Shown here piece by piece: positions 1 to 64,000 of a DNA stretch of 64,000 nucleotides (its first letter is position 1; the number at the start of each line of letters is the position of its first letter). The translations under genes were made by a program, and so were the position numbers. The notes beneath the pieces were generated by a model, which saw only the letters and a program-made list of their open reading frames with translations, did not search any database and was not told the origin of the DNA. Origin of the DNA: Arenicola marina (Eukaryota > Annelida > Polychaeta > Arenicolidae); NCBI GenBank assembly GCA_964019135.1, contig OZ025260.1:18470254-18534253 (forward strand), read 5' to 3'.

Positions 1-620
1 GGGAATGTTCTTCCGTAACATAACATGGAAATAACATTGAGTGAATATTACGCGAATGTTCCGTGTTTGCTGGGTAGCAGGATTCGTACTCAAGGTAATC
101 AGTTTAACCCGTTTATGCACAAAGGCGGCCTTAAACACTTCATTCTATCGAACCCCATATCATTATACTGACAGGTTTATTTATCCCCAGGGCTAGGTAG
201 CTGTGCTAGTTACTCCCCGATAGCAACAGAAATCACCAGGACTAACGCCGAGCAGGATCTGGTGATGAAAAGAAAGTACTTTTGCATGTTACAGCAGTCT
301 ACATCTGAGCCTTGTCCGCCCCGTTGTACCGCCCTGCACAGACAACCCGGGCGCGTAGTAAGCAGGTCAGTCAACCTTTGTGACGTCCGTGGGAAACTTC
401 TCGTGGAATCGTCGCAATGCCACTACCAACTTACCCACTAACTAGCGGCATAACGTAGATTACTACGCTACAGCTCACTAGATGGAGCGACTTGTTGTGC
501 AGTTTTCTTGTTTACCTTTTTCGTTTACTTTTTGAATGACTGTTTTGATGAATTCTATCTAAGTCAGCGTATATGCAAATGTAACCTTTTGGTAGAACAA
601 AATATGTCGTCAAACCAAAA
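1..620. other. unassigned sequence before minisatellite
   Basis: No reading frame with recognisable family features, no RNA gene and no repeat structure is visible here. The stretch is mixed in composition and ends where the 36-bp tandem repeat begins. Confidence 0.4.
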
Positions 621-2292
621 TGTACATATGTGACGGTGTTACCATTACAGTGAGAGTGTACATGTGTGACGGTGTTACCATTACAGTGCGATTGTACTTG
701 TGCGACAGTTTTACCATTACAGTGAGAGTGTACATGTGTGACGGTGTTACCATTACAGTGAGAGTGTACATGTGCGACTGTGTTACCATTACAGTGAGAG
801 TGTACATGTGTGACGGTGTTACCATTACAGTTAGAGTGTACATGTGTGACGGTGTTACCATTACAGTGAGAGTGTACATGTGCGACAGTTTTACCATTAC
901 AGTGAGAGTGTACATGTGTGACTGTGTTACCATTACAGTGAGAGTGTACATGTGTGACGGTGTTACCATTACAGTGAGAGTGTACTTGTGTGACGGTGTT
1001 AGGATTACATTGAGAGTACATGGGTGACGGTGTTACCATTACAGTGAGGGTGTACATGTGTGACGGTGTTACCATTAGAGAAGAGTGTACTTGTGTGACG
1101 GTGTTACCATTACAGTGAGAGTGTACATGTGTGACGGTGTTACCATTAGAGAAGAGTGTACATGTGTGACGGTGTTACCATTAGAGAAGAGTGTAGATGT
1201 GTGACGGTGTTACCATTACAGTGAGAGTGTACATGTGTGACGGTGTTACCATTAGAGAAGAGTGTACATGTGTGACGGTGTTACCATTAGAGAAGAGTGT
1301 ACATGTGTGACGGTGTTACCATTAGAGAAGAGTGTACATGTGTGACGGTGTTACCATTAGAGAAGAGTGTACATGTGTGACGGTGTTACCATTAGAGAAG
1401 AGTGTACATGTGTGACGGTGTTACCATTAGAGAAGAGTATACTTGTGTGACGGTATTACCATTAGAGAAGAGTGTACTTGTGTGACGGTGTTACCATTAC
1501 CGTGAGTGTACTTGTGTGACGGTGTTAGGATTACATTGAGAGTACATGGGTGACGGTGTTACCATTACAGTGAGAGTGTACATGTGTGACGGTGTTACCA
1601 TTACAGTGAGAGTGTACATGTGTGACGGTGTTACCATTACCGTGAGAGTGTACTTGTGTGACGGTGTTACCATTACAGCGAGAGCGTGCATATGTGAAGG
1701 TGTTACCATTACAGTGAGAGTGTACATGTGTGACGCTGTTACCATTACAGTGAGAGTGTACTTGTGTGACGGTGTTACCATTACCCTGAGAGTGTACATG
1801 TGTGACGGTTTTACCATTAGAAAAGAGTGTACTTGTGTGACGGTGTTACCATTACAGTGATAGTGTACATGTGTGACGGTGTTACCATTAGAGAAGAGTG
1901 TACTTGTGTGACGGTGTTACCATTACAGTGAGAGTGTACTTGTGTGACGTTGTTACGATTACATTGAGTGTACATGTGTGACGGTGTAACCATTACAGTG
2001 AGAGTGTACATGTGTGACGGTGTTGCCATTACAGTGAGAGTGTACATGTGTGACGGTGTTACTATTACAGTGAGAGTGTACTTGTGTGACGGTGTTGCCA
2101 TTACGGTGAGAGTGTACATGTGTGACGGTGTTACCATTACAGTGAGAGTGTACTTGTGTGACGGTGTTGCCATTACGGTGAGAGTGTACATGTGTGACGG
2201 TGTTACCCTTACAGTCAGAGTGTACATGTGTGACGGTGTTACCATTACAATGAGAGTGTATACGTATGAGGGTGTTACCATTACAGTGAGAG
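621..2292. repeat. 36-bp minisatellite, about 46 copies
   Basis: Tandem repeats with the core TGTACATGTGTGACGGTG followed by TTACCATTACAGTGAGAG. The 36-bp unit is a multiple of three, so both strands stay open over long stretches and give false proteins rich in repeated Cys/Asp/Gly or His/Thr. A second unit type ends in AGAGAAGAG instead of ACAGTGAGAG, is 35 bp long and is concentrated at about 1070-1490. It is flanked on both sides by 36-bp units, so a variant block has spread inside the array. The copy number is estimated from length. Confidence 0.95.
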
Positions 2293-2334
2293 TGATTTTA
2301 CCCTGGTGGACGCGCTGGTCGGCATAGCATTGAT

Positions 2335-2475
2335 ATGGCATTAGTTCCGGGTCTGCTGCGAGGGGCGCTGGTCTCCACACTGATGCTGATGTCGACCACC
2401 ATTAACGCAGCACAACTGGATCCGGCGTCACTTGGAGGTAACGCGATCGAAGCATGCATATCTGAAACATGCTAA
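2335..2475 (+). CDS. possible signal-peptide first exon or 46-residue secreted peptide
   Basis: The ATG at 2335 has a good start context (G at -3, G at +4) and opens a frame of 46 codons. Residues 1-25 look like a signal peptide: a short start with Arg9, a hydrophobic core around ALVSTLMLM and an Ala-Ala end that fits signal peptidase. A GT at 2438 in the context GGAG/GTAACG could serve as a splice donor after codon 34, which would make 2335-2437 a first coding exon. If unspliced, the frame ends at TAA 2473-2475 with a Cys-containing tail. No downstream exon was found before the assembly gap at 2655, so the full gene is not visible. No family is recognised. It could also be chance, since hydrophobic runs of this length are not rare. 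Confidence 0.35.
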   Translation: MALVPGLLRGALVSTLMLMSTTINAAQLDPASLGGNAIEACISETC

Positions 2476-2654
2476 ACATGGGGTAGGAGGTTAACCCGAA
2501 TAGGCAGTAGTTCGGCCGTGTTTGCTGATAAAGACTGAAAGTTTTGATTTTTTAATTTTTTTAAATTTATATTTTGCTATATTGATACATACATATAAGT
2601 CTTACAATACAACAACTGATAATAAATGTAAAGAGTGGAAGTTGAATCTGTTCT

Positions 2655-2854
2655 NNNNNNNNNNNNNNNNNNNNNNNNNNNNNNNNNNNNNNNNNNNNNN
2701 NNNNNNNNNNNNNNNNNNNNNNNNNNNNNNNNNNNNNNNNNNNNNNNNNNNNNNNNNNNNNNNNNNNNNNNNNNNNNNNNNNNNNNNNNNNNNNNNNNNN
2801 NNNNNNNNNNNNNNNNNNNNNNNNNNNNNNNNNNNNNNNNNNNNNNNNNNNNNN
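2655..2854. other. assembly gap (200 N)
   Basis: A run of exactly 200 undetermined bases. The round length suggests a placeholder gap of unknown true size. It abuts the homeobox fragment directly, so the rest of that fragment may lie in the gap. Confidence 0.98.
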
Positions 2855-2931
2855 ATAATCGATACTTGAGTAGAGCAGCTGTCGACATGTTGGAGCAGTG
2901 GTACTCCCTCAACCGTCATCAGCCATACCCC
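2855..2931 (+). pseudogene. broken TALE-like homeobox fragment, plus strand
   Basis: Translates to RYLSRAAVDMLEQWYSLNRH followed by QPYP. This matches the homeodomain N-terminal arm, helix 1 and the Pro-Tyr-Pro loop of the proteins in the array at 40-64 kb, with only a few changes (Ala for Thr at the helix 1 start, Gln for His before PYP). Homology stops abruptly after the loop, so helices 2 and 3 are missing, and the left side is lost in the assembly gap. The strand is opposite to the array and the distance is about 38 kb. Either this is a displaced broken copy, or an intact gene ran through the gap and was cut on its right by other DNA. With the right side gone it cannot encode a DNA-binding homeodomain. 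Confidence 0.8.
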
Positions 2932-3184
2932 CACTGGGCACACGACCAGATTTCAACGTCGTTTTCTGGTTGAATTCTCGTAAACTGGTTGATCAACAAG
3001 ATTTCGACGACATTTCAACGTCATATGACGACGAGCCGTCTTGAAAAAAACTGGTTGTACCCATGACTAGTTTATAACGTAGTATATTCGTCAATTTTCA
3101 ACTTGATTTGACCAGTAAGTCACAGCAACGCACTTGAGGATAAAACTGGTTGACCATGAAACGAGAATGTAACATATCGCACCT
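2932..3184. other. unassigned AT-rich spacer with repeated AACTGGTTG motifs
   Basis: Follows the break in the homeobox fragment. It contains several AACTGGTTG or ATTTCAACGTC repeats in both orientations, which suggests a decayed mobile element, but no clear terminal repeats were found. It ends at the 27-bp minisatellite. Confidence 0.3.
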
Positions 3185-4066
3185 AGAGCCATAGTCCGGA
3201 GCCCGGCTCCCAGAGCCATAGTCCGGAGCCCGGCTTCCAGAGCCATAGTCCGGAGCCCGGGTCCCAGAGCATAATCCAGGGCCCTGCGCCCAGAGCCATA
3301 GTCGGGAGCCCGCCGCCAAGACCCATAGTCGGGAGCCTGGCTCCCAGAGCCATAGTCCGGAGCCCGGCTCCAAGAGTCATATTCCGAAGCCCGGCTCCCA
3401 GAGCCATAGTCTGGAGCCCGGTGCCAAGACCCATAGTCAGGAGCCCGGCGCGTAGAGCCATAGTCCGGAGCCTGGTGCCAAGACCCATATTCCGAAGCCC
3501 AGCTCCCAGAGCTATAGGCCGAAGCCCGGCTCCCAGAGCATACTCCGGAGCCCGGCGCTCAGAGCCATAGTCCGGAGCCCGGTTCCCAAAGCACAGTCCG
3601 GAGCCCTGTGCCCAGAGCCATAATCGGAAGCCCGGCGCCAAGACCCATAGTCCGGAGCCCGGCTCCAAGAGTCATATTCCGAAGCCCGGCTCCCAGAGCC
3701 ACAGTCTGGAGCCCGGCTCCCAGAGTCATATTCCGAAGCCCGGCTCCCAGAGCCACAGTCTGGAGCCCGGCTCCCAGAGCCATAGTCTGGAGCCCGGCGC
3801 CAAGACCCATAATCAGGAGCCCGGCGCGTAGAGCCATAGTCCGGAGCCCGGCGCCCAGAGCCACAGTCTGGAGCCCGGCTCCCAGAGCCATAGTCTGGAG
3901 CCCGGCGCCAAGACCCATAATCAGGAGCCCGGCGCCCAGAGCCATAGTCCGGAGCCCGGCTCCCAGAGCATAGTCCGGAGCCCGGGTTCCGGAGCCCGCC
4001 TCCCAGAGCCATAATCCGGAGCCCGGCGCCAAGACCCATAGTCCGGAGCTCGGCTCCCAGAGCCAT
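3185..4066. repeat. 27-bp minisatellite, about 32 copies
   Basis: Tandem units of 27 bp with the core AGAGCCATAGTCCGGAGCCC and a variable GGCTCCC/GGCGCCA end. The unit is nine codons long, so open frames on both strands (Ser/Arg/Ala/Pro-rich or Gly/Leu-rich) are artefacts of the repeat. Two end types, GGCTCCC AGAGCC and GGCGCCA AGACCC, alternate in short runs, which points to higher-order duplication. A degenerate relative lies at 22175-22480. Confidence 0.93.
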
Positions 4067-5715
4067 GCAGTCAGCACAGACTGCAACCGCCACACAGTTA
4101 AAGACAGTGGAGGGAGGAGAGGAGGGGGGCTAGACCCCCCCCCACCCCCCACTCAGCGTATGCTTTTCGCGGCTCTTATATTAAATTATGTTGGTTTTCC
4201 TTCAACGACAACAACTGCTCCTAAATATACCGTTGGGGCTTTCAAAAGTCACTTTGAGAGAGAGGTATTCAGCAAATCATATTTTGCGACTCTTATGTCG
4301 CAAAGTCCCGTGCCGCACGCATTTTTGGCGCCATTTTGCGTCGACGTTCGAGGCAGTGCAGGCGATCTCGATCTTCGGCCAAAATACGTCCAGTTACGTG
4401 AGTATTCGAGCATATGCAACAAAATTTGGCGTCCTTTCTCTAGATAGATCAGGTGAATCGTGTAGTCTCGACATCATATCTCATTTTCACTCAGGTTCAA
4501 GCATTTTGTTGTGGGCGATTTCAAAAATATGGCTCCTTCCAGGACTCTCCAAAAGCAAGGCTAGTGCGACTGAAGGCTAGCTCGCTCTCACGCCAGAGGG
4601 CGCTCATCCTTGCGTCACTAAGCCATACATGCAGCTGAGTGCCCGTTGCAGTGAGAGTGGAACCAACCTTGTTTTTGGGAAGTCCAGGTGATCGTTTCAC
4701 TAAGAGTTACGAGCTCGTAACCATATCTTTTACATGCTAATTTAACGACAGATCCTAATTTTACGAGCAACGAAAATAAGCGTTATACTGCGATTACTGG
4801 TGTGCAGCCATACTCATGAAATTTATTTTCAGCCAATATTATTCAAAAACGTGAGTTCCATTTTTTGATGGTAAATATAACATTGTTCATTTATTTTCGG
4901 GTGGGCAATACAATTTTGAAATTTTACGAGCAAAAATTACGAGATCTTAGTGAAATGACACCCAGGAACGAGCGAGTTTTCGGTAAGTGGCAGAAGGTTG
5001 GCCCCAGAAGGTTTGTTTTGGTAGATATCTTGTGAGCTGATGAAATTGTAACTGGGATATAGGGCCTTTAATCTTTTTGCTTAACTATTTATAAATGTTT
5101 CTCGCACTCTGTTGTCAGTGGCCAATGTTGACACCAGTTCCGGGAAAAACCCATCCCGGTATACGTGTCAGAAATTGAGATTTTATCATATTATGTTACA
5201 GTTGGACAAATTAGTTTATGTAACGAAGTTTGGCGGCTTAAAAGCTGAAACTTACTGTGGAAGATCCATTTTAGTTTTCCAATCGTGCGTTGTTTTGCTG
5301 CCGCCATTCACGTTACAGATCTTGTCACTTAGTGGTTATCGCGGTATCAATGCGCGTAACTGATATTTACATAAATAATTCCAACAAACCAACCGAACCT
5401 GAATCATATGAACTCCAACTATAGAAATAGAGCTATAATTTACGAAAACAAAAGGTTCATTTAACAAAAAGATACCATTTTGCCTAAAACAATATGTTCG
5501 TTAGACCTATCTCCGCCGCAGAGACGTAATCACTTTGACGACGTCATATCTCCAAGGAAACACGTCGCGAGCAACACTTAGTTACAGGTGCTATTGAGCG
5601 CTACTGTTATGATTTCGACCAAATATTTAGGTGCAGTTGTGAGTATCATTGTCATCGTTAGATCTCCGTGTTGACTAAATGGCGACGTTTGAATTTCTAT
5701 TTGAGCGAGAAAATA
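4067..5715. other. unassigned sequence, no gene recognised
   Basis: Two overlapping open frames lie at 4160-4580 on the plus strand (95 and 130 codons), but neither has a recognisable domain, signal peptide or compositional sign of coding. A site near 4591-4607, CGCCAGAGGGCGCTC, partly resembles a CTCF core. The rest is ordinary AT-leaning intergenic or intronic sequence. Confidence 0.3.
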
Positions 5716-5855
5716 CATATGGCATTGCTTCTCGTGCGAGATGGGTTTATCTCAGCACGCATCTCCGAAATCCTGCCTTCGCCTAAAGGCTCAGGCAGGA
5801 TTTTGGAAACTTGTGCTGAGATAAACCCATCTCGCACTCGACGCAATGCCATATG
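5716..5855. repeat. 140-bp near-perfect palindrome
   Basis: The left arm begins CATATGGCATTGC and the right arm ends GCAATGCCATATG. The arms pair over about 60 bp, through GAGATGGGTTTATCTCAGCA and its complement, to a short loop near 5775-5790 in which GCCTT..AAGGC also pairs. This is a fold-back (MITE-like) insertion or a hairpin. The open frame across it (5668-5874) is a by-product. Confidence 0.85.
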
Positions 5856-5899
5856 CATATCATCCTGGACATGAATATGTCAAATATATGTGGCATTTT

Positions 5900-6164
5900 C
5901 ATCACTTTTTTTGGTGAAATCCAGAAATCTGTCACTACCCCCTGCTATTGCTGTATCGGATGACAGACCAAGATAGATACGCCATGCACCTCTGGTCACC
6001 CTTGCAGGCGGTGAGCCATGTTACAGGGCTATATAACCCTATAAGCCCTGTAACATGGCCCACTGGCCGCAGGGCGGACTGGAGGGCCATGGATTAACGA
6101 TCACAGCCTGTCGTCTGAAAGCAGGGGGTGGTGACAGATTTCTGGATTTCACAAAAATGTGATG
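5900..6164. repeat. 265-bp fold-back element with inner hairpin
   Basis: The outer arms pair: GGTGAAATCCAGAAATCTG followed by TCACTACCCCCTGCT on the left, and the complement, starting AGCAGGGGGTGGTGACAG, on the right. The outermost CATCAC/GTGATG also pair. A second perfect inverted repeat, GCCATGTTACAGGGCT with AGCCCTGTAACATGGC, sits at 6015-6059. It lies only 45 bp from the palindrome at 5716-5855, so two fold-back elements sit side by side. Confidence 0.8.
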
Positions 6165-6300
6165 GAGACGGCACATGTCGTTCACACTTTCATGTCCAGT
6201 ATACATTTATGAAGCCTTACGCACAAAGATTGAAGACCCCACGCGCTACTTGCGAATTCATCAATCCACCAAATTTCAACCAAAACAAACCTTTATAATA

Positions 6301-6386
6301 GCCTTTTTCCAACCAACCAGACTTTTTTTATGCCATCCAGCCGCTATGACACTTTTTGATTAGTGTCCTAGCAGTTGGAAAAAGGC
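6301..6386. repeat. short inverted repeat, 13-bp perfect arms
   Basis: GCCTTTTTCCAAC at 6301-6313 pairs with GTTGGAAAAAGGC at 6374-6386 around a 60-bp loop. It is probably another small fold-back element, and no target duplication was identified. Confidence 0.55.
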
Positions 6387-6530
6387 TTTAATATTCACCA
6401 TAGCGTCCTGAAAACAGAGTATAATAGCAATGAACATGTACTCTATCTATAAATCACTTTTTTTAAATCGCCCCATTGTGAACTGTGGATCGATCGGAAG
6501 TACATCAGTGATTTAAATTACCCTCAGCCA

Positions 6531-7117
6531 TCCAACTCCTGCTGGAATTGCGTGACAGGCTCCAACTTCAACACCCAATATTACGCCTTTACCACACTTG
6601 ACAGGCCCTATAAATGCATAATTCTGATTTCTAATGACAACAACCAACTCTGAAACAGATTGGATAAGCTGCAAGATCTCAGACACAGTGAGTGAGATGA
6701 ATCTGATTTGTTGGAGGCCAAAAAAATATGTCATGAGACATGGGTGCAAACTTAAAATATATTAAAATTTATATAGCATCTCTCTATGATGTGTTAAATT
6801 AAAATGACAGATTTTAAGAGTAGCTCCCCACATGAGCGTCAGGAGAAAGCAGACCATAATAGTCATCTCTTGCATTGTACCTGAGATCTCTTAGTCCAAT
6901 TCTTGCGATGTCAGCCATCCTTGCTCAATCTGTTTTGGAGTTGGTTGTTGTCTTGCAGAATTCTTTATTTGTCATGACTAGACGGTAGTACAGGTCTTGT
7001 TTACTTATTGATGAAATAAATAAATTACTCAGTAATTGGGCCTCATCAAGTGAAGGAAAGATGCGATATTGGGGGTTGAAGCGGATGCCTGTCGCTCAGT
7101 TCCAGCGGGAGTTGGAC
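6531..7117. repeat. inverted pair of about 58-bp arms
   Basis: The sequence at 6531-6588 read on the minus strand (GGGTGTTGAAG, then TCCAGCAGGAGTTGGA) resembles 7060-7117 on the plus strand (GGGGGTTGAAG, then TCCAGCGGGAGTTGGA). About 80 percent of positions agree by eye. The 470 bp between the arms holds nothing recognised. Confidence 0.5.
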
Positions 7118-8667
7118 ATCTTATGTATTTAGTATACATTGTGGGGCCCCTTGACTGGATGTCAGTTTAGTAACAGGTCTAGTCGAGGCATAGCTAGCTT
7201 ATCAGGTATATAGATCGTTTGAGAGTCAGCGCATCAATTTTGGATTTATTGGTGTTATATTTTGTAAGTTATTTTTGTGAAGGTTGAGAGTTGATAATTC
7301 TGATGATGAGCTCAATGGGATCTAGTTTATGACTGCAATCGAAGCTACAATCATAGGGCACTTAAATTATAATTAAAAGGCTATAACATATGGCACCCAT
7401 ATTCTGCCAACTATATTAAGGTAAATTTGTATATATAGGCATACTGATATTGCTTTTTGATAGTATGTCTAAAGAATATGTTTTATTTATTGTCAGCACA
7501 TGACGTTGAGAAGATGATTAAGCCAGCAACAGATGCCAGAGTCTGAACAAGGGAAGAAGGTAAGCTAAAAACTTAAGTTTTTTTATTGATGTGTATCATG
7601 TTATCAAATCATTATGCTACCAGCTGGCATGTATTTTGCAAGGGCGTTTATTAATTCAAGCAGATGGATGCGCTCACCCACTTAGTGATCATGAATAATT
7701 GTGGTATTCATCGAAGGTCACAGAACCTTGTGTCTGAGGTAGCTGTACAAGATCAGTACACAAAGTGTAATGACATATAGCTGCAAGTGCACATGTGCTG
7801 TGCAAAATGGCCAGTCACAGCACTATTCTATAACTGTTCATCTAATGTTGGGTAAGGTGATTATTTATACCAAGACTGCAATTGACATTCGTTTTCAAGT
7901 CACTCCGTCCGGAAACACATTGTGCGCCATGACATGGTGGATATGGCACAATATAACTTTACAAGTGGAAATCAAAAAACAGTCAGAGGGTTAGTGCCAC
8001 GTAACCGGGCCAACTCAGATGCTGGGTGTCTATCTTTAATTATTACAAATTCCTGCAGTCTTCTTACCTGTTTTGTTGTTAACTGGAAATATTTATATTG
8101 GTTTCTATATCTGTACTGTAAACATGAAGTTTTCTATTCATTTCAGTTAGTGTCATGAGGTCGTTCAGATATGCAGTGGTCAAAGAGATTCATGCTGCCA
8201 GCACCTAAAGTACCCACCGCTCTGTGAGGGAAGAGCTGAATTTTAATTGTTTATTACTTTGGCAGTAATTATAGCTTCATTCTACTGTCATTGTCTTGTA
8301 GGAACCACATTATTGTGAATTTTTGTCACTCTTTAAAGGCGCTATGAGAGTATTGATAGATCTGAAAAGATTTACTTTCAAACATACTGGAAAACCAGAG
8401 CATTTATGTTTATATTTTTGACAATTAATAGAAAGTAATCTTGTTATCACCATTTTAAGCATTCTCGCATTGGAGCCCTTGTCCCAAGTGTGAAGTTTTG
8501 TACTGGATGAAGTTCCAAACCGTGTAACTAGAATAATAATTAAGGCCAGATATAGTCTGCTCCCGTTTACCTATTGGCGGAACATTTTCCTTGGGTGTTG
8601 CAGCAAGAGTCGCTGGGGAAATCTCCCACCCACCCTTGTCTACCCATTTTGCTTGCATCCAGTACAT
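7118..8667. other. unassigned sequence, no gene recognised
   Basis: AT-leaning sequence with only short open frames (7770-7994, 7922-8158, 8455-8667), none with family features. It may be intron or intergenic DNA. Confidence 0.3.
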
Positions 8668-10081
8668 CCCCTACGAAAAAAGGAATGGAGTTTTCAACTG
8701 AACCAAGTAGTTAATTTTCAATTGAAAACTAACGTTAGTTTTCAACTAGTTTCCACATGAAGAATTTATCATGCAAATGAGTTGAAAACTAACTGCTGAA
8801 TTTTCAACTACCAGATGGACCCTTGGGTGTGCTATTTATAGCTACTGCTCATGAGACATGATCCCAGTTAGTTTTCAGTGAAGAACTAACTACCCACCAG
8901 GGACTAGCTCAAAAGTTACTGTACATATACATTTGTACACTAGCTAGGTGCAGACATGCAGAAACACAAAATGGAGCTTTAAGGTTTTTATTCACAGAAT
9001 GAAACAGCCACTGGGTGCAGGTAAACTGGTATTCACTTTGATATAACATATCATTTGACTGTCATTTGATGTATTTGAAGGATCTTGCCAGCATTTACGG
9101 TAATATTCCAATGCATGTATCAGCCTGGTGTAGCCTGGAACCTAAAATAAGAAATAAACGTTCATAGTATACAGTCTTGGTTTACATCAACAAATTAAGA
9201 CAACGACTGGTATAATAGGAACATCTGCATCAATGTTAAAAAATGAATGGTTATCTACTATAAGAGACTATTGCAAGAACAGAAAACCCATATGAATATA
9301 TAGACCTAAAGCAACTTTTTTTTTCTAACTATAGCAAGGCATAGTGCAGCATGTGGAAACTTACCTGAAATGTGTCCTTGCATGCATTGTCCACTTGCTT
9401 GGATCTAATGCTCTAGGTGGAATAAACTCTTGTAATATATAAATTATATGTTTTGCGCTTCTGATGATTCATATACAGCACATGTTGATTCAGTATAGAG
9501 TTCAAGCTCAGAACCATCTTATGCACCTCAACCCCTAAGCAGCACTGAAGACTTGCCTGGCTGCTTGCTGGCTTGGCTTCTTTACAGGAAATCTGTACAG
9601 CAACCGTTGTACATGACCAACATGCTAGTCTATGAGCCCAAGTCTACCACCAGCAGAGGGACCTACCATGCAGTATCCTACAACTGCAGCCCTTGATTCA
9701 CAAGCTGAATGGGTCATAAAAGTTGCCAGGCTGCCGGCCTCTCTAAAATGTACAGACTCTACAGATCCTATAGGCCCACATGCACATGTGGCAGAAGCTG
9801 CAGGCACTGTATATAAGCTGGCAGACAGAGCTGAGCCCAGAAACCATAAAGTACAAGATTTCAACTAGTTTCTCACTGGCCTGGCTTGTAAAAGTGAGTT
9901 TTCAACTAGTTTTTCACTGACCCAAAGTCATAACAGTGAGTTTTCAACTAGTTTTTAACTGGTAATCCACTTGCTTAGAAAAGGAAGAGTTGAGCACTGG
10001 TTGAAAACTAACTGTGGAGTTAGTTTTCAGTTATAAATTAACTAGAAACCAGTTGAAAACTAGCTTTCTTTTTCGTAGGGG
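8668..10081. mobile_element. 1.4-kb non-autonomous DNA transposon
   Basis: The ends are perfect inverted repeats: CCCCTACGAAAAA on the left and TTTTTCGTAGGGG on the right, both flanked by AT, which may be a 2-bp target duplication. The subterminal 150-250 bp on each side are crowded with GTTGAAAACTA and its complement TAGTTTTCAAC, a typical arrangement of transposase-binding sites. The interior has no transposase-like protein. The complementary 78-79 codon frames at 9625-9868 show no family features. This is a deletion derivative or MITE-like element that would depend on a transposase elsewhere. The superfamily is uncertain. Confidence 0.8.
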
Positions 10082-10198
10082 ATGACCTCATATTTGAATA
10101 TTCAGAAGTTGTGAAATATTAAAATGTCGTGTGGCACCCATTTTAAGTCTGGCAATGCTTGTTACAGACATCTTAGGAAATCAACAGGTCATATTTGC

Positions 10199-10325
10199 TA
10201 TCACTTATCTTATAGTAACTGATTTTTGCTTTTACTTATCTTATGGTAACTGATTTTTGCTCTTATCTTATGGTAACTGATTTTTGCTCTTACTTATCTT
10301 ATAGTAACTGAGATATGCTTTTTGG
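10199..10325. repeat. about 31-bp tandem repeat, 4 copies
   Basis: Units of TTATCTTATRGTAACTGA followed by TTTTTGCTTTTAC. Copies differ by small deletions in the CTTTTAC part. Confidence 0.8.
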
Positions 10326-10544
10326 TTTTAAAGGGTAACTGCCATGAGTTTACACTGTCATTACTATTTGCTTTGGTTTAAAAACAATCTTACGATTGTA
10401 CCTTGACTATCGGTTAATTGTAGATATTGTAGGTACCACACTTGTGAAATCTTGTTACCCTTGAAGATTGGTCATTCGTTTCAAAGCTTTGGTTGTGTTG
10501 TGTTAATGTTGTTCAAACGCTGATGGCACAATTGTAATAACTGT

Positions 10545-10603
10545 ATTTGTTGATACTAATAGTTGGGTAAAACGATGCAGTCCTATGCAATGGGTGTTCA
10601 TTA
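10545..10603 (-). repeat. homeobox array unit remnant, distal part
   Basis: Matches the spacer of the array units (for example 41924-41982): GTTGATACTAATAGTTGGG, then AAACGATGCAGTCCTATGCA. It belongs with the remnant at 11690-12306. The two parts are in the right order and orientation for one unit, with the Rep-like insert between them and about 130 bp of unit sequence missing. Confidence 0.8.
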
Positions 10604-10665
10604 GGTCCCTGTAATGGTTTATAATGTGATTTGTCAGTGTGGCGTGTGTGTGTATTGTGGTAGTT

Positions 10666-11289
10666 TTATTCACTGGACGCATCATTAGATGCAGACTCCT
10701 CTGTAACCGGATCCACAATGAACCCGGACTCCGAGGCGTGAACAACTACAAACCGACGAGCCAGAGCCGGATCTCCTGGGAATTCATAGTTACTGCATAT
10801 GATACATAGACCACTAAACACAATAGTGCGAGCGGCTACATATTTCTCATTGACAGTTACCATAGAAGAGTGGTCACCCAAAGGCAATAGTTTCTCCCTG
10901 TGTACCCTCATATATTCAATAGAGGCGTCGTCGACAATTACAAATTCTGTATCGCTGTCCACTGCTCCAAATTCAAATTTACTGTCCGCTCCCTCACACA
11001 AGACAGTCTCCTTACCGGCTGTTATATATTTCCATAAGACACTTTTCCCGACACCTGTTTCTCCATGTATAAAGACATGCTTCCTTTCCTTGACAGCTGA
11101 CAATACTTCCTTGACCCAACCGACATCCAAATTAGGCGACACAGGCCTATTCATGGCTAGATAGGCCTCCCTGTCCTTTTCTGCCCAATATGAGGCATGC
11201 ATAAGTTTCAAAGTAGATGGAGCCTTCCTACATTGCCGGACAAAGCCGTCATGCATTCTAAATTTCCTGTGGGACTTTATATACTTCAT
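10666..11289 (-). pseudogene. virus-like Rep helicase fragment (fossil)
   Basis: A virus-like fossil. The protein of about 207 residues has the parts of a superfamily 3 helicase of the kind found in CRESS-DNA virus and parvovirus Rep proteins: a Walker A loop (GETGVGKS), a Walker B strand ending in DD, a motif C with Ser-Asn, and an arginine finger region (ALARRF). It lacks a recognisable complete nuclease half and looks broken. The enclosing foreign segment runs from about 10604 to 11689 and interrupts a remnant of a homeobox array unit. It is therefore younger than that unit copy, and it is absent from all 12 units at 40-64 kb. Family assignment to CRESS-type or parvo-type Rep is uncertain without a search. 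Confidence 0.65.
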
Positions 11290-11689
11290 AATCTGATAGG
11301 ACTCATGAAAGTCAAATTTTCGAGCGGCTACTAGTACTATCCAGCAATCCGAGAGGGTCGGAGCCTCGGCCGAAGAAACTAGGATATAATCTTTTTGTCA
11401 ACCCAATTGTATTATCCACGCTTATTACAAATAAATATATAGAAATGCATTAATGTTTTATGTCCTTTATTTGTCTGCATTGAGTGTATCGAATTGCATC
11501 CGGGTTGAGGGTATATTAGTAGGCCAGTCAGCCAGGTCCAGTCAGTCCCAACCGGAGCTGAACAGGATACGCCACGTGCTTGTAGTATTTATATACCACC
11601 TAGCACGTACGGAAGTTTAGCATTAGGATTTAACATGGGGAAAATTAACATTAGCTCAGCCCAGCACTACAGTATTACGCTTAAGCGAG

Positions 11690-12306
11690 GTTTTTCCTCG
11701 ATTGTTGCTTATCGCACAAATTGACAATTAGACTGGTTTGCGAGTAGCTCCTTACACATATAATTTGTAGAAACGATAAATTTGAGGTATATTCATGTGC
11801 TTAGTTAGTAACACATGAACTATTTGGGGATGGCAATTCAAAAATTAGAAATATAAATAATGGAGATGAATGAGTGAGATTATGAACATATTTGAAAGCA
11901 GTTAGGTCAGCAACATGACGTTGGAATTGGTTTGGCCGTGTGTTGCAATCATGATTTAAGTGAATTGAAGTCCAGTCTGAAATGACTATGTGCACTGGAA
12001 GAGTACAAGAACCTAGAATTGTAGTCAGCTAAAGCTGCAAGTCGTGTGTAAAATACCAGTGTAAAAGAATTGATTGCGTGAAAGCCTTGCCTGCAAGAGA
12101 TCATTGACGTAGAACTGTAGTTGTTTAATGCTGCAAGTCATGTGTAAAATACCGGCGTCAAAGAATTGTAGCAGCCTTGCCTAGCGGGTCAAGCAAAGTT
12201 ACATTTCTTAATAACTAGGACACCTTATCCACAAAAATGCAGCTATGGACGTAATGGCGTTGCGATTAAAGAATTTATTTGATTTCAATGCCGTTTTATT
12301 GGTAGA
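11690..12306 (-). repeat. homeobox array unit remnant, 3-prime flank
   Basis: Closely matches the region downstream of the homeobox genes, from TTTTTCCTCGATTGTTGCTT to the poly(A) signal area (GCCGTTTTATTGGTA). It shares with the flank of unit 1 (40197-40690) features that the other units lack, such as GGCAATTCAAAAATTAGA and GAATGAGTGAG, so unit 1 is its nearest relative. It stops just where the coding end of a gene would begin, and a different repeat starts at 12307. Confidence 0.88.
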
Positions 12307-13320
12307 CCATCCTCGTAATTGACACATATAATATTAGGCATATTAGAGAACTGGGAAATAACACTTGGATTAGAAGACTTAGAACTGTGATCGAAGAGAA
12401 ATCATAATAAAAACCGCGACGTATTCTTCGATTTGCGATACATGATATAACATTACCAGGCCTACCTCTAAGCAGCATGTGTGCCGTTAGAACCAGGCAG
12501 CATTTGCTGTCTGTGCGGTGTTGCATGGCCTATTTTCGCGTATAGGGCGCACAGTTTTTAACCACACGACAAAATATGCATCTTTCGAGAATCCTTATAC
12601 AAATTACTCACCTGGCGGAAAGCAAATACTTCGATGTATTATCTTAACTTGCAATATCAGGACTTTCTCTGGCCAAATTTATTCGATCAGCGCCAGCCGT
12701 GTCAATATGCGCTGCAACACCGTAAAGACAGCAAATGCTGCCTGGCTCTGACGGCACCCCGTGATAAGTTAGAGACAGGCCTGGTAAGATATAACACTGC
12801 CTAACATATAGTCCTTTCAAAACAAGTGTTGTTACTCATGTCATGCTTTATTTAATATGATCCACATGTTCCATAATGTCAGCTAGACATTGTTGGAAGG
12901 CGTGGTTTTGGCACGGGGGGTGGGGGGGGGGTAACCAATGCCCCTCCCCCCCTCCCCTCCCCCTCCATTTTGTGAGCGAGGATGACCTTTTTCAATGGAA
13001 AATGTACACCCCATTGTGCATGGCCCTCCTCTCCCTTATTTCTTATCCGGGATTTTGTCAACCGGTGGGGACACTTCGAGAAGGGGAGAGGGGTTTTCAC
13101 GATTTCGTCATGGGTGATTTCGTCAAGTATAAGTACAGTCTGATGTTTCGACTGGGACTCCGCCCGGAGACATGGCTCCTCTACCTTTGACCTTCCCCAT
13201 TGCTGCGGTGTTTTCCCCGCTCTCGGAAGATATTGGCACCCGATGCAACGTATAGCCACCGATCCCGTGTTTTTCGGGGCCATAATTATGCATATATATA
13301 CATTTTCGGCACACACTTTC
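12307..13320. repeat. dispersed duplicated block, copy at 12.3-13.3 kb
   Basis: Matches 21475-22175 after removal of the insert at 12453-12787. Shared landmarks are CATCCTCGTAATTGACACAT, GTCAGCTAGACATTGTTGGA and TCGGGGCCATAA. No gene is recognised. The proteins in both directions here are low-complexity by-products of C/G runs near 12917-12965. Confidence 0.75.
12453..12787. mobile_element. 335-bp MITE with 9-bp target duplication
   Basis: The inverted ends begin TTACCAGGCCT and stay paired for much of about 90 bp, including AGGCAGCATTTGCTGTCT in both arms. The flanks carry a perfect 9-bp direct repeat, GATATAACA, at 12444-12452 and 12788-12796. The related copy near 21590 has a single GACATAACA at the same point, so it is an empty site. 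Long inverted ends with a 9-bp duplication suit the Mutator (MULE) superfamily. There is no transposase. Confidence 0.88.
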
Positions 13321-14510
13321 CTTACGGGTGTACGGATGCTCCGCATACATGGACCCCATATACTCGAAACACTTGGTATTTTAGGCAACCTTTGCTCACA
13401 TTGAACTTAAATTGGGCCACGAAAGCTCTCGCGATAATCAAATGTCAAACTGAACTGTCTATGGGTACACATTTAGAGATAATTGCTTCGGTGTTACCTG
13501 CATGTGAGATAGGAGAAGGGGTTTACAGTGAACCTTTAGAGGTACATAGCTCAATGTTATACCTGACGACGACGTCTCGACCCCCCCACCCCACCCCTGC
13601 CCCCACCTCCTCCAAAGCTCAGTCTTATGACGGAGAAAGGGATTCTCTGACCTGATATGCAAATCAACATGTGTGAAAAAAAGAAGGTGGTCGAGATGTT
13701 AATGGTCATTAAAGAAAGGCCCACCACATATACGAAGGAGAGAATATTTAGACTGGCGAAGAGAGACCCAAGTCACGACTGGCAAAAAACAGCGGACTGG
13801 CAAACTGAAACAAAACTGTCTTTCTCATCTTGGAAGTAGCAGCCTTGCGATCACGACGAATCACAGGTCGCCTATGTGCTCCCCTGCAAGACGGTATGGG
13901 CATGCATTTGGTGCGAACGTGCTTCTAGAAAGTTAGGGCTCCTCTCCATACAATATACTTATAAAAAGCGATGCCCATTAATGTTTAGATCGCTAGGGGT
14001 TACGGGTATCCTCCACCGCTCCCCCGACGTGTGTGCGATGTATGGCAGTTGTTTTATGGTAGCCTATGTTCTGTTTTACCAGCGACGAACTTTCGAGTTC
14101 TGCATGGGAGAGCAGGGCCGAATCGACCGAAAGGTCTGCTCGAGAACCCCAGAGGAAGGGCACTAGTGTACACATCTGGTGGGGTTGTGGGGGATGGGGG
14201 GGGGGGGGGTCCGCAGGTGCCCAGCCTGATGCCTGAGAGACATATTTGTGGTGATGAAAATGATACTCCTATAGAGACGATATTATAAAACTTGCCAACG
14301 ATGGGGTGGAGGGGGGGGGGGGCGGGCGCTGTAAATATGCGTTAATATAGCGGCTTTCCGCGAACAATACCCCTCCGAGCGCATTTTGGTGGGTAAAACG
14401 CTGGGCGGATATTGGCGGTGAAGAAGGAGGGGCTTTACCTGGGGACCCTCCCCCCCCCCGCCCAGGTCGAGAACAGAACAAAATACATGCAGACCTAACA
14501 TATAATAGGT
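13321..14510. other. upstream part of segmental duplication, no gene recognised
   Basis: From about 13560 the sequence is paralogous to 27500-28130. It contains several poly-G or poly-C runs (14195-14212, 14310-14325) and short open frames without family features. It probably includes the promoter region of the MS4A-like gene, but no clear core promoter was identified. Confidence 0.35.
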
Positions 14511-14786
14511 CCGCCTACCTCGCTAAGGTACACCATGCCACCGCCACCCCTCTATCCCACCCTCCCCTCCCGTGCCAGTCACTCTGTCGCAATGAGGCGC
14601 TTCCTATTCGGAGCTTACGCTACCAACCGGTTCAGTACAGCCAGCTCTCGGCCTGGCACACCTACCACCTTACAGTGACGCACGACCATCTCGCCATAGC
14701 GCCGCCAGACACTGAGTACCAAGCCACCCGAAGGGACCAAGAAACGAAGAGAGAAGCTATTTAACGGGCGTTATCAACAGATACAG
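14511..14786 (+). other. probable 5-prime untranslated exon of MS4A-like copy 1
   Basis: Well conserved with 28110-28390 in the other copy and ends in a strong splice donor, ATACAG/GTGAGC. The next acceptor is TTGCAG at 15822-15827, giving an intron of about 1.04 kb. The 5-prime boundary is not determined. A small open frame beginning MPPPPLYP is shared with copy 2, but it ends before the donor and is probably not the main protein. Confidence 0.45.
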
Positions 14787-17567
14787 GTGAGCATTAACTT
14801 ATTAATTGATTGACGGATTCAGACCCCCTTCGAGAATACGTCACATAAACAACTCAATTGTTCCTCCAAAATCCGACTTTAACAGTGCTTGATTCGTCTC
14901 CCCCAACCTACCTGGACCCGCCACTGCATATACATCTATGATTAGGGTCAGTAGGTCGTTGTGGTAGTGTGCGCAGCCCGAACATGATGTTAATTTAAAT
15001 AAAGGAACTTTCGAGTAGGCATTTGAAGACACTTAGTTTATGCAAATCGAAGCGGAACATTTGTCGAACAATTATCGTATTCAGGATAGACATGTATTCA
15101 AGAGGTGGATCTACTGAATTAAAAAAGGGCTAAAAAGTTATTTGTCACCGAATTTAAAACTTATTCGTTTAAAACGAATGATGGATTTCTGTGGCACGAT
15201 GCCTTCGGTTCGGTGGCGTTGGTCCCCGGCCAGCCCCGAAAGGGAGAGGGTGGAGGGAGGAGAGGCATTAGTTCATGCCGGAAGGGGTGGAAGAAATTGT
15301 AAACAAGGTCCCAATGAACTTCAATGATTAGGTTTGGAACGGATGGTCGTGCCTTGATATAGGGATGGGGAGGAGGGTAAACCCGCTGCCCTTGTACTTA
15401 GTCATCATGAGTCTCCACATTAGATTAGTGTCAACTTTGCACTAGAGCCCACATATTTATATTGTGGACCCCACGCCTCCTGCCCCCCAATCCCCCCGTT
15501 CCTCACAAGATTTCCCACGCACCGTTCTCCCCGGTGGTAAGACTTCTTAACGAAAAGGTGAGTGCCCCCCCCCCCCCCCATTTTTTTTTTTTAAGATCCG
15601 CATCTGGACCCGCATGCTTGAGATAGATAACAACAAGATAGATAAAAACTAGGATCCACAGTACAAAATGAGAAGGATAAATGCCAGTCACCATGGAGCC
15701 AAGCATTAACCAATCCGGAATCCGAAGCTCCACGGTTTTTGTTTTAATACATTTTTTTCGATATTGCTGGTTAAGTGGTAATCTTCTTTAAGATTGCATG
15801 GAAATTTGGTTGTCATTAATGTTGCAGTATAGAACCCACATCAAGTCACAGGCTAAGCCATACCCGACCCAGAGCCCCCCCATGGCTTCCATGGGTTTCC
15901 CGGCACCAGTACACGGGGCACCCTACCAGACCGGCTCGCCCCCTCAGTACGTCCAGGCCGGACACCCTGTCCAGTACGCCCAGCCAATGGTGATCCAGCA
16001 AGGGTACCAGCAGCCCGCACCCCACATCGTCCACGTGGTCACCCAGCCCCCCACTCCGCCCAGAGTCTACGACAACTACCGAGCCAAGCAATAGGTCGTC
16101 CTCGGGGCAATCCAGATCACTGTCGGGATCCTCTCCATCATCATCAACATCATCGGGATTATCCTCCAGATTATAATCAATGGTTACTTCTACAGCGGAT
16201 ATGGTTTATTTTTTGGATTCCTAGGATATGGAATATGGGGTCCGATCTTTGTGAGTATGAATTGTTGTTCTTTTCGCCAGCATCTGTAGCTGTAATATTA
16301 TATCTATAATTGTTATCTGTAAATGCTCTATTTATTCAAGTCCAAGATTGACGTTGCGTTTAATATTTGATAACATAATAATATTTGTTGTATACATTTC
16401 ACGCCATGGCCCCATGTATGGCATCTGTTCAATGCCAAAGTGCTGGTATATTTACAAATATTAATTTGTGCCAATATGACGCATAAGAACCATAGTTTGA
16501 AACTTGAAAGCGTACTGCTTCATTTATATATCGACGGATGATTCTGTCTTTTTCTACATCCTGCCAGTACGTTAAGGCCAACTAATGATTTTGTCTCGCA
16601 GCACACCTTCTGTTTCTGTCCCGTAGTTCATCTTGTCTAGTGTTTTTGTCTTTCCGTCCATCTTATGTGGTGGTTCTGTCTTTCAGCCCATCTTGTCCTA
16701 TGGTATTGCCCTTAATCACATCTCCCCCTCTGGTATTGCCTTTCATTACATCTTCACCTCTGATATTGCTTCTCAGAACATATTGCCCGCTGATATTGTC
16801 TTCCAATACATCTTCCCCGCTGATATTTCTTTTCCATACATCGTCCCCTCTGGTATTTCCTTTGATTAATCTTTGCAGCTCGAATTACCTTCCATTACAC
16901 CTTCCCCTCTGATTTTGCCTTTCAGTACATTTTGGCCGGTTCCTTCGCCATCGCTGCTGCCAAGAGGAAGACCAGTTGTCCGGTTATCGCCAACATGGTT
17001 TTGTCCATCCTTTCTGCGGTATTCGTCTGGACTCACATTTCCTTTGCTGCTCTGGACGTCGCCCTGGACGCCTATTATTCACGCGCAGTCAGCCGCTCAT
17101 ATAACTTCTACGGCGACTCTCTGGTGTCAACCGTACAGGTAAATGTTGCACAATTCATTACATCGAAGGCCTCCTTATTTCAGCCTGCCGGCGATTGCAT
17201 ATACATTTTGCCAAATAATCGTTTCAAGCTCTAATTACATTAATTTGGCTGTGGATGACAAAGATTGTTAATTCAAGTTAGGGTCCAGGACGAAGGCTTG
17301 TTTGACTATACAGTTCAGCGACCAGTATGTATATATGTAATAGAGTATAATATGTGGATATACAACATAATAGCACCCTATATACCCAACATGTTTACAT
17401 ATTACATGACATGTACTTATACAATGCACAGGCGAGTTTGGCTTTGAGCTGCATTATGCTGATTATTGGACTCGTGGAGTTTGTCGCGGCTGTCTGGTCC
17501 TCAACCCTGGCCTGCCGGGTCACGTGCTGTGGAAATACTAACGTAAGTAATAGGAAAATGCTCTGTG

Positions 17568-18001
17568 TCTATGAGATGAGTAACCTGGCCAAAACCATGG
17601 GTACTTACTATGAGGTCCGTGTACATGGATCTATGAGATGAGTAACCTGGCCAAAACCATGGGTACTTACTATGAGGTCCGTGTACATGGATCTATGAGA
17701 TGAGTAACCTGGCCAAAACCATGGGTACTTACTATGAGGTCCGTGTACATGGATCTATGAGATGAGTAACCTGGCCAAAACCATGGGTACTTACTATGAG
17801 GTCCGTGTACATGGATCTATGAGATGAGTAACCTGGCCAAAACCATGGGTACTTACTATGAGGTCCGTGTACATGGATCTATGAGATGAGTAACCTGGCC
17901 AAAACCATGGGTACTTACTATGAGGTCCGTGTACATGGATCTATGAGATGAGTAACCTGGCCAAAACCATGGGTACTTACTATGAGGTCCGTGTACATGG
18001 A
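17568..18001. repeat. 62-bp tandem repeat, 7 near-identical copies
   Basis: Starts 26 bp after the donor of MS4A exon 3, so it lies in the last intron. The units (TCTATGAGATGAGTAACCTG and onward) appear identical by eye, which points to a very recent expansion. The paralogous intron in copy 2 has one diverged unit (about 36488-36550). Confidence 0.95.
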
Positions 18002-18039
18002 TTTCAATGATTTACATGGAACATGCACGTGCACATTGT

Positions 18040-18200
18040 ACATGCGATACTGACCATGAGGTCAGGGTGCATGATATACTGACCATGAGGTCATGGTCTA
18101 TGTGATACTGATCATGAGGTCAGGGTGCATGGGATACTGACCATGAGGTCAAGGTGCATGTGATACTGACCATGAGGTCCGTGTCCATACGATACTGACC
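18040..18200. repeat. about 29-bp tandem repeat, 5-6 copies
   Basis: Units of GATACTGACCATGAGGTCA followed by RGGTGCATG. Also present in copy 2 at 36540-36675, so it predates the segmental duplication. Confidence 0.85.
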
Positions 18201-19062
18201 ACGTGCCCCCTGGCCATCTGATGTTGGCCACGTGATCCTCCTTGAAGTTATATATACATTGTCCTTTTCAAATCCACCAGTATTAATGGGTCAGCACGGG
18301 ATCTGAACGAGACCCAACGCGACAGGGATACTTATGTTCTACATTGATTCTATTGTATCAACGGTTGCATATCTTCCGGTGGTTGTTTGTCTTCAGTCGC
18401 TTCATACAAAAATATCGGCTAAAGCCATCCTTAGATGCAAAACAAACCACTGCATTCAATGCGGGTATCAGAATTATAACCATCAAAGTAGGTTTATGTC
18501 ATATATGAAAGATCAGACAGTGGCTAAACCCGAATGCGGCTGTTTCTTGAGTGACCGTTTACTGTCCGTATCAGGCGAGATATCCAACACAAAGTCGTAG
18601 TGTTATCAGAGATCGTATACCTTACATAATTTCTGATGTTATCCCGACAACATGTATTATGGAGAGTTAATATGTTAATCTTTGAATATATTATGATGTT
18701 ATAACAAGGAATTCCACCCCCACTCGATTTTTGCGCACAAACCGGGCATCCACCCGGTTCCAACACTTAAACGTTGAGTACAATGAGTGAGCGTCACAAT
18801 GCTGAAGCACGGCACCAGCGTGATGCGCGCACGTGTTTTATTGACAGTCCCCAAAGCAATCTAAAGCGGAAACTCGCGGCAACTGTGCAGCCCAGCCCTA
18901 TCGGTCAGTGCTATTGTTTTATTCCATCTGTAGAGGCCGCAGCAATACGTGACGCCAGAGCCACACGTGACCTATGACCAGTACCCTGACCAGCCTCTTG
19001 GTGCCGACGTGGCGTACACGGGGGCCCCTGCCCAGCCCATCGGCCGTGGGGTGACATACTAA

Positions 19063-20720
19063 ATAGCACCCACCCAGCCCTACGGCCAAATGGGAAATCC
19101 ATCCAACGGACCTTAAGACAACAGAGCGATGGCAGCGCCACCTAGAGAGTACTCGGATATTACGCAGCAATGCATTTCCTCGTCACCTTGATGAGCATTT
19201 CGGTGAAAACTGTTAGACGCTTAAACAACGTTAAAAACATTTCAAATTGGATCAGCAACGACAATTGAAAGAATTTTATGGAAAACTATATAATTTGCTT
19301 AATATAACATAACAGTTAAGCCAATATATACATATTATCCTATATCTAACAAGAAAATGACAAAGCTTGTGCTATAACGTGGTGATATGGTTATGTGATA
19401 TTCAAGACATAAAACGTGACTTTGCGAGATGGCGAAATTATGTGACTAACATGATGTGTTCATTAATCTGAAGGGAATTGTAATTTATATATAGATGTTC
19501 AACAAGCTCATACATTTTTCTTAGTATTTTGCATTCGGAATTATATTTCTGAAGTTGATATATGAATTAATATGCCCACAACGTCGAAATATTTCCCTTA
19601 CATCAATGAGACAATTTATTATTTTCAAGATTTATGATATTTGTGAAGTGATCCTGCATGATCATGTATACAATGTGCTAATATAAGATGATAAGTTTCG
19701 TTGAAGATGAACAGAATAGTACGTAAACGTTGTTTCTTGGTAACTCAGCATTGGAGTCATTGGGCAAATACGTTTATAGTATATGCAGCTCAAGATTAGA
19801 ATTGTGAAGTCCTGCTTATTCGAGTAATATATAGGTTTTCACGTAAATTGGAAGACCGGTTAAGCTTTCACGCTATGTTTTGTATCCTGTAGTCATACTT
19901 ATATACTCATGCAGCATGTTTTATCACCAGACAACCCGTTGGACTCAGCTAAATAAAAGTAACCCAATTCGGGCCGTTTTGGCGCAAATGCAATAATGTA
20001 TAATAATTCAAAGAGGGGGTGCTTGGCACCGTGCAGTGGGCCCGAGTATTTTCAAACTGAGAAGATCTCTGCGGTTTAATGTTGTTCATCCTGAAGACGA
20101 TGAAAATTACAATATCAAGTGGCTTTCTTCTTTACCTTGAACTTTACCTTGGATATGCATAAGAGTTCTGTTTTGTTGAATGTTCCTTCTCACGATATTT
20201 AGTAAACGATTCTTTGATTTACCTTGTTTATCCAATGCTTCTTACTACAATTGGAACATGCGACATGTACCTAGGAAAGAAAACTTGACGACGACGCCGC
20301 TGCAGCCGGTGTCACCCATGGTAGTAGCCCGGTAATAGTTGAGTCGCCCTGCGATCGCTGGTAGATTACCGCAAGGTCGCACTGGGACTGGACAGTCAAA
20401 AAACATGTGACATAGTGGATGCGTATTCTCATCTGTATCCTGTACGTCACAGCTTGCGCATTCTCCATCTGTCTCCAGTTCAGACACGAGTCACACCGGC
20501 AACTTGCCTGCTCAATTAAAGGATGGAGATCGAAGGGAAAGTTCCGATTGATATGTGGCTTGTATGCATACAGTTATGAATGATGATCAAATGGTATGTT
20601 CGCTAGTTGGCGATAGAGATAATTGTGGAGTCGGTTGGCACGCGGTTTGACCGTGTGAACATTTGACCAGCCGATGGTTCGACCTTTTTTTACTACTGTT
20701 GAAGAAATGATTGGATGTAA
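19063..20720. other. downstream part of duplication, no gene recognised
   Basis: Paralogous in large part to 38031-39260. AT-rich with only short frames. A minus-strand frame at 20245-20487 with a C..C...H..H....C pattern might be a trace of a LINE C-terminal zinc-binding segment, but this is weak. Confidence 0.35.
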
Positions 20721-20738
20721 AAGCGGACATTAGCCAGG

Positions 20739-20870
20739 GTGAGCCGGCCAAACATTCGTGCTCTTATGAAGCAAAAACGTCTTCGTTCGCTTGGGAACGT
20801 TCATCGTATGCAAGATGAACGCATTCCAAAGGATGTGCCCTGCGCCGAACTAGCCGGCGGCAAAAGGCCA
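20739..20870 (+). mobile_element. LINE 3-prime remnant (RT C-terminal region)
   Basis: Encodes SRPNIRALMKQKRLRSLGNV, then HRMQDERIPKD and AGGKRP. This matches the common C-terminal LINE motif with RRLRWLGHVHRM and RIPKD..YGEL..GKRP. Only about 45 codons remain. The paralogue at 39277-39420 keeps a closer form (KQRRLRWLGNVHR). Confidence 0.75.
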
Positions 20871-20890
20871 ACTATCTATGGTTACGTGAC

Positions 20891-21474
20891 AACGCTCCTT
20901 ATATGGAATGACGAGGCAAGGTCAATGGTGTTCCGTTTGTCGCAGAAATGTAAACATCCATGATTTGCTATCAAATGCAACGATTCCAGCAGTCTCACCG
21001 AACGGACCACATGCATTATAGAGAGATAAATGTCTTATCTTTAACTATATTATGATTTTAGAGTTAGCAATGCCTGGACCAAAGCAAACGAAACAGGTTC
21101 ACACCCACTCGATGCTTCACGGCCAAACCGCGCAGCCGGCCGCTTCCCAACACTCAAACGTTGACTACAATGAGTGCGCGTCGTGCAGCTGCGGCAAGGC
21201 ACCAGCCTCGTTCTAAGAGCACTCGTTCTAAGAGCACAGATTTTTTGTTGGTCTCTAAAAGACTTAAACCGGAAATAGAACCCGCGAGAACTGTCCTTTT
21301 TGGGCGCTTACAGTCACTGCGGGATCTGATCGAAACCCTACGAGACAGAGATATACTTATGTTCTACGTCTACGGGGGGTGTATTCAAGTTGCTCGTGAA
21401 TTTACCTTTTTTCAATTTACGCGATTTGGGAACAGTCGAAGAGTTTCCTTCGTGCTGCGGGAAAGCAATTACTT
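20891..21474. other. mosaic of dispersed repeats, no gene recognised
   Basis: Contains a piece like 18783-18840 (ATGAGTGCGCGTCGTGCAGC with the following CACCAGC) and a piece like 18300-18340 (GGGATCTGATCGAAACCCTA). The 150-codon frame at 21161-21613 runs through these repeats and has no family features. Confidence 0.4.
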
Positions 21475-22175
21475 CATCCTCGTAATTGACACATGTAATA
21501 TTAGGCCTATTCGGGAACTGGGAAATAACGCTTGGATTAGAAGAAAAATCATAATGAACCCGCGACGCATTCTTCGATATGCGATACATGACATAACACT
21601 GCGTAACATATAGTCCTTTCAAACAAAGTTTTGTTTGGCCTGTCAGGCTTTAATATGATCTATATTGACCATAATGTCAGCTAGACATTGTTGGAAGGCG
21701 TGGCTTTGGCACGGGGGGTCAACCAATGCCCCTCCCCCCTCCCCCCCCCCTCCATTTTGTGAGCGAGGATGACGTTTTTCAATGGAAACTGTACACCCCA
21801 CTGTGCATGGGCCCCCTTTTCCCTATTTCTTATCCATGATTTTGTCAACCGGTGGGGACAATTTGGGGCGGGGGGACGGGTGTCACGATTTCGTCAAGTA
21901 TAAGTACAGTCTGATGGTTCGACTGGGACTCCGCCCGGAGACATGGCTCCTCTAACTTTGACCTTCCCCATTGATGCGATATGCTCCACTTGAGACTTTC
22001 TACTTCAAACCAGCCAGACAACCCAAGCCTGTTGGATTTATTTCTACATGTCGTAGCGAGCAATTTGTCTATAGTATTGACCCAACTCTCAGAAGAAATT
22101 CGCACGCCACCAACGTATATTCGCCAATCGTGTTTTCGGGGCCATAACTATGCATATATATGCATTTCTAGCGAG
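21475..22175. repeat. dispersed duplicated block, copy at 21.5-22.2 kb
   Basis: Paralogous to 12307-13320 and carries the empty site of the MITE at 12453-12787. It ends near the degenerate 27-bp-like minisatellite. Confidence 0.75.
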
Positions 22176-22480
22176 GAGCCCGGAGCTATAGACCGGGGTT
22201 CCGACTCATAGGTAGGCGCCCGGATCCATAGCCCGACGCCCGGAGCCTTAGCCCGGCAACCAGAGCCATAGCTCGAAGTTACAGTCCCGGCCGTGCCATA
22301 GCCCGACGCCATAGACTGAATCCATAGCCTGACGCCATAAACCGGAGCCAAAGCCCCGAACCATAGTATGGAGCCACATTCCGAAGCCATAGGCCGGCGA
22401 TCGGAGCCAAAACCCTCTTTTGGAGCCATAGCCCAGCGCCTAGGGCCATAGTCGAGCGTCGTGAAGCGAGGGCGAGAGAT
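22175..22480. repeat. degenerate minisatellite related to that at 3.2-4.1 kb
   Basis: Imperfect units built on GGAGCCATAGYCCGRMGCC with irregular spacing. The shared GAGCCATAG and GCCCGG words suggest kinship with the 27-bp array. The minus-strand open frames here are by-products. Confidence 0.65.
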
Positions 22481-24639
22481 CGCGAGAACGCGAGAGCAAA
22501 ATCGCCAGGGGGAGATCGCGTGTGACACCAAAATTCCACCATACTGGACAGGACTTATGTGATTGTTTATACAGTGGGCGTGACGCCACTTCGAGAAAAC
22601 ACCCAGTCATGTCTTAAAATAGATGGTTCCCTCTGGTCTTAGTACCGACCGGCAACTTCTTTTCTTATGAAACGCAGTTAGTCTTAGCTAATGACGGAGT
22701 CGTTAGTATCCTCGATGTAGTCTTAGCGCTATGTCCGATCATACGTTGAGACCACTCTTCATGAAACCAGCCCATGCAGTGTACAATTTAACCCATGAAA
22801 ATAAAAAGCTAGGCTATGTCTGCAAACCAGTCCCGCCCCCTATCCAGAATACTTCGATCCGTATTTGAGACTCGAGTGGGTTTGAAACCATGTTTTGCTT
22901 GCTTTGGTCCTGGCATTCCTAACTATACAATCATAAAATTAAAGATGAAAAAATGTATCTCTTCATAATGCATGTGGTTCGTTCGACGAGACTGTTTTAA
23001 GTGTTGCATTTTGAGGTAAATCAGCAATGTTTACAAACGGATCACTACTGTCCTTGCCTGCGCAATCCATATAGGGTTGTACAGTCACTACGGGATCTGA
23101 TCGAGACCCTACGAGGCAGGGATACTTATGCTCTATGTCAATGCTATGGTATCCAAGGCCTGTACGGGATGCGTACCTCCCTGTATTTGCCTTCTTTCAC
23201 ACCACACAAAAAATCTTTTAAAGCTATTCTTGGATGCACAACTAACCACTGAATTTAATGCCCACATCACAAGTATAACCATCAGAGTAGGTTAATGTAA
23301 TATATGAGCGGTTAGACAGTTAATAAACCAGAATGCGGCTGTTTCAACGATCTAATAGGGCATGCAAGTGAATCTCGTTTTATGTGTGCGATACCTCACG
23401 AGATCAGATTTTGGGGACAACGGCGTTATATGCGACCTTAATTTTTCACTGCGCAACTCACTCGCTCCCTGCTTGACGAATCAAAACGCTGTCATTCTAG
23501 TGACGATTTAGGACGTGGAACCAGGCAAACTGCGCGGTGAGCGAGGGGAGAAAAGGGTGGGTCCCTTCTAAACCTGTATGTAACTTAAATAAGCACCGGT
23601 TAACTATCTAGTGACAATATATTGTTGAAAGACACTTTGAACTTGTAATTTCCCGTATCAATAACTGTGGTCACTAAGCTTGGCGCAGTACAGCCCGCTG
23701 AATACCCAATATTTGTGCTGGCCTGACTGTGATGCCGACGGCCGAATTACAGATGACAAGCGGAATAAACCATTATTAGCGAAGATGGGGAAACGGCTAT
23801 TGTTTTCGACATATCGATTTATCCAATGTTTCTCATACTGCTGAAGCATATGGGTGATTTTTTGAGCAGATATGATAGAGCCACTTGAGCTCAATACTAC
23901 TTAATTGTTATTTTACGGCGAATGATTTTATTACAGTTTTGTCCAAATCAAGAAATCAATTATGACGGCTTTGACAAATTATAACTAAGCTTTATTTAAA
24001 TAAAGCTTTGAATAGGAATAACACTACAAAATTTAAACAAAACTTAACTGTATTAACTTAAATATTGTGACATTATATAAATCCTCAATCATGCCCTTTG
24101 TATTTAGCAAATATTTGATGTCAAATAATGTGTACAATTTACCTATACATATTTGTCTGAGATATATAATACACATAGATATAGATCTAAGTATATGAGA
24201 AATGATATGTCTTTGACATATTTTCTAATCTATGATAAAAAAAATTCAATTTGTCAAATCTTAGTTTTTGATTCAATTGAAATATTGATTTTTGTTGCAA
24301 GTCAACAATTAAGTGAACATACCAATAAAACATTGCAAAGAATGTAAACATAAATTAGACAAGAGTACAAAGTATGTGGATGCAAATAACAAAATCTATG
24401 AAGTGTGAAAAGTAAATCTATTGTGTTTGATGATCTGATGTAAGAAAATGACATTATATCCCTGTATTCTATGTAATATCACACGAAACTGCTATTTTTG
24501 GAAATAAACAATTAAAAAAAAATCTATGAAGAAATGAAAAAGTTAACAGACTGCATAAACCTCTAGAACATTTAAGGACAATTAATGAATTTGCCAATGT
24601 CATGAATAATGTTTGTCATCACCGAAAGTAGAAAGTTGA
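22481..24639. other. unassigned sequence with one dispersed repeat
   Basis: The part at 23080-23345 resembles 18295-18565 and 36765-37015 (GGGATCTGATCGAGACCCTA, then ACCATCAGAGTAGGTTAATG). The rest has no recognisable gene. From about 23900 the sequence becomes strongly AT-rich. Confidence 0.4.
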
Positions 24640-26080
24640 ATGTTATAGCCTACTTGTAATGTCCAGTTATATTTTAAGTGTTGTAAACTGGTCTTTTCAA
24701 ATAATGAAACATGTTATAATATATACTATAGCAACGGCGCAGAAGTCTGAAAAAGTGATTATACAACACCAGTTTATTTCTTATGACACACAGAATTTAT
24801 TGGCAAAGCAATATGTCTTGGTGCTCTTGTCACAACTGTAGCTAAATGTTAGAGAAAAGAATAAAAGTAACAACATGCGCCATATATATTGATGATTAGT
24901 ATCATTTTATTGTGATGTTTATACTGGTTAAATGAAAATATATATATATAAACCTGCCAAAGATGTTTAATGTTACTTGAGTTCTTATGTGCTACTTGTT
25001 ATTATGGATATTTTTCTTAGTTTTTTTATTTTTATTTTTATTAATATACATCATATGTATAGACCTCAGGACAACATTACCAAAAAGGTGCAATTTAATC
25101 AAAATTAAGTCGCACAATCTAAAAAGGACATCTTATCATTACAGAGTTATGCAGCATTAATTTCAAAGTAGATTTTAATTTGCAAATAAAAGTAACAATA
25201 TGTACAATATATATTGATGATTAGTATCATTTTATTGTGATGTTTATACTGGTTAAATGAATATATATATATATATATATATAAACCTGCCAAAGATGTT
25301 TAATGTTACTTGAGTCCTTATGTGCTACTTGTTATTATGGATATTTTTCGTAATTTTTTTATTTTTATTTTTATTAATATACATCATATGTATAGACCTC
25401 AAGACAACAGTACCAAAAAGGTGCAATTTAATCAAAATTAAGTCGCACAATCTAAAAAGGACATCTTATCATTACAGAGTTATGCAGCAATAATTTCAAT
25501 GTAGATTTTAATTTGCAAATGTCATGAACAACTTTTGTCACCCAGGGCTGATTTAATGTAAAACAAAGTTGATGATTATTATATCCTATTAAACCATATA
25601 ATGTCTATTTTATTTTAAAAGTCATATATTTATCTTTTCTTCATTTAAATTGATGGAACACAATCTAATACAATATACCGATAGCAACTGAGAGATTTGA
25701 AAAAGCTTATATGTTATATTTATTACGGTACACAGGATTTATTAACCAAGGAATGTGCCATTGTCATTAATGTTGTCGAATGCAGGAGAATTAAGAGATG
25801 ACATTGACCTAACAAAATGTACCATATATATTGATTATCCCTTTATTGGGATTGTTTATGTTTATGCTGGTTAAATAATAATGTTTCTATATATAATATA
25901 TATAATAATACATTTAATAATATTACTGAATTCCTTATGGGTTAATTGTTATCAATATTTTTAATAGGTTTTTCTTCTCTTCTTTTTTTATTATATCTTT
26001 CATGTTTCATCAGGAAAAAAGTAGCTATGAAAAGTGTAATTTAATCGAATTAATTGGACAACCTTAAAAGGAAATGTTAT
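24640..26080. repeat. AT-rich nested tandem duplications
   Basis: A block of about 330 bp at 24862-25188 is repeated directly at 25189-25521 with high identity (shared TGATGATTAGTATCATTTTA and CATCATATGTATAGACCTCA). Around it, an older and more diverged duplication of about 920 bp pairs 24640-24850 with 25565-25800 and continues into 25810-26080. No coding features. Confidence 0.75.
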
Positions 26081-27230
26081 GAATTTGATGAAGTATGAAA
26101 TATCGCATTTTTTTTACCTTAATACACTTAGTTTTTGTACCTTCACTAAGTTTTTGTATCTGCTACATTTGAAATGCTTGCAGATTTTATTTTATACCAT
26201 ATATGTTGTCAACCTAATTAAACTGATATGATAGAAGCAAATCCAATGCAAAGAGACAAATAGAAACTTTGATTTATTATCATCATGTTTATGCAATGTA
26301 TGAGCAAAAAAGTATTCAATCATGAAGGTCATACACTGAATAATTATTGATTTTGTATGTTTGCATTACAGATTCCGGATGAAAATCTCCATATATTTAA
26401 AGATGCCACAATTTTTTAATAATTTTTGTTTCCTTGTGTGTTTATGTCAAAAGTAGCAAAAGAAAGTGTAATTTAATTAATCAAAATCAAAAGGAAATGT
26501 TACAATTAAAGATTTATACAGAACTAAAGCTATCAGTAAGTTGAACGTAGACACATCAGCTATACAAATTAATAATATCAACACAAGTGGCCACCTATAA
26601 AAATCTAAACACTTTTTTTTTATAAATTAAAGCTTAAATCCACCATTCCCATAAAGAGGAAGCATAGATTATCTATTTTTGCCAGCATATTTGAAAGGAC
26701 CCGTTAAACTGAGGTATGACTGAAGTCAACTGCTGTATATACTTCTTTGGATATTAAGTTTGCCGCACAAGTTTAACTTAGATCCAGATCATTATACCGG
26801 TAAGCCGATAAGTACATGTAAGCTAGCTCACTCTGTGGAAATAGAAAAGTCACAGTACTGGTCTATTTTGTGGTTCTCATGAAACTGTTTGTCAAAATAC
26901 CCATCAATACTATGAATGTAACACAACGGAAGCAATTTAGAAAGATAATGTTAACACAGTAAATTTACAACGTTGTTCTTTTGAAATTTGCCTATTTGAA
27001 TGGTAGTTGCATTCAGGATTGAAAAACTAATTTTGACGGCAAAGGCTGTCCATACCTGTCACTCGATCACTCAAGATCAGTGTAAACATTGGGAAATCAT
27101 CTACCTGTTGTGCGCCTAGTTAACTGAACGTGGCCAGTATTATGGAAAATGACATGTTCAAAGTGTCATCTACCAACATATCGACACGAAAAAGTTAACA
27201 GTTCTTTATTTAAGACGCACGAAAGACGAA
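26081..27230. other. AT-rich sequence, no gene recognised
   Basis: No open frame of note, no RNA gene and no clear repeat. A further diverged trace of the AT-rich repeat may lie near 26340-26520. Confidence 0.35.
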
Positions 27231-27301
27231 TTGCGACCCACCCCTTGTTTGCCTGGCTGGCCGCGCAGCTTGCTTGGTTCCGCGTCCTATGTCGTAACTA
27301 G

Positions 27302-27309
27302 TATAAAAG
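27302..27309 (+). promoter_or_regulatory. possible TATA box
   Basis: TATAAAAG inside a GC-rich stretch, with CTAG before and CCCTCTGCGCGCGG after, about 200 bp upstream of the segmental duplication copy 2. A CACGTG E-box lies at 27372-27377. A plausible core promoter, but no transcript start can be confirmed and the downstream gene is not certain. Confidence 0.35.
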
Positions 27310-28109
27310 CCCTCTGCGCGCGGTATCCATTGTTACGCAGGGGGCGATTCAGGCTGCGCGCTGAACAAAAACCACGTGTTCGTTTGTTTGTCCCCAAAAT
27401 CCCAGGCCGGAAGTAGAACCCGCGAGAACTGACATGCCCTATACGCTGCGCGGGGTTTTTCCTAGTCGTATGACCTAATAATCATCACGTCATATTAGCT
27501 TCGTGAGTTCTCGACCCCCCCCCCCCCACCCTACCCCCACTCCCTCCCCTAGTGATGTCAGAACAGGCGAGAAAGTACCGTCTTATGAGAAAACGACTGT
27601 CGGACCTGATATGCAAACTGCCACGTATGAAATAACGAAGGTGGTAGAGTTGTTCTGTTTTGCCAGCGTCGTACCTCCGCGTTCTGCATGGGAGAGCAGG
27701 GCCAACTCGACCGACAGGTCCGCTCGAGAACACCGGGGGAGGGACACTGGTATACACATCTGGTGGGGGGTTCCGCGGTTCTCTTGATGCCCGAGAGAGC
27801 GGATATTTGTGGAGATGAAAATGATACCCCTATAGAGCGGATATTGTAAAACTTACGAACTGGTGAGGGGGGGGGGGGGGTGGCACCCCCTCCGAACAGA
27901 TTGTGGCCGTAAAACCCAGACCGAGCTAAATTTGGCAGTAAAAAGGCCCCGACTGAGCGGATTTTGGCGGTAAAAAAAGGTGGCCCCCCCACCAAACCTA
28001 GCAATGTAAAAACGACCCCCCGCTCTCCCCAGTGTGGAGACAGAACATATAATACCTATAAAACCTATAAAACATATATAATTACCCCGCAGTCATATAT
28101 TGATTACGA

Positions 28110-28390
28110 CCGCGAAGGTCCGCCTGCCTCGCTAAGGCACACCATGCCACCTCCACCCCTCTATCCCACCATCCCCTCCAGTCACTCTGGCGCCATGAGG
28201 CGTCACCTATCGGGAGCTTTCGCTACCAAGCGGTTCAGTACAGCCAGCTCTCGGCCTGGCACACCTACCACCTTACGGTGACGCACGACCGTCTCGCCAT
28301 AGCGCCGCTAGACACTGAGAGCCAAGCCACCCGAAGGGACCATAAAAACGAAGAGAGAAGCTATTTAACGGGCGTTATCAACAGATATAG
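28110..28390 (+). other. probable 5-prime untranslated exon of MS4A-like copy 2
   Basis: Paralogous to 14511-14786. The donor is weaker, ATATAG/GTTAGC, in place of ATACAG/GTGAGC. If used, the following intron spans 28391-34745 and contains the whole LINE in antisense. Confidence 0.4.
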
Positions 28391-28845
28391 GTTAGCATTA
28401 ACTTATTAACTCTGCAGATATACATGTAATACTATATACATATACCTCTATGATAATGGTCAGTAGGTCGTTGTGTTAGTGTGCGCAGCCCGAACTCGAT
28501 GTTAATTTAAATATAGGAACTTTTGAGCAGGCTTTTGAAGACACTTAGTTTACGCAAATCGAAGTGGAACATTTTTCGAACAATTATCGTATTCAGGATA
28601 TACAGTTATTCAAGAGACAGATCTTCTCAGTTAAGAAAGTGCTAAAATTACATTGAATATTATTTCTTAGTTTAAACATATTTTATTGGCAATTGGAAAA
28701 CAGGCCCACTGCCTATGTGAATTCCTCTTGCTGAACTTGAATCAATTGCTCATACATACATATATACATAACAGTTGCGTACACCACAATGTAGTAGAAA
28801 TTCGATAATTAATACATTCAGGCATAACATTAAGATACGTGATAT

Positions 28846-31800
28846 TTAAGGGAAACGTTTGGAGGCTACAATGAAGTCGTGAACTGCTTGAAATATACAA
28901 CGGTTATCGTCCATTGATAGAGACGGATTACCAAAAAGAATGATGCCAATTGACACTGAGGATAGAACATGGATTTTGCGAAATAAAATATCTCTAAAGT
29001 TCGTATAGAGTGGGCACCCGAGGAAAAAATGAACGCAGTTCTCGTTCTCGGCTCCGCAGCGACAACTCGGGCTGTCTACAAGATGCATGTTAAACAAGTG
29101 AGAGTTCAGTGCGCTACAGTTCATGCGAATACGCGCGTGCAATACATTGACTCTTCTGTTTCCAAAGTAATACAATTTGCGGTTATCAGTTACATTCCCG
29201 GACACCGTTTTATGAATATTAAAAATTGCTACTTTAAACGCTTTTGGGTCGTGCAGGCTGCGTAAAGAGACTGGTAATTCGTTCCACATTCGTATTGCGC
29301 TAGGTAGAAATGATTTGTAAAATGTTGACAACCTTGTATTTATTTGCGTAATATTAAGTGGGCTAGCACTACGTAAACCATATTGAGTGCGGTCGGGCAC
29401 GGACATAGGAAGTAAGCTACACACATAGAAAGGTGCCTGGCTATAAAAAAAATTGTGAAACAGAATGAGTTTAAATCTGTCCCTCCTTTGTGACAAGGTT
29501 TCCCAACCCAACTCTTTGTACACCTGAGTGCGGCTTGCGCATTTGATTGCACCACTTACAATGCGTCCAGCCCTTATCTGTACCGATTCTAGTTTGTCAG
29601 ACTCGTACTGAGAACACCCGGCCCACACAACACATGCATATTCGAGTACAGGTCTGATGAAAGACAAATACATTGTTTCAAGTGTTCCACGACTAAGTCT
29701 GAAACTGAGTTTAGACAGAATATCAACTCTTCTCATAGATTTGCTGTATATTTCATTGATATGCGGGGACCAAGAAAGCTTGGAGTCAATATTAAGACCC
29801 AAGTGTTTGTGCTCTGATACGTTTGCAAGACTATTTCCACCCATACTGAGTTGCGTAGGATCGAGGTTGAGCTTATTCGTAATGTTCGTGACATTAGTCT
29901 TAGTTGCATTAAAATCTAAAAACCACTTTTTGGCCCACGCTTCAATTTTTTATAAGTCTCGCATTAACATACCGTGTGCCTCACATAAATCATCTGTGGC
30001 AACAAATATAGTGGTATCATCAGCGAAAAGTATAATATTACATTCAAGATCGTTGGCTAAGTCATTAATGTAGACTAGAAACAGAAGAGGTCCCAATACC
30101 GAACCTTGGGGTACCCCTGCAGTAATTGAGCCCCACTCTGAGTAAGCTGCATCAACAACAACTCTCTGCTGCCTATCACACATGTAATTACTAAACCAGT
30201 TAAATAGTTGACCATCAATTCCGATGCTACGCAGTTTACTCAGGAGACCGTCGTGCCATACCGTGTCGAAAGCCTTCGAAATGTCACAGAAAACTACCTT
30301 TACCGTTTTTTTCTTGTCTAAGGCTTCACAAAATAAATGGTATATCTCAACAAGCTGGTGAACGGTACTGTGCCCCGGGATGAAACCTGACTGGAATCTA
30401 TTCAGGATGTTATTATCACGTAGGTAATTAAAAGTGTGCTTGAAAGTCACACGTTCTAGCAGTTTCCTTACGCAACTTAAGAGAGAAACTGGCCGATAGT
30501 TGTTGACCTGGGAACGCAGACCTTTTTTATGTATTGGCACTACGTTAGCCATTTTCCAAAGTCGAGGCATCGTGCATTGATCCAGACACAAGGCAAAGAG
30601 TTTTGATAAGGGTTCAGCTATGGCGTTACCAGCTTCTTTTAGCATCCTCGGACTAATTCCATCATACCCCGCAACTTTATTTGAGTCCAAGTTATGAATT
30701 AGGTCCCGAACATCGTCTTTAGTTACGGCTACCTGGCGAAGACCTGGATGGAGATTGCATTCGGTCTGCTCGGGGCTATCTGATATCGACCCCACACGTG
30801 ATGATAGGCTGAGAAAATAATCGTTAAGCAGTTGGGCCTTGCCTGTGTTATCGGAGATACTATTGCCATCTGGATCTAACAATGCCGGATAACCGGTACT
30901 TTCTTTTACCTTTAGCAGTTTTTTACTCAGTTTCCACCATTGTTTTTGAGTTATTTTGGAACTATTGTTAAGCGATTCATCCAGACCCATGTCATACACA
31001 GACTTTGCCTCGCGAACATTTGATACATATTGATTTCTTTGATTGCGGTAGGTTGCCCAGTCTGATTCCTGGTTAGTTTTCTTAGCACTTTTGTGTGAAC
31101 GATCTAATTTCCGTTTTTCCCTTCGCAGGTTGTTATTGTAGAATAGTTTGTCATCCGGGCGAATTGTAACAAAACGGTTGGGTATATATGTCCTACAGAT
31201 TTCTAAAAACTCTGAAGTCCATATTTCGCAAGCTGAATCGGGATCGTTAGTGGCGACACATTGGTCCCAGTCGTGTGAAGCTAGAGCTGATCTAAACCCG
31301 GTAAAATTTGCTTTGTTATAGTTCCACACTAGCCGTTTATATGTTCCGTTTCTGGTAACTTTGAAATTGAGGCTACAACAAACAGCACAATGGTCACTAG
31401 TAGTTATGGGCGTAAGCACCTCAACATCTGAAACTAGATCTGGTCGGCTACTTAATATTTGGTCCAAAATAGACTTGCAAGTGGGATTAATTCTTGTTGG
31501 GGTATCCACATGAATCGTGAGCCTACTACTATTTGCCAAGCTCTGCATGTGTAAGTGATTATACGGGTCGGTTGTTTCGTCGGCATTCATGTCACCTACT
31601 ATTACTATGTCGTGTGTTGACATGAGCTTAGCATTGTCTAAACAGGTTTGGAGCTTTTCCCAGAATACAACTTTAGCACTCGGTGGACGATATACACAGC
31701 ACATCAGAAACCGTTCTGCGTTGGCCCTACATTCCAACCATGTAGCTTCTAATTCCACGTCCTCCAGATCAGGCAATCTCCATGCAACAAGACAGTCGCT

Positions 31801-32130
31801 CACCCAAATAAGCACACCTCCCCATGTACCTGAGTTACGGTCCCTACGATAGACTTGCTGATACCCGGGTAAATTCAAATTCAGCTCCGATTCAGACTTA
31901 AGGTGAGTTTCGGTAATGCACATTATAACATAATTAAAGCTGTAGTTATTCCGTATATATAACAATTCATCGTCACCAAGTCCGTTTACATTGGCGTGAC
32001 ATATCTTTAGCGAGGTAGAGTGAGATTTGCCGGCCCAAGTGCCGTGTGAATTTCCAACTGCGGGGGTCGTCTCACCCTCTTTGGAACTCGCTGATTCTGT
32101 CATTGTAAATATGTTCAAAATGTCCTCCAT
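28846..32130 (-). CDS. LINE ORF2, endonuclease and reverse transcriptase, one nonsense codon
   Basis: A frame of about 1094 codons with an in-frame TAA at 29950-29952 after codon 726. The N-terminal part (roughly residues 35-265) is an exonuclease-endonuclease-phosphatase type nuclease: NVNGL, ITETHL, TWGGVLIWVSD, VGDMNAD and the final SDH. The reverse transcriptase (roughly 450-720) shows NNYRPVSLL, FCDISKAFDTVWHDGLL, GVPQGSVLGPLLF and the catalytic FADD at 702-705. After the stop the same frame continues with the thumb region and a Cys/His segment (CRCGAENENCVHFFLGCP). The stop lies just after the catalytic core, so a truncated product would keep both active sites but lose the C-terminal part. 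This nicks target DNA and copies the RNA into it. Confidence 0.92.
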
Positions 32131-32740
32131 TATACGCAGTCACCGATACCGCTGGTGAAATGAAACACCTTGCCTTTTTATGTAACATTAAGCATTTAAA
32201 GAAATGTACATGCCATCCTGAAGTTGCTGTGAATGAATGTGTGCTTACAATCGAGCGGTTGAGCAGTTTAACGAAATTAAACAAGAAGGACGAACCAGTA
32301 ACAATAAACTCCAACAGAGAGAAAAATTGACAACGGCAGAGAATTAAGCTCGAATACATTGTAAAGTATATACACACCACTGGTGTTTGTCAAGTGGTCA
32401 CGTGTTCACGGTTATTGGCAGAAGAAAGACTATGGAGAAAGTCTGCAAACACATACCAGAGTTTAACGCGCTTGTACACAAACTCACACACACAATCCCC
32501 GCAAGAAAGTCGAAGCATACCCCGATACAGAGACGCCAATGAAGCGTGGTTCTCACAATGTGACTCGGTAGCTTTAAACGGATAACGAGGGTGCTTTGAC
32601 TCGGTCCTATTTTAAACAACCGTGGCTTACGAGATACAAACAATTACAATGCCACAACGTACATTGCCTTTATAAATAATGAATGATAAAGCCACAATGA
32701 TTAATGGAGATAGTTTAAGAGCATCTGTATAAATCATGGT

Positions 32741-33991
32741 TTAATGACCAGGTCTTAATGAGGCTTCAATTAGTTTGAAACCCGTGTGCCCCAGTTGAGG
32801 ACTGATCGTTGATACCGACAAGAATATGACCACGTTGATCTGCTGGTGACGCCTCATCAGGTAGCGCAGATGTCTGCCGGCTCCATGTGCGCCGTCGTCC
32901 TGCCAGCCTTCCTTCAGGTCGGCGGGCTTCTCTGGATCTCCCAGGCGGTACGCGGCAGCGACATGGGACGCCTCCTGCCTGGCTGGCTCCAGCATCAGGC
33001 GTCTGTAGGCTTCACGGACATCGGCCATGGACTTGACAGGGATACGGGTGGCTGTCATGGAGACACCTGGGCCGCTCACAGTGCAAGACACACACCCCTC
33101 TTGTTTGTTCTGGAGAAGCTGCTCTCGCTCAGCGACCGGGACATACAGGATATCCTTGATAGAGGGCTTTGGAACGGGGTCGCGGTACAGATCGCCGTTA
33201 ATCCATAGCTTTTCCTTGGTCATTTTGATGTTGACCGGTGACTGACCTGCCTTTTTTTTGCACTGGGCAACCGTTTCGCTGTTTATCCTCCGTGTTTCCA
33301 TCATGTCATTCGGATACTGCGGTGTGATTTTCCCTCGGTTGTTGCCCGGGCTTCCCCGGGCCAGCGAACGGCCAAACTGCAGCACCATATCAGCCCCTTT
33401 CTGAGTTGCGAAGCGGACTACAATGGGTCTTGGTTTGGGGTTCGAGCCGCCAGGGGGCTTGCGACCAAGGCGGTGAGCCCTATCTATTGGAGGGATTGGG
33501 TCATGAAATCCATTCTTAGAAAGGTAAGACATTACAATACCTTCACAGTTCTCTGCCCCCGTTGCTGGGTCGGCCTCAGGGATATTATGAAGAAGAGCGT
33601 TGTGTTTCATCGAACGAAACGTTAAGTCCTCGATGCGGTCCGACAGGATATTAATCCGACCGTTTTGATTGATGATTATCCCTTTGAGGAGCTCCAATTC
33701 GGCCTTTAAGTCAGCATTTTCACGATTCAGTTCAGCAATGAAGCTAGAATTTTCAACTACTGTCATCATAGAGAGCGACAGTCGCTTGTGAATATCCCGG
33801 TCTTGTAAGTCAGGCGCCTCCGTCTCCGTTGACATAGGATTTTCCGAGTCACTTTCCGGCATCTGGCCATTATCGCCCATGGTGTTTATCGGGGGAGGCG
33901 TTTTTTGGTTCATATTGGCTTTCTTCTTCTCGCTTTCAGCGCTACACTGTCGACTTCTCTTCCGCTTTGATTTTGTTATCCACTTATCCAT
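32741..33991 (-). CDS. LINE ORF1, RNA-binding protein
   Basis: An intact frame of 416 codons. It starts with a basic stretch (KSKRKRSRQ), followed by an acidic/polar part and a coiled coil at about residues 68-140 (LNRENADLKAELELLKGI and onward). Next is an RRM-like region starting near NALLHNIPE and a basic C-terminal domain, the arrangement of LINE ORF1 proteins that coat the element's RNA and act as chaperones. The last 100 residues are less typical. It lies upstream of ORF2 in the same element. Confidence 0.85.
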   Translation of the reverse strand: MDKWITKSKRKRSRQCSAESEKKKANMNQKTPPPINTMGDNGQMPESDSENPMSTETEAPDLQDRDIHKRLSLSMMTVVENSSFIAELNRENADLKAELELLKGIIINQNGRINILSDRIEDLTFRSMKHNALLHNIPEADPATGAENCEGIVMSYLSKNGFHDPIPPIDRAHRLGRKPPGGSNPKPRPIVVRFATQKGADMVLQFGRSLARGSPGNNRGKITPQYPNDMMETRRINSETVAQCKKKAGQSPVNIKMTKEKLWINGDLYRDPVPKPSIKDILYVPVAEREQLLQNKQEGCVSCTVSGPGVSMTATRIPVKSMADVREAYRRLMLEPARQEASHVAAAYRLGDPEKPADLKEGWQDDGAHGAGRHLRYLMRRHQQINVVIFLSVSTISPQLGHTGFKLIEASLRPGH

Positions 33992-34745
33992 GCGTTATGG
34001 GTCCTTGACAGTAGAAATGATAGTTAGTGGAAAAAAATGTGAGACCACTTGCAGGAGTCACTTTCACTCGTCCGCCATCTTGAAATATTATTTCTTGGGA
34101 ACAGCTAACGCAAGAATTAATTTCTAAGGTGACTGGTGACGTAAAGCATGTGTCATACATCAACCCGTCACACCACACCTTCGCGCACCTCACCCTCGGC
34201 GTTAGTTAAGTTATTCGTCACCGACTTGTTTAAAACGAATGAAGGCTTTCTGTGGCACGATGCCTTTGCTTCGGTTGCATTGGTCCCCGGCCAGCCGAGA
34301 AAAGAGAGGATAGAGGGAGGAGAGGCATTAGTTCATGCAGACAGGGGTGAAGAAATTGTAAACAAGATCCCAACTAACTTCAATGATTAGGGTCGGAACG
34401 GGTGCTCGTACCTTGATATAGGGTTGGGGATGAGGGTAAACCCGCTGCCCTTACACTTAGTCATCACGAGTCTCCACATGCCAGCTGCCTTCCAATTCAA
34501 TGAATATGTTGTATGGATAGATTAGGGTCAACTTTGTACTAGAGCCCACACCCCATATTTATATTGTGGATCCCACGCCCCCCTCCCGGGCCAGTCCAAT
34601 TGCCAGTCACCATGGAGCCAACCATTAACCAATCCGGAAGCCGAGCTCGACGGTTTTTGTTTTAATACATTTCTGTCGATATTGCTGGTCAAAGTGGTCT
34701 TCTTCTTTAGGATTGCATGGAATTTGTTTGTCTTTCACGTTGCAG

Positions 34746-37502
34746 TATAGAACCCACATCATGTCACAGGCCAAGCCATACCCAACCCAGAGCCCCCCCG
34801 CGGCTCTCATGGGTTCCCCGGCACCAGTACACGGGGCGCCCTACCAGGGCGGCCCGCCGTCTCAGTGCGCCCAGCCGATGGTGATCCAGCCAGGGTACCA
34901 GCAGCCCGCCCCCCACATCGTCCACGTGGTCACCCAGCACCCCCACACCGCGCAGGGTGTACGAGAATTACCGAGCCAAGCAATCGGTCGTCTTAGGGGC
35001 AATCCAGATCACTGTCGGGATCCTTTCTATCATCCTCAACATCATCGGGATTATCCTCCAGATTACAATCAGTCGTTACCCTTCCTACTATGAGAACTTT
35101 TATTTTCTCACAGGAACTGGAATATTGTGTGGGATCTTTGTGAGTATGAATTGTTGTTCTTTTCGCCAGCATCTGTAGCTGGAATATTATATATAAAACT
35201 TATATCTGTAAATGTTCTATTTATTCAAGTCCAAGGTTGACGTTGTGTTTAACATTTGATAACATAATAATCTTTATTGTTTACATTTCACGCCTTGGCC
35301 AGATGACATCTGTTCAATGCCAAAGTGCTGGTATCTTTACATATTAATTTGTACCAATATGACGCATAAGAACCATAATTTGAAACTTGCAAGCGTACTG
35401 CCTCATTTATATATCGACGGATGATTCTGTCTTTTTCCACATCCGGCCAGTACATTAAGGCCAACTAATGATTTTGTCTCGCAGCACACCTTCCGTTTCT
35501 GCCCCGTAGTTCATCTTGTCTAGTGTTTTTGTCTTTCCGTCCATCTTGTGTGGTGGTTCTGTCTTTCAGCCTATCTTGTCCTCTGGTATTGCTTTTCAGC
35601 ACATCTCACCTTCTGGTATTGCTTGTCATTACATCTTGACCTCCGATATTGCTTCTTAGAACATATTGCCCCGCTGATATTTCCTTTCAATACATCGTCC
35701 CCTCTGGCATTTCCTTTGATTAATCTTTGCAGCTCGTATTACCTTCCATTACAACTTCCCCTCTGGTGTTGCTTTTCAGTACATCTTGGCCGGTTCCTTC
35801 GCCGTCGCTGCTGCCAAGAAGAAGACCATATGTCCGGTTATCGCCAACATGGTGCTGTCCATCATTTCTGGGAAAATCGCCTGCACTCACATTTCCTTGG
35901 CTGCTCTGAGCGTCTTCCTGGATGACTCTTTTTCACGCAGAATCCGATATTACCTCTACGAGTTAAGCGACTCACAGTGGTCAACCGTACAGGTGAATGT
36001 TGCACAATTCACTACATCGAAGGCCTCCTTATTTCAGCCTGCCGGCGATTGCATATACATTTTGCCAAATAATCGTTTCAATGTCTAATTATATCAATTT
36101 GGCTGTGGATGACAAGGATTATTAATTCAAGTTAGTGTCCAGGAGGAAGGTTTGTTTGACTAGACATTTCAGCGACCAGTATGTATCGTCGCATTTACGT
36201 GATATGTAGAAAAAAATATGTAATATAGTATAATATGTGGATTTTCAACATAATAGTACCCTATACACCCAATATGTGGATATACAACATAATAGTACCC
36301 TATGCCCAACATGTTTATATATTACATGACATGTACTAATACAATGCACAGGCGAGTTTGGCTTTGAGCTGCATTATGCTGATTATTGGACTCGTGGAGT
36401 TTGTCGTGGCTGTCTGGTCTTCGACCCTGGCCTGCCGGGTCACGTGCTGTGGAAATACTAACGTAAGTAATGGGAAAATGGTCTGTGTCTCTGACGTGGG
36501 TAACCTGGGCAAAACCATGGGTACTGACCATGAGGTCATGGTCCATGTGATACTGACCATAAGGTCAGGGTGCATGGGATACTGACCATGAGGTCAGGGT
36601 GCATGGGATACCGACCATGAGGTCAGGGTGCATGGGATACTGACCATGAGGTCAGGGTGCATGAGATACTGACCACGTGCCCCCTGTCCATCTGATGTTG
36701 ACCACGTGATCCTCCTTGAAGTTATATATACACTGTCAAATCCATCAGTATTAATGGGTCAGCACGGGATCTGATCGTGACCCAACGCGACAGGGATACT
36801 TATGCTCTATATTGATGCTATTGTATCAACGGTTGCATACCTTCCGGTGGTTGTTTGTCTTCAGTCGCTTCATACAAAAATATCGGCTAAAGCCATCCTT
36901 AGATGCAAAACAAACCACTGAATTCAATGCGGGTATCAGAATTATAACCATCAAAGTAGGTTTATGTCATATATGAAAGATCAGACAGTGGTTAAACCCG
37001 AATGCGGCTGTTTCCTGAGTGACTGTTCACTGTCCGTATCAGGCGAGATATCCAACACAAAGTCGTAGTGTTATCAGAGATCGTATACCTTACATAATTT
37101 CTGGTCTTATCCCGACAACATGTATTATGGAGAGTTAACAATTTATCTTTGACTATATTATGATGTTGTAGCAAGGAATTCCACTACCCACTCGATTTTT
37201 GTCAGCCGGTTCCAACACTTAAACGTTGAGTACTATGAGTGAGCGTCACGCTGCTGTAACACGGCACCAGCGTGGTGCGCGAATTCATAAGAGCACGTGT
37301 TCGTTTGTTAGTCCTCAAAGCAATCTAAAGGGAAAACGCGGGCAACTGTGCAGCCCTATCGGTCAGTGCTTTTGTTTTATTCCATCTGTAGAGGCCGCAG
37401 CACACGCCAGGGCCACATGTGACCTATGACCAGCCACTTGGTGCTGGCGTGGCGTACACAGGGGCCCCTGCCCAGCCCATCGGCCCTGGGGTGACATACT
37501 AA
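34746..37502 (+). pseudogene. MS4A-like four-membrane-span gene, copy 2 (damaged)
   Basis: Exons: 34746-35139 (start ATG 34761-34763, MSQAKPYPTQSPP), 35780-35992, 36352-36462 and 37392-37502 (stop TAA 37500-37502). Exons 2 and 3 have exactly the same lengths (213 and 111 nt) and phases as copy 1. TM1 (VVLGAIQITVGILSIILNII), TM2 with YILAGSFAVAAA, TM3 and TM4 ending CRVTCC are all present, and the tail ends GPGVTY. This copy keeps the start codon and the Ser codon lost in copy 1. However, it has one extra base between HVVTQ and YENYRAKQ (about 34935-34960), which throws TM1 out of frame with the start. Introns hold the Thr/Ser-rich and 29-bp repeats shared with copy 1. It may be a pseudogene, or the extra base may be an assembly error. 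Confidence 0.75.
36540..36675. repeat. about 29-bp tandem repeat, copy 2 intron
   Basis: Paralogous to 18040-18200, with units of ATACTGACCATGAGGTCAGG then GTGCATGGG, 4-5 copies. Confidence 0.85.
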
Positions 37503-38027
37503 GGGCGTGATCGATTCGCCTCTTCCAAAGTCTACCTCTTCCGGAAAAGTGCATGCAGTGCGATCGTTTTGCATCTTCTATTCCGAGAAGACATCTTCTG
37601 CTCTTCTGCCCAGATAGGTGGAAGAGAGAAGAGGTAGAGGCGATTCCAAGATGGCGGAAGCTAACCATGCAATATTCGCTCAGTGTGATCAAATAGGTGT
37701 AAGGGGGAACTACATGAATGAAACAGCGAATAAAATGACGTGAAACATATGTACGACCTTATTTTGTTACTTGAAAGACATGTGCGGGGTACATGAGGGC
37801 CCACATATGTAGTTACCCTTCTATCTGACTGTTAATGTTGGGCGATAATATATGGATGTGGGCGATAATATATGGATGTGGGCGATAATTTGTGAGCAAT
37901 AAGTGAGTTTCCGTTCGCCTTATTGGAACTACTCTTGCAACTCGTCACACGCGATCGATTCATCGCTCATATTCTCTATTCTTGGATGAGCTCTTCTCTT
38001 CTTGGACGAATTGAATCGATTAGACTC
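37503..38027. mobile_element. 525-bp Harbinger-like MITE at the stop codon
   Basis: Imperfect inverted ends (GGGCGTGATCGATTC on the left; the right end read backwards is GAGTCTAATCGATTC) are flanked by a 3-bp TAA duplication at 37500-37502 and 38028-38030. The paralogous copy 1 shows the empty site CATACTAAATAGC at 19055-19067. A 3-bp TWA target is typical of PIF/Harbinger elements. The interior has CTCTTCC/GAAGAG-rich inverted stretches and no transposase. The left TAA is the stop codon of the MS4A-like gene, which is therefore preserved. Confidence 0.85.
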
Positions 38028-38030
38028 TAA

Positions 38031-39276
38031 ATAGCACTCACCCAGCCCTACGGCCAAATGGGAAATCCATCCAACGGACCTTAAGACAACAGAGCGATGG
38101 CAGCGCCACCTAGAGAGTACTCGGAGATTACGAAACAATGCATTTCCTCGTTAGCTTGGTGAGCAATCCGGTGAAGACTGTCAACAACAACATTTCAAAT
38201 TTGATCAGCAACGACAATTGAAAGAATTTAATAGAAAAACTATCTAATTTGCTTAATACAACATATCGTAGGTCTGCTTAGTCAAGCTAATATATACATA
38301 TTATCGTATATCTAATAAGAAAAAGACAAAGGCAATTTATTATTTTCAAGATTCATGATATTTGTGAAGTGATCCTGCATGATCATGTATGCAACGTGCT
38401 AATATAAGATTATAAGTTTTCCGTTGAAGATGAACAGAATAGTACGTAAACGTTGTTTCTTTGTAACTCAGCATTTGAGTCATTGGGCAAGTATGTTTAA
38501 AGTATATGCAACTCAAGATTACAATTGTGAAGTCCTGCTTATGCCAGTGATATATAGGTTTTCACGTGAATTGGAAGACTGGTTAAGCTTTCACGCTATA
38601 TCTTTTATCATGTAGTCATACTTATATACTCATGCAGCATGTTTTATCACCAGACAACCCGTTGGACTCATCTAAATCAAAGTAACCCAATTCGGGCCGT
38701 TTTGGCGCAAATGCAATAATGTATAATAATTCAAAGAGGGGGTGCTTGGCACCGTGCAGTGGGCCGGCGTCTTTTCCTTGTGCACAAGTGTTTTCTGAGA
38801 AGATCATTTGCTCTGTACCTTGGACATGCATAGGAGTTCTGTTTTGTTGAATGTTCCTTCTCACGATATTTCGTAAACGATTCTTTGATTTAACTTGATG
38901 TTCCAATGTTTCTTACGACAAATGGAACAGGCGACAATTGCACCTAATATCTCAGAAGAAAACATGTGGCATAGTGGATGCGTATTCCCTTCTGTATCCT
39001 GTACGTCACAGCTTGCGCATTCTCCATCTGTTTCCAGTTCAGACACGACGCACTTACCTGCTCAATGACAGGATGGAGATCGAAGGGAAAGTTCCGATTG
39101 ATATGTGGCTTGTATGGATGACGTTATGAATGATGATCAAATGGTATGTTCGCTAGGTGGCGATAGGGATAATTGTGGAGTCGGTTGGCACGCGGTTTGA
39201 CCGTGTGAACATTTGACCGACCGATGGTTCGACCGTTGTTACGGCTGTTGAAGAAATGGTCGGATGTAAGCGGACA
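38031..39276. other. downstream part of duplication copy 2, no gene recognised
   Basis: Co-linear with 19064-20735 but about 400 bp shorter, lacking most of what lies at 19290-19610 in copy 1. Only short frames are present. Confidence 0.4.
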
Positions 39277-39420
39277 TTAGCCAGGACGAGCCGACCAAAC
39301 ATTCGTGCACTTGTGAAACAAAGACGTCTTCGTTGGCTTGGGAACGTTCATCGTACGCAAAATGAACGCATTCCAAAGGATGTGCCCTGCGCCGAGATTG
39401 ACGCCGGCAAAAGGTCAGCC
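39277..39420 (+). mobile_element. LINE 3-prime remnant, paralogue
   Basis: Encodes SRPNIRALVKQRRLRWLGNV, then HRTQNERIPKD and AGKR, the C-terminal LINE motif also seen at 20739-20870. The present LINE at 28669-34079 lacks this motif, so this is from another LINE family. Confidence 0.8.
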
Positions 39421-40196
39421 ACAGGTGCCTCAATCGTGGGTGGGTGGGGCGGGAGGGGGGGGGGCGGCTTCACACATATGTCATATAAAGAGAGACCCCC
39501 ATGATCCGGACCGCCCCCCCCCCCTTTTCCAGGAAGAATATTGTTTCTTAACGCAAAATCCAGGCAATCTAAGGCATGGACCTCCCCACCCCTTGGATCT
39601 GCCCCTTGCCTGGTTCATCAGGGCTAGTACGTACTTGAAATTCGTTTTATTTGGCCTATGCAATATTGCCTTCTTATCGCATGTGCCCCCTGCCTCTCCC
39701 CATCTGCCCCCCGCCCCCCTCTCCTCTTAATCCACCACTGTGTCCCCCCATTCCCTCGCGAGACACACACATAAATCGGACCAAGGGGTAGGCAGGGGCG
39801 GATTCGGACTATAGAGGGTGGGGAGGCTTGAATTTCGCGATTACAGGGCATACTACAGGGGCGAATCTAGACTTTAGGGGGCGGGGGGCAGTGGCGGATC
39901 TAGGAATTTGCCCAGGGGGGGTGGGGGGGGGGGGTTTCCGACCGGGAGTGTGGGGTGTGCTCTCTGAAAAACTTGTGACCGGGGGGGGGGGTGGTGGTGC
40001 TTGGAGGAGCCGACTTTAACAGTGTATGTTCAGGTTCCCAAGGGGGGCGGGGGTTGCAACCCCCGTAACCCCCTCTCTCCCTATGTCCGCCCCTAGGGAG
40101 CTTGAATTTTGAGATTACAGTGCATAGGCGGCGGAAGCGGGGGGGGGGGGGGCGGACGTTGGTCCTTCTCCAGCATTAGGTTGCTACTTGTGGACA
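39421..40196. repeat. G/C-run region with clustered transposon-like termini
   Basis: Long poly-G and poly-C runs (39438-39460, 39513-39527, 39916-39935, 39978-39990, 40138-40153). Between them are at least three copies of a motif like CAGKGGCGRATYTAG at 39793, 39856 and 39889, and inverted forms near 39727-39741 (AATCCACCACTG) and 40085-40098 (GTCCGCCCCTAG). This motif resembles ends of DNA transposons common in animal genomes. The region borders the homeobox array. Confidence 0.55.
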
Positions 40197-40684
40197 TAGT
40201 AACACATGAACTATTTGGGAATGGCAATTCAAAAATTAGAATATAAAGAATGGAGATGAATGAGTGAGATTATGAACATATTTCAAAGCAGTTAAGTCAG
40301 CAACATGACGTTGGAATTGGTTTGGCCGTGTGTTGCAATCATGATTTAAGTGAATTGAAGTCAATTCTGAAATGACTATGTGGACTGGAAGAGTCCAAGA
40401 ACCTAGAATTGCAGTCAGCTAAAGCTGCAAGTCGTGTTTAAAATACCAGTGTAAAAGAATCGATTGCATGAAAGCCTTGCCTGCAAGAGATCATTGACGT
40501 AGAACTGTAGTTGTTTAATGCTGCAAGTCATGTATAAAATACCGGCGCAAAAGAATTGTGGCAGTCTTGCCTGGCGGGTCAAGCAAAGTTACATTTCTTA
40601 ATAACTAGGACACCTTATCCACAAAAATGCAGCCAAGGATGTAATGGCGTTGCGATTAAAGAATTTATTTGATTTCAATGCCGT

Positions 40685-40690
40685 TTTATT
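40685..40690 (-). terminator. poly(A) signal of unit 1 (repeated in every unit)
   Basis: AATAAA on the minus strand about 66 bp past the stop codon, with a second AATAAA at 40664-40669. The same pair stands at the same distance after the other genes, for example 42718-42723 in unit 2. Each unit therefore looks able to end its own transcript. Confidence 0.65.
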
Positions 40691-40755
40691 GGTAAACAAA
40701 TCAACACGCAACAATGTCAGATAACATATGAGCGACGTCCCTTTTGATAATGTAC

Positions 40756-41493
40756 TCAGGGAAAATGTGACTTGACCCAAGTAACTACTCGTTGGTGACC
40801 ATGTCCTAGACGTAGCATTGAAGGCGCGGCATGGGTACAGAACTTGGGTTGAGTGTCGCTTGGTTCTGTTCCTGCCTGTATAGTTGGAGATGAGGATGAT
40901 AACGACAAGCGATTTCGTTTGAAATTCGACTGACTGTCGATTTCGATGGCCCGAAGTGAATATCCGATGTTTGAAGCCGACAGCTTGCCAGAATGTTGTA
41001 TTTTAGTGGAGTTGTCTCTTGAAGACAGCAGTTTGCTTTCCAGGGAAGAGTTGCTGGTGTGGTCCCTGGTGGGATCTCGCATACGCGTGTTAGCCAGCCA
41101 CTTTTTGATCTGGTTGACTGAGATATTCCCGTGTCGAGATATATAGTGGACTACATAATCGGAAGGATATGGGTGATAGCGGATGAGAGAGTACCACTGC
41201 TCCAACATGTCGACAGCTGTTCTACTGAGATAGCGGCTTGCTCTTTTGGAGCGCTTGGTGGAATTGTGAGATACCGCAGAAGGTGTAGCGTCCATTGATG
41301 ACAGCGTAACGTCACTCTGGTAGCCGCTGTCTACAGTTGGCCAAGTTCTCATTAAAGGCCTGACCAGCGATGAGTAGCAGCCATTCTGATGACTCTCTCC
41401 TCCACGGATCGTAGGTTTGATTTGTACCACTGGGCATAGAACGGTGGTCGGCATCGAGTTATCCTCCCAGGGACGGAAGAACTTTGTAGACAT
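40756..41493 (-). CDS. TALE-like homeobox gene, unit 1
   Basis: A 245-residue single-exon protein starting MSTKFFRPWEDN, with A at -3 of the ATG. Residues 80-84 (KRSKR) are a likely nuclear signal. The homeodomain spans about 82-144 with the three-residue loop extension and PYP (108-110), helix 1 L97 and W100, and recognition helix W132, N135 and R137 (positions 48, 51, 53). Position 49 is Leu in place of the usual Phe, position 50 is Ala as in Irx/Mkx, and position 5 is Ser rather than Arg. The rest is Ser/Thr-rich with no other domain. This ATG was chosen because all units keep 738 nt from it while the sequence upstream has stops and indels. Unit 1 is the most diverged (SLIRYHPYP, VNQIKKW, TKIQHSGK). 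Probably a DNA-binding regulator in the nucleus; the target is unknown. Confidence 0.8.
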   Translation of the reverse strand: MSTKFFRPWEDNSMPTTVLCPVVQIKPTIRGGESHQNGCYSSLVRPLMRTWPTVDSGYQSDVTLSSMDATPSAVSHNSTKRSKRASRYLSRTAVDMLEQWYSLIRYHPYPSDYVVHYISRHGNISVNQIKKWLANTRMRDPTRDHTSNSSLESKLLSSRDNSTKIQHSGKLSASNIGYSLRAIEIDSQSNFKRNRLSLSSSSPTIQAGTEPSDTQPKFCTHAAPSMLRLGHGHQRVVTWVKSHFP

Positions 41494-41739
41494 CTTTAGT
41501 TGATAAATAATTAGCCGAAACGATGACCCTTGATAACAGATCAAAGTTGATGATTGAGATTTGTTGTCCACATGCAAGTCAAGTGAACGCAAATCCAAAT
41601 GAACTTCTATTTTCTCATCAGGATGCACTTGTAGTGAAACGAAAATGCTTTTCACTAAAATTGCTCTTCCACCGAGTGAATTTGATTTTGTCTGAAGCGC
41701 AATAAATGTTGGAATGAAGCATTACGCCAAGCTGGACAA

Positions 41740-41747
41740 TTTATATA
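41740..41747 (-). promoter_or_regulatory. TATA box of unit 1 (repeated in every unit)
   Basis: TATATAAA on the minus strand, 247 bp before the ATG, followed by TTGTCCAGCTTGGCG. Equivalent sites start at 43773, 45807, 49872, 60026 and 62059 (TATATAAA, units 2, 3, 5, 10, 11) and at 47839, 51905, 53938, 55961 and 57994 (AATATAAA, units 4, 6, 7, 8, 9). The site of unit 12 is outside the window. The presumed leader is about 215 nt. Confidence 0.6.
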
Positions 41748-42788
41748 ACCCTGGGCTAGCCGATTTTGCTATCCAAGGACGCGTGTGGGTGATCTAGATA
41801 CAAAAGTGTCACGTTGAGCTGTGTCAACGGGTTGTAGATGCTCCGTAAAGTGTCAAAAGACACTAATTGCAATCAAGTCTTATTGCTGTCTTCGCACCTA
41901 TTTACTTAGTGTGCACTTCTTTTGTTGATACTAATAGTTGGGTAAAACGATGCAGTCCTATGCAATAGGTGTACATTAGACATGCAGAGAAAAACAATGT
42001 TGATGACTTTTTGATGGAAAAGGACTTCTATGTAAAAATCCCTCTATTTATTGAAAGCTACAATTTTCTGACAAATTAGATGTATCGACTTCAGCAACTT
42101 TAACATATTTTTCCTCGATTGTTGCTTATCGCACAAATTGACAATTAGACTGGTTTGCGAGTTGCTCGTTACACATATAATTTGTGGAAACGATAAATTT
42201 GAGGTATATTTATGTGCATAGTTAGTTAACACATGAGCTATTTGGGGATGGCCATTCAAAATTTAGAAATATAAACAGTGGAGATGAATAAGTGAGATTA
42301 TGAACATATTTGAAAGCAGTTAGGTCAGCAACATGACGTTGGAATTGGTTTGGCCGTGTGTTGCAATCATGATTTAAGTCAATTGAAGTCAATCAGATTC
42401 TGAAATGACTATGTGCACTGGAAGAGTGCAAGAACCCAGAACTGTAGTTAGCTAAAGCTGCAAGTCGTGTGTAAAATACCAGTGTAAAAGAATCGATTGC
42501 ATGAAAGCCTTGCATGCAAGAGATCATTGACGTAGAACTGTAGTTGTTTAATGCTGCAAGTCATGTGTAAAATACCGGCGTCATAGAATTGTGGCAGTCT
42601 TGCCTGGCGGCTCAGGCAAAGTTACATTTCTTAATAACTAGGGCATCTTATCCACAAAAATGCAGCCATGGACGTAATGGTGTTGCGATTAAAGAATTTA
42701 TTTGATTTCAATGCCGTTTTATTGGTAAACAAATCAACACGCAACAATGTCAGATAACATATGAGCGACGTCCCTTTTGATAATGTAC

Positions 42789-43526
42789 TCAGGGAAAATG
42801 CGACTTGACCCATGTAACTACTCGTTGGTGACCATGTCCTTGACGTAGCATTGAAGGCGCGGCATGGGTAAAAAACTTGTGTTGAGTGTTGCTTGGTTCT
42901 GTTCCTGCCTGTATGGTTGGAGATGAGGATGATAACGACAAGCGATTTCGTTTCAAATTCGACTGACTGTCGATTTCGTTGGCCCGAAGTGAATATCCGA
43001 GGTTTGAAACCGACCCCTTGCCAGGATGTTGTCTTTTTGTGGAGTTGTCTGTTGAAGACAGCAGTTTGCTTTCCGGGAGAGGGTTGCTGGTGTGGTCCCT
43101 GGTGGGATTTCGCATACGCGTGTTAGCCAGCCACTTTTTGAGCTGGTTGACTGAGATATTCCCGTGTCGAGATATGTAGTGGACTACATAATCGGAAGGA
43201 TATGGGTGATGGCGGTTGAGAGAGTACCACTGCTCCAACATGTCAACAGCTGTTCTACTGAGATAGCGGCTTGCTCTTTTGGAGCGCTTGGTGGAATTGT
43301 CAGATACCGCAGAAGGTGTAGCGTCCGTTGATGACAGCGTAACGTCACTCTGGTAGCCGCTGTCTACAGTTGGCCAAGTTCTCATTAAAGGCCTGACCAG
43401 CGATGAGTAGCAGCCATTCTGATGAATCTGTCCTCCACGGATCGTAGGTTTGATTTGTGCCACTGGGCATGGAACGGTGGTCGGCATCGAGTTATCCTCC
43501 CAGGGACGGAAGAACTTTGTAGACAT
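42789..43526 (-). CDS. TALE-like homeobox gene, unit 2
   Basis: An open 245-codon frame. Distinguishing changes: SDN in place of SHN before the homeodomain, VNQLKKW in helix 3, RNPTRD at its end and NPLPESK after it. PYP, W132, N135 and R137 are kept. Practically identical to unit 11. The frame upstream of the ATG stays open for another 54 codons but has no ATG. Confidence 0.8.
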   Translation of the reverse strand: MSTKFFRPWEDNSMPTTVPCPVAQIKPTIRGGQIHQNGCYSSLVRPLMRTWPTVDSGYQSDVTLSSTDATPSAVSDNSTKRSKRASRYLSRTAVDMLEQWYSLNRHHPYPSDYVVHYISRHGNISVNQLKKWLANTRMRNPTRDHTSNPLPESKLLSSTDNSTKRQHPGKGSVSNLGYSLRANEIDSQSNLKRNRLSLSSSSPTIQAGTEPSNTQHKFFTHAAPSMLRQGHGHQRVVTWVKSHFP

Positions 43527-44822
43527 CTTCAGTTGGTGAATAATTAGCCGAAGCGATGACACTTGATAACAGATCAAAGTTGATGATTGAGATTTGTTGT
43601 GCACGTGCAAGTCAAGTGAACGCGAATCCAAATGAACTTCTATTTTCTCATCAGAATGCACTTGTAGTGGAACGAAAATGCTTTTCACTAAAATTGTTCT
43701 TCCACCGAGTGAATTTGATTTTGTCTGAAGCGCAATAAATGTTGGAATGAAGCATTACGCCAAGCTGGACAATTTATATAACCCTGGGCTAGCCGATTTT
43801 GCTATCCAAGGACGCGTGTGTTTGATCTAGATACAGAAGTGTCACGTTGAGCTGTGCCAACGGGTTTTAGATGCTCAGTAAAGTGTCAAATAACACTAAT
43901 TGCAATCAAGTCTTATTGCTGTCTTCGCACCTGTTAACTTAATGTGCACTTCTTTTGTTGATACTAATAGTTGGGTAAAGCGATGCAGTCCTATGCAATG
44001 GGTGTACATTTAGACATGCAGAGAAAAACAATGTTGATGAATCTTTGATGGAAAAGGACTTCTATGTAAAAATCCCTCTATTTATTGAAAGTTACAATTT
44101 TCTGACAAATTAGGTGTATCGACTTCAGCAACTTTAACATATTTTTCCTCGATTGTTGCTTATCGCACAAATTGACAATTAGACTGGTTTGCGAGTTGCT
44201 CTTTACACATATAATTTGTGGAAACGATAAATTTGAGGTATATTTATGTGCATAGTTACTTAACACATGAACTATTTGGGGATTGCGATTCAAAATTTAG
44301 AAATATAAACAGTGGAGATGAATAAGTGAGATTATGAACATATTTGAAAGCAGTTAGGTCAGCAACATGACGTTGGAATTGGTTTGGCCGTGTGTTGCAA
44401 TCATGATTTAAGTGAATTGAAGTCAATCAGATTCTGAAATGACTATGTGCACTGGAAGAGTGCAAGAACCCAGAACTGTAGTTACCTAAAGCTGCTAGTC
44501 GTGTGTAAAATACCAGTGTAAAAGAATCGATTGCATGAAAGCCTTGCCTGCAAGAGATCATTGACGTAGAACTGTAGTTGTTTAATGCTGCAAGTCATAT
44601 GTAAAATACCGGCGTAAAAGAATTGTGGCAGTCTTGCCTGGCGGGTCAAGCAAAGTTACATTTCTTAATAACTAGGGCACCTTATCCACAAAAATGCAGC
44701 CATGGACGTAATGGCGTTGCGATTAAAGAATTTATTTGATTTCAATGCCGTTTTATTGGTAAACAAATCAACACGCGACAATGTCAGATAACATATGAGC
44801 GACGTCCCTTTTGATAATGTAC

Positions 44823-45560
44823 TCAGGGAAAATGCGACTTGACCCATGTAACTACTCGTTGGTGACCATGTCCTAGACGTAGCATTGAAGGCGCGGCATG
44901 GGTAAAAAACTTGTGTTGAGTGTCGCTTGGTTCTGTTCCTGCCTGTATGGTTGGAGAGGAGGATGATAACGACAAGCGATTTCGTTTGAAATTCGACTGA
45001 CTGTCGATTTCGTTGGCCCTAAGTGAATATCCGAAGTTTGGAGCCGACCCCTTGCCAGGATGTTGTCTTTTTGTGGAGTTGTCTGTTGAGGACAGCAGTT
45101 TGCTTTCCGGGGAAGAGTTGCTGGTGTGGTCCCTGGTGGGATCTTGCATACGCGTGTTAGCCAGCCACTTTTTGACCTGGTTGACTGAGATATTCCCGTC
45201 TCGAGATATGTAGTGGACTACATAATCGGAAGGATATGGGTGATGGCGGTTGAGAGAGTACCACTGCTCCAACATGTCGACAGCTGTTCTACTGAGATAG
45301 CGGCTTGCTCTTTTGGAGCGCTTGGTGGAATTGTGAGATACCACAGAGGGTGTAGCGTCCGTTGATGATTGCGTAACGTCACTCTGGTAGCCGCTGTCTA
45401 CAGTTGGCCAAGTTCTCATTAAAGGCGTGACCAGCGATGAGTACCAGCCATTCTGATGAATCCGTCCTCCGCGGATCATAGGTTTGATTTGTGCCACTGG
45501 GCATGGAACGGTGGTCGGCATCGAGTTATCCTCCCAGGGACGGAAGAACTTTGTAGACAT
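44823..45560 (-). CDS. TALE-like homeobox gene, unit 3
   Basis: An open 245-codon frame. Distinguishing changes: IKPMIRGGRIHQNGWY, LVTPL, DVTQSSTDATPSVV, Asp for His at residue 121 (RDGNIS) and Gln for Arg at residue 139 (homeodomain position 55, TRMQD), which sits at the DNA-facing end of the recognition helix. Residues W132, N135 and R137 are unchanged. A TAA in the leader, in frame, excludes translation starting further up. Nearly identical to units 5 and 12. Confidence 0.8.
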   Translation of the reverse strand: MSTKFFRPWEDNSMPTTVPCPVAQIKPMIRGGRIHQNGWYSSLVTPLMRTWPTVDSGYQSDVTQSSTDATPSVVSHNSTKRSKRASRYLSRTAVDMLEQWYSLNRHHPYPSDYVVHYISRDGNISVNQVKKWLANTRMQDPTRDHTSNSSPESKLLSSTDNSTKRQHPGKGSAPNFGYSLRANEIDSQSNFKRNRLSLSSSSPTIQAGTEPSDTQHKFFTHAAPSMLRLGHGHQRVVTWVKSHFP

Positions 45561-46854
45561 CTTCAGTTGGTGAATAATTAGCCGAAGCGATGACACTTGA
45601 TAACAGATCAAAGTTGATTATTGAGATTTGTTGTGCACGTGCAAGTCAAGTGAACGCAAATCCAAATGAACTTCTATTTTCTCATCCGAATGCACTTGTA
45701 GTGAAACGAAAATGCTTTTCACTAAAATTGCTCTTCCACCGAGTGAATTTGATTTTGTCTGAAGCGCAATAAATGTTGGAATGAAGCATTACGCCAAGCT
45801 GGACAATTTATATAACCCTGGGCTAGCCGATTTTGCTATCCAAGGACGCGTGTGGGTGATCTAGATTCAGAAGTGTCACGTTGAGCTGTGTCAACGGGTT
45901 GTAGATGCTCAGTAAAGTGTCAAAAGACACTAATTGCAATCAAGTCTTATTGCTGTCTTCGCACCTGTTAACTTAATGTGCACTTCTTTTGTTGGTACTA
46001 ATAGTTGGGTCAAACGATGCAGTCCTATGCAATGGGTGTACATTAGACATGCAGAGAAAAACAATGCTGATGACTTGTTGATGGAAAAGGACTTCTATGT
46101 AAAGATCCCTCTATTTATTGAAAGCTACAATTTTCTGACAAATTAGGTGTATCGACTTCAGCAACTTTAACATATTTTTCCTCGATTGTTGCTTATCGCA
46201 CAAATTGACAATTAGACTGGTTGCGAGTTGCTCTTTACACATATAATTTGTGGAAACGATAAATATGAGGTCTATATATGTGCATAGTTAGATAACACAT
46301 GAACTATTTGGGGATGGCCATTCAAAATTTAGAAATATAAACAGTGGAGATGAATAAGTGAGATTATGAACATATTTGAAAGCAGTTAGGTCAGCAACAT
46401 GACGTTGGAATTGGTTTGGCCGTGTGTTGCAATCATGATTTAAGTGAATTGAAGTCAATCAGATTCTGAAATGACTATGTGCACTGGAAGAGTGCAAGAA
46501 CCCAGAACTGTAGTTACCTAAAGCTGCTAGTCGTGTGTAAAATACCAGTGTAAAAGAATTGATTGCATGAAAGCCTTGCCTGCAAGAGATCATTGACGTA
46601 AAACTGTAGTTGTTTAATGCTGCAAGTCATGTGTAAAATACCGGCGTCAAAGAATTGTGGCGGTCTTGCCTGGCGGGTCAAGCAAAGTTACATTTCTTAA
46701 TAACTAGGGCACCTTATCCACAAAAATGCAGCCATGGACGTAATGGCGTTGCGATTAAAGAATATATTTGATTTCAATGCCGTTTTATTGGTAAACAAAT
46801 CAACACGCAACAATGTCAGATAACATATGAGCGACGTCCCTTTTGATAATGTAC

Positions 46855-47592
46855 TCAGGGAAAATGCGACTTGACCCATGTAACTACTCGTTGGTGACCA
46901 TGTCCTTGACGTTGCATTGAAGGCGCTGCATGGGTAAAGAACTTGTGTTGAGTGTCGCTTGGTTCTGTTCCTGCCTGTATGGTTGGAGATGAGGATGATA
47001 ACGACAAGCGATTTCGTTTCAAATTCGACTGACTGTCGATTTCGTTGGCCCGAAGTGAATATCCGAGGTTTGAAGCCGACCCCTTGCCAGGATGTTGTCT
47101 TTTTGTGGAGTTGTCTGTTGAAGACAGCAGTTTGCTTTCCGGGGAAGAGTTGCTGGTGTGGTCCCTGGTGGGATCTCGCATACGCGTGTTAGCCAGCCAC
47201 TTTTTGACCTGGTTGACTGAGATATTCCCGTGTCGAGATATGTAGTGGACTACATAATCGGAAGGATATGGGTGACGGCGGTTGAGAGAGTACCACTGCT
47301 CCAACATGTCAACAGCTGTTCTACTGAGATAGCGGCTTGCTCTTTTGGAGCGCTTGGTGGAATTGTGAGATACCGCAGAAGGTGTAGCGTCCGTTGATGA
47401 CAGCGTAACGTCACTCTGGTAGCCGCTGTCTACAGTTGGCCAAGTTCTTATTAAAGGCCTGACCAGCGATGAGTAGCAGCCATTCTGATGAATCTGTCCT
47501 CCACGGATCGTAGGTTTGATTTGTGCCACTGGGCATGGAACGGTGGTCGGCATCGAGTTATCCTCCCAGGGACGGAAGAACTTTGTAGACAT
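46855..47592 (-). CDS. TALE-like homeobox gene, unit 4
   Basis: An open 245-codon frame. Distinguishing changes: LIRTW, Arg for His at residue 106 in the loop (NRRHPYP), SNLKRN and SMQRQGHG near the end. Helix 3 is the array consensus (VNQVKKWLANTRMRD). The TATA element is the AATATAAA variant, and a stop lies in the leader, so the ATG start is firm. Confidence 0.8.
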   Translation of the reverse strand: MSTKFFRPWEDNSMPTTVPCPVAQIKPTIRGGQIHQNGCYSSLVRPLIRTWPTVDSGYQSDVTLSSTDATPSAVSHNSTKRSKRASRYLSRTAVDMLEQWYSLNRRHPYPSDYVVHYISRHGNISVNQVKKWLANTRMRDPTRDHTSNSSPESKLLSSTDNSTKRQHPGKGSASNLGYSLRANEIDSQSNLKRNRLSLSSSSPTIQAGTEPSDTQHKFFTHAAPSMQRQGHGHQRVVTWVKSHFP

Positions 47593-48887
47593 CTTCAGTT
47601 GGTGAATAATTAGCCGAAGCGATGACACTTGATAACAGATCAAAGTTGATGATTGAGATTTGTTGTGCACGTGCAAGTCAAGTGAACGCTAATCCAAATG
47701 AACTTCTATTTTCTCATCAGAATGCACTTGTAGTGGAACGAAAATGCTTTCCACTAAAATTGTTCTTCCACCGAGCAAATTTGATTTTGTCTGAAGCGCA
47801 ATAAATGTTGGAATGAAGCATTACGCCAAGCTGGACAATTTATATTACCCTGGGCTAGCCGATTTTGCTATCCAAGGACGCGTGTGGGTGATCTAGATAC
47901 AGAAGTGTCACGTTGAGCTGTGCCAACGGGGTTTAGATGCTCAGCAAAGTGTCAAAAGACACTAATTGCAATCAAGTCTTATTGCTGTCTGGCACCTGTT
48001 AACTTAGTGTGCACTTCTTTTGTTGATACTAATAGTTGGGTAAAGCGATGCAGTCCTATGCAATGGGTGTACATTTAGACATGCAGAGAAAAACAATGTT
48101 TATGACTCTTTGATGGAAAAGGACTTCTATGTAAAAATCCCTCTATTTATTGAAAGGTACAATTTTCTGACAAATTAGGTGTATCGACTTCAGCAAATTT
48201 AACATATTTTTCCTCGATTGTTGCTTATCGCACTAATTGCCAATTAGACTGGTTTGCGAGTTGCTCTTTACACATATAATTTGTGGAAACGATAAATATG
48301 AGGTATATTTATGTGCATAGTTAGTTAACACATGAACTATTTGGGGATGGCCATTCAAAATTTAGAAATATAAACAGTGGAGATGGATAAGTGAGATTAT
48401 GAACATCTTTGAAAGCAGTTAGGTCAGCAACATGACGTTGGAATTGGTTTGGCCGTGTGTTGCAATCATGATTTAAGTGAATTGAAGTCAATCAGATTCT
48501 GAAATGACTATGTGCACTGGATGAGTGCAAGAACCCAGAACTGTAGTTACCTAAAGCTGCTAGTCGTATGTAAAATACCAGTGTAAAAGAATCGATTGCA
48601 TGAAAGCCTTGCCTGCAAGAGATCATTGACGTAGAACTGTAGTTGTTTAATGCTGCAAGTCATATGTAAAATACTGGCGTAAAAGAATTGTGGCAGTCTT
48701 GCCTGGCGGGTCAAGCAAAGTTACATTTCTTAATAACTAGGGCACCTTATCCACAAAAATGCAGCCATGGACGTAATGGCGTTGCGATTAAAGAATTTAT
48801 TTGATTTCAATGCCGTTTTATTGGTAAACAAATCAACACGCGACAATGTCAGATAACATATGAGCGACGTCCCTTTTGATAATGTAC

Positions 48888-49625
48888 TCAGGGAAAATGC
48901 GACTTGACCCATGTAACTACTCGTTGGTGACCATGTCCTAGACGTAGCATTGAAGGCGCGGCATGGGTAAAAAACTTGTGTTGAGTGTCGCTTGGTTCTG
49001 TTCCTGCCTGTATGGTTGGAGATGAGGATGATAACGACAAGCGATTTCGTTTGAAATTCGACTGACTGTCGATTTCGTTGGCCCGAAGTGAATATCCGAA
49101 GTTTGGAGCCGACCCCTTGCCAGGATGTTGTCTTTTTGTGGAGTTGTCTGTTGAGGACAGCAGTTTGCTTTCCGGGGAAGAGTTGCTGGTGTGGTCCCTG
49201 GTGGGATCTTGCATACGCGTGTTAGCCAGCCACTTTTTGACCTGGTTGACTGAGATATTCCCGTCTCGAGATATGTAGTGGACTACATAATCGGAAGGAT
49301 ATGGGTGATGGCGGTTGAGAGAGTACCACTGCTCCAACATGTCGACAGCTGTTCTACTGAGATAGCGGCTTGCTCTTTTGGAGCGCTTGGTGGAATTGTG
49401 AGATACCACAGAGGGTGTAGCGTCCGTTGATGACAGCGTAACGTCACTCTGGTAGCCGCTGTCTACAGTTGGCCAAGTTCTCATTAAAGGCGTGACCAGC
49501 GATGAGTACCAGCCATTCTGATGAATCCGTCCTCCGCGGATCGTAGGTTTGATTTGTGCCACTGGGCATGGAACGGTGGTCGGCATCGAGTTATCCTCCC
49601 AGGGACGGAAGAACTTTGTAGACAT
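48888..49625 (-). CDS. TALE-like homeobox gene, unit 5
   Basis: An open 245-codon frame, nearly a copy of unit 3: it shares WYSSLVTPL, TPSVV, RDGNIS and TRMQD but has KPTIRGG and LSSTDA. The spacer above it also matches that above unit 3 (compare 49999-50211 with 45934-46146), which indicates a two-unit duplication of about 4065 bp. Confidence 0.8.
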   Translation of the reverse strand: MSTKFFRPWEDNSMPTTVPCPVAQIKPTIRGGRIHQNGWYSSLVTPLMRTWPTVDSGYQSDVTLSSTDATPSVVSHNSTKRSKRASRYLSRTAVDMLEQWYSLNRHHPYPSDYVVHYISRDGNISVNQVKKWLANTRMQDPTRDHTSNSSPESKLLSSTDNSTKRQHPGKGSAPNFGYSLRANEIDSQSNFKRNRLSLSSSSPTIQAGTEPSDTQHKFFTHAAPSMLRLGHGHQRVVTWVKSHFP

Positions 49626-50919
49626 CTTCAGTTGGTGAATAATTAGCCGAAGCGATGACACTTGATAACAGATCAAAGTTGATTATTGAGATTTGTTGTG
49701 CACGTGCAAGTCAAGTGAACGCAAATCCAAATGAACTTCTATTTTCTCATCCGAATGCACTTGTAGTGGAACGAAAATGCTTTCCACTAAAATTGCTCTT
49801 CCACCGAGTGAATTTGATTTTGTCTGAAGCGCAATAAATGTTGGAATGAAGCATTACGCCAAGCTGGACAATTTATATAACCCTGGGCTAGCCGATTTTG
49901 CTATCCAAGGACGCGTGTGGGTGATCTAGATTCAGAAGTGTCACGTTGAGCTGTGTCAACGGGTTGTAGATGCTCAGTAAAGTGTCAAAAGACACTAATT
50001 GCAATCGAGTCTTATTGCTGTCTTCGCACCTGTTAACTTAATGTGCACTTCTTTTGTTGGTACTAATAGTTGGGTCAAACGATGCAGTCCTATGCAATGG
50101 GTGTACATTAGACATGCAGAGAAAAACAATGCTGATGACTTTTTGATGGAAAAGGACTTCTATGTAAAGATCCCTCTATTTATTGAAAGCTACAATTTTC
50201 TGACAAATTAGGTGTATCGACTTCAGCAACTTTAACATATTTTTCCTCGATTGTTGCTTATCGCACAAATTGACAATTAGACTGGTTGCGAGTTGCTCTT
50301 TACACATATAATTTGTGGAAACGATAAATATGAGGTCTATATATGTGCATAGTTAGATAACACATGAACTATTTGGGGATGGCCATTCAAAATTTAGAAA
50401 TATAAACAGTGGAGATGAATAAGTGAGATTATGAACATATTTGAAAGCAGTTAGGTCAGCAACATGACGTTGGAATTGGTTTGGCCGTGTGTTGCAATCA
50501 TGATTTAAGTGAATTGAAGTCAATCAGATTCTGAAATGACTATGTGCACTGGAAGAGTGCAAGAACCCAGAACTGTAGTTACCTAAAGCTGCTAGTCGTG
50601 TGTAAAATACCAGTGTAAAAGAATCGATTGCATGAAAGCCTTGCCTGCAAGAGATCATTGACGTAAAACTGTAGTTGTTTAATGCTGCAAGTCATGTGTA
50701 AAATACCGGCGTCAAAGAATTGTGGCGGTCTTGCCTGGCGGGTCAAGCAAAGTTACATTTCTTAATAACTAGGGCACCTTATCCACAAAAATGCAGCCAT
50801 GGACGTAATGGCGTTGCGATTAAAGAATATATTTGATTTCAATGCCGTTTTATTGGTAAACAAATCAACACGCAACAATGTCAGATAACATATGAGCGAC
50901 GTCCCTTTTGATAATGTAC

Positions 50920-51657
50920 TCAGGGAAAATGCGACTTGACCCATGTAACTACTCGTTGGTGACCATGTCCTTGACGTAGCATTGAAGGCGCGGCATGGGT
51001 AAAGAACTTGCGTTGAGTGTCGCTTGGTTCTGTTCATGCCTGTATGGTTGGAGAGGAGGATGATAACGACAAGCGATTTCGTTTGAAATTCGACTGACTG
51101 TCGATTTCGTTGGCTCGAAGTGAATATCCGAAGTTTGGAGCCGACCCCTTGCCAGGATGTTGTCTTTTTGTGGAGTTGTCTGTTGAAGACAGCAGTTTGC
51201 TTTCCGGGGAAGAGTTGCTGGTGTGGTCCCTGGTGGGATCTCGCATACGCGTGTTAGCCAGCCACTTTTTGACCTGGTTGACTGAGATATTCCCGTGTCG
51301 AGATATGTAGTGGACTACATAATCGGAAGGATATGGGTGGTGGCGGTTGAGAGAGTACCACTGCTCCAACATGTCGACAGCTGTTCGACTGAGATAGCGG
51401 CTTGCTCTTTTGGAGCGCTTGGTGGAATTGTGAGATACCGCAGAGGGTGTAGCGTCCGTTGATGACAGCGTAACGTCACTCTGGTAGCCGCTGTCTACAG
51501 TTGGCCAAGTTCTCATTAAAGGCCTGACCAGCGATGAGTAGCAGCCATTCTGATGAATCCGTCCTCCGCGGATCGTAGGTTTGATTTGTGCCACTGGGCA
51601 TGGAACGGTGGTCGGCATCGAGTTATCCTCCCAGGGACGGAAGAACTTTGTAGACAT
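50920..51657 (-). pseudogene. TALE-like homeobox gene, unit 6 (nonsense codon)
   Basis: The frame is 738 nt long as in the other units, but codon 208 is TGA (51034-51036) where the others have GGA (Gly). The product would be 207 residues, ending SSSSPTIQA. The nuclear signal and the whole homeodomain with PYP, W132, N135 and R137 are intact, so a truncated but DNA-binding protein is possible. Only the 38-residue basic C-terminus is lost. It may be a pseudogene or a functional short form. Confidence 0.75.
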
Positions 51658-52952
51658 CTTCAGTTGGTGAATAATTAGCCGAAGCGATGACACTTGATAA
51701 TAGATCAAAGTTGATGATTGAGATTTGTTGTGCCCGTGCAAGTCAAGTGAACCGCAAATACAAATGAACTTCTATTTTCTCATCAGAATGCACTTGTAGT
51801 GGAACGAAAATGCTTTCCACTAAAATTGCTCTTCCACCGAGTGAATTTGATTTTGTCTGAAGCGCAATAAATGTTGGAATGAAGCATTACGCCAAGCTGG
51901 ACAATTTATATTACCCTGGACTAGCCGATTTTGCTATCCAAGGACGTGTGTGGGTGACCTAGATACAAAAGTGTCACGTTGAGCTGTGTCAACGGGTTTT
52001 AGATGCTCAGTAAAGTGTCAAAAGACACTAATTGCAATCAAGTCTTATTGCTGTCTGGCACCTGTTAACTTAGTGTGCACTTCTTTTGCTGATACTAATA
52101 GTTGGGTAAAGCGATGCAGTCCTATGCAATGGGTGTACATTTAGACATGCAGAGAAAAACAATGTTTATGACTCTTTGATGGAAAAGGACTTCTATGTAA
52201 AAATCCCTCTATTTATTGAAAGTTACAATTTTCTGACAAATTAGGTGTATCGACTTCAGCAACTTTAACATATTTTTCCTCGATTGTTGCTTATCGCACA
52301 AATTGACAATTAGACTGGTTTGCGAGTTGCTCTTTACACATATAATTTGTGGAAACGATATATTTCAGGTATATTTATGTGCATAGTTAGTTAACACATG
52401 AACTATTTGGGGATGGCCATTCAAAATTTAGAAATATAAACAGTGGAGATGAATAAGTGAGATTATGAACATATTTGAAAGCAGTTAGGTCAGCAACATG
52501 ACGTTGGAATTGGTTTGGCCGTGTGTTGCAATCATGATTTAAGTGAATTGAAGTCAATCAGATTCTGAAATGACTGTGTGCACTGGAAAAGTGCAAGAAC
52601 CCAGAACTGTAGTTAGCTAAAGCTGCTAGTCGTGTGTAAAATACCAGTGTAAAAGAATCGATTGCATGAAAGCCTTGCCTGCAAGAGATCATTGACGTAG
52701 AACTGTAGTTGTTTAATGCTGCAAGTCATGTGTAAAATACTGGCGTAAAAGAATTGTGGCAGTCTTGCCTGGCGGGTCAAGCAAGTTACATTTCTTAATA
52801 ACTAGGGCACCTTATCCACAAAAATGCAGCCATGGACGTAATGGCGTTGCGATTAAAGAATTTATTTGATTTCAATGCCGTTTTATTGGTAAACAAATCC
52901 ACACGCAACAATGTCAGATAACATATGAGCGACGTCCCTTTTGATAATGTAC

Positions 52953-53690
52953 TCAGGGAAAATACGACTTGACCCATGTAACTACTCGTTGGTGACCATG
53001 TCCTTGACGTAGCATTGAAGGCGCTGCATGGGTAAAGAACTTGTGTTGAGTGTCGCTTGGTTCTGTTCCTGCCTGTATGGTTGGAGATGAGGATGATAAC
53101 GACAAGCGATTTCGTTTGAAATTCGACTGACTGTCGATTTCGTTGGCCCGAAGTGAATATCCGAGGTTTGGAGCCGACTCCTTGCCAGGATGTTGTCTTT
53201 TTGTGGAGTTGTCTGTTGAAGACAGCAGTTTGCTTTCCGGGGAAGAGTTGCTGGTGTGGTCCCTGGTGGGATCTCGCATACGCGTGTTAGCCAGCCACTT
53301 TTTGACCTGGTTGACTGAGATATTCCCGTGTCGAGATATGTAGTGGACTACATAATCGGAAGGATATGGGTGGTGGCGGTTGAGAGAGTACCACTGCTCC
53401 AACATGTCGACAGCTGTTCGACTGAGATAGCGGCTTGCTCTTTTGGAGCGCTTGGTGGAATTGTGAGATACCGCAGAGGGTGTAGCGTCCGTTGATGACA
53501 GCGTAACGTCACTCTGGTAGCCGCTGTCTACAGTTGGCCAAGTTCTCATTAAAGGCCTGACCAGCGATGAGTAGCAGCCATTCTGATGAATCCGTCCTCC
53601 GCGGATCGTAGGTTTGATTTGTGCCACTGGGCATGGAACGGTGGTCGGCATCGAGTTATCCTCCCAGGGACGGAAGAACTTTGTAGACAT
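52953..53690 (-). CDS. TALE-like homeobox gene, unit 7
   Basis: An open 245-codon frame with a consensus homeodomain. Marks of the unit 7-10 subgroup: GKESAPNLGY after the homeodomain and KSYFP at the end. The leader carries a one-base insertion (GAACCGCAAATAC on the plus strand) shared with units 6, 8 and 9. Confidence 0.8.
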   Translation of the reverse strand: MSTKFFRPWEDNSMPTTVPCPVAQIKPTIRGGRIHQNGCYSSLVRPLMRTWPTVDSGYQSDVTLSSTDATPSAVSHNSTKRSKRASRYLSRTAVDMLEQWYSLNRHHPYPSDYVVHYISRHGNISVNQVKKWLANTRMRDPTRDHTSNSSPESKLLSSTDNSTKRQHPGKESAPNLGYSLRANEIDSQSNFKRNRLSLSSSSPTIQAGTEPSDTQHKFFTHAAPSMLRQGHGHQRVVTWVKSYFP

Positions 53691-54985
53691 CTTCAGTTGG
53701 TGAATAATTAGCCGAAGCGATGACACTTGATAATAGATCAAAGTTGATGATTGAGATTTGTTGTGCCCGTGCAAGTCAAGTGAACCGCAAATACAAATGA
53801 ACTTCTATTTTCTCATCAGAATGCACTTGTAGTGGAACGAAAATGCTTTCCACTAAAATTGCTCTTCCACCGAGTGAATTTGATTTTGTCTGAAGCGCAA
53901 TAAATGTTGGAATGAAGCATTACGCCAAGCTGGACAATTTATATTACCCTGGACTAGCCGATTTTGCTATCCAAGGACGTGTGTGGGTGACCTAGATACA
54001 AAAGTGTCACGTTGAGCTGTGTCAACGGGTTTTAGATGCTCAGTAAAGTGTCAAAAGACACTAATTGCAATCAAGTCTTATTGCTGTCTGGCACCTGTTA
54101 ACTTAGTGTGCACTTCTTTTGCTGATACTAATAGTTGGGTAAAGCGATGCAGTCCTATGCAATGGGTGTACATTTAGACATGCAGAGAAAAACAATGTTT
54201 ATGACTCTTTGATGGAAAAGGACTTCTATGTAAAAATCCCTCTATTTATTGAAAGTTACAATTTTCTGACAAATTAGGTGTATCGACTTCAGCAACTTTA
54301 ACATATTTTTCCTCGATTGTTGCTTATCGCACAAATTGACAATTAGACTGGTTTGCGAGTTGCTCTTTACACATATAATTTGTGGAAACGATATATTTCA
54401 GGTATATTTATGTGCATAGTTAGTTAACACATGAACTATTTGGGGATGGCCATTCAAAATTTAGAAATATAAACAGTGGAGATGAATAAGTGAGATTATG
54501 AACATATTTGAAAGCAGTTAGGTCAGCAACATGACGTTGGAATTGGTTTGGCCGTGTGTTGCAATCATGATTTAAGTGAATTGAAGTCAATCAGATTCTG
54601 AAATGACTGTGTGCACTGGAAAAGTGCAAGAACCCAGAACTGTAGTTAGCTAAAGCTGCTAGTCGTGTGTAAAATACCAGTGTAAAAGAATCGATTGCAT
54701 GAAAGCCTTGCCTGCAAGAGATCATTGACGTAGAACTGTAGTTGTTTAATGCTGCAAGTCATGTGTAAAATACTGGCGTAAAAGAATTGTGGCAGTCTTG
54801 CCTGGCGGGTCAAGCAAGTTACATTTCTTAATAACTAGGGCACCTTATCCACAAAAATGCAGCCATGGACGTAATGGCGTTGCGATTAAAGAATTTATTT
54901 GATTTCAATGCCGTTTTATTGGTAAACAAATCCACACGCAACAATGTCAGATAACATATGAGCGACGTCCCTTTTGATAATGTAC

Positions 54986-55713
54986 TCAGGGAAAATACGA
55001 CTTGACCCATGTAACTACTCGTTGGTGACCATGTCCTTGACGTAGCATTGAAGGCGCTGCATGGGTAAAGAACTTGTGTTGAGTGTCGCTTGGTTCTGTT
55101 CCTGCCTGTATGGTTGGAGATGAGGATGATAACGACAAGCGATTTTGTTTGAAATTCGACTGACTGTCGATTTCGTTGGCCCGAAGTGAATATCCGAGGT
55201 TTGGAGCCGACTCCTTGCCAGGATGTTGTCTTTTTGTGGAGTTGTCTGTTGAAGACAGCAGTTTGCTTTCCGGGGAAGAGTTGCTGGTGTGGTCCCTGGT
55301 GGGATCTCGCATACGCGTGTTAGCCAGCCACTTTTTGACCTGGTTGACTAAGATATTCCCGTGTCGAGATATGTAGTGGACTACATAATCGGAAGGATAT
55401 GGGTGATGGCGGTTGAGAGAGTACCACTGCTCCAACATGTCGACAGCTGTTCTACTGAGATTCTTTTGGAGCGCTTGGTGGAATTGTGAGATACCGCAGA
55501 GGGTGTAGCGTCCGTTGATGACAGTGTAACGTCACTCTGGTAGCCGCTGTCTACAGTTGGCCAAGTTTTCATTAAAGGCCTGACCAACGATGAGTAGCAG
55601 CCATTCTGATGAATCTGTCCTCCACGAATCGTAGGTTTGATTTGTGCCACTGGGCATGGAACGGTGGTCGGCATCGAGTTATCCTCCCAGGGACGGAAGA
55701 ACTTTGTAGACAT
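54986..55713 (-). pseudogene. TALE-like homeobox gene, unit 8 (10-bp deletion)
   Basis: The locus is 728 nt instead of 738. Ten bases (AGCGGCTTGC in the other units, plus strand) are missing at 55461/55462. This shifts the frame just before helix 1, so the ATG-initiated protein loses the homeodomain and stops near 55381. The homeodomain part is still open from an internal Met (MLEQWYS, 55438), but that product would lack the arm and half of helix 1. The rest matches units 7 and 9. Also seen: LVNQVKKW and SNFKQN. Confidence 0.85.
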
Positions 55714-57008
55714 CTTCAGTTGGTGAATAATTAGCCGAAGCGATGACACTTGATAATAGATCAAAGTTGATGATTGAGATTTGTTGTGCCCGTGCAAGTC
55801 AAGTGAACCGCAAATACAAATGAACTTCTATTTTCTCATCAGAATGCACTTGTAGTGGAACGAAAATGCTTTCCACTAAAATTGCTCTTCCACCGAGTGA
55901 ATTTGATTTTGTCTGAAGCGCAATAAATGTTGGAATGAAGCATTACGCCAAGCTGGACAATTTATATTACCCTGGACTAGCCGATTTTGCTATCCAAGGA
56001 CGTGTGTGGGTGACCTAGATACAAAAGTGTCACGTTGAGCTGTATCAACGGGTTTTAGATGCTCAGTAAAGTGTCAAAAGACACTAATTGCAATCAAGTC
56101 TTATTGCTGTCTGGCACCTGTTAACTTAGTGTGCACTTCTTTTGCTGATACTAATAGTTGGGTAAAGCGATGCAGTCCTATGCAATGGGTGTACATTTAG
56201 ACATGCAGAGAAAAACAATGTTTATGACTCTTTGATGGAAAAGGACTTCTATGTAAAAATCCCTCTATTTATTGAAAGTTACAATTTTCTGACAAATTAG
56301 GTGTATCGACTTCAGCAACTTTAACATATTTTTCCTCGATTGTTGCTTATCGCACAAATTGACAATTAGACTGGTTTGCGAGTTGCTCTTTACACATATA
56401 ATTTCTGGAAACGATATATTTCAGGTATATTTATGTGCATAGTTAGTTAACACATGAACTATTTGGGGATGGCCATTCAACATTTAGAAATATAAACAGT
56501 GGAGATGAATAAGTGAGATTATGAACATATTTGAAAGCAGTTAGGTCAGCAACATGACGTTGGAATTGGTTTGGCCGTGTGTTGCAATCATGATTTAAGT
56601 GAATTGAAGTCAATCAGATTCTGAAATGACTGTGTGCACTGGAAAAGTGCAAGAACCCAGAACTGTAGTTAGCTAAAGCTGCTAGTCGTGTGTAAAATAC
56701 CAGTGTAAAAGAATCGATTGCATGAAAGCCTTGCCTGCAAGAGATCATTGACGTAGAACTGTAGTTGTTTAATGCTGCAAGTCATGTGTAAAATACTGGC
56801 GTAAAAGAATTGTGGCAGTCTTGCCTGGCGGGTCAAGCAAGTTACATTTCTTAATAACTAGGGCACCTTATCCACAAAAATGCAGCCATGGACGTAATGG
56901 CGTTGCGATTAAAGAATTTATTTGATTTCAATGCCGTTTTATTGGTAAACAAATCCACACGCAACAATGTCAGATAACATATGAGCGACGTCCCTTTTGA
57001 TAATGTAC

Positions 57009-57746
57009 TCAGGGAAAATACGACTTGACCCATGTAACTACTCGTTGGTGACCATGTCCTTGACGTAGCATTGAAGGCGCTGCATGGGTAAAGAACTTGT
57101 GTTGAGTGTCGCTTGGTTCTGTTCCTGCCTGTATGGTTGGAGATGAGGATGATAACGACAAGCGATTTCGTTTGAAATTCGACTGACTGTCGATTTCGTT
57201 GGCCCGAAGTGAATATCCGAGGTTTGGAGCCGACTCCTTGCCAGGATGTTGTCTTTTTGTGGAGTTGTCTGTTGAAGACAGCAGTTTGCTTTCCGGGGAA
57301 GAGTTGCTGGTGTGGTCCCTGGTGGGATCTCGCATACGCGTGTTAGCCAGCCACTTTTTGACCTGGTTGACTAAGATATTCCCGTGTCGAGATATGTAGT
57401 GGACTACATAATCGGAAGGATATGGGTGATGGCGGTTGAGAGAGTACCACTGCTCCAACATGTCGACAGCTGTTCTACTGAGATAGCGGCTTGCTCTTTT
57501 GGAGCGCTTGGTGGAATTGTGAGATACCGCAGAGGGTGTAGCGTCCGTTGATGACAGTGTAACGTCACTCTGGTAGCCGCTGTCTACAGTTGGCCAAGTT
57601 CTCATTAAAGGCCTGACCAGCGATGAGTAGCAGCCATTCTGATGAATCCGTCCTCCGCGGATCGTAGGTTTGATTTGTGCCACTGGGCATGGAACGGTGG
57701 TCGGCATCGAGTTATCCTCCCAGGGACGGAAGAACTTTGTAGACAT
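57009..57746 (-). CDS. TALE-like homeobox gene, unit 9
   Basis: An open 245-codon frame of the unit 7-10 subgroup (GKESAPNLGY, KSYFP). Leu replaces Ser at residue 125 (GNILVNQ, just before helix 3), as in units 8 and 10. It lies next to the broken unit 8 and is its closest intact relative. Confidence 0.8.
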   Translation of the reverse strand: MSTKFFRPWEDNSMPTTVPCPVAQIKPTIRGGRIHQNGCYSSLVRPLMRTWPTVDSGYQSDVTLSSTDATPSAVSHNSTKRSKRASRYLSRTAVDMLEQWYSLNRHHPYPSDYVVHYISRHGNILVNQVKKWLANTRMRDPTRDHTSNSSPESKLLSSTDNSTKRQHPGKESAPNLGYSLRANEIDSQSNFKRNRLSLSSSSPTIQAGTEPSDTQHKFFTHAAPSMLRQGHGHQRVVTWVKSYFP

Positions 57747-59041
57747 CTTCAGTTGGTGAATAATTAGCCGAAGCGATGACACTTGATAATAGATCAAAGT
57801 TGATGATTGAGATTTGTTGTGCCCGTGCAAGTCAAGTGAACCGCAAATACAAATGAACTTCTATTTTCTCATCAGAATGCACTTGTAGTGGAACGAAAAT
57901 GCTTTCCACTAAAATTGCTCTTCCACCGAGTGAATTTGATTTTGTCTGAAGCGCAATAAATGTTGGAATGAAGCATTACGCCAAGCTGGACAATTTATAT
58001 TACCCTGGACTAGCCGATTTTGCTATCCAAGGACGTGTGTGGGTGACCTAGATACAAAAGTGTCACGTTGAGCTGTGTCAACGGGTTTTAGATGCTCAGT
58101 AAAGTGTCAAAAGACACTAATTGCAATCAAGTCTTATTGCTGTCTGGCACCTGTTAACTTAGTGTGCACTTCTTTTGCTGATACTAATAGTTGGGTAAAG
58201 CGATGCAGTCTTATGCAATGGGTGTACATTTAGACATGCAGAGAAAAACAATGTTTATGACTCTTTGATGGAAAAGGACTTCTATGTAAAAATCCCTCTA
58301 TTTATTGAAAGTTACAATTTTCTGACAAATTAGGTGTATCGACTTCAGCAACTTTAACATATTTTTCCTCGATTGTTGCTTATCGCACAAATTGACAATT
58401 AGACTGGTTTGCGAGTTGCTCTTTACACATATAATTTGTGGAAACGATATATTTCAGGTATATTTATGTGCATAGTTAGTTAACACATGAACTATTTGGG
58501 GATGGCCATTCAAAATTTAGAAATATAAACAGTGGAGATGAATAAGTGAGATTATGAACATATTTGAAAGCAGTTAGGTCAGCAACATGACGTTGGAATT
58601 GGTTTGGCCGTGTGTTGCAATCATGATTTAAGTCAATTGAAGTCAATCAGATTCTGAAATGACTATGTGGACTGGAAAAGTGCAAGAACCCAGAACTGTA
58701 GTTAGCTAAAGCTGCTAGTCGTGTGTAAAATACCAGTGTAAAAGAATCGATTGCATGAAAGCCTTGCCTGCAAGAGATCATTGACGTAGAACTGTAGTTG
58801 TTTAATGCTGCAAGTCATGTGTAAAATACTGGCGTAAAAGAATTGTGGCAGTCTTGCCTGGCGGGTCAAGCAAGTTACATTTCTTAATAACTAGGGCACC
58901 TTATCCACAAAAATGCAGCCATGGACGTAATGGCGTTGCGATTAAAGAATTTATTTGATTTAAATGCCGTTTTATTGGTAAACAAATCCACACGCAACAA
59001 TGTCAGATAACATATGAGCGACGTCCCTTTTGATAATGTAC

Positions 59042-59779
59042 TCAGGGAAAATACGACTTGACCCATGTAACTACTCGTTGGTGACCATGTCCTTGACGTA
59101 GCATTGAAGGCGCTGCATGGGTAAAGAACTTGTGTTGAGTGTCGCTTGGTTCTGTTCCTGCCTGTATGGTTGGAGATGAGGATGATAACGACAAGCGATT
59201 TCGTTTGAAATTCGACTGACTGTCGATTTCGTTGGCCCGAAGTGAATATCCGAGGTTTGGAGCCGACTCCTTGCCAGGATGTTGTCTTTTTGTGGAGTTG
59301 TCTGTTGAAGACAGCAGTTTGCTTTCCGGGGAAGAGTTGCTGGTGTGGTCCCTGGTGGGATCTCGCATACGCGTGTTAGCCAGCCACTTTTTGACCTGGT
59401 TGACTAAGATATTCCCGTGTCGAGATATGTAGCGGACTACATAATCGGAAGGATATGGGTGATGGCGGTTGAGAGAGTACCACTGCTCCAACATGTCGAC
59501 AGCTGTTCTACTGAGATAGCGGCTTGCTCTTTTGGAGCGCTTGGTGGAATTGTGAGATACCGCAGAGGGTGTAGCGTCCGTTGATGACAGTGTAACGTCA
59601 CTCTGGTAGCCGCTGTCTACAGTTGGCCAAGTTCTCATTAAAGGCCTGACCAACGATGAGTAGCAGCCATTCTGATGAATCTGTCCTCCACGAATCGTAG
59701 GTTTGATTTGTGCCACTGGGCATGGAACGGTGGTCGGCATCGAGTTATCCTCCCAGGGACGGAAGAACTTTGTAGACAT
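59042..59779 (-). CDS. TALE-like homeobox gene, unit 10
   Basis: An open 245-codon frame with GNILVNQ and GKESAPNLGY like unit 9, and Arg for His at residue 116 (VVRYISR). Its leader and the spacer beyond about 59850 instead match those of unit 1, not unit 9. Unit 10 is therefore a recombinant and marks the junction of the 18.3-kb repeat. Confidence 0.8.
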   Translation of the reverse strand: MSTKFFRPWEDNSMPTTVPCPVAQIKPTIRGGQIHQNGCYSSLVRPLMRTWPTVDSGYQSDVTLSSTDATPSAVSHNSTKRSKRASRYLSRTAVDMLEQWYSLNRHHPYPSDYVVRYISRHGNILVNQVKKWLANTRMRDPTRDHTSNSSPESKLLSSTDNSTKRQHPGKESAPNLGYSLRANEIDSQSNFKRNRLSLSSSSPTIQAGTEPSDTQHKFFTHAAPSMLRQGHGHQRVVTWVKSYFP

Positions 59780-61074
59780 TTTCAGTTGGTGAATAATTAG
59801 CCGAAGCGATGACACTTGATAATAGATCAAAGTTGATGATTGAGATTTGTTGTGCACGTGCAAGTCAAGTGAACGCAAATCCAAATGAACTTCTATTTTC
59901 TCATCAGAATGCACTTGTAGTGAAACGAAAATGCTTTCCACTAAAATTGCTCTTCCACCGAGTGAATTTGATTTTGTCTGAAGCCCAACAAATGTTGGAA
60001 TGAAGCATTACGCCAAGCTGGACAATTTATATAACCCTGGGCTAGCCGATTTTGCTATCCAAGGACGCGTGTGGGTGATCTAGATACAAAAGTGTCACGT
60101 TGAGCTGTGTCAACGGGTTGTAGATGCTCCGTAAAGTGTCAAAAGACACTAATTGCAATCAAGTCTTATTGCTGTCTTCGCACCTATTTACTTAGTGTGC
60201 ACTTCTTTTGTTGATACTAATAGTTGGGTAAAACGATGCAGTCCTATGCAATAGGTGTACATTAGACATGCAGAGAAAAACAATGTTGATGACTTTTTGA
60301 TGGAAAAGGACTTCTATGTAAAAATCCCTCTATTTATTGAAAGCTACAATTTTCTGACAAATTAGATGTATCGACTTCAGCAACTTTAACATATTTTTCC
60401 TCGATTGTTGCTTATCGCACAAATTGACAATTAGACTGGTTTGCGAGTTGCTCGTTACACATATAATTTGTGGAAACGATAAATTTGAGGTATATTTATG
60501 TGCATAGTTAGTTAACACATGAGCTATTTGGGGATGGCCATTCAAAATTTAGAAATATAAACAGTGGAGATGAATAAGTGAGATTATGAACATATTTGAA
60601 AGCAGTTAGGTCAGCAACATGACGTTGGAATTGGTTTGGCCGTGTGTTGCAATCATGATTTAAGTCAATTGAAGTCAATCAGATTCTGAAATGACTATGT
60701 GCACTGGAAGAGTGCAAGAACCCAGAACTGTAGTTAGCTAAAGCTGCAAGTCGTGTGTAAAATACCAGTGTAAAAGAATCGATTGCATGAAAGCCTTGCA
60801 TGCAAGAGATCATTGACGTAGAACTGTAGTTGTTTAATGCTGCAAGTCATGTGTAAAATACCGGCGTCATAGAATTGTGGCAGTCTTGCCTGGCGGCTCA
60901 GGCAAAGTTACATTTCTTAATAACTAGGGCATCTTATCCACAAAAATGCAGCCATGGACGTAATGGTGTTGCGATTAAAGAATTTATTTGATTTTAATGC
61001 CGTTTTATTGGTAAACAAATCAACACGCAACAATGTCAGATAACATATGAGCGACGTCCCTTTTGATAATGTAC

Positions 61075-61812
61075 TCAGGGAAAATGCGACTTGACCCATG
61101 TAACTACTCGTTGGTGACCATGTCCTTGACGTAGCATTGAAGGCGCGGCATGGGTAAAAAACTTGTGTTGAGTGTTGCTTGGTTCTGTTCCTGCCTGTAT
61201 GGTTGGAGATGAGGATGATAACGACAAGCGATTTCGTTTCAAATTCGACTGACTGTCGATTTCGTTGGCCCGAAGTGAATATCCGAGGTTTGAAACCGAC
61301 CCCTTGCCAGGATGTTGTCTTTTTGTGGAGTTGTCTGTTGAAGACAGCAGTTTGCTTTCCGGGAGAGGGTTGCTGGTGTGGTCCCTGGTGGGATTTCGCA
61401 TACGCGTGTTAGCCAGCCACTTTTTGAGCTGGTTGACTGAGATATTCCCGTGTCGAGATATGTAGTGGACTACATAATCGGAAGGATATGGGTGATGGCG
61501 GTTGAGAGAGTACCACTGCTCCAACATGTCAACAGCTGTTCTACTGAGATAGCGGCTTGCTCTTTTGGAGCGCTTGGTGGAATTGTCAGATACCGCAGAA
61601 GGTGTAGCGTCCGTTGATGACAGCGTAACGTCACTCTGGTAGCCGCTGTCTACAGTTGGCCAAGTTCTCATTAAAGGCCTGACCAGCGATGAGTAGCAGC
61701 CATTCTGATGAATCTGTCCTCCACGGATCGTAGGTTTGATTTGTGCCACTGGGCATGGAACGGTGGTCGGCATCGAGTTATCCTCCCAGGGACGGAAGAA
61801 CTTTGTAGACAT
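61075..61812 (-). CDS. TALE-like homeobox gene, unit 11
   Basis: An open 245-codon frame with the same protein as unit 2 (SDN, VNQLKKW, RNPTRD, NPLPESK). The DNA matches unit 2 at a fixed offset of 18,286 bp, with at most a few differences noted by eye (for example T for C at 60994). Confidence 0.8.
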   Translation of the reverse strand: MSTKFFRPWEDNSMPTTVPCPVAQIKPTIRGGQIHQNGCYSSLVRPLMRTWPTVDSGYQSDVTLSSTDATPSAVSDNSTKRSKRASRYLSRTAVDMLEQWYSLNRHHPYPSDYVVHYISRHGNISVNQLKKWLANTRMRNPTRDHTSNPLPESKLLSSTDNSTKRQHPGKGSVSNLGYSLRANEIDSQSNLKRNRLSLSSSSPTIQAGTEPSNTQHKFFTHAAPSMLRQGHGHQRVVTWVKSHFP

Positions 61813-63108
61813 CTTCAGTTGGTGAATAATTAGCCGAAGCGATGACACTTGATAACAGATCAAAGTTGATGATTGAGATTTGTTGTGCACGTGCAAGTCA
61901 AGTGAACGCGAATCCAAATGAACTTCTATTTTCTCATCAGAATGCACTTGTAGTGGAACGAAAATGCTTTTCACTAAAATTGTTCTTCCACCGAGTGAAT
62001 TTGATTTTGTCTGAAGCGCAATAAATGTTGGAATGAAGCATTACGCCAAGCTGGACAATTTATATAACCCTGGGCTAGCCGATTTTGCTATCCAAGGACG
62101 CGTGTGTTTGATCTAGATACAGAAGTGTCACGTTGAGCTGTGCCAACGGGTTTTAGATGCTCAGTAAAGTGTCAAATAACACTAATTGCAATCAAGTCTT
62201 ATTGCTGTCTTCGCACCTGTTAACTTAATGTGCACTTCTTTTGTTGATACTAATAGTTGGGTAAAGCGATGCAGTCCTATGCAATGGGTGTACATTTAGA
62301 CATGCAGAGAAAAACAATGTTGATGAATCTTTGATGGAAAAGGACTTCTATGTAAAAATCCCTCTATTTATTGAAAGTTACAATTTTCTGACAAATTAGG
62401 TGTATCGACTTCAGCAACTTTAACATATTTTTCCTCGATTGTTGCTTATCGCACAAATTGACAATTAGACTGGTTTGCGAGTTGCTCTTTACACATATAA
62501 TTTGTGGAAACGATAAATTTGAGGTATATTTATGTGCATAGTTACTTAACACATGAACTATTTGGGGATTGCGATTCAAAATTTAGAAATATAAACAGTG
62601 GAGATGAATAAGTGAGATTATGAACATATTTGAAAGCAGTTAGGTCAGCAACATGACGTTGGAATTGGTTTGGCCGTGTGTTGCAATCATGATTTAAGTG
62701 AATTGAAGTCAATCAGATTCTGAAATGACTATGTGCACTGGAAGAGTGCAAGAACCCAGAACTGTAGTTACCTAAAGCTGCTAGTCGTGTGTAAAATACC
62801 AGTGTAAAAGAATCGATTGCATGAAAGCCTTGCCTGCAAGAGATCATTGACGTAGAACTGTAGTTGTTTAATGCTGCAAGTCATATGTAAAATACCGGCG
62901 TAAAAGAATTGTGGCAGTCTTGCCTGGCGGGTCAAGCAAAGTTACATTTCTTAATAACTAGGGCACCTTATCCACAAAAATGCAGCCATGGACGTAATGG
63001 CGTTGCGATTAAAGAATTTATTTGATTTCAATGCCGTTTTATTGGTAAACAAATCAACACGCGACAATGTCAGATAACATATGAGCGACGTCCCTTTTGA
63101 TAATGTAC

Positions 63109-63846
63109 TCAGGGAAAATGCGACTTGACCCATGTAACTACTCGTTGGTGACCATGTCCTAGACGTAGCATTGAAGGCGCGGCATGGGTAAAAAACTTGT
63201 GTTGAGTGTCGCTTGGTTCTGTTCCTGCCTGTATGGTTGGAGAGGAGGATGATAACGACAAGCGATTTCGTTTGAAATTCGACTGACTGTCGATTTCGTT
63301 GGCCCTAAGTGAATATCCGAAGTTTGGAGCCGACCCCTTGCCAGGATGTTGTCTTTTTGTGGAGTTGTCTGTTGAGGACAGCAGTTTGCTTTCCGGGGAA
63401 GAGTTGCTGGTGTGGTCCCTGGTGGGATCTTGCATACGCGTGTTAGCCAGCCACTTTTTGACCTGGTTGACTGAGATATTCCCGTCTCGAGATATGTAGT
63501 GGACTACATAATCGGAAGGATATGGGTGATGGCGGTTGAGAGAGTACCACTGCTCCAACATGTCGACAGCTGTTCTACTGAGATAGCGGCTTGCTCTTTT
63601 GGAGCGCTTGGTGGAATTGTGAGATACCACAGAGGGTGTAGCGTCCGTTGATGATTGCGTAACGTCACTCTGGTAGCCGCTGTCTACAGTTGGCCAAGTT
63701 CTCATTAAAGGCGTGACCAGCGATGAGTACCAGCCATTCTGATGAATCCGTCCTCCGCGGATCATAGGTTTGATTTGTGCCACTGGGCATGGAACGGTGG
63801 TCGGCATCGAGTTATCCTCCCAGGGACGGAAGAACTTTGTAGACAT
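63109..63846 (-). CDS. TALE-like homeobox gene, unit 12
   Basis: An open 245-codon frame with the same protein as unit 3 (KPMIRGGRIHQNGWY, RDGNIS, TRMQD) at the 18,286-bp offset. Its leader runs to the window end and its promoter lies outside. Confidence 0.8.
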   Translation of the reverse strand: MSTKFFRPWEDNSMPTTVPCPVAQIKPMIRGGRIHQNGWYSSLVTPLMRTWPTVDSGYQSDVTQSSTDATPSVVSHNSTKRSKRASRYLSRTAVDMLEQWYSLNRHHPYPSDYVVHYISRDGNISVNQVKKWLANTRMQDPTRDHTSNSSPESKLLSSTDNSTKRQHPGKGSAPNFGYSLRANEIDSQSNFKRNRLSLSSSSPTIQAGTEPSDTQHKFFTHAAPSMLRLGHGHQRVVTWVKSHFP

Positions 63847-64000
63847 CTTCAGTTGGTGAATAATTAGCCGAAGCGATGACACTTGATAACAGATCAAAGT
63901 TGATTATTGAGATTTGTTGTGCACGTGCAAGTCAAGTGAACGCAAATCCAAATGAACTTCTATTTTCTCATCCGAATGCACTTGTAGTGAAACGAAAATG

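What the first reader, a model, noticed from the sequence alone, without database searches (positions are those of the whole stretch)
40197..64000. Tandem array of at least 12 divergent TALE-like homeobox genes
Seen: 12 head-to-tail units of about 2033 bp, each with a 738-nt uninterrupted homeobox frame, a TATA-type element and AATAAA signals. Known: TALE homeodomains carry a three-residue loop extension with PYP, and animal TALE genes (Irx, Meis, Pbx, Pknox, Tgif, Mkx) are usually few per genome and intron-bearing. Inferred: a lineage-specific, single-exon homeobox family amplified like rDNA or histone repeats. I know of no named amphioxus gene that fits it.
Basis: partly seen in the sequence, partly recalled or inferred. 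Interest (0 to 1): 0.9.

Follow-up and report, generated by a model that had tools for sequence, protein, structure and literature searches.

The report
Tandem array of TALE homeobox genes
An animal genome carries at least twelve near-identical, back-to-back copies of an unusual single-exon regulatory (homeobox) gene, each with an apparent on-switch and end signal, organised much like the DUX4 repeat of mammals; whether the copies are used is not known.

Summary
From 40203 to the window end lie 11 complete units and one cut unit (complete units 2023-2034 bp, head to tail). Each has a minus-strand 738-nt frame for a 245-aa protein. Ten of 12 frames are open; unit 6 has a stop at codon 208, unit 8 a 10-bp frameshift in the homeobox. 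A TATA element lies 252-254 nt upstream in 11 of 11 testable units; a poly(A) signal follows the stop place in 12 of 12. The protein has a TALE homeodomain (Pfam Homeobox_KN 2.5e-9; nearest solved structures extradenticle/Pbx) that fits no canonical TALE family. The array evolves by unequal exchange: unit 10 is a unit-9/unit-1 hybrid followed by copies of units 2 and 3. Variation between copies looks neutral (20 synonymous, 46 missense, 1 stop; p=0.68), with marginal evidence that frame-breaking changes are disfavoured (p=0.04). Relics lie about 28-37 kb away. Best reading: a DUX4/D4Z4-like macrosatellite of single-exon TALE genes. Close precedents exist: tandem near-identical TALE/SPILE genes in limpet and chiton.

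The parts
40203..42229 (-). Unit 1 (U1), array edge; CDS 40756-41493, intact, the most diverged copy
   Evidence: 95.1% identical to U2; private changes 5 synonymous, 18 nonsynonymous
42230..44263 (-). Unit 2; CDS 42789-43526, intact 245 aa
   Evidence: Homeobox_KN residues 100-139, E 2.5e-9
44264..46295 (-). Unit 3; CDS 44823-45560, intact; R55Q-type homeodomain
46296..48328 (-). Unit 4; CDS 46855-47592, intact
48329..50360 (-). Unit 5; CDS 48888-49625, intact; R55Q-type homeodomain
50361..52394 (-). Unit 6; CDS 50920-51657 with nonsense codon at 208; mosaic of U4-like left part and U7-like right part (0 differences from U7 from about column 800 on)
52395..54427 (-). Unit 7; CDS 52953-53690, intact
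54428..56450 (-). Unit 8; start codon at 55713; 10-bp deletion in the homeobox shifts the frame (pseudogene)
56451..58483 (-). Unit 9; CDS 57009-57746, intact
58484..60515 (-). Unit 10; CDS 59042-59779, intact; hybrid: left part mostly U9-type, all U1-type after column 1457
60516..62549 (-). Unit 11; CDS 61075-61812, intact; 1 difference from U2 over 2033 bp
62550..64000 (-). Unit 12, cut by the window end; CDS 63109-63846, intact; identical to U3 over 1451 bp
43773..43780 (-). TATA element of U2, 254 nt upstream of the ATG; same place in the other testable units
   Evidence: sequence; 11 of 11 testable units
42697..42723 (-). Two poly(A) signals of U2, 66 and 87 nt after the stop
42419..42589 (+). 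Imperfect 75-nt direct repeat (77%, spacing 96) in the spacer; function unknown
11691..12307 (-). Relic of the array spacer spanning a unit junction (unit end + unit start), about 94% identical, no coding part
10546..10602 (-). Further piece of the same relic, parted from it by a 1.09-kb stretch with a helicase-like frame that stands in place of 131 bp of unit
2855..2932 (+). Homeobox fragment, opposite strand, next to a 200-N assembly gap (BLAST match 2869-2930, extended by eye); reads NRYLSRAAVDMLEQWYSLNRHQPYP then breaks off

Best explanation
The feature is a macrosatellite-like array of single-coding-exon TALE-class homeobox genes. Each ~2.03-kb unit looks like a self-contained transcription unit on the minus strand: TATA element, leader of about 220 nt (inferred from the TATA position), 738-nt frame, poly(A) signal, spacer. 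Copies are kept alike by unequal crossing over or conversion (shown by hybrid units and block duplication). The product is most likely a short sequence-specific DNA-binding protein: a TALE homeodomain in the middle with arms predicted at low confidence, probably disordered. By analogy to DUX4/Dux and spiralian SPILE genes, it is probably made from many copies at once in a narrow window such as germ line or early embryo. That last step is inference only.
For: 12 units, 10 open frames. Homeodomain class: Pfam Homeobox_KN 37.3 bits against a cut-off of 24; 24 distinct PDB sequences by profile at E 0.1, all homeodomains and 23 of them TALE-type (the class of MATalpha2 is recalled), best extradenticle at 9.4e-6. 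AlphaFold2 helices 91-103, 112-122, 126-136 at block pLDDT about 61-83; Foldseek's first 24 rows are TALE homeodomains (Exd, MATalpha2, PKNOX1, TGIF, Meis, Pbx; probability 1.00, best E 6.2e-3). W48, N51 and R53 kept in 11 of 11 copies examined (U8 left out; numbering recalled). TATA and poly(A) signals at fixed places. ORF longer than in any of 1000 shuffles. Unequal exchange: where U9 and U1 differ, U10 carries 70 U9-type and 31 U1-type alleles and no third type, all U1-type after column 1457; U11 matches U2 (1 difference), U12 matches U3 (0 differences). No close relative in the viral or prokaryote collections. Frame-breaking changes fewer than expected: 2 against 6.7, Poisson p=0.037. Pooled pairwise pN/pS 0.62.
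Against: Variation between copies shows no clear purifying selection: 20 synonymous, 46 missense, 1 nonsense in 11 of 12 copies (U8 left out), p=0.68; pairwise pN/pS from 0.10 to 1.69; without U1 15/28/1, p=0.31. Coding and spacer columns vary equally (65/738 and 117/1297, p=0.94). Amino-acid changes are not clearly depleted in the homeodomain (10 of 47, in 63 of 245 residues). Whole-model confidence is low (mean pLDDT 44, pTM 0.26); no Foldseek hit reaches E 0.001, and non-TALE homeodomains appear from row 25. The p=0.037 test rests on small counts and mixes two sets of copies. No transcript, expression or binding data were available.
Confidence: 0.58

Rival explanations
1. Decaying macrosatellite: a former TALE gene amplified as a non-functional satellite. 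Frames are open because amplification is recent, not because they are used.
For: Neutral-like variation, equal variability of frame and spacer, 2 of 12 copies broken, degenerate edge copy U1 (5 synonymous, 18 nonsynonymous private changes) and truncated relics.
Against: 10 of 12 full frames, TATA and poly(A) signals kept in place; frame-breaking changes fewer than expected (p=0.037). Low constraint between copies is also expected for redundant copies of a live gene.
Confidence: 0.3
2. The window is from a spiralian (for example a mollusc) and the array is an instance of the already described tandem SPILE A/C-clade TALE genes.
For: Limpet: eight nearly identical homeodomains in tandem; chiton: seven nearly identical on one scaffold (PMC8524836). 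The helix-3 string QVKK, in 8 of 11 copies examined (QLKK in two, QIKK in one), is the string printed for the mollusc TALE clade VI (PMC5322547 passages).
Against: GC of 43% outside the array is closer to amphioxus (about 41%, recalled) than to limpet (about 33%, recalled). CD20-like genes lie beside it; I recall that family as mainly chordate, not tested. QVKK is a four-residue match in a conserved helix. The published PADRE domain could not be compared (no letters available).
Confidence: 0.12
3. A mobile element or virus-borne gene that happens to encode a homeodomain.
For: Array fragments occur elsewhere in the window, one beside a helicase-like frame.
Against: No inverted repeats of 14 nt or more in unit 2; beside the homeobox frame only three ORFs of 60-67 aa in unit 2; no relative in viral contigs or genome contigs by a search that finds close relatives only. 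The larger relic spans a unit junction, so it is old array rather than a transposed unit.
Confidence: 0.04
4. The copy number is inflated by assembly: U10-U12 repeat U1-U3 because two haplotypes or overlapping reads were joined inside the array.
For: U11-U12 match U2-U3 with 1 difference in about 3.48 kb, and U10 is a U9/U1 hybrid; the window has a 200-N gap at 2655-2854.
Against: U1-U9 and the left part of U10 remain as a distinct array; U6 is a second, different mosaic, so exchange happens anyway. A real unequal crossover leaves the same mark.
Confidence: 0.25

Closest known systems
DUX4 in the D4Z4 macrosatellite (and mouse Dux arrays)
   Same: Kilobase unit in tandem, one uninterrupted homeobox frame per unit, variable array size, related sequences elsewhere in the genome (passages of PMC3004920).
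   Different: DUX4 has two homeodomains (PRD class; class named in a PMC6118893 passage) and a 3.3-kb unit; here one TALE homeodomain, 2.03-kb unit. DUX4 is said to be conserved by selection in that paper; selection is not shown here.
SPILE / lophotrochozoan-specific TALE genes, A/C clade (TALE VI, XV, XVII)
   Same: TALE class, too divergent for canonical families, recently and lineage-specifically duplicated with near-identical homeodomains in tandem (PMC8524836; PMC6118893; PMC5322547 passages). QVKK string shared with clade VI.
   Different: Described for spiralians in these papers; unit structure, promoter periodicity and exon count of those clusters were not seen. PADRE domain not comparable here.
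Canonical TALE families (Pbx/exd, Meis, Pknox, Tgif, Irx, Mkx)
   Same: Three-residue loop with PYP, W48, N51, R53.
   Different: Only 14-17 of 57-59 residues identical to each; no PBC or Meis companion domain at E 0.1 in Pfam; no supported grouping; L49 instead of F49.
Eutherian ETCHbox genes, including the large rabbit LEUTX array
   Same: Divergent, lineage-specific homeobox genes multiplied in tandem, with gene conversion between TPRX genes (abstract and passages of PMC8208926).
   Different: PRD class, mammals; no regular 2-kb unit mentioned in what was read.
Actinernus ANTP-group-c expansion
   Same: 24 of 28 genes by tandem duplication (passages of PMC10598428).
   Different: ANTP class, spread over four chromosomes.

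Membership tests
TALE-class homeodomain | Homeodomain recognised by family model | tested here: met
   Homeobox_KN PF05920 37.3 bits, cut-off 24; PDB TALE chains lead
TALE-class homeodomain | Three-residue loop extension with PYP between helices 1 and 2 | tested here: met
   Ungapped alignment to extradenticle through PYPS (that extradenticle carries the extension is recalled); helices 91-103 and 112-122 with HPYPS between them
TALE-class homeodomain | DNA-contact residues W48, N51, R53, R55 | tested here: inconclusive
   W48, N51, R53 in 11 of 11 copies examined (U8 left out); R55 in 8 of 11, Q in U3, U5, U12 (numbering recalled)
Canonical TALE family (Pbx, Meis, Pknox, Tgif, Irx, Mkx) | Supported grouping with one family | tested here: not met
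   0 of 11 inner branches starred; 14-17 of 57-59 identities (references typed from recall except extradenticle); a 14-row tree is weak evidence
Canonical TALE family (Pbx, Meis, Pknox, Tgif, Irx, Mkx) | Companion domain (PBC, Meis/hth; recalled) | tested here: not met
   Only homeodomain models match at E 0.1
SPILE (spiralian TALE) | Found in a spiralian | not testable with these tools
   Organism not identified; no genome held
SPILE (spiralian TALE) | PADRE region upstream of the homeodomain (A/C clade) | not testable with these tools
   Described in words only; no letters to compare
SPILE (spiralian TALE) | Expression in early development | not testable with these tools
   No RNA data
DUX4/D4Z4-like gene macrosatellite (works like) | Kilobase tandem unit, each with an uninterrupted homeobox frame | tested here: met
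   12 units, 10 open frames
DUX4/D4Z4-like gene macrosatellite (works like) | Homogenisation by exchange | tested here: met
   Hybrid U10 and mosaic U6, U11 matching U2, U12 matching U3; an assembly join could mimic the U10-U12 part
DUX4/D4Z4-like gene macrosatellite (works like) | Frame conserved by selection | tested here: inconclusive
   Variation neutral-like, p=0.68; frame-breaking changes 2 against 6.7, p=0.037
DUX family proper | Two PRD-class homeodomains | tested here: not met
   One KN-type homeodomain
Mobile element | Terminal repeats or own transposition enzyme | tested here: not met
   No inverted repeats of 14 nt or more in unit 2; beside the homeobox frame only ORFs of 60, 67 and 60 aa in unit 2, not searched against families

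The most novel reading that the evidence does not exclude
A chordate-lineage TALE homeobox gene has independently evolved the DUX4 design: a dose-tuned macrosatellite of single-exon homeobox genes fired together in the germ line or at genome activation. The array would hold at least two homeodomain subtypes (R55 and Q55, the latter with H121D) that bind different sites, with array length as a heritable expression dial.
Probability: 0.18. Interest if true: 0.85.

Novelty: new variant of a known kind. Interest (0 to 1): 0.55.

Why it matters
Divergent, multiplied homeobox genes have turned up repeatedly as early-embryo regulators: Dux and Obox in mammals (listing of PMC11202083) and SPILE genes in molluscs (PMC8524836). 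An independent TALE array with a regular 2-kb unit that includes promoter and terminator signals would allow a direct test of whether tandem amplification is a general route to early-embryo transcription factors, and whether copy number acts as dose. It may also show how an assembly can hide a multi-copy homeobox gene as one orphan (inference).

Tried and rejected
HNF or non-TALE homeodomain: rejected. Virus or bacterial origin: 4 viral and 30 prokaryote stretches matched a peptide pattern, none encodes a relative; with a single protein as query this finds close relatives only. RNA gene: no Rfam match at gathering score and no tRNA in the window. Histone- or rDNA-like co-array: no rRNA; beside the homeobox frame only three ORFs of 60-67 aa in unit 2, so no core histone frame. 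Terminal inverted repeats: none of 14 nt or more in unit 2. Phylogenetic placement: 14-row tree unresolved, 0 of 11 inner branches starred; it puts the rows beside MATalpha2, itself flagged by the program as a long branch. The bacterial promoter scan says nothing about an animal gene. Selection test: neutral not rejected; leaving out U1 afterwards was a post hoc step and did not change the answer. Relic homeobox fragment as outgroup: 3 synonymous and 2 nonsynonymous changes from the array majority in 62 bp, too few.

Literature: ten searches of the open PMC library were made. Six of them joined amphioxus, cephalochordate or Branchiostoma with homeobox and duplication, array or class terms. Among the papers listed (listings were capped, for example 20 of 37 and 20 of 27) I saw none whose title or abstract start tells of a tandem TALE homeobox array in amphioxus. 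Subscription papers are mostly not in the library. The amphioxus homeobox survey of Takatori et al. 2008 was not held. I recall, without any call, that it lists an unassigned amphioxus TALE gene named Atale; whether that is this gene is open. The word search for it (10 of 13 papers listed) showed only papers on other subjects. Seen of papers: listings and abstract starts for most; passages of PMC6118893, PMC8208926, PMC3004920, PMC8524836, PMC5322547, PMC10598428; part 1 of 2 of section 11 of PMC6118893 and of section 5 of PMC8524836. No paper was read whole.


Full report
Observation. The region 40203-64000 holds 12 head-to-tail units (11 complete) with spacings of 2023-2034 bp. Each carries, on the minus strand, a 738-nt frame for a 245-residue protein. 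Ten of 12 frames are open; U6 ends early at codon 208 and U8 has a 10-bp deletion in the homeobox. An ORF this long does not occur in 1000 dinucleotide shuffles of unit 2 (maximum 233 aa). A TATA element lies 252-254 nt before the ATG in 11 of 11 testable units, and a poly(A) signal follows the stop place in 12 of 12. Beside the homeobox frame, unit 2 has only three ORFs of 60-67 aa. There is no intron in the coding part; an intron in the leader is not excluded.

Protein. Pfam finds Homeobox_KN (residues 100-139, 2.5e-9) and, below cut-off, Homeodomain. By sequence the nearest solved structures are extradenticle and Pbx, then TGIF, MATalpha2, PKNOX and Meis. An AlphaFold2 model from the window's own ten open copies shows three main helices (91-103, 112-122, 126-136) at moderate confidence and low confidence elsewhere (mean pLDDT 44, pTM 0.26). 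Foldseek ranks TALE homeodomains in the first 24 rows, with other homeodomains among the later ones, and E-values no better than 6e-3. The helix-3 string is VNQ(V/L/I)KKWLANTRM(R/Q): W48, N51 and R53 are kept in 11 of 11 copies examined (U8 left out), F49 is L, and R55 is Q in U3, U5 and U12 (homeodomain numbering recalled). Identity to canonical animal TALE families is 14-17 of 57-59 residues, and 22 of 58 to the plant BEL1; Antp, the only non-TALE row, gave 15 of 49 in a poor gapped alignment (references recalled except extradenticle). A tree resolves nothing (0 of 11 inner branches starred). It is a TALE orphan on this evidence.

How the array evolves. Of the sites where U9 and U1 differ, U10 has 70 U9-type and 31 U1-type alleles and no third type. 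A few U1-type sites lie among the U9-type ones on the left (columns 31, 182, 187, 1200, 1208 and from 1374), and all are U1-type after column 1457. U11 then matches U2 (1 difference in 2033 bp) and U12 matches U3 (0 in 1451 bp). U6 is a mosaic of 12 U4-type and 35 U7-type sites, with no difference from U7 from about column 800 on. This is the signature of unequal exchange or conversion. For the U10-U12 block, an assembly join between haplotypes would look the same. The edge copy U1 is the most diverged, as expected where homogenisation is weakest.

Selection. In 11 of 12 copies (U8 left out) there are 20 synonymous, 46 missense and 1 nonsense unique changes; the neutral expectation for the synonymous share is 27%, observed 30% (p=0.68). 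Pairwise pN/pS runs from 0.10 to 1.69, pooled 0.62. Without U1 the counts are 15/28/1 (p=0.31). Coding and spacer columns vary alike in the 11 complete units (8.8% and 9.0%, p=0.94). Against this, only 2 frame-breaking changes are seen where 6.7 are expected from the spacer indel rate (U1-U11) and the nonsense expectation (all but U8) (Poisson p=0.037), a marginal result from small counts. So the copies are not shown to be under selection; redundant copies of a live gene and recent copies of a dead one would both look like this.

Surroundings. A spacer relic spanning a unit junction lies at 11691-12307 (about 94% identical) with a further piece at 10546-10602. Between them, 1.09 kb with a helicase-like frame stands in place of 131 bp of unit. 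A homeobox fragment on the other strand abuts a 200-N gap at 2855-2932. The array thus had other members or was longer. Between relic and array lie a segmental duplication (15.1-20.9 against 34.2-39.4 kb) with two CD20-like gene copies (one stretch over Pfam's cut-off, 29.6 against 27.9 bits, the other under it at 25.9) and a LINE.

Organism. No genome is held for the window. GC is 43% outside the array, with 14 G/C homopolymers of 9 or more against 4 of A/T, and CD20-like genes are present. This fits amphioxus better than a limpet on recalled genome GC values, but it is not proof. It matters because nearly identical clustered TALE genes are already printed for limpet (eight, in tandem) and chiton (seven, on one scaffold) (PMC8524836), and the QVKK string, in 8 of 11 copies examined, is the one printed for the mollusc TALE clade VI (PMC5322547 passages).

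Mechanism. Best reading: a DUX4/D4Z4-like macrosatellite of single-exon TALE genes, each unit with its own promoter and terminator signals, homogenised by exchange, encoding a short DNA-binding regulator. Shown: unit structure, class of homeodomain, exchange. Inferred: transcription, protein function, timing in germ line or early embryo, dose effect. The strongest rival is a decaying, unused macrosatellite.

Novelty. Lineage-specific tandem homeobox expansions are a known kind (DUX, ETCHbox/LEUTX, SPILE, Actinernus ANTP-group-c). A regular promoter-bearing TALE macrosatellite, if outside spiralians, is a new variant. I saw no print record of it in the capped listings of the six searches that joined amphioxus, cephalochordate or Branchiostoma with homeobox terms; the key amphioxus survey was not held.

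Noticed in passing
window 32741-33991 (-): ORF of 416 aa upstream of the LINE's endonuclease/reverse transcriptase ORF, probably its ORF1, whose C-terminal part matches Pfam UPF0029 at 28.8 bits, just over the cut-off of 27; an odd domain for a retrotransposon ORF1.
   Followed up: partly
window 28846-32130 (-): LINE second ORF with endonuclease and reverse transcriptase domains (29950-32130), split from what looks like its C-terminal part (28846-29844).
   Followed up: no
window 10603-11690: Stretch with a P-loop, helicase-like frame (DUF5906 28.9 bits, cut-off 27.6; no PDB match at E 0.1) inside a relic of the array spacer; possibly a captured replication-protein fragment.
   Followed up: partly
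window 15135-20870 and 34208-39417: Collinear segmental duplication (pieces 71-89% identical) carrying two CD20-like gene copies.
   Followed up: partly
window 17568-18002: Seven copies of a 62-bp tandem repeat, 100% identical, near one CD20-like copy and not listed at the other; very recent expansion or assembly effect.
   Followed up: no
window 2655-2854: 200-N assembly gap directly beside a truncated homeobox fragment; more array copies may be missing there.
   Followed up: partly
window 621-2294 and 3185-3996: Large minisatellites of 36-bp and 27-bp units near the window start.
   Followed up: no
U3, U5, U12 (44823-45560, 48888-49625, 63109-63846): Linked changes H121D and R139Q (homeodomain position 55), a possible second DNA-binding subtype.
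   Followed up: partly
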